Positions 1-64,000 of a stretch of 64,000 bases of DNA are shown piece after piece. This DNA comes from an uncultured Bacteroidota bacterium (GTDB lineage Bacteria; Bacteroidota; Bacteroidia; Flavobacteriales; Flavobacteriaceae), in NCBI GenBank assembly GCA_902518355.1, contig CABYFY010000001.1:62001-126000 (forward strand), in the 5' to 3' direction. Numbering within the stretch: position 1 is the stretch's first letter; each line of letters starts with the position of its first letter. A program made the translations under genes and the position numbers. The notes beneath the pieces are model-generated. The model did not search any database and was not told where the DNA came from. It saw only the letters and a program-made list of their open reading frames with translations.

Positions 1-2
1 CT

Positions 3-167
3 GATACAGAAAAAATATTTGAACCAAGCTTTACAACAAAGTCCAGTGGAATGGGTCTTGGTTTATCAATGATAAAAAGTATTATCTCTGCCTACAACGG
101 AAATATAACTTTTTCGTCTAAGAGTAATGTTGGTACAACATTTAATATTACCTTCCCAAAAAACTAA
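3..167 (+). CDS. Sensor histidine kinase, C-terminal end (partial)
   Basis: Frame 3 is open from the window edge and ends at TAA 165-167. The 54 visible residues hold the last ATP-binding boxes of a HATPase_c domain: an FEPSFTTK F-box, then the G2 box SSGMGLGLSMIKSII, then the closing strand ending GTTFNITFP. This is the catalytic end of a two-component histidine kinase. The sensor and dimerisation parts lie outside the window, so the stimulus is unknown. The enoyl-CoA hydratase gene starts 5 bases later on the same strand. Confidence 0.85.
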   Translation, partial: DTEKIFEPSFTTKSSGMGLGLSMIKSIISAYNGNITFSSKSNVGTTFNITFPKN

Positions 168-172
168 TTAAG

Positions 173-949
173 ATGTCATATAATAATTTAACATATGAGA
201 TTAAAAATAGAATTAATATTATTTCAATCAATCGACCTGAAAAATTAAATGCGTTAAACATTGAAACATTTTCAGAGATTGATCATGCAATTAAGTCATC
301 AGTAGCAAATGATGAAGTCAGAATTATTATTCTTACTGGTGTTGGCGAAAAGGCATTTGTGGCTGGTGCTGACATAAAAGAGTTTGTAAATTTTACCATG
401 GAGCAAGGGTCTGAGCTTTCAGAGTCTGGTCATAAAATTTTATCTGAAACTATTGAAGGATGTTCAAAACCTATAATTGCAGCAATAAATGGTTATGCAT
501 TGGGCGGGGGTCTAGAGTTAGCTATGGCTTGTCATATAAGGGTTGCTTCCGAAAACTCAAAAATGGGATTACCAGAAGTTTCACTTGGAGTTATTCCAGG
601 GTACGGTGGAACTCAAAGACTTCCTCAATTGGTCGGAAAAGGAAGGGCTTTGGATATGATTCTGACTGCTAAAATGATTGATGCTGATGAAGCCTTAGCT
701 TACGGGTTGATAAATTATATGACTGACCAAACCGAATTAATGGATTTTGTAAAAAATCTTTCAGAAAAAATCTTAGCAAATTCCTCTAACGCAATAAAGA
801 ATGCGATAAAGAGTGTTAATGCAAATTTTGAAAAAGGAATTGACGGTTTTAAGGTGGAAATTAACGAGTTTGGTAAGTGTTTTGAAACAAAGGAATTCAA
901 TGAGGGTACTTCAGCATTTTTAAATAAGAGAAAGCCAGACTTTAACTAA
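173..949 (+). CDS. Enoyl-CoA hydratase/isomerase (crotonase family)
   Basis: A 258-residue protein of normal crotonase length, expected to hydrate trans-2-enoyl-CoA thioesters in the cytoplasm during beta-oxidation or a related acyl-CoA pathway. Visible motifs are AGADIKEF (about 64-71), the oxyanion-hole region NGYALGGG (106-113) and both catalytic glutamates of the hydratase type, E115 in LELAMAC and E135 in GLPEVSLG. Having both glutamates favours true hydratase activity over isomerase activity. The ATG at 173 follows the kinase stop by 5 bases, which suggests co-transcription, but substrate chain length cannot be read from the sequence. Confidence 0.92.
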   Translation: MSYNNLTYEIKNRINIISINRPEKLNALNIETFSEIDHAIKSSVANDEVRIIILTGVGEKAFVAGADIKEFVNFTMEQGSELSESGHKILSETIEGCSKPIIAAINGYALGGGLELAMACHIRVASENSKMGLPEVSLGVIPGYGGTQRLPQLVGKGRALDMILTAKMIDADEALAYGLINYMTDQTELMDFVKNLSEKILANSSNAIKNAIKSVNANFEKGIDGFKVEINEFGKCFETKEFNEGTSAFLNKRKPDFN

Positions 950-1014
950 ATATTATGTGTTTTTTAACACCTAAATAGTTAAAAAAATAAGATATTCGCT
1001 TCAAAATTAATATA

Positions 1015-3036
1015 TTGAAAAAGTTTCTACTACTTGTTTCTATTTCCATATTTCAATTATCTATATCGCAAGAAACTAATTTAGTTGAAATTAGTATTAA
1101 TGCCGCAGTTTTAGATTATGATTCAAAAAAAGGAATATCATTTTCTGAAGTCAAATTTATCGATAAAAATGTTGGTGTTCTAACAGATACTGAAGGTAAT
1201 TTTTCTTTAAATTTTTTAGATCAAAACATTAATGATGATGATGTTTTTTCTATAACCGCGTATGGTTACGACACAATAAAAACCACTGCAGATAAACTCT
1301 ACAAATTTTTAAATAATACTAATAGATTTTTTCTCAAAAAGTTACACAACTCAAAACAATGGTTTGATGAAGATGATGCAAATGATAATTATATTTTTGG
1401 TAAAGTTTTTGGTGTGTCTGGACCCATTCAAGGCGCTTCAATAAAAGTAAAAAACTCCTTAGTTGAAGCAAAGTCTGATTTTGAAGGATACTTCAAAATT
1501 AAAGCTAATTTGAACGATGTTTTATCAATCAATTTTTTAGGCATGATTGAAAAACAAATTTTAATTGAAAACCTTGATGATAAATATATACTACTAAAAA
1601 CAGATGCTCAGATTCTAGATCAAGTTACAATCACTGGCACTACAGAATTAAGTGATGAAGTAGAAACCGGTTACGGAAAGAAAAAGAAAAAATCGGTTGG
1701 TTTTTCAACATCAACAATTACATCAGAAGACATATCCCCTGGTGCTGTTACAATAGTTGATGCGATAAGAGGGAAGTTTAATAATGTTCAGGTTGCTTAT
1801 AATCAAGATGGAGCTGCAACAGGAAATAAACCACAAATTTATGTAAGAGGAGGAAGTCTATCAATCAACAATTCGGCTGCAGCGATATTTGATATTGAGG
1901 GCTTGATATATACAGAAGTACCAGATTTTATTGATCCACAGCAAATAGAGAGTATTACATTACTTAGATCAATGGGTGCTACAAATCGTTACGGAAGTCA
2001 AGGTAGAGGAGGAGTTTTTTTAATAAAAATGAAGTCACTTTCAAGAAAAGCAGAAAGATTATTAAATTCCTTAAAGGTAAAAGGTAATGACTATAAGGAA
2101 CAAGTTTCAAGAATTGATTTTGATTCACTAAAACCTTATTATGTTAAAGATTTCATACAAGCCAAAACATTATCCGAAGCCAAGCAACAGTTTGTCACTT
2201 TAAAAGACGGAGTTTACAAATTATCTGTTCCTTTTCACATCGAATCATTTGACTATTTTAAAAATATTGATAAAGAATTTGCAATCAACATTTTAAAATC
2301 AGTTGCAGAAAAAGCAAAAGACAATCCAAAAGCTTTAAAAACCATTGCATATAAACTTGAAGAAATTGGAGAATTTAAAAATGCAAAAATTATATATCAA
2401 AGATTATTATCTATTAGACCATTAGACGAGCAATCTTACAGGGATTTAGCACTGATATATAAAGAGAATGAAGATTATGATTTAGCTGCAAGTTTATTTG
2501 ATATTATGCTTAATAATAAGCTAAAAAATGTTAACATGTTAGGCCTTCAGGAGACAGTTGTTAATGAGGCTGCACATTTATATTTTACACAGCTAGACAA
2601 ATTAACTTTGACAGATTTTCCTTTAAAAACCTTAAAAACTTATGTTCCAAAAAATGACTGGAGAAACTTTGGGTTTGATTATAGAATTATTTTTGATTGG
2701 AATGACCCTGCAGTTGAGTTTAACGTTCAGTTTGTTGGTCCAAAAAAGAAATATTATGATTGGTCTCACACTGTTCTTGACGATAAAGACTTGTTAGAAG
2801 ATGAGTTATACTATGGATACAATACAGAAGAGTTCATAATCGAAAAATCTGATAAAGGAAAGTGGCTTATAAATATTGAAAATTACACAATTCAGGATGA
2901 GTCAAATCCTACATATATTAAATACACTGTTTTCAAAAATTATGGAAGGCCAAATGAAATTAAGAAAGTTGAAGTAATTGATTTAAATAAATTAAAACAG
3001 AAAATTACTTTAGATGTATTGAATTATTACAACTAA
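1015..3036 (+). CDS. Secreted CarboxypepD_reg / TonB-plug / TPR / DUF2135-like protein
   Basis: A 673-residue protein with a signal peptide (1-18, MKKFLLLVSISIFQLSISQ). Two CarboxypepD_reg-like beta domains follow (about 25-105 and 125-195), then a TonB receptor plug-like domain (about 215-350, with YVRGG and GSQGRGGVFLIK), then helical TPR-like repeats (about 410-510). The C-terminal region (545-660) resembles DUF2135: a RIIFDW strand, YGYNTEEFIIEK and the ending FKNYGRPNE. No outer-membrane beta-barrel follows the plug, so it is not a normal receptor; a periplasmic or outer-membrane-associated binding role is inferred. The start is TTG in the context ATATTGAAAAAG; no ATG gives a signal peptide. 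It overlaps the convergent bacilliredoxin gene by 4 bases. Confidence 0.75.
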   Translation: MKKFLLLVSISIFQLSISQETNLVEISINAAVLDYDSKKGISFSEVKFIDKNVGVLTDTEGNFSLNFLDQNINDDDVFSITAYGYDTIKTTADKLYKFLNNTNRFFLKKLHNSKQWFDEDDANDNYIFGKVFGVSGPIQGASIKVKNSLVEAKSDFEGYFKIKANLNDVLSINFLGMIEKQILIENLDDKYILLKTDAQILDQVTITGTTELSDEVETGYGKKKKKSVGFSTSTITSEDISPGAVTIVDAIRGKFNNVQVAYNQDGAATGNKPQIYVRGGSLSINNSAAAIFDIEGLIYTEVPDFIDPQQIESITLLRSMGATNRYGSQGRGGVFLIKMKSLSRKAERLLNSLKVKGNDYKEQVSRIDFDSLKPYYVKDFIQAKTLSEAKQQFVTLKDGVYKLSVPFHIESFDYFKNIDKEFAINILKSVAEKAKDNPKALKTIAYKLEEIGEFKNAKIIYQRLLSIRPLDEQSYRDLALIYKENEDYDLAASLFDIMLNNKLKNVNMLGLQETVVNEAAHLYFTQLDKLTLTDFPLKTLKTYVPKNDWRNFGFDYRIIFDWNDPAVEFNVQFVGPKKKYYDWSHTVLDDKDLLEDELYYGYNTEEFIIEKSDKGKWLINIENYTIQDESNPTYIKYTVFKNYGRPNEIKKVEVIDLNKLKQKITLDVLNYYN

Positions 3037-3443
3037 CAGTGTTCGTTGTAAGCTCCTTTTAGATTTTGTGAAATAATTTCAGCAGATCTACCTTCAATAT
3101 GGTGTCTTTCCAGCATATGAACTAATTCACCGTCTTTAAACAAAGCAATAGCCGGTGAGCTTGGTGGAAATGGCGCTAAATAATACCTTACTTTTTCAAC
3201 AGCATCACGATCTACTCCAGCAAATACAGTGGTAAGATGATCAGGTTTTTTATCATTTACTAGACTTGTGATCGCACCCGGTCTTGCATTTGCAGCTGCA
3301 CATCCGCACACCGAATTTACAACTACTAAAGTTGTTCCTTTACTTGAAACCATATTCTCAACATCATCAATAGATTTAAGTTCGTCAAACCCCTGATCAG
3401 TGAGTTGTTTACGCATTGGATATACTAATTCTTCTGGATACAT
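3033..3443 (-). CDS. BrxA/BrxB family bacilliredoxin
   Basis: 136 residues, the usual length for the YphP/YqiW (BrxA/BrxB) family of thioredoxin-fold proteins. The CGC motif is at residues 46-48, in NSVCGCAAANARPG. In Firmicutes these proteins remove bacillithiol from mixed disulfides; homologues are common in Bacteroidota, where the thiol partner may differ. The C-terminal motif PPSSPAIALFKDGELVHMLERH is also typical. The gene is transcribed alone, converges on the upstream plug/TPR gene with a 4-base overlap, and is divergent from the ZIP transporter. Confidence 0.9.
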   Translation of the reverse strand: MYPEELVYPMRKQLTDQGFDELKSIDDVENMVSSKGTTLVVVNSVCGCAAANARPGAITSLVNDKKPDHLTTVFAGVDRDAVEKVRYYLAPFPPSSPAIALFKDGELVHMLERHHIEGRSAEIISQNLKGAYNEHC

Positions 3444-3530
3444 TTATTTGGAATGATTATTAATAATACAAATATATAACCTTTTCATATAATTTCTTTT
3501 TACTTTTATTATTTTCGCACAAAATCAAGT

Positions 3531-4388
3531 ATGGAACAATTAGTAAACGCCTTAAAAGATTTTTTTATTTCATTGGAAAGTCCAATTTTACAGGCTTTTG
3601 TTGGTGGATTATTTACATGGATTTTAACCGCACTTGGTGCTAGTCTTGTCTTCTTTTTTAAGTCAGCAAACAGGAAGCTTCTTGATGCAGCTCTTGGTTT
3701 TACCGGTGGTGTTATGATAGCAGCAAGTTTTTGGTCTCTTCTGTCCCCTGCAATCGCTGCTGTTGAAAGACAACACGAATTAGGACTAACTAGTTTACCA
3801 TCTTTTTTACCACCAGCCATAGGATTCTTTTTGGGTGCATTTTTCCTTTATTTTCTTGATAAGAAAATCCCTCACTTACATCTTTTCAAAAAAATTGAAG
3901 AAGCGGAGGGACCTAAAACCGACTTAAAAAAAACAGAGCTTTTAGTTCTAGCTATTGCAATTCACAACATTCCTGAGGGATTGGCTGTAGGTGTAGCTTT
4001 TGGTGCAATAGCCTCTGGAATGGATATTGGTTTTACATTAGGTGGTGCAATAGCACTTGCAATTGGTATGGGATTACAAAATGCTCCTGAAGGTTTCGCC
4101 GTTTCAATGCCTATGAGAAGAGCTGGCTTTAGCAGATTTAAATCATGGCAATGGGGCCAACTATCAGCAATTGTTGAACCTATTTTTGCTGTTATTGGAG
4201 CTGCAATAGTAATCTTGGTGTATCCTATTTTACCCTATGCATTAGCATTTGCAGCTGGTGCAATGATTTTCATTGTAGTTGAAGAAGTAATTCCCGAAAG
4301 CCAAAGTGGAGGAAATGCAGATATTGCAACAATGGGTCTAATAGCAGGTTTCATAGTAATGATGTGTCTTGATGTTGCACTGGGCTAA
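3531..4388 (+). CDS. ZIP family divalent metal transporter
   Basis: A 285-residue inner-membrane protein of the ZIP family, which brings zinc, iron or other divalent metals into the cytoplasm. About eight hydrophobic segments can be traced. The metal-site helices carry HNIPEG (145-150) and NAPEG (184-188), and a later helix carries VVEEVIPE. The protein sits beside the iron operon feoAB on the opposite strand, which fits a metal-uptake locus. Substrate cannot be decided from sequence alone. The ATG at 3531 directly precedes the first hydrophobic stretch. Confidence 0.9.
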   Translation: MEQLVNALKDFFISLESPILQAFVGGLFTWILTALGASLVFFFKSANRKLLDAALGFTGGVMIAASFWSLLSPAIAAVERQHELGLTSLPSFLPPAIGFFLGAFFLYFLDKKIPHLHLFKKIEEAEGPKTDLKKTELLVLAIAIHNIPEGLAVGVAFGAIASGMDIGFTLGGAIALAIGMGLQNAPEGFAVSMPMRRAGFSRFKSWQWGQLSAIVEPIFAVIGAAIVILVYPILPYALAFAAGAMIFIVVEEVIPESQSGGNADIATMGLIAGFIVMMCLDVALG

Positions 4389-4517
4389 TTAACTACAACC
4401 ACAATCTTTATTCAAACAATTTCCTTTTGTTTTCTTAGGACTAAATTTTTTCACTAGAAAAATTATAGCTAAAATCAAAGAAGTAACAACTAATATATTC
4501 TGAATATTAAGTTCCAT
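4389..4517 (-). CDS. FeoB-associated Cys-rich membrane protein
   Basis: 42 residues: one transmembrane helix (about 8-24) followed by a short basic and cysteine-rich tail ending GNCLNKDCGCS. This is the layout of the small FeoB-associated Cys-rich proteins encoded after feoB. A longer reading frame extends upstream inside feoB, but the ATG at 4517 overlaps the feoB stop codon as TAATG, the expected arrangement for translational coupling. It ends exactly against the ZIP gene, with convergent stops. Confidence 0.85.
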   Translation of the reverse strand: MELNIQNILVVTSLILAIIFLVKKFSPKKTKGNCLNKDCGCS

Positions 4518-6619
4518 TAGCTTAGTATTTGAAATGAAATTAGTGATATAAAATATGCTAATGCTGTCATAATAATAAATTGAAGTATTGGCCATTTCCA
4601 TGAATTAGTTTCTTTTTTTACAATCGCCAAAGTACTCATACACTGCATAGCAAATGCGTAAAATAAAAGAAGTGAAATACCTGATGCTAATGTAAATATT
4701 TTATTTCCATTGCTGTCTGTTTCTCTTGCCATAATTTTTTTAATTTCTTCTTTTTTACCAACGGAATCATCATAATTATCAATATTATAGATGACCGCTA
4801 ATGTGCCAACAAAAACTTCACGAGCTGCAAAGGATGTTATAATTCCAATTCCTATTTTCCAATCATACCCAAGTGGCTTGAACAATGGCTCAATTCCTTT
4901 ACCGATATAGCCGATGAATGAGCTCTCAAGTTTTATTGAAGCCTCCAAAGTTTGGATTTCTTCTTGGCTAATTTCTTGCACATTTTCAGTAATATAATTT
5001 CTGGGATTTTCAAACTTATCTCCAATTCCATTTGTTGCTAAAACCCATAATATTACAGAGATAGCAAGGATTATTTTTCCAGCTTCAACAACAAATGATT
5101 TTGACTTTTCAAAAACAGTATAAAACACATCTTTGATTCTTGGAAACTTATAATTTGGCATCTCCATGACAAATATTGATCTCTTTTTAATTTTTAAGAT
5201 TTTAGTTAATACTAATGAAGATAAAAGAGCTGTAACAAATCCGATTATATATAAGCTCATAAGTGCAATTGCTTGATAATTTAGCCCAAATATTTTTTCG
5301 TCAGGTATCACTAAAGCAATTATTATTAAATAAACAGGAAGTCTAGCTGCACAGGTCATAAAAGGTGTTACTAAAATTGTTATTAACCTTTCTTTCCAGC
5401 TTTCAATATTTCTTGTTGCCATAATTGCAGGTATCGCACATGCAACTCCAGAAATTAATGGGACAACACTTTTTCCGCTTAGGCCAAATTTTTGCATAGT
5501 CTTGTCTGTAAGAAAAACAACCCTGCTCATATATCCACTCTCCTCAAGAATGGATATAAACATAAATAAAAATGCTATTTGAGGTATAAAAATTACTATT
5601 CCTCCAACGCCCGTAATTATTCCGTCAGCCAAAAGATTTGTCATTGCACCCGATGGAAAATTTATTTTAACCCAGTCTGCTAGTGATGCAAATGAAGAGT
5701 CAATCAAATCCATCGGTACACTAGCCCATTCATAAATTGATTGAAAAATTGCCATTAAGACCATCAAGAAGATTAAATAACCAAAAATTTTATGAGTAAG
5801 GATTTTATCAATTTTTGCTCTAAATCCTTGTGCTTTTGAGCTATCAATTATTTGACCTTCATTTAAAATATTATTGATCAGTTGATATCTCTTTATTGTT
5901 TCTTTTTGTTGTAATCTTTTTAGTTGAGATTTTGATTTTATTTCAAAGTCAGTATTTTCAATTTCTTGTCTTGACACATTACTGAAATTTACATCCTGAC
6001 AAATAACAACCCAGAGTTTATATAATTTTTGGTTTGGAAAAATCTTTTTTAAGTTGTTAAAATATTCGGGTTCAATTATACTTGTATCTAGAAATATTTT
6101 TGAAGAAAGTTCCTTGTAATTTTCGATTAAATTTTTGATATCACCTACCCATTCTTTTGACCTATTTGTAGTGAGTATTATTTTGGTGTCTAATTCTTTT
6201 TCAAGTTTTTCAATGTTAAGCTCAATACCTTTGTATTTCATTCGGTCTGACATATTTATTGCTAGTACAGTGGGAATTTCTAAATCTTTTACCTGGGTAA
6301 ATAATATTAGGTTTCTTTTTAAATTTTCAACATCACTAACAATAATCGCTAAGTCAGGAAAATCTTTGTGATTTTTATTTAGTAAAAGTTCAACCACTAA
6401 GTTTTCATCCATAGACGAAGCGTTCAGGCTATATGTTCCAGGCAGATCGAAAATATGAGCTTTTGTCCCACGACTTAATCGGCAGACACCTTCTTTTTTC
6501 TCAACAGTTACTCCAGGGTAATTGGCAATTTTTTGATTAAGACCAGTCAATGAGTTAAAAATCGAAGTTTTACCAGTATTAGGATTCCCTATTAAAGCTA
6601 CTTTTATTTGCTTACTCAT
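4517..6619 (-). CDS. feoB: Ferrous iron transporter FeoB
   Basis: A 700-residue inner-membrane GTP-dependent Fe(II) uptake protein. The N-terminal G domain shows G1 GNPNTGKT (11-18), G3 DLPGT (58-62) and G4 NMSD. A guanine-nucleotide dissociation inhibitor-like helical region follows. The membrane part has two Gate-type segments (YMSRVVFLTDK, then SGVACAIPAIMATRNI) and a final block with FAAREVFVGTLA. The start overlaps the feoA stop as ATGA, and the stop overlaps the start of the small Cys-rich gene. The order feoA-feoB-Cys-rich is the classical operon. No Fur box was identified upstream by eye. Confidence 0.96.
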   Translation of the reverse strand: MSKQIKVALIGNPNTGKTSIFNSLTGLNQKIANYPGVTVEKKEGVCRLSRGTKAHIFDLPGTYSLNASSMDENLVVELLLNKNHKDFPDLAIIVSDVENLKRNLILFTQVKDLEIPTVLAINMSDRMKYKGIELNIEKLEKELDTKIILTTNRSKEWVGDIKNLIENYKELSSKIFLDTSIIEPEYFNNLKKIFPNQKLYKLWVVICQDVNFSNVSRQEIENTDFEIKSKSQLKRLQQKETIKRYQLINNILNEGQIIDSSKAQGFRAKIDKILTHKIFGYLIFLMVLMAIFQSIYEWASVPMDLIDSSFASLADWVKINFPSGAMTNLLADGIITGVGGIVIFIPQIAFLFMFISILEESGYMSRVVFLTDKTMQKFGLSGKSVVPLISGVACAIPAIMATRNIESWKERLITILVTPFMTCAARLPVYLIIIALVIPDEKIFGLNYQAIALMSLYIIGFVTALLSSLVLTKILKIKKRSIFVMEMPNYKFPRIKDVFYTVFEKSKSFVVEAGKIILAISVILWVLATNGIGDKFENPRNYITENVQEISQEEIQTLEASIKLESSFIGYIGKGIEPLFKPLGYDWKIGIGIITSFAAREVFVGTLAVIYNIDNYDDSVGKKEEIKKIMARETDSNGNKIFTLASGISLLLFYAFAMQCMSTLAIVKKETNSWKWPILQFIIMTALAYFISLISFQILS

Positions 6620-6843
6620 TTGCTTAGTTCTATCTCAATTAATTTGGCGGTTTCCTTTCTGATTGCCACATAACTTCCATTAACTTCAAGATAAATAGGA
6701 CCCTGAAAGGGAGCTTGTTGAATTAGCCTTACACTATTTCCAGGCAAACACCCCATTTCCAATAACTTCATGGGTATTTCTTGTGATGAAACATCAACTA
6801 TTTTACCTTTTTCACCTTTTTTTAAATCACTTAATTTAGGCAT
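6616..6843 (-). CDS. feoA: Ferrous iron transport protein A (FeoA, SH3-like)
   Basis: 75 residues with the FeoA/SH3-like pattern: an early LKKGEKGKIVDV strand, LLEMGCLPGNSVRL, then PIYLEVNGSYVAIRKETAKLI. FeoA is a small cytoplasmic partner thought to assist FeoB. It is the first gene of the operon, and its TGA overlaps the feoB ATG. The SCO gene upstream is on the same strand, 52 bases away, so the Feo promoter may lie in that gap. Confidence 0.95.
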   Translation of the reverse strand: MPKLSDLKKGEKGKIVDVSSQEIPMKLLEMGCLPGNSVRLIQQAPFQGPIYLEVNGSYVAIRKETAKLIEIELSK

Positions 6844-6895
6844 AGTAGTTATTTAGAACCATTTTAAAGAGCCAAATGTAATGAAATTGGTAAGA

Positions 6896-7561
6896 TTAAT
6901 CTATTTTTTTTAAGGTTTCAATATCGGATAATAACCTGTCAATTTCTAAATCATTAGTACCATCATAAAACCCTCTAATCTGCCTTTTTTTGTCGATTAA
7001 CATAAAATTTTCGGTATGAATCATATCAAATTCACCATATTCAGTGTCTTCAACAGCTAGATAAGATTTACGGGCAAGATCATAAATTTGTTTTTTATCC
7101 CCTGTTACCAAATTCCATTTTGAGTCATTGACTTTATTTTCAATCGAGTATTTTTTTAGTTGCTGTACCGTGTCCACTTCTGGAATAACAGTGTGTGATA
7201 AAAATAAAATATCATTATCATTTTTTAGCTCTTCTTGTAATTTGTACATATTTTTTGTCATAATGGGACATATGTCTTGGCATGTTGTAAAAAAGAAGTC
7301 AGCAACATAAATTTTATTACTATAAAATTCTTGAGTTATCTTTTGCCCGTTCTGATTCGTTAACTCAAAATCAGAAATTTTATGGTACTTAGATACATGA
7401 ATTATAGATGAATCAACCAGTTTTTCATTTACTTCAGCAGGTTGATAAATTGGCAATGTCTCAACAGGTTTTAAAATCGTGTAAAACAATGTAATGGCAG
7501 CTGCTGAAAAAGCCAAAATAAATCCAACTGTAATAAAATCTCTTTTCCTAAATAACTTCAA
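6896..7561 (-). CDS. SCO1/SenC family copper-binding protein
   Basis: 221 residues with an N-terminal membrane anchor (about 10-30) and a periplasmic thioredoxin-like SCO domain. The copper ligands are visible: CQDIC with C94 and C98, and a histidine in DMIHTENFMLID near residue 177. SCO proteins deliver copper to the CuA centre of cytochrome oxidase or act as thiol reductants. No oxidase genes lie nearby, so its partner is inferred from the family. The start at ATG 7561 precedes the basic KLFRKRDF anchor flank. Confidence 0.92.
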   Translation of the reverse strand: MKLFRKRDFITVGFILAFSAAAITLFYTILKPVETLPIYQPAEVNEKLVDSSIIHVSKYHKISDFELTNQNGQKITQEFYSNKIYVADFFFTTCQDICPIMTKNMYKLQEELKNDNDILFLSHTVIPEVDTVQQLKKYSIENKVNDSKWNLVTGDKKQIYDLARKSYLAVEDTEYGEFDMIHTENFMLIDKKRQIRGFYDGTNDLEIDRLLSDIETLKKID

Positions 7562-7675
7562 AGCCTATTATTTTTGTGGTATGCAAAAATACAACAGTTT
7601 TACATCAAATAATCAAAATAGATATTTTTAATTTATTATTAATCAATTACTTTTGTCAGCTAATTAATTACATCT

Positions 7676-9022
7676 ATGGAAATCTTAATTAAAATTTCGC
7701 AATTTATTTTGAGCCTCTCATTAATTATTGTCCTACATGAGTTTGGACACTATTGGCCAGCAAGGTATTTTAAAATAAAAGTTGAGAAGTTCTACTTATT
7801 TTTTGATGTAAACTTTTCATTATTCAAGAAAAAAATTGGAGAAACAGAGTGGGGAGTTGGTTGGTTACCTTTAGGTGGTTATGTTAAGATTTCTGGAATG
7901 ATTGATGAAAGTATGGATAAAGAGCAAATGTCAAAACCCCCACAACCATGGGAATTTAGATCTAAGCCTTCATGGCAAAGACTTATTGTCATGTTGGGTG
8001 GTGTTACTGTTAATTTTATTTTAGCAATAATCATCTATATCGGACTAGCTTATAGTTATGGTTCTTCATCAATCTCAACTGATTCAATTAAAGATGGATA
8101 TTTAATTAGTAATCCTGTTTTATTAGATTCTGGCTTTAAAACAGGTGATAAAATTTTGACTGTTGATGGAGAAAAACTAAGCACCTATTCTGAGCTTAGA
8201 AAATCAATTATTGGATCAACGACTTATCAAGTTGACAGGGATGGAGATATAATCGAAATTAATTTACCTGTAGACTTTTTAGGTAAATTATCCTCAAGTG
8301 ATGATGTTTCATCTTTTGAGTTTAGAATGCCATTTATAATTCAGAGTGTTTCAGAAGAATCTTTAAATAAAGACTACGATTTAAGGCAAGGTGATATTGT
8401 AGTATCACTAAACGGCCAAGAAATTAAATACGCCGATCAAATAACAACACTACTCAAAGAAAACTCTAATAGAACAATAGAGGTTGAGCTTTTGAGAGAT
8501 TCTTTCAGATTGAAAAAAACACTAAACGTTGATGAAAACGGAAATTTAGGAATTTTTCATGGTGCCACTGTGAAAGATATGGTAGATTTAGGATATATGG
8601 AAGTTGTACAAAATTCATATTCTTTGATTGAAAGTATTTCTGTTGGAACAAATAATTTTGTTTCTTTTATGGGTTTTTATTTTGATCAACTTGTTGCAAT
8701 CTTTAACCCAAGTACTGGTGCTTACAAAGGTCTTGGCGGGTTTATTGCAATTGGAAATATTTTCCCATCTACTTGGGACTGGCAGTCATTTTGGAATACT
8801 ACAGCTCTACTTTCAGTTATGCTTGGGGTTTTAAATTTATTGCCAATTCCAGCATTAGACGGTGGTCATGCAATGTTTCTTATGTATGAAATGATTTCTG
8901 GACGAAAACCTTCAGACAAATTCATGGAGACAGTTCAGGTAATAGGTTTTATTATTCTGTTATCATTAGTGATTTTTGCAAACGGAAATGATATATATAA
9001 GTTATTTAATTTTATAGTTTAA
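7676..9022 (+). CDS. rseP: RIP site-2 metalloprotease RseP
   Basis: 448 residues, the normal length for an RseP/EcfE intramembrane protease, which cleaves anti-sigma factors and signal-peptide remnants in the inner membrane. The zinc motif HEFGH is at residues 21-25 in the first helix. PDZ-like domains occupy the middle (about 135-300), and the second active-site motif LLPIPALDGGH lies near residue 395. The first stretch HYWPARYFKIKVEKFYLFF is typical of Bacteroidota homologues. The next gene begins 1 base after the stop. Confidence 0.95.
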   Translation: MEILIKISQFILSLSLIIVLHEFGHYWPARYFKIKVEKFYLFFDVNFSLFKKKIGETEWGVGWLPLGGYVKISGMIDESMDKEQMSKPPQPWEFRSKPSWQRLIVMLGGVTVNFILAIIIYIGLAYSYGSSSISTDSIKDGYLISNPVLLDSGFKTGDKILTVDGEKLSTYSELRKSIIGSTTYQVDRDGDIIEINLPVDFLGKLSSSDDVSSFEFRMPFIIQSVSEESLNKDYDLRQGDIVVSLNGQEIKYADQITTLLKENSNRTIEVELLRDSFRLKKTLNVDENGNLGIFHGATVKDMVDLGYMEVVQNSYSLIESISVGTNNFVSFMGFYFDQLVAIFNPSTGAYKGLGGFIAIGNIFPSTWDWQSFWNTTALLSVMLGVLNLLPIPALDGGHAMFLMYEMISGRKPSDKFMETVQVIGFIILLSLVIFANGNDIYKLFNFIV

Positions 9023-9023
9023 T

Positions 9024-9764
9024 ATGACATGGTTCTATAACTTACTTTACCTTTGGATTTTTATAGGACTTTGCACTTTCTTATATCTCATATTTTCAAA
9101 AACAATTGCTCCTTACGGCAGACATTCGAATTCAGATTGGGGAATTACTATAGATAACAAATGGGGGTGGTTTTGGATGGAATTACCTGCTTTGGTTTTA
9201 ATGCCAGTAATAATTTTATTTTCTCCTGTTGAAAAAAATGGCATCATAATATTAATAATTGGATTATGGATTTTACACTATTTCTATAGAACTATACTAT
9301 TTCCAATCAAGTTAAAGACCAAAGGAAAAAAGATGCCTTTAGTGATTGTGATTAGTGCATTCGTTTTTAATTTATTTAACGGTTTTTTTGTTGGTTATGA
9401 GATAGGAAATATATCACAATTAGATTTTGGAATTAATACATTAATTGGACTAATTATCTTTTTTGCCGGAATGTATATTAACAGAACATCAGATAATAAA
9501 TTGATATACCTGCGTAAAGAAAATAAAGAGTATCAAATTCCCCAGGGTGGCATGTTTAAATATATTTCTTGTCCAAATCATTTTGGTGAAATTGTTGAAT
9601 GGATAGGATTTGCTATAATAGTTTTTAATCTTGGAGCTTTAAGCTTTGCATTATGGACCGCTTTTAACTTAATTCCAAGAGCCCTAAACCATCACAATTG
9701 GTATATTAATTCATTTAAAGAATATCCTGAAAAAAGAAAAGCAGTAATACCGTTTATTCTTTAA
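9024..9764 (+). CDS. 3-oxo-5-alpha-steroid 4-dehydrogenase-like membrane protein
   Basis: 246 residues with about six hydrophobic segments. The C-terminal half carries the steroid 5-alpha-reductase signature: GGMFKYISCPNHFGEIVEWIGFAI, then NLIPRALNHHNWY and the ending FKEYPEKRKAVIPFIL. These enzymes reduce a C=C bond next to a ketone in steroid-like or long-chain lipid substrates, using NADPH; the bacterial substrate is unknown. The gene follows rseP by 1 base, so the two are probably co-transcribed. Confidence 0.8.
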   Translation: MTWFYNLLYLWIFIGLCTFLYLIFSKTIAPYGRHSNSDWGITIDNKWGWFWMELPALVLMPVIILFSPVEKNGIIILIIGLWILHYFYRTILFPIKLKTKGKKMPLVIVISAFVFNLFNGFFVGYEIGNISQLDFGINTLIGLIIFFAGMYINRTSDNKLIYLRKENKEYQIPQGGMFKYISCPNHFGEIVEWIGFAIIVFNLGALSFALWTAFNLIPRALNHHNWYINSFKEYPEKRKAVIPFIL

Positions 9765-9818
9765 ATTTTCAGATGTAAAGATTTAATTAAAAAAAAATCA
9801 AATTTTAAAAATATTACA

Positions 9819-9826
9819 TATATTTG
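9819..9826 (+). promoter_or_regulatory. Possible -7 box before tRNA-Asn
   Basis: TATATTTG matches the flavobacterial TAnnTTTG element and ends 19 bases before the mature tRNA. No clear TTG element is seen about 20 bases further upstream, so the call is tentative. Confidence 0.4.
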
Positions 9827-9845
9827 CCCTCACTGAAAAGTAAAT

Positions 9846-9919
9846 TCCTCCTTAGCTCAGTTGGTTAGAGCATCTGACTGTTAATCAGAGGGTCCTTGGT
9901 TCGAGCCCAAGAGGGGGAG
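9846..9919 (+). tRNA. tRNA-Asn (GTT)
   Basis: A complete 74-base cloverleaf. The acceptor stem TCCTCCT pairs with AGGGGGA, with one G-T pair. The D loop is AGCTCAGTTGGTTAGAGC. The anticodon stem TCTGA/TCAGA encloses loop CTGTTAA with anticodon GTT at 9880-9882. The T arm is TTGGTTCGAGCCCAA. CCA is not encoded. It lies at the start of the accessory zone. Confidence 0.96.
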
Positions 9920-9951
9920 CAAGCGAAACCGCTACACTACACAGAATAAAG

Positions 9952-9980
9952 CCTTCGAGAAATCGGAGGTTTCTTTTTTT
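9952..9980 (+). terminator. Rho-independent terminator after tRNA-Asn
   Basis: A 7-bp stem CCTTCGA/TCGGAGG with one G-T pair and loop GAAA, followed by TTTCTTTTTTT. It lies 32 bases after the tRNA, so the transcript includes a short trailer. Confidence 0.75.
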
Positions 9981-10021
9981 ACATCAATTATTAATGAACT
10001 TGCTTAAAGTTAGTAAAAAAG

Positions 10022-10050
10022 TGGCAACTATATGGCAACTCATTTGGCAC
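10022..10050. repeat. Three TGGCA direct repeats, near-helical spacing
   Basis: TGGCA occurs at 10022, 10033 and 10045, spaced 11 and 12 bases apart; the first two share TGGCAACT. The phasing suggests a protein-binding array. Similar repeats occur at integrase arm sites near tRNA genes, but no integrase gene is present here. The rest of 9981-10133 holds nothing recognisable. Confidence 0.4.
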
Positions 10051-10133
10051 TACTTAACTTTTTCATAAAATTGATTATTTTGTGCAACATACTAAAATTG
10101 CACTGTGTGTATTATTTGTAATTTTATTCTACA

Positions 10134-10655
10134 ATGAGAGATACATCAACATTAAAGCTGAATTTTGTGGGAACAATGTTTTCCATAGGTATTATTTATT
10201 TTATAATAAGACTGCAATATGATGGAGAGATCCAAATATTAGATTATATTGAATTTTTATTGCCAATATTATTTATATTAATAAATCTAAGTTTATTTAG
10301 GGTAACAGTAAATTCTAATGGTATTTCAAAGTCTTTATTCTTTCCAAATGTCAAATACAATGTAAAATCCTGGAGTGATATTAAACATTTCATAAATGTA
10401 ACTGAAGTTACTAAAGATAGATATGGAAAAGAGGAAAGACAGGAAACAATTTGGTTTGTTGATTTTAATGATAAAGTATGCTTAAGGATTCAAAAAAATA
10501 ATGTGCTTAGCTCAAAGAATATCAAAAAAATAATATCTATTATTAAACAAAGAGAAGTTGAGTATCCAGATAAATTAGTTTTCAGAAGTCCTTATATGTA
10601 TAGAATAGGTCTTTGGAAAGTAGACTATTCAAAAAAAGAAAATCCTGAATTGTAA
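10134..10655 (+). CDS. Membrane protein, paralogue of the 33960 gene
   Basis: 173 residues of unknown function. Two hydrophobic segments (about 12-27 and 41-56) are followed by a cytoplasmic-type domain with RVTVNSNGISKSLFFP, SWSDIKHFINVTEV, ETIWFVDFNDKVCLRI and the ending GLWKVDYSKK. The same blocks, with the same opening MRD-STLKLNF, occur in the 178-residue protein at 33960-34496, so the two are clear paralogues. The strand pattern after the helices resembles bacterial PH-like domains, which is only a suggestion. Its 3' end overlaps the convergent small lipoprotein gene by 31 bases. Confidence 0.75.
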   Translation: MRDTSTLKLNFVGTMFSIGIIYFIIRLQYDGEIQILDYIEFLLPILFILINLSLFRVTVNSNGISKSLFFPNVKYNVKSWSDIKHFINVTEVTKDRYGKEERQETIWFVDFNDKVCLRIQKNNVLSSKNIKKIISIIKQREVEYPDKLVFRSPYMYRIGLWKVDYSKKENPEL

Positions 10656-10765
10656 TTCTCAACATTTAAAACTAAATATTGACTTACATCATCATCGTGG
10701 GCCCACCAAAAATCACTACAACTAAATACAAGTGGAATAAATAGTAATAGTATTAGCTTTTTCAT
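10625..10765 (-). CDS. Small R1-leader lipoprotein
   Basis: 46 residues. The first 16 (MKKLILLLFIPLVFSC) are an intact lipoprotein signal with lipobox LVFSC, encoded by an R1 copy. Only about 30 residues follow (SDFWWAHDDDVSQYLV onward), with no recognised domain. The last 31 bases overlap the 3' end of the opposite gene. It may be a truncated gene that kept only its leader. The ATG at 10765 is chosen because it matches every other R1 gene; an in-frame ATG further upstream lies inside the Kazal gene. Confidence 0.5.
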   Translation of the reverse strand: MKKLILLLFIPLVFSCSDFWWAHDDDVSQYLVLNVENYNSGFSFFE

Positions 10766-10780
10766 ATCGTGTGTTGGTTT
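10734..10780 (-). repeat. R1 start-module repeat, copy 1
   Basis: A full-length copy with one change in the upstream half (CACACGATATG in place of CATACGATATG). Its 5' end overlaps the TAA stop of the Kazal gene upstream. Confidence 0.85.
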
Positions 10781-11006
10781 AGTTGCAAGGACCATCTTCA
10801 TATGCAATCACACCATACCAATTAAGAGCCTCACAACTATTGCCGTAACTATTTCCGTCACAACCGCATACAGGTTCAACAACTGCGGGGCAAGGTATAT
10901 CTGAGCTGATTAATGTTTCATCAACACACATATTAGGCGTATCTTCATCATCATCTTTACAACCAAATACTATTGGAATAAATAGTAATAGTATTAGCTT
11001 TTTCAT
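10779..11006 (-). CDS. Kazal-domain lipoprotein (copy 1)
   Basis: 75 residues: an R1-encoded lipoprotein signal (MKKLILLLFIPIVFGC), an acidic spacer KDDDEDTP, then one Kazal-type domain from about 34 to 74. Its cysteines follow the family pattern C...CPAVVEPVCGCDGNSYGNSCEA...GPC. Kazal domains inhibit serine proteases; a surface-anchored inhibitor is inferred. It is nearly identical to the gene at 17246-17473. The ATG at 11006 lies 2 bases after the stop of the 37-residue gene upstream. Confidence 0.85.
   Translation of the reverse strand: MKKLILLLFIPIVFGCKDDDEDTPNMCVDETLISSDIPCPAVVEPVCGCDGNSYGNSCEALNWYGVIAYEDGPCN
10975..11006 (-). repeat. R1 repeat, copy 2 (coding half only)
   Basis: The signal-peptide half of R1 is intact. 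The usual upstream half is replaced by the end of the preceding small gene (ATTTCTAAAT before the ATG). Confidence 0.8.
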
Positions 11007-11008
11007 AT

Positions 11009-11122
11009 TTAGAAATTTAGTAAGTCTAACAACCAATCCATAATAGCATAGCCGAATTTATATCCAATTGCTAACCCAATAACAACTATAATAAGTTTAA
11101 CCCAATTAGGAAGTTTTTTCAT
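11009..11122 (-). CDS. Small single-helix membrane protein (37 aa)
   Basis: MKKLPNWVKLIIVVIGLAIG begins this 37-residue protein: a basic amphipathic start, one membrane helix (8-22) and a short tail ending WLLDLLNF. The start carries the R1 upstream sequence CCAACATACGATATG, but the coding part diverges after the fourth codon. It lies 17 bases after the stop of the 132-residue membrane gene and 2 bases before the Kazal gene, in one tight string. No family is recognised. Confidence 0.6.
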   Translation of the reverse strand: MKKLPNWVKLIIVVIGLAIGYKFGYAIMDWLLDLLNF

Positions 11123-11138
11123 ATCGTATGTTGGTTTA
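11116..11138 (-). repeat. R1 repeat, copy 3 (upstream half only)
   Basis: AACCAACATACGATATG is intact just before and at the ATG of the 37-residue gene. The coding half is not conserved. Its 5' end abuts the stop of the previous gene. Confidence 0.75.
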
Positions 11139-11139
11139 A

Positions 11140-11538
11140 TTACTCAAACTTTTCTTTTACATCTGTGAAAAATAAAAATGCTAAAATTACTCCGTCTAAA
11201 AGTCCATATGCATTCTCACTAAATTCAAATAAAGGAGTTATAGAAGTTACGGTTGTGACATTATAACTTTCTAAGGAAAATAAAAAATGACTAATAAAGC
11301 TGAAAATAAGATAAAATATAAATAACTTCTTACCAATCCTTTTTAGTTTATATAAGCAATACCACATAAAAGGCAACAATAATATATAGACAAGATAAAT
11401 AACTACTTCTATCGTAGTATCATTATACTCAACTTCTTCATATGGAAAAAAAGTATCCTCGACAATCACTAATAAAAATATTGAAAGAAAGATAAATACT
11501 TGTAGTAAAATGATTTTTTTAAAAATATTGATAGTCAT
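11140..11538 (-). CDS. Four-helix membrane protein, unknown
   Basis: 132 residues with four predicted membrane segments (about 9-26, 43-62, 70-90 and 108-124) and no recognised motif. The second loop is acidic (FFPYEEVEYNDTT). Its ATG overlaps the TGA of a six-codon leader ORF encoded by a truncated R1 copy (ATGA overlap), so translation is probably coupled to that leader. It is second in a minus-strand string after the NTF2-like lipoprotein gene. Confidence 0.65.
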   Translation of the reverse strand: MTINIFKKIILLQVFIFLSIFLLVIVEDTFFPYEEVEYNDTTIEVVIYLVYILLLPFMWYCLYKLKRIGKKLFIFYLIFSFISHFLFSLESYNVTTVTSITPLFEFSENAYGLLDGVILAFLFFTDVKEKFE

Positions 11539-11555
11539 AGTATTAGCCTTTTCAT
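11535..11555 (-). CDS. R1 leader mini-ORF (MKRLIL)
   Basis: The R1 start is followed by ATG AAA AGG CTA ATA CTA TGA, six codons. The TGA shares bases with the ATG of the membrane protein gene. Ribosomes starting at R1 could re-initiate on the next ATG. Confidence 0.5.
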   Translation of the reverse strand: MKRLIL

Positions 11556-11569
11556 ATCGTATGTTGGTC
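11538..11569 (-). repeat. R1 repeat, copy 4 (truncated)
   Basis: CCAACATACGATATG is intact, but the coding half stops after GCTAATACTAT, where the next gene begins. It lies 7 bases after the stop codon of the lipoprotein gene upstream. Confidence 0.8.
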
Positions 11570-11575
11570 AGCCAA

Positions 11576-12100
11576 TTAATTTATTTCTCTATCAGACTTA
11601 TCTCTTTGATACAGGTAAGCCTTTTTAATTTTCCCTTCAACAATTTGCGCGTCAAAAACTCTTTGAAAATTCTTTGCATTATCACCCTCACCATAACTTG
11701 TGTTTAAGCAAGTGGTTACCCAATTTTCCGAAGGCTTATCTCTAAAATTTATATCTGAAGAAATAGACCATAATATTTCCCATTTTGCATTGGGAAACTG
11801 ATCTAAAAATTGTTTAGACATTTCGATATGTTGTTTGCTTCCTTCAACAACCTGACCTGTATGGGCAAAACCTAAAAAATCCTCGTGTTCTAAACTTTCA
11901 ACAGTTTCAAGATCTTTATTGTTATATCCCTCAAAATACTTTACAATTACTTCGAGAGAGGCTTGGTCTCCTATAGTTATATCTACTTTATTTCCATTCT
12001 CAGACTCATATCCAAATACATTTGATTGTTCTGCATTGTTGCATCCAAGAAATACTAATGAAATAATTAATAGTGAGTAAAATTTAAAATAGTTTTTCAT
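11576..12100 (-). CDS. NTF2/SnoaL-like lipoprotein
   Basis: 174 residues with lipobox LVFLGC (residue 20 cysteine) and an NTF2-like fold pattern of the DUF4440/SnoaL type: VIVKYFEGYNNKDLETVESLEHEDFLGF, a helix QHIEMSKQFLDQFP, then strands KWEILWSISSD and FDAQIVEGKIKKAYLY. Such domains bind or turn over small hydrophobic molecules, but the function is unknown. It resembles the lipoprotein at 44415-44915 in order and phrasing. It is the first gene of a minus-strand string and is preceded by an R2 element. Confidence 0.75.
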   Translation of the reverse strand: MKNYFKFYSLLIISLVFLGCNNAEQSNVFGYESENGNKVDITIGDQASLEVIVKYFEGYNNKDLETVESLEHEDFLGFAHTGQVVEGSKQHIEMSKQFLDQFPNAKWEILWSISSDINFRDKPSENWVTTCLNTSYGEGDNAKNFQRVFDAQIVEGKIKKAYLYQRDKSDREIN

Positions 12101-12195
12101 AATGTATAGTTTAATATTTACACAAGATAGTAAGTTGTTTAGGGTTTGTCAAGTAAGAAACGAGGATATTGATATGTCGTATGTTGCTCTATACA
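12101..12195 (-). promoter_or_regulatory. R2 upstream element, copy a
   Basis: The block CACAAGATAGTAAGTTGTTT, then GGGTTTGTCAAGTAAGAAAC, then GAGGATATTGATATGTCGTA (plus-strand reading) recurs upstream of other minus-strand genes at 15.5, 22.2, 22.4 and 23.0 kb. In gene sense it contains CTTGACAAACC and, 20 bases on, TATCTTG, which could serve as promoter boxes. This is inference from position. Confidence 0.6.
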
Positions 12196-12257
12196 TTATA
12201 TATACTATATACTTGATATATATACATTCCTTAAACAACTTTGATAAAAATTGGCAT

Positions 12258-12265
12258 TAACTTTG
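12258..12265 (+). promoter_or_regulatory. Possible -7 box for the fasciclin gene
   Basis: TAACTTTG matches TAnnTTTG and lies 33 bases before the ATG at 12299. A TTG at 12241 is only 14 bases upstream, shorter than usual. Confidence 0.4.
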
Positions 12266-12298
12266 TTTGTATTCCAGCTGAACTTTAAATATATAAAA

Positions 12299-12799
12299 AT
12301 GAAAAATCTAATTTTAACTATTACTACTTTATTATTAACGATTACAATTTCAGCACAAACTGTAGTTGATGCAGCAGTTTCTAATAAAGACTTTTCAACT
12401 CTTGTAACAGCATTAAAAGCTGCTGATTTAGTTGGCGCTCTTAGCGGAGAGGGTCCATTCACTGTATTTGCACCGAATAATGATGCATTTGCTAAAATTG
12501 ACTCGGAAGCTTTGGCAGACTTACTTAAGCCAGAGAATGTAAAAGCACTATCAAATATTTTGACCTACCACGTAGTTTCTGGAAAATTAATGGCCAGCGA
12601 TATTACAAAAGCTTTGAAAAGCGGTTATGGAAAAACTAAGCTTACTGCATTAAATGGTCAAAAATTTATTGCCAGGTCAAAGGGTGATAAAATATTTTTA
12701 AAAGATAAAGACGGTAATATGAGTGAGGTGATTGCAACTGATGTGGTTGGAACAAACGGAGTAATTCACGTTATTGACTCTGTGATAATGCCTGAATAG
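12299..12799 (+). CDS. Secreted fasciclin (FAS1) domain protein
   Basis: 166 residues with a signal peptide (MKNLILTITTLLLTITISAQ) and one FAS1 domain. The H1 motif is GPFTVFAPNNDAFAKI, the middle is LTYHVVSGKLMASDI, and the H2 end is GTNGVIHVIDSVIMP. FAS1 domains mediate adhesion or extracellular binding. The ATG at 12299 is preferred to an upstream in-frame start because it begins the signal peptide and leaves room for the promoter. A strong terminator follows. The gene is an island of plus strand in the minus-strand accessory zone. Confidence 0.9.
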   Translation: MKNLILTITTLLLTITISAQTVVDAAVSNKDFSTLVTALKAADLVGALSGEGPFTVFAPNNDAFAKIDSEALADLLKPENVKALSNILTYHVVSGKLMASDITKALKSGYGKTKLTALNGQKFIARSKGDKIFLKDKDGNMSEVIATDVVGTNGVIHVIDSVIMPE

Positions 12800-12821
12800 T
12801 TATATTTATTTAAGCTTATTT

Positions 12822-12855
12822 AAACCCTCTTGCTATTTGCAGAGGGTTTTTGTTT
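12822..12855 (+). terminator. Rho-independent terminator after the fasciclin gene
   Basis: A perfect 9-bp stem AAACCCTCT/AGAGGGTTT with a 10-base loop, followed by TTTGTTT. Confidence 0.85.
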
Positions 12856-12904
12856 ATCTGCAACTAATTGATTGAACATTAAACTTTAGTATATCAAACA
12901 TTTA

Positions 12905-14173
12905 ATAGACAAAAAGCCAATATCTTCTTTTCAGTTCACTATTATTTTTATATGTTTTTTGTTAAATGTAATAGATGGTATGGATGTTCTTGTTATTTCA
13001 TATACAGCTCCTTCTATTGCTTCCATATGGGATATTTCGCCTGAGACCTTGGGAATTGTATTTAGCTCTGGTTTATTTGGAATGGCAATTGGGGCACTTT
13101 TTTTAGCTCCTTATGCGGATAAAGTGGGTAGGAAAAAAATTATTTTGATTAGTACCATAATTATTTCCTCAGGGGTATTTTTCACTGCTTTCGCTAAAAA
13201 TATAACTCAACTAACTTTTTTAAGGTTTTTTAGTGGAATAGGCATTGGTACTATGCTTGCAAGTACTGTTTCTCTTGTTTCAGAATATACACCTGAAAGG
13301 TCAAAAGATTTTTGGATTAGTTTTGTTTTAGCTGGATATCCTGTCGGGGCGATATTGGCTGGTTATTTAACAAATATTATTTTATTTAAATATTCGTGGC
13401 ACTATGTCTACATAATCTTCGGAAGCTTCTCCATATTACTCATTCCTGTTGTTTATTATTTTCTATTCGAGTCTGTAGGATTTTTAATTAAGAGTCAACC
13501 AATTAATGCAATTTCACGTATTAATAGGATTTATGATAAACTAAAGATTACAAATATCAACACCCTGCCAACTTATGAGAATAAAAGTAATCGAGTTCCC
13601 ATAAATGAATTATTAAATAAAAAATATATTGCCCTAACACTAAAGCTTTGGATTGCATTTTTTTCTGCATTTGTATGTTTATATTATTTAATTAGTTGGA
13701 TTCCTAAAATGGTAACTGATATGGGTTTGTCAATTGAGCTGGGTATTTATTCAGGAACAATATTTAATGTTGGCGCATTTTTAGGTATTATTACACAAGG
13801 CTACTTCTCATTAAAATTAGGTCTCCAAAGAGTCATATCAGCTTTTATGATTTTAACCTGTATCTTGATGACACAAATCCAATATTTTATTGATTCTGAT
13901 TTAATGTTATTTATTTTTGGCGTATTAGGTTTTACAATTCAAGGTGGGTTTGTAGGTTTATATGCATTTGCTGCTAGGATATACCCGTTAGAATTTAGAA
14001 CAACAGGGATTGGATGGGGAATTGGTTTAGGTAGGTTTGGTGCAGTAATAAGCCCATTAATCGGAGGTTATCTAATTGGTGCTGGACTATCTATTTCTCA
14101 TAGTTTTATGATTTTTGGAGCTATAGCATTCCTTTCAGGGTTTACCGTTTATGTAATATCAATAAAAAATTAA
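12905..14173 (+). CDS. MFS transporter (AAHS-like), non-canonical start
   Basis: A major facilitator with 12 helices. The signature GPYADKVGRKK-type loop reads LAPYADKVGRKKIILIS, and NVIDGMDVLVIS in helix 1 matches the DG-D motif of aromatic-acid/H+ symporters. The last helices hold RIYPLEFRTTGIGWGIGLGRFG. The only ordinary start in frame is TTG 12959, but the frame stays open to 12890, and codons 12905-12958 encode DKKPISSFQFTIIFICF, which completes helix 1. Translation therefore probably begins upstream at a rare codon; ATA at 12905 is used here as a placeholder. An unseen frameshift or sequence error is the alternative. Substrate is unknown. Confidence 0.75.
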   Translation: MDKKPISSFQFTIIFICFLLNVIDGMDVLVISYTAPSIASIWDISPETLGIVFSSGLFGMAIGALFLAPYADKVGRKKIILISTIIISSGVFFTAFAKNITQLTFLRFFSGIGIGTMLASTVSLVSEYTPERSKDFWISFVLAGYPVGAILAGYLTNIILFKYSWHYVYIIFGSFSILLIPVVYYFLFESVGFLIKSQPINAISRINRIYDKLKITNINTLPTYENKSNRVPINELLNKKYIALTLKLWIAFFSAFVCLYYLISWIPKMVTDMGLSIELGIYSGTIFNVGAFLGIITQGYFSLKLGLQRVISAFMILTCILMTQIQYFIDSDLMLFIFGVLGFTIQGGFVGLYAFAARIYPLEFRTTGIGWGIGLGRFGAVISPLIGGYLIGAGLSISHSFMIFGAIAFLSGFTVYVISIKN

Positions 14174-14174
14174 A

Positions 14175-14252
14175 TCACAGGCATATCTCCTTCTTTTGTA
14201 CCTGACTAAATGAAATAAGTGGAATAAATAGTAATAGTATTAGCTTTTTCAT
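14175..14252 (-). pseudogene. Remnant of an R1-leader secreted protein
   Basis: Twenty-five codons: MKKLILLLFIPLISFSQVQKKE and then stop. The sequence matches the first 22 codons of the NTF2-like protein at 14965-15504 almost base for base (CATCTCCTTCTTTTGT... on the plus strand) and then breaks off one base from the MFS stop codon. It looks like a truncated duplicate kept as a signal peptide only. Confidence 0.6.
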
Positions 14253-14266
14253 ATCGTATGTTGGTT
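14221..14266 (-). repeat. R1 repeat, copy 5 (complete)
   Basis: Full length: upstream half ACCAACATACGATATG, coding half AAAAAGCTAATACTATTACT continuing to ATTCC. It follows a second, truncated R1 trace at 14273-14285 in the same orientation. Confidence 0.85.
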
Positions 14267-14272
14267 TTACTA

Positions 14273-14410
14273 TTAGCTTTTCCATTTTTTCAAATATCTA
14301 TATATTAAAAATGCTAAAAAGAGTCCGAGTCCAAGCATAGTAATAATAAATAAATTATCACTCATTAGAGAATCTTTAAGTGTGTCAGTATGTAAAAGTA
14401 CTTTCTTCAA
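14273..14410 (-). CDS. Small membrane protein (45 aa), duplicated family b
   Basis: Starts at TTG 14410 and contains LLHTDTLKDSL, then one membrane helix (FIITMLGLGLFLAFLIY) and a basic end YRYLKKWKS. A close relative of 42 residues is at 16951-17079. In that copy the end is KYLKK followed by TGA, overlapping the next ATG; here ATGA has become ATGG, so the frame runs four codons further. No family is recognised. Confidence 0.5.
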   Translation of the reverse strand: MKKVLLHTDTLKDSLMSDNLFIITMLGLGLFLAFLIYRYLKKWKS

Positions 14411-14444
14411 GAAATTATTTAACAGCTTTAATATATTTTATTAC

Positions 14445-14519
14445 TTAGCTAAGCATCTTCCCAAATAAGCATAAAAAATATCTGACTACGAATCTAATTT
14501 GTGTAACTATTTTTTTCAT
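14445..14519 (-). CDS. Small basic protein (24 aa), duplicated family a
   Basis: ATG AAA AAA ATA ... ending FGKMLS. It contains RYFLCLFGK, also found in the 28-residue protein at 17114-17200. It follows the OsmC stop, with a weak R1-like start (AACATACTATATG). It is short and of low certainty, but conservation between the two copies supports translation. Confidence 0.4.
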   Translation of the reverse strand: MKKIVTQIRFVVRYFLCLFGKMLS

Positions 14520-14531
14520 ATAGTATGTTAC

Positions 14532-14960
14532 TTAGTCTCCTGATGCTAATGTAGCATTTACAGAAATATTACAATTTAAAGCTCCTGAAATAGGACAATT
14601 ATTTTTTGCCTCAAGCACCAATTCATCAAATAAAATCTTACTAATTTCAGGTACTTTTGCAATAAGTTTTAGTGATATTTCAACTATTTTACCATCTTCA
14701 AATATTAGTATAGCATCTGTATTTAATTCAATAGGATGGTAGTTGTTTTCATTAAGAACAAAACTTAATTTCATATTAAAACAACCTGCAAGTGCTGCAG
14801 CGATTAATTCCTCAGGATTTGTCCCGAGATCACCTTTATCATTTTCAAATCTTGTTTTGAAACTGTATGGCATTTCATTAAAAGCACCGCTTTGAGCTGT
14901 TAATATACCCTGCCCATTTGCTCCACCGCCTTGCCAAATTGCATTTACTTTTCTTTTCAT
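14532..14960 (-). CDS. OsmC family peroxiredoxin-like protein
   Basis: 142 residues, typical of OsmC/Ohr proteins, which reduce organic hydroperoxides in the cytoplasm. The two family cysteines are present, in AAALAGCFNMKLS (about residue 60) and in NNCPISGALNCN (about 125). The N-terminus GILTAQSGAFNEMPYSF and GDLGTNPEELIAAA are also typical. Its ATG lies 4 bases after the stop of the NTF2-like gene, so it belongs to that transcription unit. It is the one clearly cytoplasmic enzyme in this string. Confidence 0.92.
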   Translation of the reverse strand: MKRKVNAIWQGGGANGQGILTAQSGAFNEMPYSFKTRFENDKGDLGTNPEELIAAALAGCFNMKLSFVLNENNYHPIELNTDAILIFEDGKIVEISLKLIAKVPEISKILFDELVLEAKNNCPISGALNCNISVNATLASGD

Positions 14961-14964
14961 AGTT

Positions 14965-15504
14965 TTATTTTTTATTGTTCATTTTAATACCTGACATTGA
15001 AAACATTTGCCAAGAATTACCAACTTTCTTATACATATATATTCCTCTTCCTGTGAAAATATTTTCATAATTATCATTAAACCTGGAGTATGTAGCATCC
15101 AAAACACAAATATTTTTTGATATCCAAACAACCCTTGATTTTTTTAGTTTGCTATATTTATAACCATCTTGAATATTTTTTCTTATCTGTTTATAGGATT
15201 TAATTAATTCATCTTCATTATTAATTATAATAGGATTGTCAAAAAGAGATAATGTAACTGGAAATGTAAAATAGGTTTTTATCTTATCAAAATCTGAATA
15301 CTCAAAAGCTCTACTATATTCTTCCCATCTTTCAATAATCTTCTTTTCGGTTATTTTTTTCATTTTATGAGAATTAGAGGTAATCTTTTTCTTCATTTGT
15401 ACCTCCATTTTTTTCTTCATCATTTGATTCATATTCATCTCCTTCTTTTGTGCCTGACTAAAAGAAATAAATGGAATAAGTAGTAATGGTATTAGCTTTT
15501 TCAT
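14965..15504 (-). CDS. Secreted NTF2-like (DUF4440-type) protein
   Basis: 179 residues. The R1-derived signal peptide (MKKLIPLLLIPFISFSQ) is followed by a lysine- and methionine-rich stretch (MNMNQMMKKKMEVQMKKK) and an NTF2-like domain (about 50-175) with WEEYSRAFEYSDFDKIKTYF, VVWISKNICVLDATYSRF and a final GNSWQMFSMSGI. The function is unknown. A truncated duplicate of its first 22 codons is at 14175-14252. An R2 element lies directly upstream, so this is probably the first gene of the string that continues into osmC. Confidence 0.75.
   Translation of the reverse strand: MKKLIPLLLIPFISFSQAQKKEMNMNQMMKKKMEVQMKKKITSNSHKMKKITEKKIIERWEEYSRAFEYSDFDKIKTYFTFPVTLSLFDNPIIINNEDELIKSYKQIRKNIQDGYKYSKLKKSRVVWISKNICVLDATYSRFNDNYENIFTGRGIYMYKKVGNSWQMFSMSGIKMNNKK
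15473..15504 (-). repeat. R1 repeat, copy 6 (coding half, diverged)
   Basis: The coding half is kept with two changes (GTATTAGC after GTAATG on the plus strand). The upstream half is replaced by the R2 junction. Confidence 0.7.
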
Positions 15505-15574
15505 AATATTTAAGTTTAATGTATCTACAAGTTAGTGAAAAAGTTGTTTATGGTTTAACGTGTGTTGCTCTACC
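15505..15574 (-). promoter_or_regulatory. R2 upstream element, copy b
   Basis: Contains CTACAAGTTAGTGAAAAAGT and TGTTTATGGTTTAACGTGTG on the plus strand, ending GTTGCTCTA as in copies a and d. The middle GTCAAGTAAG block is missing. It directly abuts the start codon at 15504. Confidence 0.6.
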
Positions 15575-15585
15575 TTTTTAATTTT

Positions 15586-15753
15586 TTATTGATTTATTTT
15601 ACTCCAAATACCAAAAAATGCAAACAAAAATAATAGCAAAATAAGTCCTATTCCCGTTACTCCATCAAAGTTAAAACCAAATTCTTGTGCATAAAAAAAT
15701 GTAACAACACCAATTACTATTGTAATTAGGTTTAAAGCAAGTTTTTTTTTCAT
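15586..15753 (-). CDS. Small two-helix membrane protein (55 aa)
   Basis: MKKKLALNLITIVIGVVTFF opens the first helix; a second helix runs about 34-50 and the protein ends IWSKINQ. The start has the R1 upstream block (AACATACGATATG) 24 bases after the stop of the TonB-like gene. The coding part is unrelated to R1 after the lysines. No family is recognised. Confidence 0.6.
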   Translation of the reverse strand: MKKKLALNLITIVIGVVTFFYAQEFGFNFDGVTGIGLILLLFLFAFFGIWSKINQ

Positions 15754-15765
15754 ATCGTATGTTTC
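15748..15765 (-). repeat. R1 repeat, copy 7 (upstream half only)
   Basis: AACATACGATATGAAAAA at the start of the 55-residue gene. Confidence 0.65.
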
Positions 15766-15777
15766 TTAGTATGGGTT

Positions 15778-16230
15778 TTAATACTTAATCCTTATTACTT
15801 CTTTTTTTTTAACTTGGAAAATAATTGGCAGAGAATAAGGGACAATTACAGGTTTTCCATTTATTTTTCCTGGTTTCATTTTTGGAAGTAAATTAATTAC
15901 TCTAATGGCTTCATCTTTAAGTTGAGGATGAGGAGCTCTGGCTCTAACATCAGTGATATTTCCCAAAGTATCAATTTTAAATATAGCGCTAATACGTTGT
16001 CGACCAGTTAGACCTAAGTCTGCAGCTATATCAGTATTATATTTACTTTGCACAAATTTTGCGATTTTTTCAGACATACATTTTCTCTTATTTTTATCGC
16101 TTCCCCTATTACAGCCTGGAAAAATAGGCACACTTTCAATCACTTCAGAGGATACTTTAGAATTATTTTCGGTTTCAGATTGCCCAAAAGAAAGAAATGG
16201 AATAAATAGTAATAGTATTAGCTTTTTCAT
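15778..16230 (-). CDS. Secreted TonB C-terminal domain protein
   Basis: 150 residues: an R1-encoded signal peptide (MKKLILLLFIPFLSFGQ), a short linker and a TonB C-terminal domain. The domain shows ESVPIFPGC, then RISAIFKIDTLGNITDVRARAPHPQLKDEAIRVI in shortened form, then PKMKPGKINGKPV. It has no membrane anchor or proline-rich spanner, so it is a soluble periplasmic TonB-domain protein rather than a complete energy transducer. The ATG at 16230 is chosen over an upstream in-frame ATG because it matches the R1 module and follows the previous stop by 19 bases. Confidence 0.85.
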   Translation of the reverse strand: MKKLILLLFIPFLSFGQSETENNSKVSSEVIESVPIFPGCNRGSDKNKRKCMSEKIAKFVQSKYNTDIAADLGLTGRQRISAIFKIDTLGNITDVRARAPHPQLKDEAIRVINLLPKMKPGKINGKPVIVPYSLPIIFQVKKKEVIRIKY

Positions 16231-16244
16231 ATCGTATGTTGGTT
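16199..16244 (-). repeat. R1 repeat, copy 8 (complete)
   Basis: Full-length copy lying 5 bases after the stop of the acetolactate-decarboxylase-like gene, and giving the TonB-domain gene its start and signal peptide. Confidence 0.88.
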
Positions 16245-16249
16245 TATTA

Positions 16250-16954
16250 TTATAATTCTTTTGATACACTCATTAGTACATCCTGATAATCTATCTCAAA
16301 TCCGTCAACGTGACCCATTATTTTCTTATCCTTTGAAATAAAATGACAATGAATGAAGGTGTCGTGATGAGTGAAAATAGTTTGGTGTTTTCTTGAGAAA
16401 AAACCTACTAAATAACCATCAATATTTTCATAGGTGAAATTTTTTAATCCTTCGTGGGCTTCCTTAGGGGAGGTAACTTTACTGCCAATAGGCAAGTCAA
16501 CACTATGAACGTTAATATTATTCCAATTTCCTTTCAAAACAAAAACAAATGGACTGTTTACTTTTTTAAACCTATTGTCTAAAAAGTTTTCTAACGAGGA
16601 AAGGTCGTAAACATTAGAACTTAAATGACTTTCTTTTAAATCACTTTCGTTAACGTAAACAAAAAATGGAGATCTTGCATTTTTAACTTTTTTGACATAA
16701 AATTCATCAACTTCATTAATCCCCGAAATATAGGTATCTCCTTCAAAAAGCAATACTTCACCTCTAAGATTTTCTAATGGCCCTAAACCATATGCGCCTT
16801 TTGAAAAAATTGTATCTGTTGAAATAATTCCATCCAATTTACCTTGCCACATAACATCACTCATACGGCCAACAATCTTTACATTATTTATATCTTGATA
16901 ATCACCACAAGCAAAGACAATTGGAATAAATAGTAAGATTATTAGCTTTTTCAT
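16250..16954 (-). CDS. Lipoprotein with acetolactate-decarboxylase domain
   Basis: 234 residues. R1-encoded lipoprotein signal with lipobox IVFAC, then an alpha-acetolactate decarboxylase (BudA/ALDC) domain. Visible blocks are WQGKLDGIISTDTIFSKGAYGLGPLENLRGEVLLF in shortened form, and the zinc site HCHFISKDKKIMGHV with the HxH...H ligands. The cytoplasmic enzyme makes acetoin from acetolactate; an exported, lipid-anchored version must act on something outside the cytoplasm or have another role. Its ATG overlaps the stop of the 42-residue gene upstream (ATGA). Confidence 0.82.
   Translation of the reverse strand: MKKLIILLFIPIVFACGDYQDINNVKIVGRMSDVMWQGKLDGIISTDTIFSKGAYGLGPLENLRGEVLLFEGDTYISGINEVDEFYVKKVKNARSPFFVYVNESDLKESHLSSNVYDLSSLENFLDNRFKKVNSPFVFVLKGNWNNINVHSVDLPIGSKVTSPKEAHEGLKNFTYENIDGYLVGFFSRKHQTIFTHHDTFIHCHFISKDKKIMGHVDGFEIDYQDVLMSVSKEL
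16923..16954 (-). repeat. R1 repeat, copy 9 (coding half)
   Basis: Coding half with CTAATAATCTTACTATTTAT, two bases different from the consensus. The upstream half is absent because the ATG is inside the preceding small gene. Confidence 0.78.
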
Positions 16955-17079
16955 TTTTTCAAATATTTACATATTAAAAATGCTAAACAAAGCCCAAGCC
17001 CAAGCACAATAATAACAAATGAATTATCACTGAGTAGAGAATCTTTAAGTGTATCCGTATGTAAAAGAGTTTTGTTCAA
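16951..17079 (-). CDS. Small membrane protein (42 aa), family b second copy
   Basis: Starts at TTG 17079 with LLHTDTLKDSL, then one helix (FVIIVLGLGLCLAFLIC) and KYLKK. Its TGA overlaps the ATG of the decarboxylase-like lipoprotein. Conservation with 14273-14410 at both DNA and protein level, and the coupled stop/start, support it as a real gene. Confidence 0.55.
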   Translation of the reverse strand: MNKTLLHTDTLKDSLLSDNSFVIIVLGLGLCLAFLICKYLKK

Positions 17080-17113
17080 GATATTATTTAACAGCTTTAA
17101 TATATTTTATTAC

Positions 17114-17200
17114 TCAGCCAAACAACTTTCCAAATAAGCACAAAAAATATCTGAATACTGAGCCAATATGAGCGACTATTTTTTTTATAAAGTTAATCAT
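17114..17200 (-). CDS. Small basic membrane-associated protein (28 aa), family a
   Basis: MINFIKKIVAHIGSVFRYFL and an end CLFGKLFG. Its ATG overlaps the TGA of the R1 leader mini-ORF (ATGA). The shorter relative is at 14445-14519. Confidence 0.5.
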   Translation of the reverse strand: MINFIKKIVAHIGSVFRYFLCLFGKLFG

Positions 17201-17232
17201 AGTATAAATAGTAATAGTATTAGCTTTTTCAT
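17197..17232 (-). CDS. R1 leader mini-ORF (MKKLILLLFIL)
   Basis: Eleven codons from the R1 ATG, then TGA overlapping the ATG of the 28-residue gene. It has the same layout as 11535-11555. The coding half of R1 is interrupted just before the CCN proline codon. Confidence 0.5.
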   Translation of the reverse strand: MKKLILLLFIL

Positions 17233-17246
17233 ATCGTATGTTGGTT
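17203..17246 (-). repeat. R1 repeat, copy 10
   Basis: Upstream half complete, coding half up to ACTATTTATA. The first base overlaps the TAA stop of the second Kazal gene, exactly as copy 1 does after the first Kazal gene. Confidence 0.85.
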
Positions 17247-17473
17247 TAGTTGCAAGGACCATCTTCATATGCAATCACACCATACCAATTAAAAGCCTCA
17301 CAACTATTATTATATGTATTTCCGTCACAACCGCATACAGGTTCAACAACTGCGGGGCAAGGTATATCTGAGCTGATTAATGTTTCATCAACACACATAT
17401 TAGGCACATCCTCATCATCACTGCTACAAGCAATGACAAGTGGAATAAATAGTAATAGTATTAGCTTTTTCAT
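17246..17473 (-). CDS. Kazal-domain lipoprotein (copy 2)
   Basis: 75 residues with lipobox LVIAC, acidic spacer SSDDEDVP and one Kazal-type domain identical in most positions to the copy at 10779-11006 (changes include NSYGN to NTYNN). The cysteine pattern is complete. The two genes agree almost base for base across the domain, so the duplication is recent. The ATG at 17473 is preceded by ATTTCTAAACTTCGAT, a trace of the same upstream gene that precedes copy 1. Confidence 0.85.
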   Translation of the reverse strand: MKKLILLLFIPLVIACSSDDEDVPNMCVDETLISSDIPCPAVVEPVCGCDGNTYNNSCEAFNWYGVIAYEDGPCN

Positions 17474-17476
17474 ATC
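17442..17476 (-). repeat. R1 repeat, copy 11
   Basis: Coding half complete; upstream only CGATATG remains. Confidence 0.8.
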
Positions 17477-17690
17477 GAAGTTTAGAAATAAAGTACTATA
17501 ATTATGAACAAGTATTTTTCTTGGTTTTTATTTATCTATAATTAAGTGATTTAACATTGATTTTTGAATATAATAAAAATATGGTTTGCTTTTTGTAATG
17601 TTTATGATTTTTAGAGTAAAAAATTATGAATTTCACATCTCTTTTTTCTTTGAGTTGTTTGAATAGTATGTTAAATTAATTTTTTTAACA

Positions 17691-19151
17691 ATGAGGGTAT
17701 CAATAATAGGTTCAGGGGTAAGTGGAATATGTGCCGCAATAAGACTAAAATCTAAAGGATTTGATGTAGCTGTCTATGAAAAAAATAAGATGCCCGGTGG
17801 AAAATTAAATACTTTCAAATTAGACGGATTCAGGTTTGATGCTGGTCCTTCACTTTTTACGATGCCACAACTGGTAGACGAGTTGTTTGAGCTCAACAAT
17901 TTGAACCCCAGGGATTATTTTACGTACAAAAAAAAGAAAATACATTGTAAATATTTTTGGGATGATAAAACAAAATTTACTGCATACTCAAATAGAAAAA
18001 AATTCTTAAAAGAGGTTAAAAATAAGTTTAAAGTAGACGAGTCTACAGTGAATAACTATTTAAAAAAGGCAAAAATAAAATATGATTTAACGGAGAAGAT
18101 TTTTTTAAGAAAATCACTTCATAAACTTTCTAGTTTTTTAAATATTGAAACAATCAAAGCTCTTTTTAATTTAAATATTTTTCAAATAAATAAAACATTA
18201 AATGAAGTAAATTCTGATGAATTAAAAAATAAATACTTAATACAAATATTTAATAGATATGCAACATATAATGGCTCATCTCCTTACAAAACTCCTGGAA
18301 TGATGACATTAATTCAACACTTGGAAAACCATTTTGGAACATTTGTGCCCGAAGGGGGGATGTACGAAATAACAAATACTTTATTCAATTTAGCGAAGCA
18401 AATTGGAGTAAAATTTTATTTTGAATGTAACGTTGACGAGATTATCTTAGAAAAAAAAGCTGCGAAAAAGATAAAAGTAAATAATAACTTGATTGAGTCT
18501 GATATTATTATTTCAAATGTTGATATAAATTATACCTATAAAAAACTATTAAAACAAAAATTTAATCATAAATCCCTGAAAAACGAAAGCTCTAGCTCTG
18601 CTTTAATTTTTTATTGGGGAATAAAAGGAACTTATGATAAGTTAGATCTTCACAATATATTTTTTTCTTCAAATTACAAAGAGGAGTTTGACTCAATTTT
18701 TGAAAAAAAACAAATTTTTGACGACCCCACTGTTTATGTTAATATTTCGTGTAAGGATATTTCATCGGATGCCCCTAAAGGGTCAGAAAATTGGTTTGTT
18801 ATGATTAATTCACCATATAATATAAATCAAAACTGGGATAGACAAATTCAAATAAGTAGAAAACAAATAATTAATAAGCTTGAGAAAATACTTGGCATAG
18901 AGATTGGAAAAAACATAATAAAAGAAAAAGTTTACAGTCCAATTGATTTAGAATCAAATACAAACTCATTTAACGGTTCATTATATGGGAGCTCAAGTAA
19001 TAATATTATGTCCTCTTTTATGAGACATCCAAATTTCACTAAAAGAATAAAAAATCTATTCTTCTGCGGAGGGAGTGTACATCCGGGCGGTGGGATACCC
19101 TTAGCAATTTTATCATCAAAAATAGTTTCTGATTTAATTGAAAGCAAATAA
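17691..19151 (+). CDS. crtD: CrtI/CrtD-family carotenoid desaturase
   Basis: 486 residues of the phytoene-desaturase superfamily. The N-terminal FAD-binding fold has GSGVSG (7-12) and, after the second strand, YEKNKMPGGKL. Then come FRFDAGPSLFTMP and the C-terminal motif CGGSVHPGGGIPLAILSSKI. The next two genes are CruF- and CrtA-like, so the best reading is the 1-hydroxycarotenoid 3,4-desaturase CrtD, acting on acyclic carotenoid ends. Phytoene desaturase CrtI is the alternative. The ORF is lysine-rich and AT-rich like its neighbours. The end overlaps cruF by 14 bases. Confidence 0.82.
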   Translation: MRVSIIGSGVSGICAAIRLKSKGFDVAVYEKNKMPGGKLNTFKLDGFRFDAGPSLFTMPQLVDELFELNNLNPRDYFTYKKKKIHCKYFWDDKTKFTAYSNRKKFLKEVKNKFKVDESTVNNYLKKAKIKYDLTEKIFLRKSLHKLSSFLNIETIKALFNLNIFQINKTLNEVNSDELKNKYLIQIFNRYATYNGSSPYKTPGMMTLIQHLENHFGTFVPEGGMYEITNTLFNLAKQIGVKFYFECNVDEIILEKKAAKKIKVNNNLIESDIIISNVDINYTYKKLLKQKFNHKSLKNESSSSALIFYWGIKGTYDKLDLHNIFFSSNYKEEFDSIFEKKQIFDDPTVYVNISCKDISSDAPKGSENWFVMINSPYNINQNWDRQIQISRKQIINKLEKILGIEIGKNIIKEKVYSPIDLESNTNSFNGSLYGSSSNNIMSSFMRHPNFTKRIKNLFFCGGSVHPGGGIPLAILSSKIVSDLIESK

Positions 19152-19773
19152 AAAAAACATATCAATATTTATAATTTGGCTAGTACATATTTCTGGTCTT
19201 TTGGGTATGGTGTTTTACGATCTTGATTTTTTTGCAGGTTATACCTCATTAAATCTTTTTCTGATGTCAATAATTCTATTTGCAAATATTAAATTGAATA
19301 ACAAGAATCAAATATTTGCACTTTTATTAATTTTTTTAATCGGTATGCTTTCTGAGTTTATTGGAGTTAATTACGGATTAATTTTTGGAGAATATATTTA
19401 TGGAAATAATTTAGGATTCAAACTTTTTGGTGTACCATTCTTAATTGGCTTAAATTGGGTAATATTGACTGTAATTTGTGCAAATATTGCCTCAATTTTA
19501 ATTAAAAATAATAGTATTATACAGATAATTATTTTAGGAACTTTACTAATGTTGTTTATGGATTTTGTTATGGAGCCCATTGCACCAAAATTAGATTTAT
19601 GGAAATTTAAGAATTTAGTAGTACCAACCTCAAATTACATAGGATGGCTAATTATTAGCATATTAACACAAACTATTTACAACATTCAATTTAAGGAAAA
19701 AGAGTTTAAGCTTTCATTTAATTTATATACTGCAATTTTTTTATTTTTCGTTTCTTTAAATTTAATTTTATAA
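19138..19773 (+). CDS. cruF: CruF-like carotenoid 1,2-hydratase (DUF422)
   Basis: 211 residues with about seven membrane helices and the carotenoid-biosynthesis DUF422 pattern: LIFLIGMLSEFIGVNYGLIFGEYIYG in shortened form, PFLIGLNWVIL and DFVMEPIAPKLDLWKF. CruF adds water across the 1,2 double bond of acyclic ends, the step before CrtD. The start is TTG at 19138, within the end of the desaturase gene. No later ATG keeps the first helix. Confidence 0.82.
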   Translation: MKANKKNISIFIIWLVHISGLLGMVFYDLDFFAGYTSLNLFLMSIILFANIKLNNKNQIFALLLIFLIGMLSEFIGVNYGLIFGEYIYGNNLGFKLFGVPFLIGLNWVILTVICANIASILIKNNSIIQIIILGTLLMLFMDFVMEPIAPKLDLWKFKNLVVPTSNYIGWLIISILTQTIYNIQFKEKEFKLSFNLYTAIFLFFVSLNLIL

Positions 19774-19788
19774 TGTTTATAATCTAAT

Positions 19789-20490
19789 ATGAATAAACAG
19801 ATTACAACTATTTCCTTTTTTAAGTTTTCATCTTTGCAAAATAAAATTTGGGCTTTTGTAATGATGTTACTTGCTCATAAGGACTTATATAAAGTCAAAG
19901 GGCTTTCTTTTTATCGATTAATGGGTAGTGGTAAGGACAAAGGCTTTAATCCACTGCCGGATTGGTCTGTATACAGCTTAATACAAGTTTGGGAATCCGA
20001 AGAAATCGCAAATCAATTTTTTAATAGATCAAAATTAATCAAAAAATACAAAAATCATACAAAAGAAACGTATACACTATATATGAAAAATATTGCCTCT
20101 ATAGGAACCTGGATTGATAAAACCCCTTTTCAGAAAGCGACAGATTTAGACCCTAACCAACCCATTGCTATCATTACTAGAGCAACTATTAAATTGAGTT
20201 GGCTATTACGATTTTGGAAATATGTTCCAACTTCTCAAGAACCCTTAGACGGAAATAAAGGTTTGATCTACACAAAAGGAATCGGTGAGGTTCCAGTTGT
20301 CCAAATGGCAACATTTAGCTTGTGGAAAAACTTTAATGCAGTAAAGGAGTATGCTTATAAAAGCAAACAACACAAAGAGGCGATTAGAAAAACTCGAAAA
20401 AATAATTGGTATAAAGAAGAGTTGTTTTCAAGGTTTCACCCATATAAATCACTTGGTACTTGGGATGATAATAATCAATTGATTTTTTAA
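19789..20490 (+). CDS. crtA: Spheroidene monooxygenase (CrtA)-like protein
   Basis: 233 residues matching the CrtA family: ITTISFFKFSSLQNKIWAF, KVKGLSFYRLMGSGKDKGFNPLPDWSVY in shortened form, and the final RFHPYKSLGTW. CrtA oxygenates C-2 of acyclic carotenoid ends in purple bacteria; homologues exist in carotenoid clusters of Bacteroidota. Placed 15 bases after cruF, it is probably the third gene of one operon. The product in this organism is not determined. Confidence 0.82.
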   Translation: MNKQITTISFFKFSSLQNKIWAFVMMLLAHKDLYKVKGLSFYRLMGSGKDKGFNPLPDWSVYSLIQVWESEEIANQFFNRSKLIKKYKNHTKETYTLYMKNIASIGTWIDKTPFQKATDLDPNQPIAIITRATIKLSWLLRFWKYVPTSQEPLDGNKGLIYTKGIGEVPVVQMATFSLWKNFNAVKEYAYKSKQHKEAIRKTRKNNWYKEELFSRFHPYKSLGTWDDNNQLIF

Positions 20491-20493
20491 ACA

Positions 20494-21423
20494 TCATTTT
20501 GGATTTGCAATAATCGTCATTATACCAAGTGAGGATTTTTTTTCATAAAATCTCAAAGGAAAAAATTTAATCATTCCAATTATAAAACCAATAAATTCTT
20601 CTTCCATACTCTTATCCCATCTTATCTCTTTTTTTTCCATTTCACTCATCCAGTATAGTAAATACGGATTCATAGTCCCATATGTAAAAACTTTAGAAAT
20701 GTTCCATCTGCTTTTTTTTAGTAACAGTTTAATATTTTTAGGTGAGAATAATGACAGGTGTCTAGGTGTGTGCCAGCCAGCCCAGTATTTCCCATATTTT
20801 TTTCTACTTAAAGAATTGAAATTAGGAACTTCTATTATTAGCTTAGTGGATGGTTTGGAGATTTTTTTTAATGACTTTAGGTTTTCAAGAGGATTATAAT
20901 CGTGTTCCAAATAATGCCACATTGTAATTACATCTGGACGAAGATTGGCTGGTAAATCTTTGATTTCACCTACTCTTAAATCAATTTTTTTAAAATTTTT
21001 TAATTGATTTCTCCAGCCTGCATCGTTAAAGTCAATTCCAATTGTTTTACAATTTAATTTTTGCTGACAAGCTTTTAAAAAAGTAGGATTTCCACAGCCA
21101 ACATCTAAGATAAGTGACTCCTTAGAAAGACTTTGAATATCTTTTATTAGTTTAACCCTCTTTAAATCTAGTTTTTTTTGGCTTTGTGAGACAAACCATC
21201 CAAATTTTCCCCAAGCCTTTGCGCCCCGATATGGTAAGTAATGAGACGTATAATAGTTTTTCAAATCTTCAAATTTTAATCTCGGGTTTAGAAAAACAAA
21301 ATCACACTTATTGCATTTATCAAAATTAAATAGCCTATCATTATGGTGCATTTGAGAGGTTGTCTTAATAATAGATCTTAAAGAAGTCGATCTACACACT
21401 GGACAATTATTAATTTTCATCAT
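20494..21423 (-). CDS. Class I SAM methyltransferase with N-terminal zinc ribbon
   Basis: 309 residues. Four cysteines (C7, C10, C37, C40) in CPVC and CNKC form a zinc-ribbon-like N-terminus. The methyltransferase core has LILDVGCGNPTFL and the acidic strand IDLRVGEIKDLP, then MWHYLEHDYNPLENLK. This layout is common in methyltransferases acting on sugar or lipid precursors. Its ATG lies inside an R1 leader ORF on the same strand, and it converges on crtA with a 3-base gap. The substrate is unknown. Confidence 0.85.
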   Translation of the reverse strand: MMKINNCPVCRSTSLRSIIKTTSQMHHNDRLFNFDKCNKCDFVFLNPRLKFEDLKNYYTSHYLPYRGAKAWGKFGWFVSQSQKKLDLKRVKLIKDIQSLSKESLILDVGCGNPTFLKACQQKLNCKTIGIDFNDAGWRNQLKNFKKIDLRVGEIKDLPANLRPDVITMWHYLEHDYNPLENLKSLKKISKPSTKLIIEVPNFNSLSRKKYGKYWAGWHTPRHLSLFSPKNIKLLLKKSRWNISKVFTYGTMNPYLLYWMSEMEKKEIRWDKSMEEEFIGFIIGMIKFFPLRFYEKKSSLGIMTIIANPK

Positions 21424-21472
21424 TTAGCTCTAAAATGAAAGTGATAAATAGTAATAGTATGGGCTTTTTCAT
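21410..21472 (-). CDS. R1 leader ORF before the methyltransferase
   Basis: Twenty codons starting MKKPILLLFITFILE, ending 14 bases inside the methyltransferase gene in another frame. Its ATG overlaps the TGA of the DoxX-like gene. Confidence 0.4.
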   Translation of the reverse strand: MKKPILLLFITFILELNDEN

Positions 21473-21484
21473 ATCGTATGTTGC
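21441..21484 (-). repeat. R1 repeat, copy 12
   Basis: CAACATACGATATG with the coding half up to ACTATTTAT; one block changed (CCCATA for CTAATA). The upstream half is read as codons of the DoxX-like gene. Confidence 0.82.
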
Positions 21485-21804
21485 AAGATTATTATTCCTA
21501 AAATTAGGTAAGCTATAGCAGGAAGAATTTCAGAAATATTGTCTTTTATTTTGATTCTAACATAAACAGCTACAAGCATCATTATTATTAAAATTACAGA
21601 GCTAACAATTAGTAAAAGATTTGACCAAAGCCCGATTAGTATTCCTATACCACAAAATAATTGAAAACCACCGATTTCTCTTCTTCTTTTTTCCAAGCCC
21701 CATCTATTAAACTCCAAAATCATTTTATTTGAAATAAAAGAATTTATTCCGTATGCAATAAATGATATCGCTACAAATACTATAATTATATTGTATACAT
21801 CCAT
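21469..21804 (-). CDS. DoxX-like membrane protein
   Basis: 111 residues with four helices and the DoxX-like loop IGGFQLFCGIGILIGLW. The start ATG 21804 overlaps the TGA of the upstream membrane gene; a longer frame to 21819 would begin inside that gene. The last four residues QHTI and the TGA are encoded by the R1 repeat (CAACATACGATATGA), so the repeat has supplied the protein C-terminus. The function of this family is not established beyond membrane localisation. Confidence 0.75.
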   Translation of the reverse strand: MDVYNIIIVFVAISFIAYGINSFISNKMILEFNRWGLEKRRREIGGFQLFCGIGILIGLWSNLLLIVSSVILIIMMLVAVYVRIKIKDNISEILPAIAYLILGIIILQHTI

Positions 21805-22148
21805 CAAATTAAGCCACAATTAAATGAAGCAATAAATAGAGACATAATTAAAAATATTAGTGATGGAACAAACTTTATAAAAGGGTTTTTAACTTTTATG
21901 TGTGAAACTTGGGCACATAACATAAAGAATGCCATTGATAAGGATGCATAAATTGTTATCTCATTATACCATATACCAAGTATTAATAATGTTGAGGTTG
22001 ATGTTTTTGACACACCAACAAAATTTCTTAACAAGTCTGAATATCCATAATGTTTAAATTCCACTACTATATTGTCATATCTAAAAATCCAAACAATAAG
22101 AACAGAGATTGCAACAATTAGTTGAAATGCTATTGAAATATTTTCCAT
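21804..22148 (-). CDS. DoxX-like membrane protein
   Basis: 114 residues with four hydrophobic segments and a loop HYGYSDLLRNFVGVSKTS that parallels the neighbour's region, so the two are probably distant relatives in the DoxX-like group. Its stop overlaps the next ATG. An R2 element lies directly before the ATG at 22148, suggesting this is the first gene of a three-gene string ending with the methyltransferase. Confidence 0.65.
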   Translation of the reverse strand: MENISIAFQLIVAISVLIVWIFRYDNIVVEFKHYGYSDLLRNFVGVSKTSTSTLLILGIWYNEITIYASLSMAFFMLCAQVSHIKVKNPFIKFVPSLIFLIMSLFIASFNCGLI

Positions 22149-22244
22149 AATCCAAATTTATTTAATGCATCCACAAGTTAGTGAAAAAGTTGTTTATGGT
22201 TTGTCAAGTAAGAAACGAGGATATTGATATGTCATATGTTGGTT
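22149..22244 (-). promoter_or_regulatory. R2 upstream element, copy c (most complete)
   Basis: Contains all blocks: CCACAAGTTAGTGAAAAAGT, TGTTTATGGTTTGTCAAGTA, AGAAACGAGGATATTGATAT and GTCATATGTTGG (plus-strand reading). Its far end matches the R1 upstream half in part (ATATGTTGGTT). Confidence 0.65.
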
Positions 22245-22371
22245 AGGAAGCCTTGTCTAAAATCTTCTGTAGTGCGTCAATCAGTTTTTTATTACCCCCA
22301 TTGGGTTTTTTTAATTCTTTAGAAATTGTTTGGTTTAAATTATTTATGAGATCTTTTTGTTTTCTTGCCAT
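22243..22371 (-). CDS. Small basic cytoplasmic protein (42 aa)
   Basis: MARKQKDLINNLNQTISKEL begins a lysine-rich, probably helical protein with no membrane segment; it ends IDALQKILDKAS. It has its own R2 element upstream, which is why it is called a gene. No family is recognised. Confidence 0.5.
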   Translation of the reverse strand: MARKQKDLINNLNQTISKELKKPNGGNKKLIDALQKILDKAS

Positions 22372-22387
22372 ATAACCCTTTTTAGTT

Positions 22388-22447
22388 TTTTTAATTTATC
22401 CACAAGTTAGTGAAAAGTTATTTATGGTTTATCTTATGTTGCTCTAT
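22388..22447 (-). promoter_or_regulatory. R2 upstream element, copy d (short)
   Basis: ATCCACAAGTTAGTGAAAAG then TTATTTATGGTTTATCTTAT and GTTGCTCTA. It lacks the GTCAAGTAAG block, as copy b does. Confidence 0.6.
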
Positions 22448-22533
22448 AAAATTGAAAAGGTTCGAAAGATAGCCAACCATAGCAATCAATCAAACCAATT
22501 CTTTTTGTGTGATGCGAATATATATAAATTAAA

Positions 22534-22572
22534 TTAAATTGGAATAAATAGTAATAGTATTAGCTTTTTCAT
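22534..22572 (-). CDS. Orphan R1 leader ORF (MKKLILLLFIPI)
   Basis: Twelve codons and TAA; no gene follows in frame. The stretch from here to the next gene downstream (22448-22533) shows no other coding signal. It may be a relic of a lost gene. Confidence 0.4.
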   Translation of the reverse strand: MKKLILLLFIPI

Positions 22573-22574
22573 AT
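22541..22574 (-). repeat. R1 repeat, copy 13 (coding half)
   Basis: The coding half is identical to the consensus through ATTCC; upstream only CATATG remains. Confidence 0.8.
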
Positions 22575-22603
22575 GAAATGATGAATTAATTAGCTAAAAT
22601 ATC

Positions 22604-23029
22604 TTATTCAAATATTACTAATTTCAATTTTAACCCCTTATATGTTTCTGCAATTCCCTCCACAGAAGTTTTACTTTGCAAAGAAATTCTAACAAAACCT
22701 TCCCCATAACTTAAATAAGAAAATGTTGTATCTCCAATTTCTGTCCAAACAGGGTTGTATTGAGGAAATTGACTCCATCTTTGAGGTCTTTCTTCGGTTG
22801 CTGCTCTTTCAATATATGCAAGTACAGCACCTTCTTCCATTACATCATCATTAATTTCGGGAACTTTAATTTCAAAGTTTCCATATTGTTTGTCATCGCT
22901 TAGGCTTGTTAAATCTCCAAACTCAACAATTACAACTTCAAGTTCTCTTTCAACTTCAAATTCTTTTTCAACTTCAATACAAGAAAAAAAGAATAAAGGG
23001 ATAAATAATAATAAAAATAAGTTTTTCAT
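22604..23029 (-). CDS. Lipoprotein, unknown function
   Basis: 141 residues with signal MKNLFLLLFIPLFFFSC, a diverged relative of the R1 leader at protein level. A charged segment of alternating valine and glutamate (EVEKEFEVERELEVVIVEF) follows, then a globular part with PQRWSQFPQYNPVWTEIGD and FVRISLQSKTSV. No domain is recognised. It is preceded by an R2 element and a start region shared with the lipoprotein at 11576-12100. Confidence 0.65.
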   Translation of the reverse strand: MKNLFLLLFIPLFFFSCIEVEKEFEVERELEVVIVEFGDLTSLSDDKQYGNFEIKVPEINDDVMEEGAVLAYIERAATEERPQRWSQFPQYNPVWTEIGDTTFSYLSYGEGFVRISLQSKTSVEGIAETYKGLKLKLVIFE

Positions 23030-23032
23030 AAT

Positions 23033-23105
23033 GTATAGTTTAATATATCCACAAGATAGTAAGTTGTTTAGGGTTTGTCAAGTAAGATACAAGGATATTG
23101 ATACA
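23033..23105 (-). promoter_or_regulatory. R2 upstream element, copy e
   Basis: TCCACAAGATAGTAAGTTGT then TTAGGGTTTGTCAAGTAAGA, closest to copy a. The shared TAATGTATAGTTTAATAT between ATG and element also matches copy a. Confidence 0.6.
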
Positions 23106-23221
23106 CTACATATTGAATTAGTTAAAAAATAATATATTATTAATTGCTAGTTAATAAATTATTAATGTCTAATTGAGTTTAAATATGTAACATTGAACAC
23201 TATATATAATCGACCTTTATT

Positions 23222-24073
23222 ATGAAAAAATATTACTACTTTTTGTTTCTCTTAACTTGTTTTATTACAAATGGGCAAGAAAATATATTCTTCAGTGAAT
23301 ATGCAGAAGGCTCCTCAAACAATAAATACCTAGAGATTTATAATAATTCTGATCAAACTATTAATTTAACCGATTATGCATTCCCTAATGTAAGCAATGC
23401 ACCGACCACAGTTGGAGAATACGAATATTGGAATACATTCGACGCTGGTTCGACAATTGAACCATATGGAATATTTGTTATTGCGCATCCAAGTGCTGAT
23501 GAAACAATTCTAGCAGAAGCTGATATGACTTCTTTTGTCTACTTTTCAAATGGGGATGATGGCTTTAAGCTGGTTTATGGTACAGAGGATAGTTTTACTG
23601 TTTTAGATGAAATTGGTGATTGGCAAGGAGATCCAGGTGCTGGCTGGGATGTTGCTGGTGTTTCACAGGGAACTAAAGATCATACACTTGTCAGAAAAAG
23701 CTCTGTTCAAAATGGAAATACCTGGGCAAATTCTGCTGGAACCAATGCAGATGATTCTGAATGGATAGTCTATGATCAAAATACTTGGACATATTTAGGA
23801 GCTCACGAAATTGATGGTTCGTTATCTATTAGTGATAATGAAATACTTGATATGATGGTTTATCCTAACCCAGTAGATGGTAACTACGTTACTATTCTAT
23901 CCCCGGTAGAAGGATTAAAAGAAATCCAAGTATTTACTGTAACTGGTAGAAAAGTAATGGATACTGCTATAAATGGAAACACATTAGATGTGAGCTCATT
24001 CAATAGTGGCTTCTATATGCTGAAAGTTACAATCAATGGACAAAGTAAAATATCTAAACTTGTTGTTAGATAA
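23222..24073 (+). CDS. Lamin-tail domain protein with T9SS sorting domain
   Basis: 283 residues. A signal peptide (1-18, ending ITNGQ) is followed by a lamin-tail (LTD) domain, about 20-165: NIFFSEYAEGSSNNKYLEIYNNSD in shortened form, then GIFVIAHPSADE. The type A C-terminal secretion domain runs about 205-283: MMVYPNPVDGNYVTI, LKEIQVFTVTGRKVM, FNSGFYMLKVTINGQ and the basic end KLVVR. It should be exported through the type IX system and attached to or released from the cell surface. LTD proteins are often adhesive or nuclease-associated; the role here is unknown. Confidence 0.88.
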   Translation: MKKYYYFLFLLTCFITNGQENIFFSEYAEGSSNNKYLEIYNNSDQTINLTDYAFPNVSNAPTTVGEYEYWNTFDAGSTIEPYGIFVIAHPSADETILAEADMTSFVYFSNGDDGFKLVYGTEDSFTVLDEIGDWQGDPGAGWDVAGVSQGTKDHTLVRKSSVQNGNTWANSAGTNADDSEWIVYDQNTWTYLGAHEIDGSLSISDNEILDMMVYPNPVDGNYVTILSPVEGLKEIQVFTVTGRKVMDTAINGNTLDVSSFNSGFYMLKVTINGQSKISKLVVR

Positions 24074-24137
24074 TTTATTAACTATAAAATTCAAGTTACT
24101 TATTTTTTTGCTGTATTAAATTTGTAAAATTTAAATA

Positions 24138-24488
24138 ATGATCAAGATTAATATTGTAGAGGTTGATAAAAGTGTAATACTATTTATAGCAATTGATATT
24201 TCTTCTTCTGAGGTTGTTGGCAAATGTGCTTTTAAAATAAGAAAGAATAATTTAATTAGGTATCAAGACGCTTTCATTGAAAAAATAAATAGAGGTAAGG
24301 GAATATACAAACAATTGTTCAATGCTCGAGAAAAATACATTGAAGAAAATTATCCTAATTTTATAATTGAGTCATATTGTAATAAATCCACTTTACATTT
24401 TTTTAAAGCTAAAGGTTTTTCAATCAAAACTAAATTATATTTAGTTGAGAAAAATAATTATATCTCTCAAAATTTAAAAGTTGTCTAG
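24138..24488 (+). CDS. GNAT-like N-acetyltransferase
   Basis: 116 residues. The acetyl-CoA pocket is visible as INRGKGIYKQLFNAREKYIE (R-G-K-G in the motif A position), followed by FIIESYCNKSTLHFFKAKGFS, the usual motif B. It is short for the family because the first strands are compact. Substrate is unknown. A TAAATTTG box is at 24117-24124, before the ATG at 24138. Confidence 0.75.
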   Translation: MIKINIVEVDKSVILFIAIDISSSEVVGKCAFKIRKNNLIRYQDAFIEKINRGKGIYKQLFNAREKYIEENYPNFIIESYCNKSTLHFFKAKGFSIKTKLYLVEKNNYISQNLKVV

Positions 24489-24535
24489 GACTTGTCAACT
24501 AAGAAATTAGGATATTGATATGTCCTAGGTTTATC
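24480..24535 (-). repeat. Degenerate R2 element, copy f
   Basis: GACTTGTCAACTAAGAAATT followed by AGGATATTGATATGTCCTAG. It overlaps the 3' end of the GNAT gene and lies between convergent genes, so it cannot act as a promoter for a visible gene. It looks like a relic. Confidence 0.45.
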
Positions 24536-24555
24536 CATTTATCTTTAATATAAAC

Positions 24556-25050
24556 TTATTTCTTATTTATTAAATAATACCCCACACATATTGAAAGAAT
24601 AGATAGTCCAAAATATAATATATCCATCGGGGTGGTGAAATTTTCTGAAAACTTAAGAACTTTTTCAAAAAACTTAACAATCAATACTATAATTATAACC
24701 TTAATTATTTTATTTTTTAATTGGTCTAAATCTCTAATTTTTAAGGTTGACTCTGTAAATTTTGAGTTGGCAAAATCTATTTCGCTTACAAAAAGCTCAT
24801 AAATACCAAAACCAAAGATTAACAGTACAATTCCTATAAGAAATAAATCAATTGCAGAAATTAATTTAAATAGAAGCTCATTATTACTACTTATTGAATT
24901 ATCAAAAAGTGGATTATAAAAAATAACAGCCTCAATTATATCCCAACTCCCAATAACAATTAAAGTAAAGGCTGATAAGATTGAGAGTATCACTGCAAGA
25001 ATGGTTATGTATCTAAAACTCCATAAGAATTTTTCAAATTTATTTTCCAT
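24556..25050 (-). CDS. YqhA family (UPF0114) membrane protein
   Basis: 164 residues with four helices and the YqhA pattern: KFEKFLWSFRYITILAVILS at the start, AIDLFLIGIVLLIFGFGIYELF in shortened form, then LKIRDLDQLKNKI. The function of the family is not established. Gene 25078-25287 lies upstream on the same strand, 27 bases away. Confidence 0.82.
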   Translation of the reverse strand: MENKFEKFLWSFRYITILAVILSILSAFTLIVIGSWDIIEAVIFYNPLFDNSISSNNELLFKLISAIDLFLIGIVLLIFGFGIYELFVSEIDFANSKFTESTLKIRDLDQLKNKIIKVIIIVLIVKFFEKVLKFSENFTTPMDILYFGLSILSICVGYYLINKK

Positions 25051-25077
25051 AGTTTAAAATTAGCAAAAAATTTATGG

Positions 25078-25287
25078 TTAGTTATTATCGTGTTTTGGAA
25101 AGTAGTCGTTTTTCCAAAGATAAATAAGAATAATAATACCGGCACCTAAAGAAATAAGAAACCCATATAAATGTGTATCGAGCCCGAAACGGATGTATTG
25201 AATTAAATTATATAAGAAAAACACATCAAGGATAACAAGCGCAAAAAAAATATAATGATTAAACTTTGGGGATTCTGGTATTTTCAT
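25078..25287 (-). CDS. Small two-helix membrane protein
   Basis: 69 residues with helices at about 12-28 and 40-57 and a charged end NDYFPKHDNN. No family is recognised. It probably shares a transcript with the YqhA gene downstream. Confidence 0.6.
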   Translation of the reverse strand: MKIPESPKFNHYIFFALVILDVFFLYNLIQYIRFGLDTHLYGFLISLGAGIIILIYLWKNDYFPKHDNN

Positions 25288-25345
25288 CTCTAATTTTTTT
25301 TAAAAAAATTTAATTCAAAATAATAATAAAAGATAAATTTATGTG

Positions 25346-25353
25346 TACTTTTG
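25346..25353 (+). promoter_or_regulatory. Possible -7 box (TACTTTTG)
   Basis: Matches TAnnTTTG and lies 28 bases before the ATG at 25382; no clear TTG element is placed upstream. Confidence 0.4.
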
Positions 25354-25381
25354 CGGCCGAATTTTTTTAAAAAATAATTTA

Positions 25382-25519
25382 ATGAAAAATCAAGACAACG
25401 GAAATGTACAATTAAATTCTGCAAGAAATGAATTTAATGACAGAGTTGAGGCTAAATCTTATTTAGGAAGAAGTAAAAAAGTTTCATGGTCAGCGGCAAG
25501 AAGATTTAGGTCTATCTAA
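25382..25519 (+). CDS. Small basic protein (45 aa)
   Basis: MKNQDNGNVQLNSARNEFND opens the protein; a very basic end KKVSWSAARRFRSI follows. It has no membrane or signal segment. Codon use is like the neighbours, and a -7-like box lies at a suitable distance, so translation is likely. The C-terminal Arg/Lys cluster suggests nucleic-acid contact, which is inference only. Confidence 0.6.
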   Translation: MKNQDNGNVQLNSARNEFNDRVEAKSYLGRSKKVSWSAARRFRSI

Positions 25520-25582
25520 ATTAAAATTACCCAAATCAAATCATTTATATTTTTTGTACATTGTTTTAAACTCATTTAATCA

Positions 25583-26029
25583 ATGGATAAAAAAATAAAT
25601 AGGTTTGTAAAATTACCACTCATTATTATTTGCGTGGTAATATGTATTTCGGGTTTAAGATGGTTAATTAGTCAAGAGCCGTGGATTTTGGATCAAGCTG
25701 CAAATGAGGAAAGATTGGCTATGACATTCAATGAATTATTTTCGATTGAAGGTAACAATACATTAGCAGCATACCTCAAACAGATTTATAGATTTTTGGG
25801 TCTATATGTTTTTGGTACAGGCTTTGTCTTTTTAATGTTTTCTAAAATTGATTTATTTAATCAGAGAAGCTTTAGAAACAGATATTTTATTGCTTTAGGT
25901 ACATTACTATTTTCCAATATTTTACTTGCTTATTACTGGATACCTTCCTCTCATTTTATTTATATAATGTGGGGCGCAATTTTACTCTTCCTAGTCAGCC
26001 TATATAATCACAACAAATTAGAAAATTAA
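25583..26029 (+). CDS. Four-helix membrane protein (DUF4345-like)
   Basis: 148 residues with four membrane segments (about 9-28, 68-86, 102-119 and 124-141) and an exposed loop EPWILDQAANEERLAMTFNE. The layout resembles DUF4345 proteins, but the match is from memory and weak. The terminator at 26030 directly follows. Confidence 0.6.
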   Translation: MDKKINRFVKLPLIIICVVICISGLRWLISQEPWILDQAANEERLAMTFNELFSIEGNNTLAAYLKQIYRFLGLYVFGTGFVFLMFSKIDLFNQRSFRNRYFIALGTLLFSNILLAYYWIPSSHFIYIMWGAILLFLVSLYNHNKLEN

Positions 26030-26054
26030 AAAAGGCCTCAAAAAGAGGCCTTTT
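26030..26054. terminator. Bidirectional terminator
   Basis: A perfect 10-bp stem AAAAGGCCTC/GAGGCCTTTT with loop AAAAA. It serves both convergent genes. Confidence 0.9.
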
Positions 26055-26060
26055 AATACT

Positions 26061-26552
26061 TTAATCAAGTGAGGATATCGAAGCGGTCCAATCACAATAC
26101 CATTGCACATAAATTGCTTTTCCATCATCGTCGAAATCAAAAGATTCATAAATAGGAATAACTACAGACTTTCCATTTGAAGAATTAGTTACTTGCATAT
26201 CATAATAAAATCTTACCGACCCGTCAGCTTCTCCAGTTTCAGGATTTACTCCCTGAAGAAAATTAAATGGAGCCATATGTTTTACATCATATTTAGCAAA
26301 AAAGTCTTTATGAATTGCTTTGATTTGATCTAATCTTAGTGTGTCTGGTGCACCAAGTAAAGTACCTCTAAACACAGCTTCTTCTGAAAAACGTGAGTAA
26401 TCGACGTCTTCGTTTGCATAGCTATCTAATAACGCTTGCATAGTTGCAGAATTTTTCTCGAAAGATAAGTTTATAGAATCATCTGATTTTGTTTGTGAAT
26501 CACAAGAGAGAATAATTACTCCCATTAGTATTGAATAAAAAAGTTTTTTCAT
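26061..26552 (-). CDS. NTF2-like lipoprotein
   Basis: 163 residues with lipobox VIILSC and an NTF2-like domain: MQALLDSYANEDVDYSRFSEEAVFRGT in shortened form, LDQIKAIHKDFFAKYD, VRFYYDMQVTNS and a last strand AIYVQWYCDWTAS. It is a relative of the 44415 and 35618 lipoproteins in layout. Ligand or substrate unknown. The transcript ends at the shared terminator. Confidence 0.78.
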   Translation of the reverse strand: MKKLFYSILMGVIILSCDSQTKSDDSINLSFEKNSATMQALLDSYANEDVDYSRFSEEAVFRGTLLGAPDTLRLDQIKAIHKDFFAKYDVKHMAPFNFLQGVNPETGEADGSVRFYYDMQVTNSSNGKSVVIPIYESFDFDDDGKAIYVQWYCDWTASISSLD

Positions 26553-26591
26553 TGTATTTGTATTGGTTAAAGTTTAAAGTAAATAAAATTA

Positions 26592-27665
26592 TTAGTAATT
26601 ACCTCCGTTTGAGCTTAATTTTTTTGCAAGCATTTGCATATCATCCACCATATCTGTTTCATCAACTATTTCATACCCCAGTATAGTTTCTATAATATCC
26701 TCCAGTGTAACAATTCCAATTGTATTTTTTAAATTGTCAACCACAAGCGAAATATGCTCACGTTTTTTTAAAAGCTTATCAAATAATTTTGGAATATTTG
26801 TTTTTTCACTTGAAATAATTATTGGTCGTTTTATTTCTGTTAATTTAAAATCTCCTTTATTATTAATGATACTTTCTAAGATTGTATCCTTAAGCACATA
26901 AGCTTCAATCTTTTCGTTATTTAAAATTGGAATCCTTGAAAAAACCAGTTCAGGATTATTTTTATAAAATTCGTTAATTGTCAAATTTTCATCTGCAGTT
27001 ACCATGACCGAATATGGTGTCATGATTTCTTTAACTGTAACATTTCTGAGCTTGACAATATTCTTAATAAATTTTGAATCCTTTTCTTCAATAATACCTT
27101 CTTCTTTTGCTATTTCTGCAATTGTTGAAATATCTTCTCTTTTAAAAAAAAGCTCTTTTTTTGATGCACCAATTGATTTAGTGAATGCTTGTAGAATCCA
27201 TAATATGCCTGTGTATTTGAAGATTGGAATTATCGATGATAGAAAAATTGTTGTAAACTTTGCTAAGCTATTCCAATATTTTGCTCCTATAGTTTTGGGA
27301 ATAATTTCAGAAAAAAGTAAAATCATAATTGTCATTACTGTGGAAACAAACCCTACTAGAACTTCATCAGATATTCCACCTTGGAAAAAGGTATTTTCAA
27401 GATTTAATTCGGTGTATGCTACTTTGGCTTGAACACCAACTAAAATAGCTCCAACTGTATGAGCAATTGTATTTAGAGTTAAAATAATTATCAAAGGTTC
27501 ATCAATAGAATTCTTTAAATCTGATAATTTCTTTGCATAATTTTTCCCCTCTTTTATTTCAATTTTTATAAAGGTTGTATTAATGCTTAGAAGTACAGCC
27601 TCAAGAATTGAGCATAAAAATGATAAGCTGATAGTTAAAAAAACGTATAGTAGTAATAGTTCCAA
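26592..27665 (-). CDS. CNNM/CorC-family transporter (DUF21 + CBS)
   Basis: 357 residues. An N-terminal DUF21 (CNNM) membrane domain with four helices (about 1-170) includes EAVLLSINTTFIKIEIKEGK and SEIIPKTIGAKYWNSL. Two CBS domains follow (about 190-335): VKEIMTPYSVMVTADENLT and a second with SLVVDNLKNTIGIVTLEDIIETILGYEI in shortened form. Proteins of this kind export or regulate Mg2+/Co2+. The usual C-terminal CorC/HlyC domain is absent or very short. Confidence 0.88.
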   Translation of the reverse strand: MELLLLYVFLTISLSFLCSILEAVLLSINTTFIKIEIKEGKNYAKKLSDLKNSIDEPLIIILTLNTIAHTVGAILVGVQAKVAYTELNLENTFFQGGISDEVLVGFVSTVMTIMILLFSEIIPKTIGAKYWNSLAKFTTIFLSSIIPIFKYTGILWILQAFTKSIGASKKELFFKREDISTIAEIAKEEGIIEEKDSKFIKNIVKLRNVTVKEIMTPYSVMVTADENLTINEFYKNNPELVFSRIPILNNEKIEAYVLKDTILESIINNKGDFKLTEIKRPIIISSEKTNIPKLFDKLLKKREHISLVVDNLKNTIGIVTLEDIIETILGYEIVDETDMVDDMQMLAKKLSSNGGNY

Positions 27666-27749
27666 TAGGAATAAATAATTATGTCAAATTTAATAAAACA
27701 AAAGCATACATTACATTTCCTTCTTTTTAAATTATTGTAAATTGTATTT

Positions 27750-27917
27750 ATGAAAAAATGGTTTTTTGGCAAAAGAGTGTTTCCAAGATGGAAATTAATT
27801 TTATTTGTTCTAATTGGAGTGTATGCAGGATTTATGATAGATAAAGATCCAACATTCGGCATAATATGGGCACTATTGATGATTTGGGAATTAACCAAGA
27901 AAGGATCCGACTCATGA
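27750..27917 (+). CDS. Small membrane protein (55 aa)
   Basis: MKKWFFGKRVFPRWKLILFV opens the first helix; a second hydrophobic stretch is FGIIWALLMIWELTKK. The stop TGA overlaps the ATG of the next gene (ATGA). Family not recognised. Confidence 0.6.
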   Translation: MKKWFFGKRVFPRWKLILFVLIGVYAGFMIDKDPTFGIIWALLMIWELTKKGSDS

Positions 27918-28096
27918 AGAGATATGGCTTAGCACTTTTAGGTTTGATTTTATTTTCATCAGGTTTATGTGTTTTTGGAGAAGCACTAATTTCTAAATAT
28001 GAGAATAATAATTGGTTCCTTGTTGGTACCATATCATTAATTTTAATCAATGCTGGTCTTGGCTTGATGATTAAAAATAAATGGGGAAAATTTTAA
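27914..28096 (+). CDS. Small two-helix membrane protein (60 aa)
   Basis: MKRYGLALLGLILFSSGLCV is the first helix; the second is WFLVGTISLILINAGLGLMI, followed by a basic end KNKWGKF. The ATG at 27914 is chosen over an upstream in-frame ATG because it is coupled to the previous stop. It probably shares a transcript with the PspC gene. Confidence 0.6.
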   Translation: MKRYGLALLGLILFSSGLCVFGEALISKYENNNWFLVGTISLILINAGLGLMIKNKWGKF

Positions 28097-28142
28097 TATT
28101 TCTTTAACTCAAATTTTCTGATTTATAAATTAATTTCAGTTT

Positions 28143-28331
28143 ATGAAAAAGTTTTATCGCAGTAAATCAAATATTAAATTAGCTGGAATATGTGGAGGTT
28201 TAGGAGAGTATTTTGACACAGATCCATTGTTGTGGAGATTGTTATTGATTATTTTGTTTTTTACTCCAATTCCTATTTTTTTAATTTATATAATTACTAC
28301 ACTATTAACAAGTGCTAAAACAGAGAATTAG
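28143..28331 (+). CDS. PspC domain protein
   Basis: 62 residues with the compact PspC pattern: KFYRSKSNIKLAGICGGLGE then YFDTDPLLWRLLLIILFF, one or two helices and a short tail. PspC proteins sit in the inner membrane and sense or respond to envelope stress. It forms a tight group with the two small membrane genes before it. Confidence 0.88.
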   Translation: MKKFYRSKSNIKLAGICGGLGEYFDTDPLLWRLLLIILFFTPIPIFLIYIITTLLTSAKTEN

Positions 28332-28336
28332 ATAAC

Positions 28337-28486
28337 ATGAAGGAAATCGACAAATCTTATTTGATAAAAAAAATCAATAAACTAAATAAAAAAATTCATA
28401 GATCTGAAAGCCAGGAAAATGATAATAAAACCTGGTGGAGAAAAATGAAGCTTAAGAAACTAACTGAAAAACTAAAACACCTTTAG
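28337..28486 (+). CDS. Small lysine-rich protein (49 aa)
   Basis: MKEIDKSYLIKKINKLNKKI and a second helical block KMKLKKLTEKLKHL. It is likely helical, possibly a short coiled coil, with no membrane segment. It starts 5 bases after the PspC stop and overlaps the convergent PNGase-like gene by 4 bases. A role with PspC is inferred from position only. Confidence 0.55.
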   Translation: MKEIDKSYLIKKINKLNKKIHRSESQENDNKTWWRKMKLKKLTEKLKHL

Positions 28487-29820
28487 TCTGTAACAATGGG
28501 TGCAGTAATCTCAGAATTACTTTTTACAATTATATAGTTTGATATAGCATAAAATGCATTCCCACCGTTCCCGTCACTTGTCCAGTCTTCGAAATCATAT
28601 TCAAATGATATCGTTGACCCACTATAGCTTGTATCAAGACTATTCATTCTTACTGGAACTGCCATCCCCGGACACCAACCTGCACGATCAGGCTGCCAGT
28701 TTCCAGGATTCTGGTTATTAATCGGATTAGCAGAGCAACCAATTGGGCCAAGATTATGTTGAAATGTGTTAGATCCATTGATTTTAATATCATGGGTTCT
28801 AAAGCACCACTCAGCACAAGGTCTCCCATCAGCGTCATAAGGTGTAGCATGACCCCATCCAGAAATTATAGTCCTAAATTGAATGTTTTCTGAATTACTA
28901 GGAATTTGAATTGATTTTTCTAAATCTAAATTATGAGTAACCCCATATGGAACTCCACTTATTGAATTTGAGTGAAGACTTAATACTTCTGCAACCTCAT
29001 AGTTTTCATAATCCGGAGTTCCAACAATATAATCAAAATCTATACTGACTATATCAGCTTTAGTTGTCCAGTTTTCTATATATATTCTCAATTCCACATT
29101 GTCTTTCAAAAATGATTTAAAATCGGTTACATCAAATTCTAACCCTCGTTGCAGTTGTTGAGTGCCAACCCAATATGGGGTTATATATCTTGCTATCTCA
29201 TACCAATTTTCGGTAGCTTGATCTTTAACTTTTACATTTGCAAACCTATCCCAATCATCACAACCTGTTGAAGGACAATCAATTTGTAAATACATTTTTA
29301 TTTGTTGGATTTCAGACAAATCATCGTGTAAACTAAACATTTGAATTGCTGATTGACTTAACCCACCACCATAGCCTAACTCTTGATTCTGAAAAGCCTG
29401 ATAATTATGAATTAAGGGTGTGCCTAAACCAAATAAATTTATATTAATATTATTGCTGATATCATTTGAGGATATTGTAAGCGTTGAATAATAATTTATT
29501 GCTTCAGCCGGAGTAAACCTAATATATACTTCATTTGATATTTCAGGTGTGAAAGAAAAACTTTGTGAGAATGAGCTATTATCTGATGAAACCTCATATC
29601 CTTCAGGTGCACTTACATTTATTTCAGATGAAGTATTTTCAGCATTGATAATAATAACCTGAGATTCAGAAATCTGATTTACCATTGTGTTTTCAAATGA
29701 TAAAGAGCTAACATTTGAAGAAATACTAGCAGGCAAATTGATTACATTATTTTCAGATTCATCATCTGAACTACAAGTCAATAAAATTGTACAAATTAAA
29801 AGTTTAAATAAATTTTTCAT
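28483..29820 (-). CDS. PNGase F-like lipoprotein amidase
   Basis: 445 residues, lipobox ILLTC. An N-terminal Ig/BACON-like domain (about 30-135) precedes a two-domain region (about 140-445) that closely follows Elizabethkingia PNGase F, which cleaves the bond between N-glycan and asparagine. The three known active-site acids are all present: D191 in WDRFANV, E249 in YIENW and E337 in CAEWCFRTH. GCSANPINNQNPGNW and DRAGWCPGMAVP are nearly as in the known enzyme. Here it is lipid-anchored rather than soluble. The second ATG (29820) is chosen; the first is 6 bases upstream. Confidence 0.9.
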   Translation of the reverse strand: MKNLFKLLICTILLTCSSDDESENNVINLPASISSNVSSLSFENTMVNQISESQVIIINAENTSSEINVSAPEGYEVSSDNSSFSQSFSFTPEISNEVYIRFTPAEAINYYSTLTISSNDISNNININLFGLGTPLIHNYQAFQNQELGYGGGLSQSAIQMFSLHDDLSEIQQIKMYLQIDCPSTGCDDWDRFANVKVKDQATENWYEIARYITPYWVGTQQLQRGLEFDVTDFKSFLKDNVELRIYIENWTTKADIVSIDFDYIVGTPDYENYEVAEVLSLHSNSISGVPYGVTHNLDLEKSIQIPSNSENIQFRTIISGWGHATPYDADGRPCAEWCFRTHDIKINGSNTFQHNLGPIGCSANPINNQNPGNWQPDRAGWCPGMAVPVRMNSLDTSYSGSTISFEYDFEDWTSDGNGGNAFYAISNYIIVKSNSEITAPIVTD

Positions 29821-29846
29821 AGTCATTTTTCAAATTTATAATTGTT

Positions 29847-31289
29847 TTAGTTTAGTGTTAAATTTTTGTCTTTAATTTTATTTATTCTTAGCATTTTGTA
29901 GTCTAAAAAATAATTTTGGTAAAGTTTCCAAGGTAATTTTGAACCCTGCTTTGGAAACAAATGAGATGCTCTATGGATATATGTAGAATTTAAATTTAAT
30001 AATGGAGATATATTCATGTTTGAATCTTTTACTTTAGGCACAAAATATTTATAATTCTTTTTATCCATGAGTTTAAAAAGCCTACTAGCATATTCACTTG
30101 TTAAATCACTTTTTAATGTCCAGGATGCATTGGTATATCCAGCAAAAAAAATGCAATTTGGCAAACCGCTAAGCATTAACCCTTTATATGTTACAGCATC
30201 AGATGGGTTATAAACCTTATTATCGATAGTTATTTTTGAGCCTCCAAAAGCTAAAAGTTTTAGCCCTGTCGCACTTACAATAATATCTGCTTCTAATTTT
30301 TTTCCTGAGGAAAGTTTTATACCATTTTTGTCAAATGAATCAATTTTATCGGTTACTACATTAGCTTTGCCCTTTCGGATTGCCTTAAATAAATCTCCAT
30401 CAGGAGCAACACAAAATCTTTGATCCCATGGATTATAATTTGGCTCAAAGTGAGGTTTTGCAGGAAAATTACCCAATTGCCTTTGAGCAGCATTCACTAA
30501 TAATTTTTTCAAATAATTAGGCCAAATTTTACATGCTTGAAAAAATAAGATTTGAACAAAAATATTTTTAAATCGAATTAGCTTATGAGCGATTTTTTTT
30601 GAAAAGTATTTCTTGATAAGCTGTGCATATTTATCATTATTAGGAAAAGCGCCAACATAAGTTGGAGATCTCTGAAGCATTGTGATTTTAGAAGTTTTTT
30701 CTGCCATTTCAGGGACGATAGTAACGGCCGTCGCACCACTGCCAATTACTACAACTTTTTTGTTTTTATAATCTAAGTTTTCTGGCCAGTGTTGAGGGTG
30801 AATTACCTTACCTTCAAAATTATTTATCCCTTTATAATCTGGAGTATAACCCTCATCATAATTATAATATCCAGTACAGGAAAATAAAAATCTGGAATAG
30901 AATATTTCTTCGCTATTATTTTTATTCTTTGTTGATATTGACCACATCTTTTTCTGTGTATCAAAATTTGCCTTTACTACTTTGGTATGATATCTAATTT
31001 TGTCTTTTATATTATATTCGTTTGCAGCTTCATCAAGGTATTTAAGAATATTTGGAGCATCAGCAAATGATTTTGGATTGTCCCAAGTTTTAAACGAAAA
31101 TCCAAAAGTATACATATCCGAATCAGACCTTATTCCTGGGTATTTAAATAAGCTCCAGGTTCCACCTAACTCTTCTCTAGCCTCGATAATTATGTAAGAT
31201 TTTTCCGGATTTTTTTTCTCTAAATGACATGCTGAACCAATTCCTGAGAGCCCTGCACCAATAATTATTATATCGGTATAATTTTTCAA
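29847..31289 (-). CDS. Flavin-containing monooxygenase (Baeyer-Villiger type)
   Basis: About 480 residues. The FAD fold has IIIIGAGLSGIGSACHL, then EAREELGGTWSLFKYPGIRSDSD in shortened form. The NADPH fold has VVVIGSGATAVTIVPEMA, then a typical FxGxxxHxxxWP motif read as FEGKVIHPQHWPENL. The C-terminus includes FFAGYTNASWTLK. The family oxidises ketones or soft nucleophiles. The start is probably TTG 31289, overlapping the TGA of the PepSY gene; an ATG at 31328 would lie inside that gene. Confidence 0.88.
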   Translation of the reverse strand: MKNYTDIIIIGAGLSGIGSACHLEKKNPEKSYIIIEAREELGGTWSLFKYPGIRSDSDMYTFGFSFKTWDNPKSFADAPNILKYLDEAANEYNIKDKIRYHTKVVKANFDTQKKMWSISTKNKNNSEEIFYSRFLFSCTGYYNYDEGYTPDYKGINNFEGKVIHPQHWPENLDYKNKKVVVIGSGATAVTIVPEMAEKTSKITMLQRSPTYVGAFPNNDKYAQLIKKYFSKKIAHKLIRFKNIFVQILFFQACKIWPNYLKKLLVNAAQRQLGNFPAKPHFEPNYNPWDQRFCVAPDGDLFKAIRKGKANVVTDKIDSFDKNGIKLSSGKKLEADIIVSATGLKLLAFGGSKITIDNKVYNPSDAVTYKGLMLSGLPNCIFFAGYTNASWTLKSDLTSEYASRLFKLMDKKNYKYFVPKVKDSNMNISPLLNLNSTYIHRASHLFPKQGSKLPWKLYQNYFLDYKMLRINKIKDKNLTLN

Positions 31290-31981
31290 TTTAAAAATTT
31301 TCTTACGGTTGGGGAAGATACAAACCAAAGTGAAAAACCACTCATTACTGTTATTAGACCTAACAAGGAAAAAATTCTAAGAACAGTATTGTTGAAATCA
31401 TCTCTACCCTCATAATCCATAGTATGTGTCATCCATAAAAAATCAAACCATCTCCAATCTCTATGTCTTACAGTTTGGAATTTTGCATTTTTAATTGATA
31501 TGTATGCTTTTAAATTTTCATCTGACTTATAATTAATAACATAAGCAGGAAGAAGTTTTTCTCTATACTCATGGTGTTTCCCAGTTTCATATATCGTTTC
31601 TACATTTGAAATTTCTAACCCCTCTTTCATATAATTATTTGCAATGTAAATTGCATCTTCTTCAGAAATAGTTTTTTTAATTTCGCCAGTTCTGGCATGG
31701 AATAAAAAAGATTCATTAATAAGAAAATAGGGCTCTTCTTTTATGTCTCTAATTTCTATTCTATTAATTGGTTCTGGAAAGTTAATTTCTGACGGGCTAA
31801 TTAAATTATCAAATGCTATAGGCTGATAGTCAAGGTTTTTAAATTGATCACCATGAATTTCATCTAGATTAGTCCAGCTAAAGTATAATCCACTTATCGT
31901 CCACATTAAAAACTGTAGACCTAAAAATAGCCCAAGATATCTATGTGCTCTTCTAATTTTATGTGAAATTTTTCTGTTCAT
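31286..31981 (-). CDS. PepSY domain membrane protein
   Basis: 231 residues. An N-terminal helix (18-35, LGLQFLMWTISGLYFSW) and a C-terminal helix (205-222) enclose a periplasmic PepSY-like region with ISEEDAIYIANNYMKEGLEI and LPAYVINYKSDENLKAYISI. WDFLWMTHTMDYEGRDDFNN-type ending matches PepSY-TM proteins (shown here as FDFLWMTHTMDYEGRDD). It precedes the monooxygenase with coupled TTGA. A link between the two is inferred from position. Confidence 0.85.
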   Translation of the reverse strand: MNRKISHKIRRAHRYLGLFLGLQFLMWTISGLYFSWTNLDEIHGDQFKNLDYQPIAFDNLISPSEINFPEPINRIEIRDIKEEPYFLINESFLFHARTGEIKKTISEEDAIYIANNYMKEGLEISNVETIYETGKHHEYREKLLPAYVINYKSDENLKAYISIKNAKFQTVRHRDWRWFDFLWMTHTMDYEGRDDFNNTVLRIFSLLGLITVMSGFSLWFVSSPTVRKFLN

Positions 31982-32074
31982 AATCTTTAATCAAAATATT
32001 AAAATATTTAACAAATAGCTAATTTCAAAAAATTAAATTTTCATTATATTGATTTACAATTAAAATTAACCAAA

Positions 32075-32455
32075 ATTAAAATTACAACCGAAAATTACGG
32101 ATTCCATGTAGCCTTTAAGGTACCCAATGACCAATCGGAAAGAATGGAATCATTTCTTGATAGTCATCAAGATTTTATGAGAGAAACCCACCATATTGAA
32201 GGAAATGTTGAACCAGTTATCTTGTGCTATGCGGTGATGAAAAGTCCTGAATTTAATAACCCATTAGATCCAACAAGCGGCGAAACCGGAAATACTTTAT
32301 ATGGAATAACTGAAATTTACCAAGGTCCTGAAGGCTGTCAAGCACATATGGCTCTAGGCCAATCAAGAGAAAAAATGTTTGGAGAGCTGGTTTCACTAAC
32401 AATGGAATATTGTGTTAGTGGTATTTTAGGGGTTCCTGTGGTAAGATCTATGTAA
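32075..32455 (+). CDS. Conserved-looking protein of unknown function, rare start
   Basis: The first ATG (32144) gives 103 residues, but the frame is open back to 32012 and the codons before it read ITTENYGFHVAFKVPNDQSE, which looks like coding sequence. The best start would be ATT at 32075, giving 126 residues; this is inference. Visible blocks are HHIEGNVEPVILCYAVMKSP, LDPTSGETGNTLYGITEIYQ and MALGQSREKMFGEL. The fold may be a dimeric alpha-beta barrel as in antibiotic-biosynthesis monooxygenases, with low certainty. Confidence 0.55.
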   Translation: MKITTENYGFHVAFKVPNDQSERMESFLDSHQDFMRETHHIEGNVEPVILCYAVMKSPEFNNPLDPTSGETGNTLYGITEIYQGPEGCQAHMALGQSREKMFGELVSLTMEYCVSGILGVPVVRSM

Positions 32456-32551
32456 TTACTTTTTTAAATATTTTTTATAAAAAGAATAAAGCATTGCATA
32501 AATAATAAGCACAATCCATAGATATAAAAAAACATCATTTTTATAGCCCAT
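32456..32551 (-). CDS. Tiny single-helix membrane protein (31 aa)
   Basis: MGYKNDVFLYLWIVLIIYAM then a basic end SFYKKYLKK: one helix with a positive C-terminus. It abuts the stop of the previous gene. No family is recognised, and certainty is limited. Confidence 0.4.
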   Translation of the reverse strand: MGYKNDVFLYLWIVLIIYAMLYSFYKKYLKK

Positions 32552-32654
32552 TATTGTATGGTTATTAAATAGTTAGTGATAACAATTTAGTAAAAAATAA
32601 ATAATTGAAATTTTGAAGTGCTGAATTGCAGTATGTTATTGTTTAATTTAAACT

Positions 32655-33902
32655 TTAGTCACCGCAGTATTGTTCTGTGATTTCTTCGAGCATTTCTTCT
32701 GACTGTATTGTCAGTACAATAATTTCACCTTGTTCATTTTCAAACTCCATAGTGATTGGGTATACAACCTCAAATTCATCATCACACTCAGCTGTGTTAC
32801 AATTATTTGAGTACCATTCTTCCATAAAAGTGTATACTTCCTCTTCACTATCAGCCGTAAACTGATCACCATTTGGAGCTTCCACAGTTACAGGGTAAAC
32901 AATTTCTCCACAGGTTTCATCTTCACCCTCATCATCATAACAGTACTCATCAAGTAATTCTTCTAATTCTTCTTCAGAATTAATTGTCAACGTTTGAACT
33001 TGATCGTTAGTTTCAGAGTAGTACTCAACTGTCAGTGGATAGGCAAGTGTGAAATCTCCACAATTATCACTATTACAATTTTCATAATATTGATCAATAT
33101 ATTCGTGAAGTGAATCTTCGCTTTCTACCGAAATAATATCACCTTCTGGATTTACAATTGAAATTGGATACACTAAATCAACACAGTCAATTTCAAACCA
33201 ATCTTCGTCATCCCATTCATCATCGTCATCCCATTCATCATCGTCATCCCATCCATCATCACACATTTCAAAATACATTTCCAGTTCTTCATAATTACCA
33301 ACACTAACTACCTCTTCATTTTCGTTTCCGTTTTCATCTTCGTAATAAAAAACAATATTAAACGGAAAATTTATTTCTGGTAAGCCATCATATTCATCAC
33401 TCATTTCATAATACAATTTTACTGCTTCATACAATTCATCTTCATTACCAACAGAGACTTGAGAGCCATCGGGCATAGTTATAGATATGGGGAATTGTAT
33501 ATCAAAACACATGAACTTTTCCCATTCATCAAAAACATCATAGTCACCATCATTATCTTGATCATAATTGTCATCAAAAAGAATACCTCCATTCTGATCA
33601 AAATATATGTAAAGAGCACTCAAAAGTGAAACTAAACTTCTCGATTCTCTTGAAATTTTAACTTCATAACCAATATTTTGAGCATGTAAGATTTGCTCAG
33701 CCGTAATATTATTTTCTAAGCTGTTAATATAATTCTGTGAAACTTCAGGAAGGTCATCAAAAGAAATTTCGATTTTATTATCGTGATTTTGTATCAATTC
33801 AATATGCTCTCTAACAGATAAATTTAATACAGGATCAGTTTCAGTTTCAGAGCATGAAAAGATTACTACAGCAATTAGTAATAAGTTAATATACTTTTTC
33901 AT
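32655..33902 (-). CDS. Acidic lipoprotein with six alternating repeats
   Basis: 415 residues with lipobox AVVIFSC. After a leader region (about 25-130) come six repeats of about 35-55 residues, each with a YP-(V/I)-strand, then a turn, then an acidic E(E/D)EL helix and a (Y/W)Y...C end. Short repeats (MPDGSQVSV, NPEGDIISV, APNGDQFTA) alternate with long ones (YYEDENGNE, YYSETNDQV, FENEQGEII) in three pairs. A linker between repeats 2 and 3 is DDDDEW-rich. Paired cysteines suggest disulfides. Calcium binding or adhesion is possible but not shown. No known domain is recognised. Confidence 0.78.
   Translation of the reverse strand: MKKYINLLLIAVVIFSCSETETDPVLNLSVREHIELIQNHDNKIEISFDDLPEVSQNYINSLENNITAEQILHAQNIGYEVKISRESRSLVSLLSALYIYFDQNGGILFDDNYDQDNDGDYDVFDEWEKFMCFDIQFPISITMPDGSQVSVGNEDELYEAVKLYYEMSDEYDGLPEINFPFNIVFYYEDENGNENEEVVSVGNYEELEMYFEMCDDGWDDDDEWDDDDEWDDEDWFEIDCVDLVYPISIVNPEGDIISVESEDSLHEYIDQYYENCNSDNCGDFTLAYPLTVEYYSETNDQVQTLTINSEEELEELLDEYCYDDEGEDETCGEIVYPVTVEAPNGDQFTADSEEEVYTFMEEWYSNNCNTAECDDEFEVVYPITMEFENEQGEIIVLTIQSEEMLEEITEQYCGD
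33205..33258. repeat. Three 18-bp tandem repeats within a coding region
   Basis: Unit TCGTCATCCCATTCATCA occurs three times with one change in the last. It encodes the D-D-D-E-W-type linker of the acidic lipoprotein. Because 18 is a multiple of 3, gain or loss of units would keep the frame. Confidence 0.85.
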
Positions 33903-33959
33903 AAAATTTATTATTTTGCTAAATATATAAAAATTAACTGTAAGTATTATATTTCAAGA

Positions 33960-34496
33960 ATGAGAGATATTTCAACTTTAAAATTAAATTTTATAGGATT
34001 AGGCGCTAATGGATTACTTTTATTTGCAATTTTCAGACTTCAAATTGATGGCAATATTGAAATACTTGAAATAATTAAGAGTAATTATGAGTTTACAATT
34101 CCATTTCTTTATTTGGTAATTACTTCATTAGTTTACAGAGTTACAGTAAATTCCAATGGGATTGATAAGTCGCTACTTTTTCCAAAAATTAAGTTTAGAA
34201 GTCGTACGTGGAGTGAAATAAAGCATTTTATTAATGTTACTGAGATTGGAAAAGACAATAATGGTAAAGAGAAGAGGCATGAGGTCATTTGGTTTGTAGA
34301 CTTTAACGATAAAGTTTGTTTTAGAATTTCAAAACAAAACCCTTTGAGTCAGGGTGAAAATATGAAAAAAATAATGTCAATAGTTAAGCAAAGAGAAGCG
34401 GAATACCCAGAAAAATTGGAGTTTGATAGTCCATTTTGGTATAAGCTTGGTATGTGGAAAGTTGACTATTCTAAAAAAACAAAAACCAATTTGTAA
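33960..34496 (+). CDS. Membrane protein, paralogue of the 10134 gene
   Basis: 178 residues. Two hydrophobic segments (about 12-26 and 46-62) precede a conserved domain with YRVTVNSNGIDKSLLFPKIK, TWSEIKHFINVTEIGKD, EVIWFVDFNDKVCFRI and YKLGMWKVDYSKK. It aligns along its whole length with the gene at 10134-10655. The function is unknown. It is followed by a signal-peptide protein 20 bases downstream. Confidence 0.75.
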   Translation: MRDISTLKLNFIGLGANGLLLFAIFRLQIDGNIEILEIIKSNYEFTIPFLYLVITSLVYRVTVNSNGIDKSLLFPKIKFRSRTWSEIKHFINVTEIGKDNNGKEKRHEVIWFVDFNDKVCFRISKQNPLSQGENMKKIMSIVKQREAEYPEKLEFDSPFWYKLGMWKVDYSKKTKTNL

Positions 34497-34516
34497 ATTT
34501 TCTTTATATTATAATT

Positions 34517-34834
34517 ATGTATCGATTACTTATTTTATGTTTATTATTTTGTCAAGTTTTATTTTCAAATAATAATTCTGCATTTGTAAAATTAAACGAA
34601 ATTTCATTTGACCGATATAAACTTCAAAAGAAGGTTGAAATTGAAATTAATAATATTTTTGTTAAAGCCGATAAAAGAGGTTTCTTCCACGGAACAGCGT
34701 TAAATGAACTCATAAATAAATTTTCAAATACTAATCACATATCATTGAAAATTAGAAGATCAAGAGAAAGAGAAAATGAATTAAAAATTTCATTCACAAA
34801 GAGTTCGCTTGCCTTAAGATATATACTAGATTAG
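34517..34834 (+). CDS. Small secreted protein, unknown
   Basis: 105 residues with a signal peptide (MYRLLILCLLFCQVLFS) and a basic mature part ending LKISFTKSSLALRYILD. KKVEIEINNIFVKADKRGFF precedes a helix ALNELINKF. No family is recognised. It probably shares a transcript with the membrane gene before it. Confidence 0.6.
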   Translation: MYRLLILCLLFCQVLFSNNNSAFVKLNEISFDRYKLQKKVEIEINNIFVKADKRGFFHGTALNELINKFSNTNHISLKIRRSRERENELKISFTKSSLALRYILD

Positions 34835-34920
34835 TACATCACAGATGTAATAACCCTGTAAAGAAACCAACATATAATGGCTGCGTAAAAATATTTTCTG
34901 TTTTTTTTATACCATTCCAT
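34831..34920 (-). CDS. Possible tiny membrane protein (29 aa)
   Basis: MEWYKKNRKYFYAAIICWFL opens a single helix. It overlaps the 3' end of the plus-strand gene by 4 bases. Evidence is only the codon pattern and the plausible helix. The rest of 34921-35110 holds no clear feature. Confidence 0.3.
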   Translation of the reverse strand: MEWYKKNRKYFYAAIICWFLYRVITSVMY

Positions 34921-35110
34921 ACTTATTCGCTAATTGACTTAAAAATTAATAATCTTTTCAAAATTTGCTTTACGTAAATTTATGAATCTCTTTTTTAATT
35001 ATTATTTACAGTTTTGATAAAAATTTAAAGACAGTGAATTTAAATGAACTTGGCTAGGAATTGTTTCATTTTTTATCGTACTTGCGATTGGAGCAAAAAA
35101 ATTAAAAAAT

Positions 35111-35551
35111 TTGGAATTGATTTTTGCAGATGATCATGATTTAATGGGCTTAGTCTCAATTCTTTTCCTAAATATTTTTGTTGTTTTATTTATTTCAAAG
35201 TTTATTTATTTGAAATTTAATAACAAAAGTAAAAAGTCTCTTAATGAATTCTTTTTCACATACAATTCAGCAGGACTGATTACTTTTTTATTGTGTTTTT
35301 TACTAAGTAATGTAAAATTAGATTTAGGTTTTGCATTAGGTCTCTTTGCAATTTTTGCGATTCTTAGGTTTAGAACAGAGACAATTAAAGTAAAGGAAAT
35401 GACATATTTCTTTGTTGTAATAGGTGTCTCAGCAATAAATGCCTTATCAAATAACAACGCTAGTATTATGGAATTAGTTATTGCTAACGGATCTATAATT
35501 ATTCTCCTTTATATTCTGGAATATACGATTAACAAATCCACTTCTGAATAA
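35111..35551 (+). CDS. DUF4956 membrane protein
   Basis: 146 residues with four helices and the DUF4956 signature LGFALGLFAIFAILRFRTET followed by IKVKEMTYFFVVIGVSAINAL. These proteins often sit beside VTC-type polyphosphate polymerases or CotH-like genes; none is present here. The start at TTG 35111 gives a plausible N-terminus. The frame is open upstream to 35048 and encodes a further hydrophobic stretch, so the true start may lie there. Confidence 0.78.
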   Translation: MELIFADDHDLMGLVSILFLNIFVVLFISKFIYLKFNNKSKKSLNEFFFTYNSAGLITFLLCFLLSNVKLDLGFALGLFAIFAILRFRTETIKVKEMTYFFVVIGVSAINALSNNNASIMELVIANGSIIILLYILEYTINKSTSE

Positions 35552-35617
35552 ATAATTTAAATCACGCAATAAACTTCTTTTTTTTTCAGTTATAATACTT
35601 TAATAAATTTTATAATT

Positions 35618-36115
35618 ATGAAAAAACTTATTTTTTTACTTTCAATTATGATTAGCTTTTCTTGTACCAATCCTACAGAAAATGTACCGGCAGTTGACGC
35701 TGATGTACTGGTGGCTGATATTGTAAAAATTTCAAATGATTTTCAATCAGCTTATATCTCTCAAGATTGGGAAATGGCAAGTCAATGGATTTCTACAGAA
35801 TTAGGAACTACAATATTTAATTCAAATGGATCTGCTCTAGCAGTTCAAACTGAGGAGCAGGTTAACACTGATAGAGGTTGGGATTTTGGCACTTTTGAAA
35901 TGTCAAATCATCAGGTTTTTATGTCATCTGATATGAGCACGGCAGTAATTACCTTTGATGCAGACGGTTCCATTAATTTTAATGAAGGAGATCAAAATGT
36001 GCCTTATGCAACAAGAGCGTCTCAAACATGGGTAAATGAAAATGGAGAGTGGAAAGTCATGCACTCTCATTGGTCACCAAGAACAAATTCAAAAGGAATT
36101 CCACAAGAAGATTAG
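35618..36115 (+). CDS. NTF2-like (SnoaL/DUF4440-type) lipoprotein
   Basis: 165 residues with lipobox MISFSC and an NTF2-like domain (about 30-160): IVKISNDFQSAYISQDWEMA, a helix RGWDFGTFEMSNHQVF, then TRASQTWVNENGEWKVMHSH at the end, the characteristic last strand. DUF4440 proteins bind small ligands; none is known here. A terminator follows 20 bases after the stop. Confidence 0.8.
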   Translation: MKKLIFLLSIMISFSCTNPTENVPAVDADVLVADIVKISNDFQSAYISQDWEMASQWISTELGTTIFNSNGSALAVQTEEQVNTDRGWDFGTFEMSNHQVFMSSDMSTAVITFDADGSINFNEGDQNVPYATRASQTWVNENGEWKVMHSHWSPRTNSKGIPQED

Positions 36116-36135
36116 ATTTTTGTTTTTGTAGATTA

Positions 36136-36161
36136 AAAACCCCGTATATCGGGGTTTTTTT
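36136..36161 (+). terminator. Rho-independent terminator
   Basis: Stem AAAACCCCG/CGGGGTTTT with loop TATAT and a run of T. Confidence 0.88.
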
Positions 36162-36179
36162 ATTTATTAACTTTACCAT

Positions 36180-36956
36180 ATGAAAACTAAAAAAGAAATA
36201 GTAAAGGATTGGATTACAAGATATACCGGAGTAGAAATTTCTGATTTTGGCGAATATATATTACTAACAAATTTTCAAAAATATGTTGATGAATTTGCCT
36301 CTTTAAACGGCGTTTCTGTTGACGGCCTTGAAAAAAACATGCCGTCTTCCACTCATAATAATATTACGATTATAAACTTTGGAATGGGAAGTCCAAATGC
36401 AGCAACAGTGATGGATTTACTTACCGCATTAATGCCAAAAGCAGTATTATTTTTAGGTAAGTGCGGAGGTCTAAAAAATCGAATAAAAATTGGAGATTAT
36501 ATATTACCAATTGGAGCAATAAGAGGAGAGGGAACATCTAATGATTATTTTCCAATTGAAGTTCCAGCAATGCCCTCTTTCTCTTTACAAAGAGCAATTT
36601 CTTCAGCCTTAAAGTATAACAAAACCGATTATTGGACTGGAACAATCTTCACTACAAATAGAAGAGTTTGGGAATTTGATTTAAAATTTAAAAAATATCT
36701 TAAAAAAGTCCGAGCATATTCAATTGATATGGAAACAGCAACTTTGTTCACTGTTGGATTTCATAATAGGATACCAACAGGAGCTTTACTTTTAGTTACT
36801 GATCAGCCAATGATACCAGATGGAATTAAAACTAAGATTGAGGATGATAAAAATTCAAAGTTATATGATAAAAATCACCTTGAACTTGGAATAGCATCTC
36901 TTAATGAAATAATTAAATATGATGGTACTAATACTGTTAGACACTTAAAATTTTAA
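36180..36956 (+). CDS. AMP nucleosidase
   Basis: 258 residues of the nucleoside-phosphorylase fold, matching the shorter AMP nucleosidase of Bacteroidota, which splits AMP into adenine and ribose 5-phosphate. Visible motifs are ITIINFGMGSPNAATVMDLL, AVLFLGKCGGLKNRIKIGDY and the ribose-site block YSIDMETATLF. The late motif VTDQPMIPDGIKT is also usual. It is shorter than the E. coli Amn protein (484 residues), which has an extra N-terminal domain. Confidence 0.9.
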   Translation: MKTKKEIVKDWITRYTGVEISDFGEYILLTNFQKYVDEFASLNGVSVDGLEKNMPSSTHNNITIINFGMGSPNAATVMDLLTALMPKAVLFLGKCGGLKNRIKIGDYILPIGAIRGEGTSNDYFPIEVPAMPSFSLQRAISSALKYNKTDYWTGTIFTTNRRVWEFDLKFKKYLKKVRAYSIDMETATLFTVGFHNRIPTGALLLVTDQPMIPDGIKTKIEDDKNSKLYDKNHLELGIASLNEIIKYDGTNTVRHLKF

Positions 36957-36957
36957 T

Positions 36958-37221
36958 TTAGTTTCCAGCAAAGGGACTTCCAAATATTCCAACAGCTAAC
37001 TCTGCCCACAATAAAATAAAGACTATAACGACAATGATTATAGCTAATATTTCTTTAATTCCACTAAATTTTTTTCTGATAAAATTGATAAAAGAAAGAA
37101 ATGAAAAAATTAAAACACCCATGATAATAAAATCAACTAAACTCCAGTTAAAATCATTAATATACATATTAGACAAAAAGGGTATTGTAAGTAAAATAAG
37201 TGTATAAATAATTCTTTTCAC
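36958..37221 (-). CDS. Small membrane protein, unknown
   Basis: 87 residues with three hydrophobic segments (about 5-22, 28-46 and 59-80). No conserved motif. It converges with the AMP nucleosidase gene, one base apart. Confidence 0.55.
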   Translation of the reverse strand: MKRIIYTLILLTIPFLSNMYINDFNWSLVDFIIMGVLIFSFLSFINFIRKKFSGIKEILAIIIVVIVFILLWAELAVGIFGSPFAGN

Positions 37222-37333
37222 TGCTGAAATTTATTCAAAAAATTTGATTAATCAGCTTTAACTAAAGATTAGTTTTTTTTTAACAATTGTAAGATATTTA
37301 TAAGGTAAGTTTGAATTATATATAATTGATGTT

Positions 37334-37801
37334 ATGAGAATTTTATATTTATTTTTTTTGATTTCCTCATTAATGTTTTCTCAAAATAAACTAACTAAAT
37401 CTGACGTAATAGGTAAGTGGGAGATAAAAATTAAAGTAAAACAAATTTTGAAAGAAGAAACAAAGGATCTTGACATGTTTGAGAAAATGGCGATTCAGTT
37501 GGCGTCAGGTTTTGCAGAAGATATTTTGGATACTGCTGACATTTATATTCTTTTCAAAAAAAATAATACAGCTACACTGACTCTAAATTTTTTAGATTAT
37601 GACGAGCAAGAAGAAGTCAAATGGTCAATAGTTGGTGATGAAATAGTAATTGACGATTCATTAAATAAAAAAATAAATATAGGTTCAGAAAATAATAAAT
37701 GGGTTTTGGTTGATGATATAATCTTCTTTAAAGAAAAAAACCAAAAGCTTAACAAAAACATATTTCTAAGAAAAGTAGATTTGGCGGTTAATCAAAAATA
37801 A
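37334..37801 (+). CDS. Secreted lipocalin-like protein
   Basis: 155 residues with a signal peptide (MRILYLFFLISSLMFSQ). The mature part begins KSDVIGKWEIKI, the common opening of small lipocalin-like domains, followed by beta strands (ADIYILFKKNNTATLTL, VKWSIVGDEIVID) and a final NIFLRKV. Ligand unknown. The end overlaps the convergent dehydrogenase gene by 14 bases. Confidence 0.65.
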   Translation: MRILYLFFLISSLMFSQNKLTKSDVIGKWEIKIKVKQILKEETKDLDMFEKMAIQLASGFAEDILDTADIYILFKKNNTATLTLNFLDYDEQEEVKWSIVGDEIVIDDSLNKKINIGSENNKWVLVDDIIFFKEKNQKLNKNIFLRKVDLAVNQK

Positions 37802-38996
37802 AAGTTAACCCTGCATTTTCTTGTAGTCTTTTTAAAAGTGGATCACCCAATGCTACTGATGGAGTTAAAATCCCATAAGTTTCAGGTGTTTTATCTAAGG
37901 CAAGACAAACAGCACTTTCAGCCAACATTTTAGAAGTTGACCCGTAACCAGGGTCCATATCACCAATTACTTTACTTAAGTATATTTTATCTTGCTGTGT
38001 TAAATAAAATCGCAGGTTATAGTATCCGCTAATTCTTGTTTTTTCTGATGGCCCCTCGCCAGATTTAGGCAAAATATAATCTACAATATTTTTTATGAAA
38101 CTACCTTTTTTTCTAGTTGCTAAAAAAATAGGAATCAAACTTAAGTATCCTTTTACTTGACCCAAAACTCCTTTTCCAGATAATGTTGCCTCATCATAAG
38201 AAAAGTCTGATCCGTATTTGAAATCAATTAGTGCATGACTTCTTCTTACAATTTTTGTATTAATTCCTGCCATTACAAAAGGGGCTATCCATGAATCTGA
38301 AATTTTATCAAAAATTACTTTTTGAAGATCTGCTTTGTCTGGTCCATTTTGTTTGTCTATCGGATTCAGTCCATATGGATTTGTCAAAGTTTTTCTAACT
38401 TCTTTATCTACACGTGCTTCCTCCAAAACATTTGAAAGGCTATTGTATGTTCCACCACTTATACCTCCCTTAGCACCAGCGACCCTCATATTTATCTTGT
38501 TGGCATATTTTCCTATTTTTTCAAAAAGCTTTTTTTGGGAATAAAAAACACCCATGTCAGATGGAATTGAATCAAAACCGCAGGAGTTGATGATTTTAAT
38601 TTTCCCCTCTTTAGCCTTTGAATGATATTTATCAATCATTTTTCTAATCCATTGGGTTTCTCCTGTAATATCACAATAATTAGTATTTGTTTTAATACAG
38701 GCTTCTATAAGGTTTGTCCCTAATTTTGCATAAGGACCAACGGTTGTACAAATTACTTTTGTTTTAGAAGTCAATTTGATAAGACTTTCTATGTCGTTAC
38801 AATCAGCTATGAAAATTCTCTCCTTAGCTATATTTAATCGTCTAGCAACATTCGCAACTTTTTCTTCATTTCTCCCGGCAATTCCCCATTTTAAATCAGT
38901 GCTAGAATATTTTTTATAAACATATTCAGCAACAATTTGGCCTGTAAAACCTGTTGCTCCCCAGATTATTAAGTCTAGTTGTTTTGTGTTTGACAT
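37788..38996 (-). CDS. Saccharopine dehydrogenase-like oxidoreductase
   Basis: 402 residues. The N-terminal Rossmann fold has LIIWGATGFTGQIVAEYV, then WGIAGRNEEKVANVARRL. CTTVGPYAKLGTNLIEACI and YCDITGETQWIRKMI follow, all typical of the trans-acting enoyl reductase / saccharopine dehydrogenase-like family. SGGTYNSL and PGYGSTSKMLAESAV near the end also match. These reductases often act in polyketide or lipid pathways; no such pathway is nearby. Confidence 0.88.
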   Translation of the reverse strand: MSNTKQLDLIIWGATGFTGQIVAEYVYKKYSSTDLKWGIAGRNEEKVANVARRLNIAKERIFIADCNDIESLIKLTSKTKVICTTVGPYAKLGTNLIEACIKTNTNYCDITGETQWIRKMIDKYHSKAKEGKIKIINSCGFDSIPSDMGVFYSQKKLFEKIGKYANKINMRVAGAKGGISGGTYNSLSNVLEEARVDKEVRKTLTNPYGLNPIDKQNGPDKADLQKVIFDKISDSWIAPFVMAGINTKIVRRSHALIDFKYGSDFSYDEATLSGKGVLGQVKGYLSLIPIFLATRKKGSFIKNIVDYILPKSGEGPSEKTRISGYYNLRFYLTQQDKIYLSKVIGDMDPGYGSTSKMLAESAVCLALDKTPETYGILTPSVALGDPLLKRLQENAGLTFIFD

Positions 38997-39005
38997 ATTT
39001 AAAAT

Positions 39006-39137
39006 TTACTGATCTATTTTCTCGGAATTAAATAATACAACCTCGTTATTTTCAACCGTAATATGAAAATCAATTGGGTTACAGCATACTTCACAATCTT
39101 CTATAAAATTTTGGTTTTCAATCGAAGGGTCTACCAT
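39006..39137 (-). CDS. CPxCG-type Cys-rich small protein
   Basis: 43 residues: DCEVCCNPIDFHITVENNEV contains a CxxCCNP motif like that of the CPXCG cysteine-rich family, which is probably zinc-binding. It starts at ATG 39137 and ends 9 bases before the dehydrogenase start, on the same strand. The role is unknown. Confidence 0.7.
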   Translation of the reverse strand: MVDPSIENQNFIEDCEVCCNPIDFHITVENNEVVLFNSEKIDQ

Positions 39138-39268
39138 TTTTAATTGATTTTACCAACAATATGGACAATCGAAATATTCTTCTAACACTATATTGAATTT
39201 ATTTTACAATATTATAATAAAGATTCAGATGATTCATTAAATTGATAAATAATTATTAATTAAATATT

Positions 39269-39577
39269 ATGAAAAAATTATTCTTAGTTCTCTGTATTTT
39301 AGGTGTTATTTTACCTTATTATCATTTGTATTATTTTTTACTTGAAAATAATTGGTCAATGAGTGGGTTTTGGGCTGATATTTATTCTAACTACGCAATT
39401 TCAATGATAACAATGGATATCACAGTTGCGGCAACCTCTTATTTGGTTTTTATTATCTATAAGTTTTATAATAAACAAATAGATGGTCGATCGTTTATCA
39501 AATATATGTTATCATTGTTTTTGGTAGGATTTTCATTATCAATGCCCTTGTATTTATATGATAATTATAAAAACTAA
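39269..39577 (+). CDS. DUF2834 membrane protein
   Basis: 102 residues with three helices: LVLCILGVILPYYHLYYFLL, then MDITVAATSYLVFIIYKFY, then MLSLFLVGFSLSMPLYLY. This spacing and the PYYH motif match DUF2834 proteins. Function unknown. Confidence 0.78.
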   Translation: MKKLFLVLCILGVILPYYHLYYFLLENNWSMSGFWADIYSNYAISMITMDITVAATSYLVFIIYKFYNKQIDGRSFIKYMLSLFLVGFSLSMPLYLYDNYKN

Positions 39578-39600
39578 AAAATAATACTTGAAAATATCAT

Positions 39601-39627
39601 TTGCTATAAGAATATAGATTACATTTG
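39601..39627 (+). promoter_or_regulatory. Promoter of the cold-shock gene
   Basis: TTG at 39601-39603 and TACATTTG at 39620-39627, 16 bases apart, fit the Bacteroidota promoter pattern. The -7 box ends 18 bases before the ATG, leaving a very short untranslated leader. Confidence 0.55.
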
Positions 39628-39645
39628 CTGAAATTAATAATTTAC

Positions 39646-39837
39646 ATGAAAGGAACAGTAAAATTTTTCAATGAATCTAAAGGTTATGGGTTCATTACAA
39701 ACGACGAAACAGGAGAAGACCTTTTCGTTCATTATTCAGCGCTTGGTAACCTTACCATTAAAGAAGGTGATAAAGTAGAGTATGAAGAAGGTGAAGGTAG
39801 AAAAGGAAAAGCTGCTACAAAGGTAGAACTTGCATAG
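39646..39837 (+). CDS. Cold-shock domain protein
   Basis: 63 residues, the typical single [23 protein letters not shown] with the RNP1 pattern, then DLFVHYSAL (RNP2), and a strongly acidic tail. These proteins bind single-stranded RNA or DNA as chaperones in the cytoplasm. The ATG at 39646 is chosen because an earlier in-frame start would place extra residues before the conserved KGTVKFF. Confidence 0.94.
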
Positions 39838-39913
39838 TTATCTCTACAGCATTTAATCTAACAATTACTCCCAGACTAAATAAACAAATTTTTAATTAAA
39901 TTTTTTGCATGTG

Positions 39914-39935
39914 TTTACTATGCACGCATAGTAAA
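39914..39935. promoter_or_regulatory. Perfect 22-bp palindrome, operator-like
   Basis: TTTACTATGC and GCATAGTAAA are exact inverted repeats around AC. The length and symmetry fit a dimeric regulator such as MarR or TetR. It lies between two convergent genes, so the gene it controls is not evident. It is not followed by a T run, so it is not a terminator. Confidence 0.55.
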
Positions 39936-39952
39936 TATGATGTCAATATGGA

Positions 39953-40603
39953 TTAAAATCTCTTTCCAATAGAAATACCCCCTTTAAAGGTAACTTCAGG
40001 CCTGTAGTTGTCAACTCCATAATAAGTATCTGGAATATCATCATTTGCACTATTAGTAAATAAGAATCTTCCAAATCCAATCATGTATTCAAAGGTCCAA
40101 CCCTTTTTGTTAACCCATTTTCTACCAACACCAACACCAGGTGCAATATCGAATGCTTTTATTTCTTCATAATTATTATATGGGATGCTAGGATCAGGGC
40201 CGTAATAATAGGTGTTACGCTCATAGTGCAGATAGGATAATTTCAAAAAAACTTCTGCAAAATATCCTTCTCCTCCAAAATCTGTTTTGTTTAAAAAGTA
40301 AAACCTATAAAAAGGGTTTACAGAAATTTTTTCAGCCCATGAATCATTCGAACCAATATCGTTTAAGTTTAAAAATAAATCAGCTCCAAATGATGAATAA
40401 GCATCATTAATTTTTTCATAACCAACATTTAATGCTGGCTGTGTTAAAAGATCAATAACATCTAATTTAAATTCTTGATTTCCAATTTCATCCAAAAGCT
40501 CTAAAACCTGTCTATCTGATTTTATAATTTCAACTTGTTGGATATCTTGACTGTATACCTGAGAGAATAACAGGATGAATAATGGAAGTAAAAAATATTT
40601 CAT
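39953..40603 (-). CDS. Outer-membrane beta-barrel protein (DUF3575-like)
   Basis: 216 residues with a signal peptide (MKYFLLPLFILLFSQVYSQ) and amphipathic strands such as LNVGYEKINDAYSSFGADLF and GYFAEVFLKLSYLHYERNTY, ending FKGGISIGKRF with the terminal aromatic of a barrel. The strand layout resembles DUF3575 and OmpW-size proteins. No substrate is inferable. Confidence 0.75.
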   Translation of the reverse strand: MKYFLLPLFILLFSQVYSQDIQQVEIIKSDRQVLELLDEIGNQEFKLDVIDLLTQPALNVGYEKINDAYSSFGADLFLNLNDIGSNDSWAEKISVNPFYRFYFLNKTDFGGEGYFAEVFLKLSYLHYERNTYYYGPDPSIPYNNYEEIKAFDIAPGVGVGRKWVNKKGWTFEYMIGFGRFLFTNSANDDIPDTYYGVDNYRPEVTFKGGISIGKRF

Positions 40604-40714
40604 ATTTAGTTTCTTACAAATCTATAATCTATTCATTGGTTTTAAGCATGATTATTGTTAATTAAATATTAAAGTTAGTATATATTTTACATTATTAAGA
40701 CAGTTCAAATATTC

Positions 40715-41437
40715 ATGTTAAAACCAAATCAAAAATCAAAAATCTCTAAAAAAAGTCAAGTTGAAAAAATGTTTGACACGATATCTTTTGAGTATGATTT
40801 TCTAAATGGAATAATGACATTTAACAGTCATAAAAGATGGAAGAAAAATATTTTGAATATTGCCAAAAAGCTTAAGCCAAAAAATGCACTTGATATTGCA
40901 ACCGGAACTGCAGATATTGCAATTGATATAGGAAGTATTCCAAATTGCCAGGTAGTTGGTATAGATGTCTCTCAAAAAATGTTAAATGTTGGTCGTAAAA
41001 AAATAAAAAAAATGAAATTAGACGAATCTGTTAGATTGGAAACAGGAGACGCAGAGAACCTAAATTTCAAAGACAATTATTTTGACCTAGTTACTATTGG
41101 ATTTGGTGTAAGAAACTTTCAAGATTTAGAAATGGGACTAAAAGAAAGCTTCAGGGTTTTAAATAAAGATGGCACCCTTATCATTCTCGAGACATCTCTC
41201 CCAGAAAATATAATTATGAAATTGTTTTACTCAATATTTACTAGAACATATATTCCAATTATGGCAAGGATTTTTTCAAAAGATAAATCTGCTTACAACT
41301 ATCTATTAAACTCGGCTGAATTATTTCCATCGGGCACTAAGTTTTGTAATATTTTAAAAGCTGTTGGATTCGCTGACATTTTAATTAAACCAAAATTATT
41401 TGGGTCATCAACTATTTATGTTTGCAAAAAACAATAA
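40715..41437 (+). CDS. ubiE: Demethylmenaquinone methyltransferase UbiE
   Basis: 240 residues of the UbiE/MenG type. N-terminal VEKMFDTISFEYDFLNGIMTF, SAM motif ALDIATGTADIAI, VVGIDVSQKML, then the UbiE signature DLVTIGFGVRNFQDLEMGLK and YLLNSAELFPSG. It methylates demethylmenaquinone to menaquinone. The UbiA-type prenyltransferase gene follows 49 bases downstream, consistent with quinone synthesis. Confidence 0.95.
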   Translation: MLKPNQKSKISKKSQVEKMFDTISFEYDFLNGIMTFNSHKRWKKNILNIAKKLKPKNALDIATGTADIAIDIGSIPNCQVVGIDVSQKMLNVGRKKIKKMKLDESVRLETGDAENLNFKDNYFDLVTIGFGVRNFQDLEMGLKESFRVLNKDGTLIILETSLPENIIMKLFYSIFTRTYIPIMARIFSKDKSAYNYLLNSAELFPSGTKFCNILKAVGFADILIKPKLFGSSTIYVCKKQ

Positions 41438-41486
41438 TTTACTTTTTTTAATGTAATTACATTTAATAGATTTGCAAAAAAAATAA

Positions 41487-42845
41487 ATGATGAAAAGTGT
41501 TATTACGTGTGATTTGGAAGGAGTTATTGAAACTATTAATCCTGACGGAGAAAAATTGTTTGGTTATCCAAAGGAAGAACTAATTGGTAAAAAAAGAGTG
41601 TCATTATTTTCTGCGGGAGAAATAGTAATCCAAAATGTAGGAACTTGGCTTAAAGGTGCAACTAAGGATGGTGAGCATACAACCAAAACTTTTTTTATAA
41701 GAAAAGATGGTTCTAGATTTAACGCAAAAATAAAAATTACACCAACATTTGCTAACGGAAAAAGCAACCCTCAAACTGGCTATTGTGGTATCACAATTCC
41801 GATTGATGAAGAAGTTAAAATTCCGATTAAATTTTCAACTAAATTTATCAAATGGGTTTTTGCGATTACAAGGGGAGGATTTACCAGTGCTTCATTATTT
41901 CCAATATTTGCTCTAGCATCAATGTTAGCAGCATTTGGAGATAACTTATTTAACCCATTATCTTTAATTTTTTGCCTTGCCGGAGTTGTTTTTCTTCATT
42001 TATCTTCAAATTTATTCAATGATTATTTTGATGTTAAACATGGAACTGACGAGATAAATTATGAATATTTTAATGCTGGTTTAAACTCTACTATGCTTGA
42101 AGGAGCTCAACTTTCTGGAGGAAGTCGAGCTATCGAACTTGGACTAATTACTTTAAAGGGTACAAAAAGGTTAGCAAATATAATGTTGTTTCTTACAGTT
42201 TTTTGCACTTTGATGTTGCTAATCAATAGTTATATTATTACTCAGTCTTTTGAAAATTTGATTATGGCCTCGCTCATAGGTTTTATTGGTTGGTTTTTAG
42301 GATATTTTTATACCGCAAAACCTATCAGATTATCTGCTCGAAGAGGGCTTGGTGAGTTAGCAATTTTTTTAACATTCGGTCCGCTTTTAACATTAGGTGC
42401 TTATTATGCAATATCATCTTCAACCGTTGAATTATTTTCTGAAGGTTTTTACAATGCTATATATATTGGTATTCCCTTTGGATTTTTAACTACTAATATT
42501 TTATTTATTAATCAATTCCCTGACACTACTAGTGATGCTAAGACAGGGAAAAACCACTTAGTTGTAACATTTGGTAAAAAAAATTCAAGATGGGGATATT
42601 TGATTATATTGTCTGCAGCTTTTTTAAGTTCTTATTTTATGCTAGAAATCTTTCAAAACAATATTATAGACTTTAATATGATTATATTTTTAATATGTAA
42701 TCTTCTATTGTACACATATGGTTTATTAGCTTTTTACAATTTGTTCAAAAATTATAACAATAGGAATTTAATATTTTCAAACCTAAAGACAATTTATTTA
42801 CAAATGTTTTTTGGGCTGTTTTACACCATAATATTTTTTATATAG
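41487..42845 (+). CDS. PAS domain fused to UbiA-type prenyltransferase
   Basis: 452 residues. Residues 1-110 are a PAS domain: ITCDLEGVIETINPDGEKLF, GYPKEELIGKKRVSLF and the PAC strand FFIRKDGSRFNAKIKITP. Residues 130-452 form a UbiA/MenA-like prenyltransferase with about nine helices and both aspartate-rich motifs, NDYFDVKHGTDE and DTTSDAKTGKNHL. Prenyltransferases of this family attach the isoprenoid tail in menaquinone synthesis, and ubiE is next door, so a MenA-type role is likely. The attached PAS suggests control by a signal or cofactor. The frame is continuous and no separate start fits inside. Confidence 0.85.
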   Translation: MMKSVITCDLEGVIETINPDGEKLFGYPKEELIGKKRVSLFSAGEIVIQNVGTWLKGATKDGEHTTKTFFIRKDGSRFNAKIKITPTFANGKSNPQTGYCGITIPIDEEVKIPIKFSTKFIKWVFAITRGGFTSASLFPIFALASMLAAFGDNLFNPLSLIFCLAGVVFLHLSSNLFNDYFDVKHGTDEINYEYFNAGLNSTMLEGAQLSGGSRAIELGLITLKGTKRLANIMLFLTVFCTLMLLINSYIITQSFENLIMASLIGFIGWFLGYFYTAKPIRLSARRGLGELAIFLTFGPLLTLGAYYAISSSTVELFSEGFYNAIYIGIPFGFLTTNILFINQFPDTTSDAKTGKNHLVVTFGKKNSRWGYLIILSAAFLSSYFMLEIFQNNIIDFNMIIFLICNLLLYTYGLLAFYNLFKNYNNRNLIFSNLKTIYLQMFFGLFYTIIFFI

Positions 42846-42893
42846 TTTTTGGCATAGCTTTTGTCATGTAGTTTTCTTTAAAAAAAAGAAAAC

Positions 42894-43880
42894 ATGAAAA
42901 ATTATTTTAAAATTTTACCAATATTATTTTTATCATTATTTATAATTTCATGTGATGATAATGATGATGATGGTGTTTGCTGTGCGGGATCTTCAATCGT
43001 TGACTTAGCGTCTCAAACTGAAAGTTTAAGTACTCTGGTTTCTGCATTACAAGCAACTGGTCTGGATGCAACTCTTAGTTCACCGGGTGCATTTACTGTT
43101 TTAGCACCAACAAATGATGCTTTTGATTCATTCTTAACAAGTATCAATGCCACTAGTTTGGAGGATATCCCAGTTGATGTTTTAACTAATGTTTTATTAA
43201 ATCACGTTATCATTGGAGAAGTTCAATCAAGTTCACTGACTAATGGATATGCATCAACACAAGCTGTTAGCGGTGCATCTGGTACCAATATGTCTATTTA
43301 TATAAATACTGATAATGGCGTAACATTTAATGGAGTATCATCTGTTACCAGCGCTGATGTAGTTGCAAGTAATGGAATCGTTCATATTGTAGATGCTGTA
43401 ATAGGATTACCATCTGTTGTAACCTTTGCTTTAGCTGATCCAAACTTCAGCGCTTTAGTTCAGGCACTAACAGCTTATGACTACCCGCAATCGTTTGTAG
43501 GATTATTGAGTATCCCTGCTGGCTCTGCTCCATCTCCATTCACTGTGTTTGCTCCAGTGAACTCTGGTTTTGAAAGTTTATTAGATGAACTTGCTTTGAA
43601 CAGTTTGTATGATATAGATGAGCAAACTCTAGGAGCTGTTTTATCTTACCATGTGGTTGTGAGTGTAAACCAAATGTCTAATACACTTTCTGGCGGAATG
43701 GTCATAACAACTTCTTTAGCACAGGCGAATCCTAGTATTGCTGACTTAACATTTAATGTTGGGGATAATGGCGAGGGAATATTAACTGATAATAATGGAA
43801 GAACAAGTAATATTATTGCAGTTGATGTTCAGGCTGATAATGGAATTATACATGCAATTGACACAGTTGTATTACCGTAA
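42894..43880 (+). CDS. Lipoprotein with two fasciclin domains
   Basis: 328 residues with lipobox FIISC and an acidic DDNDDDG spacer. Two FAS1 domains follow: about 35-175 (GAFTVLAPTNDAFDSFL, LLNHVIIGEV, ASNGIVHIVDAVI) and about 185-328 (PFTVFAPVNSGFESLL, LSYHVVVSV, ADNGIIHAIDTVVLP). The single-domain relative is at 12299. A surface-adhesion role is inferred. Confidence 0.92.
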   Translation: MKNYFKILPILFLSLFIISCDDNDDDGVCCAGSSIVDLASQTESLSTLVSALQATGLDATLSSPGAFTVLAPTNDAFDSFLTSINATSLEDIPVDVLTNVLLNHVIIGEVQSSSLTNGYASTQAVSGASGTNMSIYINTDNGVTFNGVSSVTSADVVASNGIVHIVDAVIGLPSVVTFALADPNFSALVQALTAYDYPQSFVGLLSIPAGSAPSPFTVFAPVNSGFESLLDELALNSLYDIDEQTLGAVLSYHVVVSVNQMSNTLSGGMVITTSLAQANPSIADLTFNVGDNGEGILTDNNGRTSNIIAVDVQADNGIIHAIDTVVLP

Positions 43881-43908
43881 AACTATTTAATATTTCCACT
43901 TTAATTAG

Positions 43909-43936
43909 AACACCCCTTTTTAGGGGTGTTTTTTTT
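43909..43936 (+). terminator. Rho-independent terminator
   Basis: A 9-bp stem AACACCCCT/AGGGGTGTT with loop TTTT, then six T. Confidence 0.9.
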
Positions 43937-43988
43937 AAAAAATTTTAAATGAATTTATTATATTGTAGTTTAACTTAAAACTATAGAT

Positions 43989-44387
43989 ATGAAAAGATTA
44001 ACCTTATTATTTTTTTTAATAACTGCTCTAACCTTTGGCCAAGAGCAAGAAAAAAAAGAAGCTCCATGGAATGTAATGTATCCTGAGTTTATGGCCGAAG
44101 AGGCTGCTGAATACTTTGACGAGTTTAATATGCTGTGGTCTGATGAAAGCCCAATCAATGTTAAAGAAGGAAGATTAGTGGCCATTGCTGTTTCCGCTGC
44201 AATCAGATGTGAGTATTGTATTGCTGCACAAATTGAATTTGCTAAAAAAGCCGGGGCAAATAATGAAGAAATTAAAGCTGCTATTCAAATCGCTGCTGAG
44301 ATTCAAAGATTTTCTACACTACTTTATGGAAATGAATTTGATGCTGACACCTTCAACAAATTAATTGGAAGGGATAATAAAGAATAA
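43989..44387 (+). CDS. Exported carboxymuconolactone decarboxylase-family protein
   Basis: 132 residues with a signal peptide (MKRLTLLFFLITALTFGQ). The AhpD/CMD fold shows IAVSAAIRCEYCIAAQIEFA with CEYC at residues 74-77, a redox pair, and a following helix. Family members are peroxidase partners or decarboxylases; the CxxC and periplasmic export favour a thiol-redox role. A lipoprotein gene follows 27 bases later. Confidence 0.85.
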   Translation: MKRLTLLFFLITALTFGQEQEKKEAPWNVMYPEFMAEEAAEYFDEFNMLWSDESPINVKEGRLVAIAVSAAIRCEYCIAAQIEFAKKAGANNEEIKAAIQIAAEIQRFSTLLYGNEFDADTFNKLIGRDNKE

Positions 44388-44414
44388 ATCAATTACTAAT
44401 TAAATATTTAAAAC

Positions 44415-44915
44415 ATGAAAAAACTATTTATTTTAATTTTTGCTGTAACATTTACAGCATGTAATGCACCTGTTGAACCACAAGGTGCAGGGTTCTTCAC
44501 CGGTGCTCCTGGCGAAAAATATGTTGTTGGTTCTGACGATATCACTGATGCTTGGGTAAAGTTTATAGATGCTCACAATGAAAGAGATATGGAGACTATT
44601 TTATCAATGGAAACAGATGAGATCGCAATTGTTGGACCTGACGGAAGTAGAGTTAATGGCAAAGAAATGCACGAGCAAAGACTAAATGAGTGGTTTGCTT
44701 CAGAAGACCCAAAGTGGGAAATGTATTGGGCACTTCCTTATGCAGGTGTCAGTGATAATTCAACATGGATTGTTGCTGGTCACACAATGACATTAACAAT
44801 TGATGGAGAAGAGGTAAAAGCTAATTCAATGATTGATGCTGAATTTGTTGACGGTAAAATCAACAGATTTTTTGTCTATAACATGGCAATTCCAGCAACG
44901 GCTTCCGAAGAATAA
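44415..44915 (+). CDS. NTF2-like lipoprotein
   Basis: 166 residues with lipobox TFTAC and a SnoaL/DUF4440-type domain: AWVKFIDAHNERDMETILSM, IVGPDGSRVNGKEMHEQRLN, then KWEMYWALPYAGVS and AEFVDGKINRFFVYN. It shares the layout HNERDMETI / GKEMHEQ / WEMYWA with the lipoprotein at 11576-12100. Function unknown. A terminator follows. Confidence 0.8.
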   Translation: MKKLFILIFAVTFTACNAPVEPQGAGFFTGAPGEKYVVGSDDITDAWVKFIDAHNERDMETILSMETDEIAIVGPDGSRVNGKEMHEQRLNEWFASEDPKWEMYWALPYAGVSDNSTWIVAGHTMTLTIDGEEVKANSMIDAEFVDGKINRFFVYNMAIPATASEE

Positions 44916-44930
44916 ATTTTATTTAACATA

Positions 44931-44958
44931 AAAAAAGCACCCATTGGGTGCTTTTTTT
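44931..44958 (+). terminator. Rho-independent terminator
   Basis: AAAAAAGCACCC, loop ATT, GGGTGCTTTTTTT. Confidence 0.9.
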
Positions 44959-44982
44959 ATACAATATTTTTAGATTTACAAT

Positions 44983-45690
44983 ATGAAAAAATATATCACT
45001 TTATTATTAGTTATTTTATCTCTTTCATGTAACAAGGAAACAGAAATTACTATTACAAAGGTTTCAGGTTCTCCTGAGTATGTAAATGCAAAACTTAGTT
45101 TAGAAGATCCGATTATTTCTGAAGATGGATATGAGTTTTCATTTAACGTTGATCAGTATGAGCTTGGTCTTCAGACTCTAAATGATTTTGAATACAGTCT
45201 TGCCAACTCTGCAAAAGGTCAGCATATACACTTTATTGTAAATAATGATCCTTATTCTGCTCATTACAATGAAAAATTTTCCAAAAAACTTGAAGGTGAC
45301 AGTAACGTTATTCTAGCATTTTTATCTAGATCATATCATGAATCCGTAAAAAATAAAAATGCATTTATACTAACTCAATTGGGTGAACAAAAGATTGATT
45401 TAAATAATGAGTTTTTATTTTACAGTAGGCCTAAAGGAACATACAAGGGAGCAGATACTGAAAAATTATTACTTGATTTTTACTTAATAAACACTGAAAT
45501 CTCAGCTGATGGAAATAAGGTTAGAGCAACAATTCAAGATAAAGAATTTATAATTGATGAATGGGCGCCTTATTATATTGAGGGCTTGGCAAAAGGTGAC
45601 GTAAAGATTAAACTTGAGCTGATTGATTCATCAGGAAATCTGATTGACACTCCTTTTAACCCTTCTGAAAGAAAAGTTACCTTGGAGTAG
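44983..45690 (+). CDS. Lipoprotein of unknown function
   Basis: 235 residues with lipobox LSLSC. The mature part has two similar beta-rich regions; landmarks are SAKGQHIHFIVNNDPYSAHY, ILAFLSRSYHESVKNKNAFI and EWAPYYIEGLAKGDVKIKLE. The HIHF and YSAHY histidines could bind a metal, which is only a suggestion. It is a plausible conserved Bacteroidota family, but no name is recognised. Confidence 0.7.
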   Translation: MKKYITLLLVILSLSCNKETEITITKVSGSPEYVNAKLSLEDPIISEDGYEFSFNVDQYELGLQTLNDFEYSLANSAKGQHIHFIVNNDPYSAHYNEKFSKKLEGDSNVILAFLSRSYHESVKNKNAFILTQLGEQKIDLNNEFLFYSRPKGTYKGADTEKLLLDFYLINTEISADGNKVRATIQDKEFIIDEWAPYYIEGLAKGDVKIKLELIDSSGNLIDTPFNPSERKVTLE

Positions 45691-45692
45691 TC

Positions 45693-46478
45693 TTACATTG
45701 ATTTTAGTAAACCACCGTCTATTGGAATATTTATTCCATTGATATAACTTGAATATTCTGAGGATAGAAAGGCTATTAAATATGCAAATTCTTCAGGCTC
45801 ACCAATCCTTTTTAACGGAACCATTTCTGACATCTTTTCAAACACCTCACTGGTCTTTATATTAAATTTTTTTGCTTTTTCTTCGTTTAACTGATTCAAT
45901 CTCTCTGTATTAAAGAAGCCGGTGAGAACGTTATTGACAGTAATTCCATATTTACCTGATTCTATTGATAAAGTTTTACCCCAACTTGTTACAGCAGATC
46001 TTATAGTATTTGAAAGAGCAAGGTATGATAATGGCTCTTTTACTGAAACAGACGTCATATTAATAATTCTTCCCCAATTATTTTCTTTCATTCCTTTAAT
46101 TGCAGCCATTGATGTATTTACAGTGTTTTGAAATAAAAGATTAAATGTTTGTTCATAGTCTGATTCTGCTACATTCAGAACATCCCCAGCTGGAGGTCCT
46201 TGGGTATTATTAATTAAAATGTCAATTATATTCGTTTTAAAGAATTCGTCAATAATTTTTTTATAATCCTTTGAATTATTGTAATCTACTACCAAATAAT
46301 TATGATCACATTCTGTTAATTCTTTTAGTTCTATTATATTTTTTTTGAGTAAAGATTCATTTCTCGAAACTAGTGTAACTTCAGCACCACAAATTGCTAA
46401 TTGTTTGGCAACTGCATAACCCAAGCCCTTACTACTACCACCAATTAATGCTCTTTTATTTTTTAAATTTATTCTCAT
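45693..46478 (-). CDS. SDR family oxidoreductase lacking the usual lysine
   Basis: 261 residues. The nucleotide motif is GGSSKGLGYAVAKQ, with NNTQGP in the NAG position and a catalytic Ser in INMTSVS. The usual YxxxK reads SYLALSNTIRSAV, with Ser in the place of Lys. The C-terminal INIPIDGGLLKSM is normal. This sequence type is known as a distinct SDR subfamily; activity may differ from classical members. Its ATG overlaps the cupin stop. Confidence 0.85.
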   Translation of the reverse strand: MRINLKNKRALIGGSSKGLGYAVAKQLAICGAEVTLVSRNESLLKKNIIELKELTECDHNYLVVDYNNSKDYKKIIDEFFKTNIIDILINNTQGPPAGDVLNVAESDYEQTFNLLFQNTVNTSMAAIKGMKENNWGRIINMTSVSVKEPLSYLALSNTIRSAVTSWGKTLSIESGKYGITVNNVLTGFFNTERLNQLNEEKAKKFNIKTSEVFEKMSEMVPLKRIGEPEEFAYLIAFLSSEYSSYINGINIPIDGGLLKSM

Positions 46479-46798
46479 TTGTATTCTTCTCTTTTAGGAC
46501 AAAAAACATCCATTATTTTACAATCAGTGAGTGCAGTACCATAGTGTTTATAATTTGAGGGTATCACTATAGTATCACCTTCTCCAAATACACTAGTTTC
46601 ACCCTCTAGAGTAAAACTAAAACTTCCACTAATTACGTGCATAATTTGTTCATGTATATGAAAATGTTCAGGGATTGATGAATCTTTTTTAATATCCCAA
46701 AATGCCCAAGTTATATTTTCCCCATTAACAAATTTTCCGTTAAATCCAGAAATAATTTCTCTGGATTTCAAATTTTTTATATTTAGCATTTTATTCAT
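46475..46798 (-). CDS. Cupin domain protein
   Basis: 107 residues forming one small beta barrel. The metal-site residues are in PEHFHIHEQIMHVISGSFSF, with two His and a Glu, and the second motif is VIPSNYKHYGTALTDC. The single-domain cupin family is diverse, including isomerases and dioxygenases. It is coupled to the SDR gene (ATGA), so the two probably act together on an unidentified substrate. Confidence 0.85.
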   Translation of the reverse strand: MNKMLNIKNLKSREIISGFNGKFVNGENITWAFWDIKKDSSIPEHFHIHEQIMHVISGSFSFTLEGETSVFGEGDTIVIPSNYKHYGTALTDCKIMDVFCPKREEYK

Positions 46799-46823
46799 TT
46801 AAGAAAATTTATATTTGACATCT

Positions 46824-46901
46824 CGGGATGTGGCGTAGTCCGGTTAGCGCACACGGCTGGGGGCCGTGGGGTCGCAGGTTCAAATCCTGTCATCCCGACC
46901 A
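46824..46901 (+). tRNA. tRNA-Pro (GGG)
   Basis: Acceptor CGGGATG/CATCCCG, anticodon stem CACGG/CCGTG with loop CTGGGGG and anticodon GGG at 46859-46861. T arm GCAGGTTCAAATCCTGT. The 3' CCA is encoded (46899-46901). Confidence 0.95.
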
Positions 46902-46967
46902 TATTTATATTAATTGTTTTAATACTAGTCAAGTATTTTAAAAATTTATATTTTCGCACATTAAATT

Positions 46968-47366
46968 ATGAAAATAACTATCAAAAACCCAGACTATTTA
47001 GGAGTAATCTCAGGAGGATTGTGTATCCTTCACTGTATAGCCACCCCTTTGTTATTTATTTCTAACGCTGAATTAGCTGGTCATGGAACACCAATTGAAT
47101 GGCAGCTATTAAATTTTGCTTTTGTAGCACTCTCCTTTTTAGCTGTCAGAAGTTCGGCTAAAAACTCTAGCAACTCAACCGTTAAAGTTCTTTTCTATGT
47201 GTTTTGGTTTATTTTGTTAGGCCTAATTTTAAATGAATCAATACATATTTTTCATCTTCCAGAACTGGCTACGTACGTTTCCGCTTTTTCGTTATGTTGT
47301 CTGCATGTATACAACTTAAAGTACTGCCAATGTGATGACGAAAATTGCTGTATTAATGATGAGTAA
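46968..47366 (+). CDS. MerC family protein
   Basis: 132 residues with four helices. The first helix carries GGLCILHCIATPLLF, with the Cys pair expected for MerC, and the C-terminus is rich in cysteine (YCQCDDENCC). MerC proteins move Hg(II) in resistance operons; in Bacteroidota many are alone, as here, and may handle other metals. The 3' end overlaps the convergent methyltransferase by 14 bases. Confidence 0.85.
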   Translation: MKITIKNPDYLGVISGGLCILHCIATPLLFISNAELAGHGTPIEWQLLNFAFVALSFLAVRSSAKNSSNSTVKVLFYVFWFILLGLILNESIHIFHLPELATYVSAFSLCCLHVYNLKYCQCDDENCCINDE

Positions 47367-47967
47367 ATTTTCTTAGAACACAAAACGAAAAACTTTGCTC
47401 AGTATCGAAAGGGGTTTTATGTAGCATTTTAAAACTTTCAACCAATTCAAAATTTTTTTCAAACAAATCTGAAATTTGATCAACTGAATATCTTTTGATT
47501 TCAAGTCCACTACATTTTAAAGGACCATCCTCTGCAAAAGTTCCAATTATTAAAATACCTTGTTTGTTGATATACTCGTTACAAAGGGAAATATATTTTT
47601 TAATTCCTTCAAGATTTGTTATAAAATGAAACACAGCTCTATCATGCCAAATATCATATTTATCATTGGAGTTAAAATTTAAAATATCTGTCTCAATGAA
47701 ATTTAGACTTTTATTTTGCAACCTATCTTTTACTTCTTTTAAAGCATTTGAGGAAATATCAACAAGGGAAATATTAGTATAATTTAATTCTAAAAGATTA
47801 TCAGCTAAAAAACTTTTTCCACAACCAATATCAATTATTTTATCAGAATTCGATAGTGAATATTTTTTGATTAATTGCAGAGATTCTATAGGAACTTTTT
47901 GATACCAACTTACCCCGTCAATTTCTTTTTTCTGATATATATTTTCCCAGTGCTTTTTATTATCCAT
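47353..47967 (-). CDS. Class I SAM-dependent methyltransferase
   Basis: 204 residues. The start HWENIYQKKEIDGVSWYQKV precedes motif I KIIDIGCGKSFLADNL and the acidic strand ISLVDISSNAL; later motif WHDRAVFHFI. The family includes thiopurine and small-molecule methyltransferases, so the substrate is unknown. Start at ATG 47967. Confidence 0.88.
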   Translation of the reverse strand: MDNKKHWENIYQKKEIDGVSWYQKVPIESLQLIKKYSLSNSDKIIDIGCGKSFLADNLLELNYTNISLVDISSNALKEVKDRLQNKSLNFIETDILNFNSNDKYDIWHDRAVFHFITNLEGIKKYISLCNEYINKQGILIIGTFAEDGPLKCSGLEIKRYSVDQISDLFEKNFELVESFKMLHKTPFDTEQSFSFCVLRKFTHH

Positions 47968-48061
47968 CTATTATTAAAGCTAGTAAATTTTAATTAAAAA
48001 TATAGTAGCTTTATTTACATGTATTTCAATCACATGGCATAACAATTGTTTAATTTTGAAT

Positions 48062-48391
48062 ATGACACGTTTTGTTTTAATATTTTTCTTTGGCACAATA
48101 TGCAGTAACGCTCAGACATTATTTTCTGTGGATTATAAAAGTCAATCTGATATAAATGTTTTTGTTGTAGATTACAAAAGTCAAGCAGATTTACTAGTGT
48201 ATAAAGTCGATTACAAAAGCCAAGCTAAAGGTAATGATGGATTATGGTACTTTGTTGACTATAAAAGTCAAGCTGATTTTGCTATATATTTTGTTGATTA
48301 CAAATCACAGGCAGATTTAAAAGTTTTTTTTGTTGACTACAAATCCCAAGCTGGTTGGCAAACTAAAGAGAAAAAACATTTACTATATTAG
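48062..48391 (+). CDS. Secreted protein with six VDYKSQ repeats (DUF6150-like)
   Basis: 109 residues. A signal peptide (MTRFVLIFFFGTICSNAQ) is followed by six copies of VDYKSQ(A/S) spaced 12 to 17 residues apart. Between the copies are hydrophobic strands such as VYKVDYKSQA and FAIYFVDYKSQADLKVFF. The pattern matches what I recall of DUF6150, the family linked to the 7(1) septoil-knot fold. A TTG 6 bases upstream is in frame, but the ATG at 48062 gives the clean signal peptide. dsbD follows 22 bases later, so the two may be co-transcribed. Function unknown. Confidence 0.78.
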   Translation: MTRFVLIFFFGTICSNAQTLFSVDYKSQSDINVFVVDYKSQADLLVYKVDYKSQAKGNDGLWYFVDYKSQADFAIYFVDYKSQADLKVFFVDYKSQAGWQTKEKKHLLY

Positions 48392-48413
48392 CAACCCAAA
48401 TTTGTCCTTGTAA

Positions 48414-50471
48414 ATGAGAATTATCTATTCTTTTGTACTTGCTCTTTTTTTGACTCCAATTTTTGGTGTAAGTCAGATTTATGATCCTGTAGACTGGAGT
48501 TTTTCAAAACAGAAAATTTCTGAGAATACTTATGAACTTACTTTCGTCGCTGACATTGAAGAAGGCTGGGCTATATACTCCAATGATATATATAATAATG
48601 ACATAGATTGCGATGTAGAAATATGTCCACTTCCCGTTTCGTTTGAATTTTATAAAGACAATGATTTAGAGAGTTATAATTTAATTGGAGATATAAAGGA
48701 AGTTGATGAAAATAAGAGTATTTCACAGGATCCGATATTTTTAATGGAGGTAACCAAGTTTACTAAAAAAGCTACATTCAAGCAGGTTATTGAGTTGAAA
48801 TCTGAAAATGTAAATGTTAGTGGTTATTTAACATTTATGGTTTGTGATGACACAAAATGTTTACCGCCAACAGATGTTGAATTTGAATTTAATTTTGGTG
48901 AACTCACAAAAAGTAATTCTGAAAATAACGAAGTTAATATTCAAAATATTGAAGAATCAAATCTAAATCTTTATGGGTTCTTGCCTGAGCAGATAAAAGA
49001 ACAAACCTCAGAATGTGACACTGAGAATGAAACGGTGATTGAAAATAAGGACAATTCATTGGTAAGTATCTTTTTACTGGGAATCTTGGGGGGATTCTTA
49101 GCTCTTTTAACTCCTTGCGTATTTCCGATGATCCCTTTAACAGTAAGCTTTTTCACTAAGAAAAATGAAAATGATAATGGAATTTCTAACGCCATACTGT
49201 ACGGGATCTTTATATTTTTGGTATACATAATTTTGAGTATTCCTTTCCATTTATTGGACAGTGTTAACCCAGATATTTTAAATGATATTTCAACGAACAT
49301 TTATCTAAATGTTCTATTCTTTTTAGTTTTCCTAGTTTTTGCATTTTCATTCTTTGGGTATTTTGAATTGACCTTGCCTTCCTCATGGACTAGCAAGTCT
49401 GCAAGTCAAGAATCCAAGACTGGATTTATCGGAATCTTTTTTATGGCATTGACATTGGCAATTGTTTCTTTTTCATGTACCGGACCGATTTTAGGAACTC
49501 TGTTAGCTGGTTCACTTTCCGTTGATTCTGGGGCGTGGGAATTAACTGCAGGTATGGGTGGTTTTGGTCTAGCTCTTGGGTTACCTTTTGCTTTATTTGC
49601 CATGTTTCCAAATGTTCTTAATAAGTTGCCAAAATCTGGTGGCTGGCTAAATACAATCAAAGTTACTCTTGGATTTATTGAGCTAGCGCTTGCACTTAAA
49701 TTTTTATCAAATGCAGACTTAGTTGCTCATTGGGGAATTTTAAAAATTGAATTGTTTTTAGCACTTTGGTTCATTATCTTCTTTTTGTTAGGTATTTATT
49801 TAATTGGAAAAATTAGGTTCCCAAAAGAAGTTAAACTTGAAAAGATTTCTGGCCTAAGATTATTAAGTGCAATTCTTGCATTTGGTTTTTCTGTTTATTT
49901 GGCATCAGGGTTAATCTATGACAAAGACAAACAATCATACAATGCATTATCCCTATTGAGTGGTTTAGCACCACCACTTGGCTACAGTTATTTTTCTCCC
50001 AAAGATTGTCCGAATGATCTAGATTGTTTTAAAGATTTAAAAACTGGTATTGAATACGCAAAGAAACAAGGCAAACCAATTCTTCTTGATTTCACCGGAT
50101 ATGCGTGTGTAAATTGTAGAAAAATGGAAGAGCATGTATGGCCGTTGCCGGAAGTTGATGAAGTCCTTCGAGATAATTTTGTTTTAATTTCCTTGTACGT
50201 TGATGATAAAAAAGAATTACCTGAATTTGAACAACTATATGTAAAAAGAACATCTGGATTAGGTACAAGAAAATTAGAAAATTACGGCCACAAGTGGGCT
50301 CATTTTCAAGCCAGTTATTTTGGTGTAAACTCGCAACCTTTTTATTTAATCATGGATCCAAATACTTACCAAATTTTAAATGATCCAGTAGGTTATATGC
50401 CTGACGCAAATGAGTATATTTCATTTTTAGAATGTGGTTTGTCAGAATTTAAATCGATAAACGAAGAATAA
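48414..50471 (+). CDS. dsbD: Thiol:disulfide interchange protein DsbD
   Basis: 685 residues in the usual three parts. A periplasmic N-terminal domain (20-165) includes VSGYLTFMVCDDTKCLPPTD. The membrane CcdA-like part (about 215-470) has FLALLTPCVFPMIPLTVSFF and VSFSCTGPILGTLLAG with the two cysteines. The C-terminal thioredoxin-like domain has FTGYACVNCRKMEEHVW with its CxxC. DsbD carries electrons from thioredoxin to periplasmic proteins. The next gene follows after 17 bases. Confidence 0.94.
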   Translation: MRIIYSFVLALFLTPIFGVSQIYDPVDWSFSKQKISENTYELTFVADIEEGWAIYSNDIYNNDIDCDVEICPLPVSFEFYKDNDLESYNLIGDIKEVDENKSISQDPIFLMEVTKFTKKATFKQVIELKSENVNVSGYLTFMVCDDTKCLPPTDVEFEFNFGELTKSNSENNEVNIQNIEESNLNLYGFLPEQIKEQTSECDTENETVIENKDNSLVSIFLLGILGGFLALLTPCVFPMIPLTVSFFTKKNENDNGISNAILYGIFIFLVYIILSIPFHLLDSVNPDILNDISTNIYLNVLFFLVFLVFAFSFFGYFELTLPSSWTSKSASQESKTGFIGIFFMALTLAIVSFSCTGPILGTLLAGSLSVDSGAWELTAGMGGFGLALGLPFALFAMFPNVLNKLPKSGGWLNTIKVTLGFIELALALKFLSNADLVAHWGILKIELFLALWFIIFFLLGIYLIGKIRFPKEVKLEKISGLRLLSAILAFGFSVYLASGLIYDKDKQSYNALSLLSGLAPPLGYSYFSPKDCPNDLDCFKDLKTGIEYAKKQGKPILLDFTGYACVNCRKMEEHVWPLPEVDEVLRDNFVLISLYVDDKKELPEFEQLYVKRTSGLGTRKLENYGHKWAHFQASYFGVNSQPFYLIMDPNTYQILNDPVGYMPDANEYISFLECGLSEFKSINEE

Positions 50472-50488
50472 TTTTTTATTTTAGATTT

Positions 50489-50911
50489 ATGACGAACGAG
50501 AAACAAAATAAATATGATATTGCTTATTTGAAAATCGCAAGGGAGTGGGGTAAGCTTTCCTATTGTAAGAGACGTCAAGTTGGGGCAATCATTGTAAAAA
50601 ATAACATGATTATCTCAGACGGATATAACGGTACCCCTTCAGGTTTTGAAAACGTATGTGAAGATGATAATAATTTTACAAAATGGTATGTTTTACATGC
50701 AGAAGCAAATGCAATTACCAAAGTTGCATCATCAACTCAGTCTAGTGAAGGAGCAACATTGTATATATCATTATCACCATGTAAAAACTGTAGCAAGTTA
50801 ATTCATCAAGCTAAAATCAAACGTGTTGTTTATGAAGAACAATACAAAGACACCTCGGGATTGGAGTTTCTGCAAAAAGCAGGAGTAGAGGTTTGTCAAA
50901 TTGAAATCTAG
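50489..50911 (+). CDS. dCMP deaminase family protein
   Basis: 140 residues of the zinc cytidine/deoxycytidylate deaminase family. Zinc motifs are LHAEANAI and PCKNCSKLI; CKRRQVGAIIVKNNMIISDG at the start is also typical. dCMP deaminase produces dUMP for dTMP synthesis. The ribonucleotide reductase genes lie within 1 kb, so the region has two steps of dNTP supply. Confidence 0.92.
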   Translation: MTNEKQNKYDIAYLKIAREWGKLSYCKRRQVGAIIVKNNMIISDGYNGTPSGFENVCEDDNNFTKWYVLHAEANAITKVASSTQSSEGATLYISLSPCKNCSKLIHQAKIKRVVYEEQYKDTSGLEFLQKAGVEVCQIEI

Positions 50912-50915
50912 GACC

Positions 50916-51116
50916 TTATTTACTTTTTTTTACTTTATTTATTTTTTCATTTACCATCATAATCCTCATAACAATCAAGCAGCTAAGTCCGGCTAAAATC
51001 ATGATTGCATAATTAAAATTATCTTTTGAAAAAAAGTTTTCTAAATCGATTTGAGCCACGTTAAATACTATAATTGAAATCGCAGCTAGCGAAATAATGT
51101 AAATCAAAATTTTCAT
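50916..51116 (-). CDS. Small membrane protein (66 aa)
   Basis: Two helices (about 3-20 and 36-54) and a lysine-rich end KINKVKKSK. Convergent with dCMP deaminase, 4 bases apart. Function unknown. Confidence 0.55.
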   Translation of the reverse strand: MKILIYIISLAAISIIVFNVAQIDLENFFSKDNFNYAIMILAGLSCLIVMRIMMVNEKINKVKKSK

Positions 51117-51674
51117 TTTTTAGAATTTTACTTTTGTTAAAAACTTAGCACCTTTGTTAATAAATATGCCTTTTAATTACGACAACAATTTATAATCTTT
51201 GTTGATTCGAATTTATTAATAATTTTTTTAAATTTTTAATAATACATCAATAACTGTAAAGCTAAAAAAACACTAAATTTTTTTTGCGATTTTTTAGTTC
51301 AAAGTAAAGATTTAAATAAAAAGGCTAAGAGTTCACCAAACTCGAATCAGGTAAAATAAAATCAATAGATTTTAAAATTAACTTGATTAATGCAGCACTG
51401 AAATGTGCTTCTTTTAACTCTCAACAGCCAGTAAATCAAGCTGTTACAGTTTTTGAATTTTGACTATTTTTTGTTGCCAGTGACACAAAGATGACAGTTT
51501 TTCATTTGAAGAATAAGCAACTTTGTACACTTTTTTTCAAAAAAATTAATGTTGAAAATTTTGTTAAAAACTTGTATTACAACAGCTGCCGAAGGTGTAG
51601 TAATTAATGTGAACTTTATGTTTGCTTTAAATTTAACTTTAGAGCTATTAACTAAAAAAATGATATAAGATATT
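51117..51674. other. 558-base AT-rich leader region before nrdB
   Basis: No supported gene. Three short hairpins are visible: GAGTT/AACTC near 51329, AGCAC/GTGCT at 51394-51409 and AACAGC/GCTGTT at 51423-51445. A later AACAGCT at 51581-51587 could pair with AGCTGTT at 51439-51445 in place of the earlier stem, so two alternative folds exist. No known riboswitch pattern was recognised. Regulation of nrdBA is inferred. Confidence 0.4.
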
Positions 51675-52949
51675 ATGGAAATAGAATACATAATTAAACG
51701 AGATTACAGTACCAAAGCTTTTCATTTGGAAAAGATTAGTGGTGCTATTCACAAAGCTATGAATGCAGTTGGTCATGGCGACGAACAGAATGCCCAGGAT
51801 GTTGCGCTTTCGGTTTACCAGACTCTAGTTGGTCGTAAAGAAAATGATGTTGAGTACGTTCCTACAATTGAGGAAGTGCAAGATATCGTTGAGACTAAAC
51901 TTATGGAAAGTAAGTTCACAGAGGCAGCAAAAGCTTATATATTATACAGAAACAAAAGAGCCCAGCAACGTGAATCTGATCTTTTTGAAAAACGTGTAAA
52001 TCTAAAGCCATACGAATATCCACACCTCTATGAATATGTGCCAGCAATAAGACACTCTTATTGGATTCATTCAGAATTTAATTTTACGAGTGACATACAA
52101 GATTTCAAATCTCGTTTATCCGATGTAGAAAGAAGTGCCATTAAAAATACTATGCTTGCAATCTCACAAATAGAGGTTGCTGTAAAATCATTTTGGGGAG
52201 ATTTATATCACAGAATTCCAAAACCAGAAGTTGGATCTGTGGGCTCAACATTTGCGGAAAGTGAAGTTAGACATGCTGATGCCTACTCACACTTGCTTGA
52301 AATTTTAGGGTTAAACGTAGAGTTTAAAGAATTAAAGAAAAAGCCTGCAATAATGAAAAGAGTTCATTACCTAGAAAAAGCATTAAAAAACTCTAGAAGT
52401 GATGACAATAGAGAATATGCAGAGTCCATTCTTCTTTTCTCTTTATTCATTGAGCATGTATCTCTTTTCTCTCAGTTCTTAATTATTATGGGTTTCAACA
52501 AACATAAAAATATGTTGAAGGGGATTTCTAATGTTGTTGAGGCAACATCAAAAGAAGAACAGATACATGGAGATTTCGGAATCGATCTTATTAAAGTTTT
52601 ACAAAAGGAAAATCCTGATTGGTTTACAGACGAATACCACAAAAGAATTCAAGACATGTGTTTAAATGCTTTCGAGGCTGAGAAAGATGTTGTTGATTGG
52701 ATTTTTGAAAATGGTGAGCTAGACTTTTTACCCAAAGCAGTGGTAAATGAATTCCTAAAAAATAGATTTAATAATTCACTTGAAAGTATTGGAATTGAAA
52801 AAGTATTTGATATTGACGAAGATCTTGTTGCTCAAACTGAATGGTTTGATGATGAGATTATTGGAACCAAGCATGGAGATTTCTTTGTTAAAAGATCAAT
52901 CAACTACAGTAAAAGAAGCCAAAGTATAACCAGCGACGATTTATTTTAG
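51675..52949 (+). CDS. nrdB: Ribonucleotide reductase small subunit NrdB with ATP-cone
   Basis: 424 residues. An N-terminal ATP-cone (about 1-100, IIKRDYSTKAFHLEKISGAI through SKFTEAAKAYILYRNKRAQ) is fused to a ferritin-like NrdB. Metal ligands appear as E167, E197 and H200 in ESEVRHADAY, and later FIEHVSLF and KEEQIHGD. The radical tyrosine position is filled (Y204). ATP-cones usually sit in NrdA; in flavobacteria such as Leeuwenhoekiella the NrdB carries it and controls activity by ATP/dATP. NrdA starts 3 bases after the stop. Confidence 0.96.
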   Translation: MEIEYIIKRDYSTKAFHLEKISGAIHKAMNAVGHGDEQNAQDVALSVYQTLVGRKENDVEYVPTIEEVQDIVETKLMESKFTEAAKAYILYRNKRAQQRESDLFEKRVNLKPYEYPHLYEYVPAIRHSYWIHSEFNFTSDIQDFKSRLSDVERSAIKNTMLAISQIEVAVKSFWGDLYHRIPKPEVGSVGSTFAESEVRHADAYSHLLEILGLNVEFKELKKKPAIMKRVHYLEKALKNSRSDDNREYAESILLFSLFIEHVSLFSQFLIIMGFNKHKNMLKGISNVVEATSKEEQIHGDFGIDLIKVLQKENPDWFTDEYHKRIQDMCLNAFEAEKDVVDWIFENGELDFLPKAVVNEFLKNRFNNSLESIGIEKVFDIDEDLVAQTEWFDDEIIGTKHGDFFVKRSINYSKRSQSITSDDLF

Positions 52950-52952
52950 GAT

Positions 52953-54728
52953 ATGGAGAAAAAACTAACATCAATAAAGAAGACCAATCCACATCAAGAT
53001 TTAATTCAAGCAAGAAAAGAGTCAATGAAAAAAATAAACGAGAGCAATGAAAAATCATTTGAGTGGTTAAATGAAAATAGTAGAAAATTTTTAGCAGCAG
53101 GATATTTAGGAGAGGGTATCACTGCCGAAGAAAGAATTTCAAACATAGCACAAAGAGCAGAACAACTGCTTGAAATGCCTGGCTTTGCAGACAAATTTTA
53201 TTACTACATGTCCCAAGGATTTTATTCTCTTGCGTCTCCAGTTTGGTCAAACTTTGGAAAAGAAAGAGGCTTACCAATAAGCTGCTTTGGATCTCACATT
53301 GATGATGATATAGGAAACATATTATATTCCCAATCAGAAGTAGGAATGATGTCAAAACTAGGGGGAGGTACCTCAGGATATTTTGGTAAAATCAGACATA
53401 GAGGAGCTGCTATTAAAGATAATGGAGAAGCTTCCGGCGCAGTACACATAATGAGATTATTTGAGTCCATGGTTGATGTTGTTAGTCAAGGATCTGTTAG
53501 GAGAGGTCGCTTCTCACCATATCTACCAATAGACCATCCAGATATTATGGAGTTTTTAGAAATTGGAACTGAAGGTAACCCAATTCAAGAGCTTACTCAC
53601 GGGGTTACTGTGAAAGACGATTGGATGCAACAAATGATTGATGGTGATGTTGAGAAAAGAACCGTTTGGGCAAAAGTTTTACAAAGTAGAGGTGAGATGG
53701 GATATCCTTATATTTTCTTTACAGACAATGCAAACAATGGTGCCGCTGATGTTTACAAAGACAAAAAGTTACCAATCTATGCAAGTAACTTATGTACAGA
53801 AATAATGTTACCATCAGACCACAATTGGTCGTTTGTTTGTGTCTTATCTAGTATTAATGTATTACACTATGATAAATGGAAAGATACTGATGCTGTAGAA
53901 ACAATGATTTATTTTTTAGATGCTGTTATTACTGAATTCCTTGAAAAGCTAGAGGTTTATAAAAACTCAGATGACTTAGATGATCAGCAAACATTCCTCT
54001 TCATGGAGCGCGCTTATAATTTCTCAAAAGAAAATAGAGCACTCGGTATGGGTGTGCTTGGATGGCATTCACTACTTCAATCCAAAATGCTGCCTTTCGA
54101 TAGTCAGGGGGCTTTTGATTTAAATAGCGAAGTTTTCAAAAATATAAAAGAACACTCAAATAAAGCATCAAGAGATTTAGCTGAAAAGTTTGGTGAGCCT
54201 GAATTATTAAAAGGCTATGGCAGAAGAAATACAACTTTAAATGCTGTAGCACCAACTACATCTTCTGCATTTATTCTCGGTCAAGTATCTCAAGGTATAG
54301 AGCCAATTTGGTCAAATATATATGTTAAGGATATTGCTAAAATTAAAACAACAATTAAAAATCCATTTTTAGTAAAGCTTCTTGAGGAAAAGGGAATGGA
54401 TACTCCAGAGGTATGGAGAAAAATTAGAGACAGAGATGGTTCAGTTCAGGATCTTGATTTCCTTTCTGAAAATGAAAAAGAAGTATTTAAAACCTATGCA
54501 GAAATAGATCAAATGTCAATTATCTATCAGGCTGCTAACAGACAAAATCACATTGATCAAGGACAATCTCTAAATATAATTATACACCCTGATACAACAA
54601 CAAAAGAGATTAATAAGATTCACGTAACAGCGTGGAAGCTTGGTCTTAAATCTTTATACTATCAACACAGTATGAACGCCGCACAGAAATTCAAGCAGAA
54701 GAAAGAGTGTGAAAGTTGTGAAGGTTAA
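52953..54728 (+). CDS. nrdA: Ribonucleotide reductase large subunit NrdA
   Basis: 591 residues, short because it has no N-terminal ATP-cone, consistent with the cone being on NrdB. Active site: C111 in LPISCFGS, NLCTEI at 279-284 (N279, C281, E283), C296, the tyrosine pair in KSLYYQHS and the C-terminal redox CESC. The enzyme reduces ribonucleoside diphosphates to deoxy forms. Specificity-loop residues such as GGGTSGYFGKIRHRGA are intact. Confidence 0.96.
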   Translation: MEKKLTSIKKTNPHQDLIQARKESMKKINESNEKSFEWLNENSRKFLAAGYLGEGITAEERISNIAQRAEQLLEMPGFADKFYYYMSQGFYSLASPVWSNFGKERGLPISCFGSHIDDDIGNILYSQSEVGMMSKLGGGTSGYFGKIRHRGAAIKDNGEASGAVHIMRLFESMVDVVSQGSVRRGRFSPYLPIDHPDIMEFLEIGTEGNPIQELTHGVTVKDDWMQQMIDGDVEKRTVWAKVLQSRGEMGYPYIFFTDNANNGAADVYKDKKLPIYASNLCTEIMLPSDHNWSFVCVLSSINVLHYDKWKDTDAVETMIYFLDAVITEFLEKLEVYKNSDDLDDQQTFLFMERAYNFSKENRALGMGVLGWHSLLQSKMLPFDSQGAFDLNSEVFKNIKEHSNKASRDLAEKFGEPELLKGYGRRNTTLNAVAPTTSSAFILGQVSQGIEPIWSNIYVKDIAKIKTTIKNPFLVKLLEEKGMDTPEVWRKIRDRDGSVQDLDFLSENEKEVFKTYAEIDQMSIIYQAANRQNHIDQGQSLNIIIHPDTTTKEINKIHVTAWKLGLKSLYYQHSMNAAQKFKQKKECESCEG

Positions 54729-54755
54729 AATAAAACCTTAAAACAAATAATTGTT

Positions 54756-57035
54756 TTATTTTAATTCGGTTTCTGATTTAATAGAATAGTAATTTTCTAA
54801 TAGTTCTTTTAAAGCAGTAAGAATTTCAGAGCATAGACTAAGTATTTCCACGTGTAATTTATCGTACCTTTTGTTGTCTTGGTTTTCTTCTTTGTATCTT
54901 TTGATTTGGTTCTCAATCTCATCCATTGCTTGAATTATATCTAATAGAATATCCTCAATTTTTTTGAAGTCCTTATTGATAAAGATATGAATAACACTCT
55001 CAAATAATCTTTTAAAGTTAAGATCAAGACCTAATAAAACTTTTATGTTACTGAGTGGAAGTTTTCTTCTGTCCTCATCTACATGTTTAAGAGTTATCTT
55101 AGAAATTTTTCTTAACCTTTTTGTTATCTGTGTTAATTTTTCTAGAATTATAAGATAAAACTCTGTAGCTTTTTTATTCGCTTTTTTATTTGACTTCAGA
55201 TAATTAAAGATATTTTCTTGAAGTTCATTTACTTCATCACTCAACTTAGTTACTTGACTAGTATTTTTCTTTAATAATTTTATATCGTTTTTAGAGACTC
55301 CTTCAGTTGTATAAGTAAATATCTTAACACTTCTATTTAATACATTTTCAATATTTTTAGAGCTTTCTTTGATAACTCCGTCAAGTGTGTTTTTTTCAAT
55401 TTCTAGTATTTCATTTTCTGATTTTATTTTTTTAGCTTCTTTGTTATATCTCAAGTAATTTCTATAAAGTAAGAAGCACGTAAATAAGAACAAAATTGGC
55501 ATAAAATATAAACTTGTTTCCATTAGTAAAGCAACAAGTGCAGCAGCTGAAAATGCAACAATAGCTGTAATAAACCATCCTCCAATTACGTTTAATACTC
55601 CTGAAACTCTGAAGATCGCACTTTCACTTCCCCACGCCCTATCAGATAATGAAGTTCCCATGGCAACCATGAATGTGACATAGGTTGTTGATAATGGTAA
55701 TTTATATGATGTTGCAATTGAAATTAATATGGATGCAACAATTAAATTAACTGATGCACGAACCATATCAAATGCAGGTTTTTCAATGATAGTATTTGAT
55801 AATAGTAATTGATTTGAGGGAGCAAATCTATTTTCTATTATTTCTTTAATTTTTACAGGAATAATTTTTTGAACTCCACTATTCAATCTGACAACAAACA
55901 TAACTAGAAATTTAGCTAAACGGTTTGCTTTAAACTTTTCTTTTATTTCACTCTGATCTGATAAATCAATTGAAGTTTTTAATACATTTTTTGCCCTTGA
56001 TGAAAACCACAGTGTAATAACCATTATTGCACCAGCAAAAAATAAAATAAGATTTGGAGTTTCCACCTTTGATGAAAGTATTCCCATACTGAGTTGATCT
56101 GCAGGTATACCTGAAATTGTCCATGCTTCATATGATTGCCATGCAGCAATTGGTACACCAATGAAATTAACCAGATCATTTCCTGCAAATGCCAAAGCCA
56201 ATGCAAAGGTGCCAATAAGAATTATAATTTTATAAATATTAGTTTTATATACCTCAATTAAAAAATATGATATCGAAGACCATATTAATGTCAAGTATAA
56301 AATTATTTGTGCAGCATTACTCTCGATTACATTATTAATTGTTTCTCCCTGAAAATAATCTAAAGTGATTTCAGAGTATGAAGTTCCTTTAATTCCTTTA
56401 ATGAGTATAAAGTATGTTATAGAGGTTATTGCAATCCCTCCAAAAATTGATGAGACAATATTCGAGTTTCTTTTAAAATCAAAACTTAGTATTAACCTTG
56501 ACAACCACTGTACGATAGCACCTATTGTAAATGCAATAAAAACAGATAATATTATACCCAGTATAATTTGTGTTGCTTTTGAGTAATTAATGTAGTTGAT
56601 AAGCTCATTAATTGATTGACTGTCTTCCCATATTTTGTAAGCTGCTATAGAAACAGCTGCCCCAAGTAATTCGAACACAATTGAAACTGTAGTTGACGTA
56701 GGCAGCCCAAGAGTATTAAAAAAATCCAACAAAAGAATATCAGTTATCATGACCGCAAGAAAAATAATCATGATTTCGTCGAAATAGTACAATTCTGGAT
56801 TGAATATTCCTTTTCTTGCAACCTCCATCATTCCACTTGAAAATATTGCCCCTAAAGCAATTCCAAAACTGGCAATTATCATTATTTTTTTAAATGATAC
56901 TGCTTTTGATCCAATTGCTGAGCTTAAAAAATTTACTGCATCATTACTTACCCCAACAATCAGGTCAGCTATTGCAAGAAATACTAGGGCAAATACAAAA
57001 AATAAATAAAGATTTTCCAAGCTTAATTCTTTCAC
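54756..57035 (-). CDS. PiT-family phosphate transporter with PhoU-like tail
   Basis: 759 residues. The PiT repeats are visible at the N-terminus (LIVGVSNDAVNFLSSAIGSK) and in the middle (LAFAGNDLVNFIGVPIAAWQ), and again KLPLSTTYVTFMVAMGTSLS. About twelve helices. The last 200 residues are helical with LNRSVKIFTYTTEGVSKNDI, like a PhoU domain. It takes up inorganic phosphate with cations. It sits 2.7 kb before the phytase locus, consistent with phosphorus uptake. Confidence 0.92.
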   Translation of the reverse strand: MKELSLENLYLFFVFALVFLAIADLIVGVSNDAVNFLSSAIGSKAVSFKKIMIIASFGIALGAIFSSGMMEVARKGIFNPELYYFDEIMIIFLAVMITDILLLDFFNTLGLPTSTTVSIVFELLGAAVSIAAYKIWEDSQSINELINYINYSKATQIILGIILSVFIAFTIGAIVQWLSRLILSFDFKRNSNIVSSIFGGIAITSITYFILIKGIKGTSYSEITLDYFQGETINNVIESNAAQIILYLTLIWSSISYFLIEVYKTNIYKIIILIGTFALALAFAGNDLVNFIGVPIAAWQSYEAWTISGIPADQLSMGILSSKVETPNLILFFAGAIMVITLWFSSRAKNVLKTSIDLSDQSEIKEKFKANRLAKFLVMFVVRLNSGVQKIIPVKIKEIIENRFAPSNQLLLSNTIIEKPAFDMVRASVNLIVASILISIATSYKLPLSTTYVTFMVAMGTSLSDRAWGSESAIFRVSGVLNVIGGWFITAIVAFSAAALVALLMETSLYFMPILFLFTCFLLYRNYLRYNKEAKKIKSENEILEIEKNTLDGVIKESSKNIENVLNRSVKIFTYTTEGVSKNDIKLLKKNTSQVTKLSDEVNELQENIFNYLKSNKKANKKATEFYLIILEKLTQITKRLRKISKITLKHVDEDRRKLPLSNIKVLLGLDLNFKRLFESVIHIFINKDFKKIEDILLDIIQAMDEIENQIKRYKEENQDNKRYDKLHVEILSLCSEILTALKELLENYYSIKSETELK

Positions 57036-57184
57036 ACAAATTTACATTTATTATTGCTTTTATCATTAGCTAAATGTTAAGAATTCCTCTGTTATTGATT
57101 GATTTTTACACATTTTGAATATATATAAAATGTTGATAATCAATAATTTAAAGACTTTATGTTAATTTAATGTTAAGCTAATGT

Positions 57185-57214
57185 TTGTAAAATGTAAATA
57201 AATTTGTACTTTTG
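57185..57214 (+). promoter_or_regulatory. Promoter of the MORN-like protein gene
   Basis: TTG at 57185-57187 and TACTTTTG at 57207-57214, 19 bases apart, are an exact match to the flavobacterial TTG-N19-TAnnTTTG pattern. Confidence 0.7.
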
Positions 57215-57242
57215 TTAATATAATGTTACTAAATATAATGAT

Positions 57243-57611
57243 ATGAAAAATATTTTCTTCTTATTTACACTGCTATCTTTCTTTTTTTACACACACAATT
57301 CTATAGCTCAGAAACAAAATAAAATTATTGAATACAACGAGGTTAAAGATCTAATCGAAATAACCTATTATTATGATAATGGATCTATCCAACAAATTGG
57401 TTCTTTTAACACTAATGGTCTTCCTCATGGTAAATGGATAGCATTTAATATAGAAGGAGAAAAATTATGTATCGGTAATTATTTAAATGGTCTTAAACAA
57501 GGAAAGTGGCATTTCCTTTTAACAAATAAAATTCAAACAGTTGATTACATAAACTCTAAGATTATCAGCGTTGAAAATACTTACAGCAATGATATTGCTG
57601 GATTAGATTAA
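57243..57611 (+). CDS. Secreted MORN-like repeat protein
   Basis: 122 residues with a signal peptide (ending NSIAQ). Two repeats of the MORN/YwqK kind: YYYDNGSIQQIGSFNTNGLPHGKWI in shortened form and IEGEKLCIGNYLNGLKQGKW. These are common in exported proteins of Bacteroidota with no settled function. It is preceded by a well-formed promoter and followed by a terminator, so it is a one-gene unit. Confidence 0.82.
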   Translation: MKNIFFLFTLLSFFFYTHNSIAQKQNKIIEYNEVKDLIEITYYYDNGSIQQIGSFNTNGLPHGKWIAFNIEGEKLCIGNYLNGLKQGKWHFLLTNKIQTVDYINSKIISVENTYSNDIAGLD

Positions 57612-57640
57612 TTTTTTTATTGGTTTATTAATACAAAGGA

Positions 57641-57672
57641 AAAAGACTGCCGATAAAGCAGTCTTTTTTTTC
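57641..57672 (+). terminator. Rho-independent terminator
   Basis: AAAAGACTGC, loop CGATAAA, GCAGTCTTTT and a T run. Confidence 0.9.
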
Positions 57673-57771
57673 TTGATTAATAAGTGTGGACTAAAAACTA
57701 ATTAAAATGTATATCTAAAATTAGTTTTTAATTAATTTAGTTCTGTGAACAAATGATTAAGTAATTTTTAA

Positions 57772-58812
57772 TTAATTGGGATAGTTCCAACCCCCTGTTT
57801 TTAGTTCTGGTAGAATGGGTATTCTAGGAAGTCTTTTAATATAATCAATTAAAATTCTGTCAACTATATCTCTCGTTTCTTGATCAAAATCTACTAAGAT
57901 TTGATTTCCACTCTTAATCCATTTAGAAATCTTCTTGGGATCTAATTTTTTTATTGTTTTATATCCCATTTTTTTTAGACAAAAAGCATTATACTTTTGC
58001 TCAAATTGATTTTTCATCGGTATAACTAATAACTTCTTTTTGAGATAAATAGCCTCGGAAGTGGTCTCAAATCCAGCATTACAGATTACACCCTCACAAG
58101 TCGAAATACTTTTAGTAAATAAATTTTGACTTATAGGTTTAAAAATTAAATTTCTATCAGTTTTTGATCTTGATACCTCTTTAGTAAAAACATGAAAATT
58201 AATATTTTTTATACCCTTTAATTTTTGAGTTATCTTTTTTACTGAGTATGAGGGAAGGTAAACCGTGTAGTGGGATAATTTTTCAGGTCTGATTTTTAAT
58301 AATCTTTTTTTTATAATTGGTGAAAAAATTTTTTTCCCTAAACTCTGATAATGAATGCCATAACCAATGCTTACGGGGCAAAAGTATTTTAAAAACAACC
58401 TAAGTAAAAAGTTGTAATTTGAAAGCTTCGGTGTTTCCGGACTAATCATAGCAAATTGATTACTCAAACCGACACATTCTTTTCCATATAATTTACAAGC
58501 CCATGCAGAAATTGGTTCAAAATCTGAGATTATCAAGTCATAATCGTTTACATTTAACGATCGTATATCTCTTATAAATTGTATTGGATTTAAGTTAACT
58601 AAAGACTTCCAAAAATCAATCCCACCTTTTTTACCAAATGCAAAACTAATACCGTTAAAATTATATTTAACCGGGTAATTAAGCTTCAAAGTTGAGTTTT
58701 TTCCGCTTACTAAAACATCTAAACTTACCCTTCTTTCAAGAATTGGTATTATCTCATTCGCACGAGAAATATGACCATTACCTGTTCCTTGAATTGCATA
58801 TAAAACTTTCAT
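57772..58812 (-). CDS. GT-B glycosyltransferase-like protein
   Basis: 346 residues of the GT-B/MurG-like fold. The start KVLYAIQGTGNGHISRANEI has the donor/acceptor GxGxGH motif, and the C-terminal donor half has STCEGVICNAGFETTSEAIY and VIPMKNQFEQKYNAFCL. It is encoded with an LpxH-like phosphoesterase in the same order in other Bacteroidota. The acceptor is not known. Its ATG overlaps the previous stop as TAATG. Confidence 0.85.
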   Translation of the reverse strand: MKVLYAIQGTGNGHISRANEIIPILERRVSLDVLVSGKNSTLKLNYPVKYNFNGISFAFGKKGGIDFWKSLVNLNPIQFIRDIRSLNVNDYDLIISDFEPISAWACKLYGKECVGLSNQFAMISPETPKLSNYNFLLRLFLKYFCPVSIGYGIHYQSLGKKIFSPIIKKRLLKIRPEKLSHYTVYLPSYSVKKITQKLKGIKNINFHVFTKEVSRSKTDRNLIFKPISQNLFTKSISTCEGVICNAGFETTSEAIYLKKKLLVIPMKNQFEQKYNAFCLKKMGYKTIKKLDPKKISKWIKSGNQILVDFDQETRDIVDRILIDYIKRLPRIPILPELKTGGWNYPN

Positions 58813-59648
58813 TATTTGAGTAAATTATAATCCTGAAGTATTTCATTAAAAAACTCGTTTATTGGTCTATTTTCTTCAGTCAAATCATATTCTGCAGGTT
58901 CAAATCTATATAACCTCCATTTATTTTTTTTGTACTCTAATGACGTTAAATTTTCAACCCAATCACCTGAATTTAAATATTTTACATTTTTACCTTTTGA
59001 TTCAAACTGCTTAATACAAGGTTCATGAATATGTCCACAAACAACTGAGTCATAGTTATTATCACCGGCTATATCAACAATTGTTTTTTCAAATTGATTA
59101 ATAAATTTTACTGCTAATTTGATTCTACCCTTTACTTTTTTTGAAAATGAATATTTTTCCTTTTTTAACAGAAGTAATATTTTATTCATTATGTGATTTA
59201 TAAGAATAAGTAAGTCATATCCGTAACCACCAAGACGTGTCAACCATTTTGAGTATTGCATGGTGACATCAAATATATCACCGTGAAAAAACCAAGTTTT
59301 TTTACCATTTAGGTCTAATACTAATTTATTTGATATTTCAAGACCTGACATTTTAAATCCAACAAGCCTTCTTAATTCCTCATCGTGATTTCCAGTTATG
59401 TAATGAACTTTTACCCCTTTTGATATCCATTTTAGGATTAATCTTATAAGTTTAGTGTGATATATATCCCAATATTTTTTTTTGAATTGCCACATATCAA
59501 TGATGTCACCATTCATTATCAACATTCTAGGCTTGACACTTTTAAGGTAGAAATATAGTTCTTTAGCTTTAGATCCAATGGACCCGAGATGGACATCCGA
59601 GATAACAATAATATCAACAGGTCTATACTTTTTATACTTATCAGCCAT
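58812..59648 (-). CDS. LpxH-like UDP-diacylglucosamine pyrophosphatase family
   Basis: 278 residues of the calcineurin-like metallophosphoesterase fold. Metal-site motifs are VISDVHLGS (D18, H20), MNGDIIDMW, TGNHDEELRR and CGHIHEPC. LpxH removes UMP from UDP-2,3-diacylglucosamine in lipid A synthesis; this is a longer relative and its exact substrate is not certain. It is coupled to the glycosyltransferase downstream. Confidence 0.87.
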   Translation of the reverse strand: MADKYKKYRPVDIIVISDVHLGSIGSKAKELYFYLKSVKPRMLIMNGDIIDMWQFKKKYWDIYHTKLIRLILKWISKGVKVHYITGNHDEELRRLVGFKMSGLEISNKLVLDLNGKKTWFFHGDIFDVTMQYSKWLTRLGGYGYDLLILINHIMNKILLLLKKEKYSFSKKVKGRIKLAVKFINQFEKTIVDIAGDNNYDSVVCGHIHEPCIKQFESKGKNVKYLNSGDWVENLTSLEYKKNKWRLYRFEPAEYDLTEENRPINEFFNEILQDYNLLK

Positions 59649-59727
59649 AATGCAAAATTAGGCTGAGTTAGGAAATTTATTTTTAAGGGAAATTTAACTA
59701 ATAGTTATTTTTATTATTAGAAATTTA

Positions 59728-60759
59728 TTATTTCGATATCTTGCTCCAATCGATTATTTTAAAGTTTTGATAACCGTCATCATTAAAGCCATCTTGGACT
59801 ACTAAAATTCCTTTTTTATATTTCGAAGTTCCCAAATTACTAACCTCAATTCCGTCAGTGTCAGAGGTACCATCTACCTCGGGCCCATCAATAATCGTAA
59901 CAAAACTTTTTAATATTAATGCGGCTCTGTCAATCAATGCATACCCATTACTACCTTGAACCGAAACAACTATACTTCCTTCCCCATCACTTTTCTCATA
60001 AAGTGCTAGACCTTCAAAATCTTTTTTAAACTTTTTGCTAACACCAAATATCATTTTTCTTTCTTCTGGAATATTTGGATCAGCATTTATCTGCCATAAA
60101 CCTTTATTTTCTTCTGCTACATAAAGTTTATTATAATATTCATCTGCTACTAGTCCTTCAATTAAGGTCTTAAATTTTAATGTTCTAATTTTTTCGATTG
60201 AAAGTTCATTTTCAATTTGATTAAGCTTCCACTGTTCAACTTTTCCGGAATCTTTATCACTAACAAAAATATATGTATCAAATTCATTTTGATAAAATGT
60301 AATTCCGTAGACATCACCCAAATCAGATGTATTATTTTTATTTAAAATTAATTCAAGAGAATTATTTTCAGTATTTAGTTTATACAATTCGATGCTATTG
60401 GTCGTTCTGTTTGACCCACAAACTAAAGGGAATGATTGACCATTTAGATTGAACTTATTAATTATATCAACATTGTTAATCCTGCCAAAAGGATAATGAT
60501 TGATTATTTTACCGTCTAATCCGTAAATAACCAAGCCATACTTTTTATCAGTCGCTATAATTAGAGAGCTATCAGGATATTGATAATTATTATAAATACA
60601 AATATCATCAGCTGCATCACCATTGGTTATTACCGGTTCAGTTTCTAAATCTGCAACCACCTCTTTAACAACGTAAGAGCCAGTAAATACTGGCTCTTGA
60701 CTATGTGTTGTTAAACTTAATACTACAAAAAAAGTAGTTAAAAAAGTAGATTTATTCAT
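59728..60759 (-). CDS. Beta-propeller phytase (3-phytase)
   Basis: 343 residues with a signal peptide (1-20) and a six-bladed propeller. Blades show DAADDICIYNNYQYPDSSLIIATDK in shortened form, KYGLVIYGLDGKIINHY, VADEYYNKLYVAEENKGLW and ALYEKSDGEGSIVVSVQGS. The final blade has VDGTSDTDGIEVSNLG. Calcium-dependent phytases of this type release phosphate from inositol phosphates outside the cell. It is encoded 3 bases after a TonB-dependent receptor. Confidence 0.92.
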   Translation of the reverse strand: MNKSTFLTTFFVVLSLTTHSQEPVFTGSYVVKEVVADLETEPVITNGDAADDICIYNNYQYPDSSLIIATDKKYGLVIYGLDGKIINHYPFGRINNVDIINKFNLNGQSFPLVCGSNRTTNSIELYKLNTENNSLELILNKNNTSDLGDVYGITFYQNEFDTYIFVSDKDSGKVEQWKLNQIENELSIEKIRTLKFKTLIEGLVADEYYNKLYVAEENKGLWQINADPNIPEERKMIFGVSKKFKKDFEGLALYEKSDGEGSIVVSVQGSNGYALIDRAALILKSFVTIIDGPEVDGTSDTDGIEVSNLGTSKYKKGILVVQDGFNDDGYQNFKIIDWSKISK

Positions 60760-60762
60760 TTT

Positions 60763-63489
60763 CTAAAAATCATATTTCAATCCAACATTCCAATTGTAAC
60801 TATAATATTCAAGTTGCATTGTTCTTTCTTTAACACCTTGGAAATATCTTAGTGGTTGATTTGTTAAATTCTTTGCTTCTGCAAAAATACTTAATTTATC
60901 TGAAAGTCTATAGGTAGCATTTAAATCAACAAAAAGTTGTTCATCATAGTACCTATCTTCCCATGGATCTCCCCCAATTTCATCTAAAGCTTCTCCTGCA
61001 AAGTTAACAGATGCTCTTACAAAAAACTTCTTGCTTTCATAAGCTAAAGATGCATTATACATGTTTTCAATTGCACCCGCAAGTGGAACATCATCTCTAC
61101 CCTCAATTCCATCAGTACTTGAGTCTGTAAAAGTATAATTAGCCATTAATGTGAAGTTTTTAAGCAGCCTAGTTTGTAATCCAAATTCAAGACCAGTAAC
61201 AGAGGCATTGGAACCATTTCTTACTTGTTCGTATTCATAATCAGGAGTACCATTATAAACATAATTTTCAGTTGTAAATGTGTATAACCAGTTATCAATG
61301 TTTTTGTAGAACGCTCCAACAGAAATTAATCCTGTTCCTCCAAAATAGTAATCAAGCATTAGGTCAAAATTATTTGACAGAGATGCTTCTAAATCAGGGT
61401 TACCTACTGCAATTTCTTCATCACTAGAAACTACCGCTTGATAAGGAACTAAGTCATAATAATTTGGTCTAGCAATACTATTGCTGTAACCCAAATTAGC
61501 AATAAACTTATCACTAAACTCGTGTTGTAAATTCAAGCTTGGAAGTATGTTTGAATATGAGTTTGATCCAGAAACACTTTCGATATCATCAACTGAATTA
61601 TAATCACCATCCTCATCATAAACCCTTCCTGTGTAATCTATATCTGTGTGTTCAAACCTTGCACCAACAACTACAGTTGTCTTATCTCCTAATTTGTCGG
61701 TAACCATAGCGTACGCTGCGGCAACTTTTTCATCAGCACTATAAATTTCCCCGGCAAATTCCTCAAATAAAATTTCACTTCCATCACCAGAGTAAAAGTC
61801 TTGAGCCCCTAACCATTCAGCAGTTGCAAAATTTCCTAGCATGTACTGATCTCCTGGCTCATAGCCATCAATTGAAGCATTAAAATAATCAGCGTCAGCC
61901 ATTGTATCAAATGGGAAACCGTCTTCAAAACCTTCCCAGAAGTCATTTCTCATTTTTTCTTTTATTTTGTACTTGGCACCAAACTTAAATTTGTCATCTC
62001 CATCATTATAAGGTAATTCAAAGTTTATTTTAGCGCTTGAATTTTCTTCTTCAGTGTATTTTTGTGCTTGTTCAAAATGTCTGAATCCATATTCAGCAGG
62101 ATCATTCCATTCATTTCCAGAAAAGTTAAATACAGGATATTCAGGATCACTCAAATCAATTGAGTTAAGTGGAACACTACTATTTTGAAACCTAACATAT
62201 CTTTCATTAGGTCTTTCTTCGCTAGCTTTAGATGTACTTACTTTCCAATCAATTTGTAAATTTCCAGCTAAGTGATCACCACCAAACGAAATTTTACTAA
62301 CTCTTTGATCTTCTAATCTTCTGTTGTCATTTATATCATCACCAATACCACCTTTTGTTTGTTTTCTAACCCTTACTCCTTCTGAAGGATCAGCTGTCCA
62401 ATCATCGATATTTGCAATTCTTACTCTAAATCTATTTTCCCAATCATCTCTGTGATTGTATATGGTCTTTAAAAATAAAGAGTTGTTATCATTTATTTCA
62501 TAATCAAGGTTTAAACCAACGCTCCTTCTTGTACGCTTTACATCATATCTTCTTATATCATGTTCTCCAATAGCGCCTTCTTCAGCCCAATCGTCTGGAT
62601 CATTCCATTCAAATTCAATATTATCCGATCCATAACTTTTGGTTTGAATAGACGTACTAAATGAGTAGCTAAGTTTATCGTTCATTTTATCTGCCATTAC
62701 AAAAGCAAAATTAGAGTTAGAACCATCTGATCTAATAGGTTCATCACCTGCTGAAAGAGTTGCAGATGCCCTGAATGAGCTTGGATTTGATCTTGTTACT
62801 AAATTAACAGAACCTCCAATAGCATCTCCTTCCATATCAGGGGTCATGGATTTGTTAACCTCTATTGTTTGAATCATGGCTGAAGGAATCAGGTCAAGTT
62901 GAACATTTCTATTATCACCCTCAGCAGACGGAATTCTATCTCCGTTAAGTGTTACAGAGTTCAATGCCGAAGCAAAACCTCTTATCACAATATTTCTAGC
63001 TTCACCTTGGTCTCCTTGCATAGACACCCCAGCAACTCTCTTTAAAACGTCACCGACATTGTCATCAGGAAATTTTCCAACCTGGTCAGCAGAAATAATG
63101 TTCGTAACGTTTAAATCAGATTTTTGCTGATTTAACCCTTTAACAATTCCACTGGAATACCCAGAGACAACAATTTCAGCTAATTCAGTAGCTGATGGCT
63201 CTAATGTAAAATCTTTTGTAGTTGTTGAGTTATCGGTTAACTCAACAGATGCAGTAGCACCTTCAAATCCTATATAGGATACTTTAATTTCAACAGAACC
63301 AGAATCCAGATTTACAAATCTGTAGAATCCGTTAAAATCAGAAACAGCACCTTTATCTCCGTCAACTATTAATGTAGCACCAGGAAGAGGAAATCCGTTT
63401 GAATCAATAACTCTACCCTTTAGGTTTGATTGCGAAAATGCAAATGTAAAAGAAAATAGAGTTAAAACAAGAAGCGTAATTTTTTTCAT
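60763..63489 (-). CDS. TonB-dependent receptor (phytase-linked)
   Basis: 908 residues. A signal peptide (1-19) is followed by CarboxypepD_reg (23-105, KGRVIDSNGFPLPGATLIVD), a plug (about 120-225, VGKFPDDNVGDVLKRVAGVS, IVIRGFASALNSVTLNGDRI) and a 22-strand barrel ending SYNWNVGLKYDF. The barrel is very acidic, with frequent D-D/E pairs. The phytase gene directly follows, so the receptor probably imports inositol phosphates or products. No SusD partner is present. Confidence 0.93.
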   Translation of the reverse strand: MKKITLLVLTLFSFTFAFSQSNLKGRVIDSNGFPLPGATLIVDGDKGAVSDFNGFYRFVNLDSGSVEIKVSYIGFEGATASVELTDNSTTTKDFTLEPSATELAEIVVSGYSSGIVKGLNQQKSDLNVTNIISADQVGKFPDDNVGDVLKRVAGVSMQGDQGEARNIVIRGFASALNSVTLNGDRIPSAEGDNRNVQLDLIPSAMIQTIEVNKSMTPDMEGDAIGGSVNLVTRSNPSSFRASATLSAGDEPIRSDGSNSNFAFVMADKMNDKLSYSFSTSIQTKSYGSDNIEFEWNDPDDWAEEGAIGEHDIRRYDVKRTRRSVGLNLDYEINDNNSLFLKTIYNHRDDWENRFRVRIANIDDWTADPSEGVRVRKQTKGGIGDDINDNRRLEDQRVSKISFGGDHLAGNLQIDWKVSTSKASEERPNERYVRFQNSSVPLNSIDLSDPEYPVFNFSGNEWNDPAEYGFRHFEQAQKYTEEENSSAKINFELPYNDGDDKFKFGAKYKIKEKMRNDFWEGFEDGFPFDTMADADYFNASIDGYEPGDQYMLGNFATAEWLGAQDFYSGDGSEILFEEFAGEIYSADEKVAAAYAMVTDKLGDKTTVVVGARFEHTDIDYTGRVYDEDGDYNSVDDIESVSGSNSYSNILPSLNLQHEFSDKFIANLGYSNSIARPNYYDLVPYQAVVSSDEEIAVGNPDLEASLSNNFDLMLDYYFGGTGLISVGAFYKNIDNWLYTFTTENYVYNGTPDYEYEQVRNGSNASVTGLEFGLQTRLLKNFTLMANYTFTDSSTDGIEGRDDVPLAGAIENMYNASLAYESKKFFVRASVNFAGEALDEIGGDPWEDRYYDEQLFVDLNATYRLSDKLSIFAEAKNLTNQPLRYFQGVKERTMQLEYYSYNWNVGLKYDF

Positions 63490-63603
63490 TTTATTATAAT
63501 TTTATAAAGTAAAGTAACACTTGATTTGTAAAGTTAGTGTTAACTAAATAAAAATATTTAGTTAACATTAATTAAGAATAAATTGATGATTATCAGCTAT
63601 ATA

Positions 63604-64000
63604 TTAAAACTTTAAACTATAGCCAATTGAAATTTCTGTACCTTGATTTCTGTATGTCCAAATTTCATCAGCGATGTTAAAAGATTCATAAACACTTTCT
63701 TTTTTACTATTTAGAATATTTTTTGCTTTAATGCTGATTGAAGATTTTCCATCATCATCTAGGTATTTAGTTAAATTGAAATTAAGACTGTGAAAAGGTA
63801 TTGTATAAACATCTGGAACAATTCCAGTACCTACCACCTCCAATGTTCTTCCTTGGACATTATAAAACAGTCCATATTGAAACCCAGTGTCTTCATTTAA
63901 AAATTCGATATTTGAATTTATTAGAAAAGGGGATTGACCTTGTAAGTCTCTGGTTGTTGAAATCGTTTCCCCATCTCTTGCAGCATTCAATCTATTATTA
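63604..64000 (-). CDS. TonB-dependent receptor, C-terminal end (partial)
   Basis: The last 132 residues of an outer-membrane barrel. The frame is open to the window edge, and the codons at 63990-63999 read N-N-R-L, so the gene begins outside. Strands such as SPFLINSNIEFLNEDTGFQY, FHSLNFNLTKYLDDDGKSSI and the terminal ISIGYSLKF show the barrel end. Same direction as the phytase-linked receptor and 114 bases upstream of it; it may belong to the same locus. Confidence 0.88.
   Translation of the reverse strand, partial: NNRLNAARDGETISTTRDLQGQSPFLINSNIEFLNEDTGFQYGLFYNVQGRTLEVVGTGIVPDVYTIPFHSLNFNLTKYLDDDGKSSISIKAKNILNSKKESVYESFNIADEIWTYRNQGTEISIGYSLKF

Follow-up and report, generated by a model that had tools for sequence, protein, structure and literature searches.

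The arrays described here, one of which lies in the window (the whole stretch of 64,000 nucleotides that was analysed), are probably mobile cassettes, mostly of one gene each, which occupy recurrent chromosomal hotspots and are exchanged by joining at a short core. It is possible, and is put forward here only tentatively, that they represent a new gene-cassette exchange system, in which a putative recombinase would act at a core of approximately 8 bases that includes the start codon (ATGAAAAA), without attC/attI or IntI, and would move single genes as well as larger blocks (e.g. a carotenoid block) between loci and species of a marine flavobacterial genus. A recombinase acting at a start-codon core would fuse the captured gene directly to a start already in place after the preceding stop and, since the join is at the start codon, the incoming gene would be positioned for translation. 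A typical cassette is predicted to begin with ATGAAAAA at the start codon of its gene and to end in a short tail past the stop of that gene. Arrays of gene cassettes are familiar chiefly from integrons, where IntI and attC are required; streamlined marine bacteria appear to hold a cassette pool without recognisable integron parts. If correct, the proposal would provide one concrete route for gene trade among small oceanic genomes, the carotenoid block included, and the making and moving of cassettes would become testable on a defined 8-base core.

The repeat R1 (47 bases) consists of a tail and a head, the latter encoding the signal peptide start MKKLILLLFIP. ATGAAAAAGCTAATACTATTACT has 11 minus-strand copies within 10743-22572 at up to 3 mismatches (0 in 100 shuffles) and ACCAACATACGATATGAAAAAGC has 7 copies at up to 3 mismatches; three additional partial copies (near 11132, 14529 and 15763) raise the R1 total to 14, hence the minus-strand count of at least 13 given in the preliminary description stands. 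In the assembly to which the window belongs, R1 copies with up to 2 mismatches are confined to the window array and to a second contig (C7:64.5-67.3 kb), with 15 in total, on one strand. The preliminary description overlooked that R1 copies are two half-elements. Genus-wide, 66 heads encode exactly MKKLILLLFIP; codons 2-11 of such heads with unrelated bodies have a mean identity of 97.8% (2083 pairs) versus 77.6% expected from codon usage, which bears out the earlier suggestion of DNA identity beyond that needed for the peptide. The bodies behind R1 include Kazal, TonB_C, acetolactate-decarboxylase-like, OsmC and DoxX-like proteins above Pfam cut-offs, together with NTF2/SnoaL-like matches which fall below them. 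The families are diverse, as had been noted, but the statement that the bodies have no other similarity is not strictly true, because two R1 bodies are Kazal genes which are 93% duplicates of each other. The gap from the upstream stop to the seam ATG (found for 134 of 167 seams; 5-nt bins) is about -5 to +39 nt in all but one case.

Features of array locus a and its surroundings in the window
Feature	Positions	Strand	Remarks
rseP	7676-9022	+	conserved flank of array locus a; TIGR00054 230 bits vs cut-off 147.55
tRNA-Asn(GTT)	9846-9920	+	3' end faces array; ARAGORN, Rfam
Array segment 1	10625-12100	-	SnoaL-like, membrane, small, Kazal lipoprotein and last R1 genes
Last R1 gene, segment 1	10625-10765	-	
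R1 seam	10743-10781	-	tail + head
Kazal lipoprotein, segment 1	10779-11006	-	
R1 head (Kazal gene)	10984-11006	-	no standard tail
Tail + ATGAAAAA	11113-11138	-	gene-specific head
Small gene, segment 1	start at 11122	-	
Membrane gene, segment 1	11140-11538	-	behind 6-aa R1 leader
R1 seam	11533-11568	-	head = 6-aa leader, its stop overlapping next ATG
SnoaL-like gene, segment 1	11576-12100	-	
Promoter-type head element	12085-12235	-	~110-150 bp; terminal inverted repeat AGTTGTTTAAGG / CCYTAAACAACTT; tail-like CAACATACGA core
Array segment 2	14230-17473	-	Kazal, decarboxylase-like, TonB_C, small membrane, NTF2-like, OsmC genes
R1 seam	14230-14268	-	
R1 head	15482-15504	-	preceded by promoter-type head
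R1 seam	16208-16246	-	
R1 head	16932-16954	-	no tail; ATG overlapped by upstream stop
R1 seam	17210-17248	-	head = 11-aa leader overlapping next start
R1 head	17451-17473	-	Kazal gene
Carotenoid block	17523-21473		CrtD-like, CruF-like, CrtA-like, methyltransferase; methyltransferase-side edge = R1 seam
R1 seam	21450-21485	-	borders carotenoid block
Tail-like core + promoter-type head	22136-22243	-	
R1 head	22550-22572	-	short leader; no gene directly behind
Promoter-driven gene of same array	22604-23029	-	promoter-type head at 23014-23103

Because ATGAAAAA served as the anchor for locating seams, core identity is in part built into the method, and only the linkage of the flanks counts as a result. 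At ATG-headed seams the left half tracks the upstream gene and the right half the downstream gene, with the linkage switching inside the 8-base ATGAAAAA (between -1 and +8 by per-position linkage). The linkage pairs are non-independent (the seams form 28 upstream and 29 downstream groups). In the 60 pairs with the same upstream and different downstream genes, the sequence left of the ATG has an identity of 0.68-0.98, the heads being near the unrelated baseline; the 100 pairs with the same downstream and different upstream genes give the opposite pattern (head kept, left side not). The same is seen in a tail-anchored subset (75 ATG-headed sites; 23 and 22 pairs). A looser tail-anchored set (292 sites, some within genes) is less sharp, and its tail is linked to some extent with the downstream side (0.85, against a baseline of 0.70); where the head is of promoter type (only 3 and 6 pairs), the final six bases of the tail track the downstream side, not the upstream. 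An initial test of breakpoints placed the loss of identity within the signal peptide (+30 or beyond) for 44 of 73 pairs sharing the downstream gene, and to the left of the ATG, in the tail, for 17 of 48 pairs sharing the upstream gene; one fixed crossover, without later mutation, does not explain breaks at these places.

Tail and signal-peptide head occur independently of each other (Fisher p 0.46 for 195 junctions and p 0.87 for the 153 switching junctions), and remain so in strict sets of 177 and 138 junctions, from which shifted duplicates and near-threshold halves were removed (p 0.6 to 1 under three cut-offs). Neither half is present at 25 of the 138 strict switching junctions, across 12 genomes; at default cut-offs this is the case for 52 of the 153, some of which are a second ATGAAAAA lying a few bases within a junction that bears a tail, or have halves close to the threshold. 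Just 45 of 124 head-anchored seams have the standard tail. R1 was earlier proposed to be a single copied 'start plus export' module, a reading which is not supported, since at ATG-headed seams tail and head are inherited with different neighbours and assort independently; R1 resembles a single module because a particular tail and a particular signal-peptide head flank the ATGAAAAA core most often. The accompanying idea of a recombination seam holds, gene content switching at R1 between related genomes, but the unit appears to be a gene cassette whose join lies in a short core at the start codon, because the halves assort independently and some junctions carry neither.

R1 is present in 19 of the 21 genomes of the genus (56-86% complete) and in 0 of 39 other genomes. 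It is not tied to single conserved gene positions: the arrays occupy two recurrent loci (a and b), with contents that differ per species. Locus a adjoins tRNA-Asn and rseP, which has a strong match in 20 of the 21 genus genomes; among 18 further loci scanned, tRNA-Asn was found in 13, these being the 13 locus-a stretches, and tRNA-Ala is found in two locus-b stretches. The 247 array genes, 219 of them in array sense, form 128 cargo families (80 singletons); two defence-gene models gave one match each among 92 representatives. Nine conserved flanking proteins comprise six with metabolic or other matches and three without matches, and no recombinase was found among them. Starts resembling ATGAAAAA are carried by 166 of 229 array-sense ORFs, versus 13 of 59 antisense ORFs in the zones and 122 of 361 ORFs outside.

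Comparison between genomes shows that gene content changes at R1 joins, a change which the preliminary description had proposed as a check. From a total of 791 homology-block ends, 14% are inside ORFs (76% random) and 42% in the seam window (7% random), with 58% located away from any detected seam. At locus b, two genomes with flanks 95.6% identical over 5.5 kb carry a lipoprotein gene in one case and the carotenoid block in the other; identity in this syntenic pair stops inside the R1 head, at about +29, and the crossover cannot be placed, because the break is within the head that both genomes share. The carotenoid block is at locus a in the window genome and at locus b in a second genome (G005), the two being 96.2% identical. 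After removal of pairs below 68% identity, array genes are above rseP identity in 119 of 143 pairs, and 52 of the 143 have at least 90% identity where rseP has less than 80%, as opposed to 1 of 320 pairs of flanking genes. Of seven flanking control clusters, three are also above rseP in most pairs (75/105, 23/24 and 12/15), although their excess over it is 2-5 points on average, not 10. Among 209 informative gene-start pairs, 17 keep both sides, and family neighbour pairs recur in 4 of 97 cases (28 of 87 by genome pair).

The exchange may occur by short-core recombination through an enzyme acting in trans, rather than by RecA crossing-over along the whole 47-base R1, although this is uncertain. 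Ordinary RecA recombination via the 25-50 bp common tail/head, in which R1 is repeated homology and selection keeps start- and stop-preserving joins, is somewhat unlikely. R1 does provide numerous sites with stretches of 25-50 almost identical bases, a crossover between two identical copies would leave no trace, and breaks do fall within the signal peptide, the clearest syntenic case lying in the common head; however, tail and head are independent, with neither compensating for the other and strict junctions that carry neither, and the switch at ATG-headed seams occurs within ~8 bases, the last tail bases having at most slight downstream linkage. ComEC family proteins were found in none of the 21 incomplete genomes, so DNA entry via the ComEC route is unsupported. 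We give scarcely any credence to the absence of mobility, in which selection or gene conversion would maintain R1 as a uniform translation-start/signal-peptide sequence of resident genes. Signal peptides are frequent among the heads, an initiation region could be formed by tail and ATG, and the start is preserved at many junctions, but the identity of the heads exceeds the codon-usage expectation, tails stand before promoter-type heads and R1 heads before antisense genes, and the same locus differs in content between species, with neighbour changes that contradict resident genes.

attC sites have R boxes (RYYYAAC...GTTRRRY), with crossover at G/TT. A degenerate integron or CALIN with attC-like sites missed by standard models is highly improbable for the arrays: the switch region GATATGAAAAA, as judged by eye on aligned seams, is without GTTRRRY/RYYYAAC boxes, the heads beyond it are not constant, and no match to the integron integrase model TIGR02249 was over the 265-bit cut-off in any of the 21 incomplete genus genomes (weaker matches, in all 21, are mostly XerC/XerD-like ORFs of ~300 aa, with two in phage-type integrases). 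Nonetheless, the cassettes of one gene each, a prevailing orientation, a majority of unknown genes, some ORF-less stretches and occasional reversed genes would fit, and the array genes with their many families constitute a diverse single-gene cassette array of the kind looked for in integrons and CALINs. Integrons, partly as described in PMC9024848, likewise have mostly single-gene cassettes in one orientation, chiefly of unknown functions, with high turnover, some ORF-less stretches and few reversed genes; here, by contrast, the seam coincides with the start codon, its head varies, attC boxes are not visible and no IntI is over cut-off. Also improbable, though less so, is an ordinary genomic island at a tRNA gene (additive or tycheposon-like), which tyrosine integrases that target tRNAs would load and in which the seams would be secondary. 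This would agree with the tRNA-Asn beside the window array and the tRNA genes of other array stretches, and with phage-type integrases within locus a of two genomes (G008 and G020); such extra integrases were seen in just these 2 of 21, and island integration would not lead one to expect one-gene units with start-codon joins, or the recurrence of the same cassettes at locus b. Additive flexible genomic islands at tRNA genes are described from Alteromonas (PMC4119200) and Methylophilaceae, the latter with tRNA-Lys-end repeats before the island (PMC10872708), and tycheposons as cargo elements of 4-200 kbp (PMC10872708). Additive islands share with the arrays the same tRNA-bordered place across species, variable cassettes and aquatic hosts, but the repeat here is not a tRNA-end copy and most units consist of one gene with its join at the start codon; tycheposons share the tRNA border (tRNA-Asn at locus a) and, in some genomes, a tyrosine recombinase, but no element carrying its own recombinase was found in the window.

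No recombinase for the proposed short-core exchange was found in the 21 genus genomes, an absence which is weak evidence because of their 56-86% completeness. Y1 transposases gave no match over cut-off in the 21 genomes (one sub-cut-off match has stops inside) and serine recombinases (resolvase/invertase domain PF00239) none; PF00589 genes number only two in the window genome itself (79.7% complete) and lie on contigs C4 and C12, away from the arrays. Exact matches of R1, the tail or the promoter head were absent from viral contigs, 1 kb of array had no match among plasmids and phages, and two cassette proteins had no viral relatives. In XerCD-dif modules, each join has a dif-like site of 28 bp that includes two arms of 11 bp. 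A XerCD-dif join was considered and rejected: a plausible dif, TATAATTTATATTATGTNAA (or one base off), recurs in at least 8 genomes, but the seams share only AACATA with it and their right side is variable; most matches of the dif search pattern are at control level. The passages on lateral transfer in marine plankton in PMC12416821 make no mention of flavobacteria. The terms searched in the open-access literature returned no description of such arrays. The 'upstream homology box' family of Borrelia (Marconi et al. 1996) reportedly has nearly identical upstream and signal-peptide DNA before divergent lipoprotein genes; here, the seam is instead common to unrelated genes, including non-secreted and reversed ones, in dense operon-like arrays.

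Additionally, the outcomes at seams are varied. An ORF of at least 38 aa opens at 109 of the 167 seams and a short leader followed by a further start at 25, while 23 have no ORF nearby and 10 are without an ATG; at 15 of the 25 short-leader seams the next start overlaps or abuts the leader stop. Genes on the reverse strand are also found behind R1 heads. From these leaders, ORF-less seams and reverse-strand genes, it follows that export is common but not defining; for non-secreted cargo the R1 head would act as a short leader whose stop overlaps the cargo start. The arrays may be transcribed as operons from interspersed promoter-type heads, before which tails also stand, with each start presumably fed by the preceding stop. 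An Rfam scan of 9000-24500 in the window revealed the tRNA and nothing else, and the single-stranded folding of one promoter-type element was no better than that of shuffles (z 0.16). The promoter-type head element has at least five matches in its own genome. Certain R1 copies, overlooked as such in the preliminary description, front antisense genes or yield just a short leader ORF.

The repeat R1, made up of a tail 5′ of a start codon and a head running from the ATG and often encoding the signal peptide MKKLILLLFIP, recurs in the window as the preliminary description had stated: its 23-base head core occurs in 11 copies, on the minus strand only, and is absent from 100 of 100 shuffled sequences (≤3 mismatches in each case), while the 5′ part plus first codons occurs in seven. 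In the source assembly, to which the window belongs (1.42 Mb, 79.7% complete), 15 copies at ≤2 mismatches are confined to the window region and a stretch of one other contig, C7. At the same threshold, a 22-base piece of R1 is present in 19 of the 21 genomes of the genus, the source genome counted, and in none of 39 genomes from other genera. The Kazal protein, used as the query of a locus search, retrieved five loci. Misassembly is unlikely to be the sole cause of the arrays, because they occur in independent assemblies of different species.

Locus a, the array beside rseP and tRNA-Asn, can be followed through the genus; rseP has a strong match in 20 of 21 genomes, and the contig is continuous from rseP into the array in 13, the source genome counted. 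In seven others (G001, G004, G005, G009, G014, G015 and G018) the array-side end of the contig is no more than ~4 kb from rseP, a known effect of repeats on short-read assemblies. Scanning 18 further loci found a tRNA-Asn in 13, namely every locus-a stretch among them, and a tRNA-Ala in two stretches of locus b, the second recurrent array site; locus b adjoins FGGY-kinase and sulfatase-modifying-factor-like genes. None of nine conserved flanking proteins scanned is recombinase-like, and three are without any match.

Positions of the features described (G, genome of the genus; C, contig; L, array locus or contig stretch)
Feature	Sequence	Position	Remark
rseP	window	7676-9022	
tRNA-Asn	window	9846-9920	between rseP side and array
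Inverted-repeat element, ~110-150 bp	window; also L009, L107, L035	12085-12235	terminal inverted repeats, promoter-like right end
Carotenoid block	window (locus a)	17523-21473	behind an R1 head
CrtD gene	window	17691-19151	
ORF-less stretch (TTCGCATCACACAAAAAGAATTGG...)	window; also L039, L041, L046, L048	22440-22540	immediately after R1 heads
R1 copies	C7	64.5-67.3 kb	
Phage-type integrase, then genes of 957, 443 and 604 aa	G008:C6 (L046/L104)	28140-38702	between array and tRNA-Asn
Two short ORFs with MGHSSLKV	L039 (G011)	10563 and 13458	array coordinates

Neighbouring gene content switches at R1 between genomes, which bears out the proposal that R1 is a recombination seam. In an all-against-all comparison that took in within-genome comparisons, 149/833 homology blocks began in the 60 bases before an R1 ATG and 150/820 ended in the 60 bases after one, against a uniform expectation of 3.8% for each. 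In a second test, between genomes only and with a wider list of seams (R1-type joins around the start-codon core ATGAAAAA), 791 unique block ends were placed; 334 (42%) lay between positions −20 and +48 relative to a seam ATG (7% at random) and 107 (14%) inside ORFs (76% at random). The remaining 58% lay elsewhere, for example at promoter-type heads (alternative head elements with promoter-like motifs) or where homology fades. In the clearest example, locus b of G000 matches that of G005 at 95.6% identity for 5.5 kb, as far as approximately +29 of an R1 head, past which G000 has a lipoprotein gene and G005 the carotenoid block that the window genome carries at locus a (96.2% identity over 3.95 kb). 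This crossover cannot be placed more finely, as the head is common to both genomes.

The unit is not, as had been suggested, a module supplying a ready start and export signal, since R1 at ATG-headed seams consists of two halves that assort independently. Per-position linkage was computed on 167 seams, whose pairs trace to 28 groups on the upstream side and 29 on the downstream side. Where a pair is related upstream but not downstream (60 pairs), agreement left of the ATG is 0.68–0.98, and from +8 onward it is close to the baseline for unrelated sequence; the 100 pairs related downstream but not upstream show the reverse pattern, with slightly raised agreement in the final tail bases. The change of linkage is located within ATGAAAAA, where agreement is partly built in because this core was the seam selection criterion; the behaviour of the flanks is not. 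When the analysis was repeated with the tail as anchor and non-ORF sites only, 75 ATG-headed sites gave the same result; at 25 promoter-headed sites, represented by 3 and 6 pairs, the final six bases of the tail track the downstream side. A looser version of this analysis, on 292 sites of which some lie in genes, was less sharp.

The tail is more than a ribosome site. It stands immediately 5′ of promoter-type heads at 25 of 114 non-ORF sites, and is biased to the array strand (127 sites versus 14 on the opposite strand at ≤2 mismatches; 48 versus 0 for exact matches). It is not universal (45/124 head-anchored seams).

The chief rival explanation is that RecA recombination is the engine of the shuffling, and the 25–50 bases common to many seams would be usable by RecA. 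The main argument against crossing-over along the 47-base repeat is the independence of tail and head, together with junctions that have neither. Among 195 start-codon junctions picked irrespective of tail or head, 36 have both, 35 the tail only, 55 the head only and 69 neither (p 0.46); for the 153 at which a change of neighbour was demonstrated the counts are 27, 29, 45 and 52 (p 0.87), the 52 including shifted duplicates and near-threshold cases. In a strict set with no second ATGAAAAA ≤45 bases upstream (177 junctions, 138 switching), independence holds under three cut-off pairs (p 0.6–1), and 25 of the 138, from 12 genomes, have neither half at the middle cut-offs (20 at the most generous). 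Among same-downstream pairs, 12 have no ATGAAAAA-like start in either member; in eight of these the block they share stops at −4 or at a more upstream position, frequently at a remnant R1 head or a promoter-type head.

We infer that an enzyme supplied in trans and acting on a short core would carry out the exchange. Two XerC/XerD-like genes, so labelled by size and match rather than by equivalog models, account for all tyrosine recombinases detected in the source genome (79.7% complete); the genomes of the genus are 56–86% complete, and the gap could hide a missing recombinase. The ComEC family (PF03772) was found in none of these 21 genomes at that completeness and in 10 of 14 control genomes. 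The arrays work like integron cassette arrays, but fail the integron criteria tested. Two relatives carry an additional integrase, of phage type, close to the array. The large genes that follow the one in G008 look, by size only, like a restriction-modification island. The short ORFs of L039 carry MGHSSLKV, which we take to be an integrase-type motif, and cluster with the G008 and G020 integrases; they may be integrase remnants either side of a few cassettes.

Array genes have moved between species. The 143 shared array-gene pairs compared had to reach 68% nucleotide identity and 90% of length, a filter biased towards similar pairs. Their identity averages 86.7%, and that of rseP in the corresponding pairs of genomes 76.6%; the array gene exceeds rseP in 119, and 35 of 38 array families show a median excess. 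Seven flanking control clusters average 75–80%, three of them exceeding rseP in most pairs (75/105, 23/24 and 12/15) by 2–5 points on average. Identity of ≥90% where rseP is <80% occurs in 52/143 array-gene pairs versus 1/320 flanking-gene pairs. Neighbour retention is low, not zero: 17 gene-start pairs keep both sides, versus 69 and 123 that keep one only.

A census by simple ORF calls on 31 contig stretches, leaving out 51 clusters judged to be flanks or carotenoid block, gave 247 genes in contact with a seam or tail, of which 219 run in array sense. By their mature parts the genes fall into 128 families (80 singletons), including a few spurious ORFs that lie antisense to promoter-type heads. 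A Pfam scan of 92 representatives (108 references listed) matched 52 families, 49 with one member match each. The 167 seams divide into 109 that open an ORF of ≥38 aa, 15 with a short leader overlapping or abutting the next start (offset −1, ATGA type, in 11), 10 with a start 4–40 nt on, 23 with nothing nearby and 10 without ATG. The CrtD gene scores over its NCBIfam cut-off, its CruF- and CrtA-like neighbours below theirs; it has full-length matches in 8/21 genomes, the source genome counted, and its similarity exceeds that of rseP in 6/7 relatives.

R1 heads also precede reverse-strand genes. Reverse-strand genes recurring between seams include a PEMT/ICMT-like methyltransferase and a 187-aa protein (clusters 5 and 20; e.g. 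L044, L095), the latter with its own boundary motif, GATATGCCTATGATTTA. The recurring ORF-less stretch resembles a small RNA or a cassette lacking a gene. TTGAC and TA-rich motifs occur in promoter-type heads and presumably resemble Bacteroidetes promoters. Among those candidates that were scored, the inverted-repeat element has at least five matches in the source genome, in or near arrays, and short, weak ones in two other genera; it also lies on other contigs of G005, G008, G012, G013, G015 and G016, which are perhaps further array loci.
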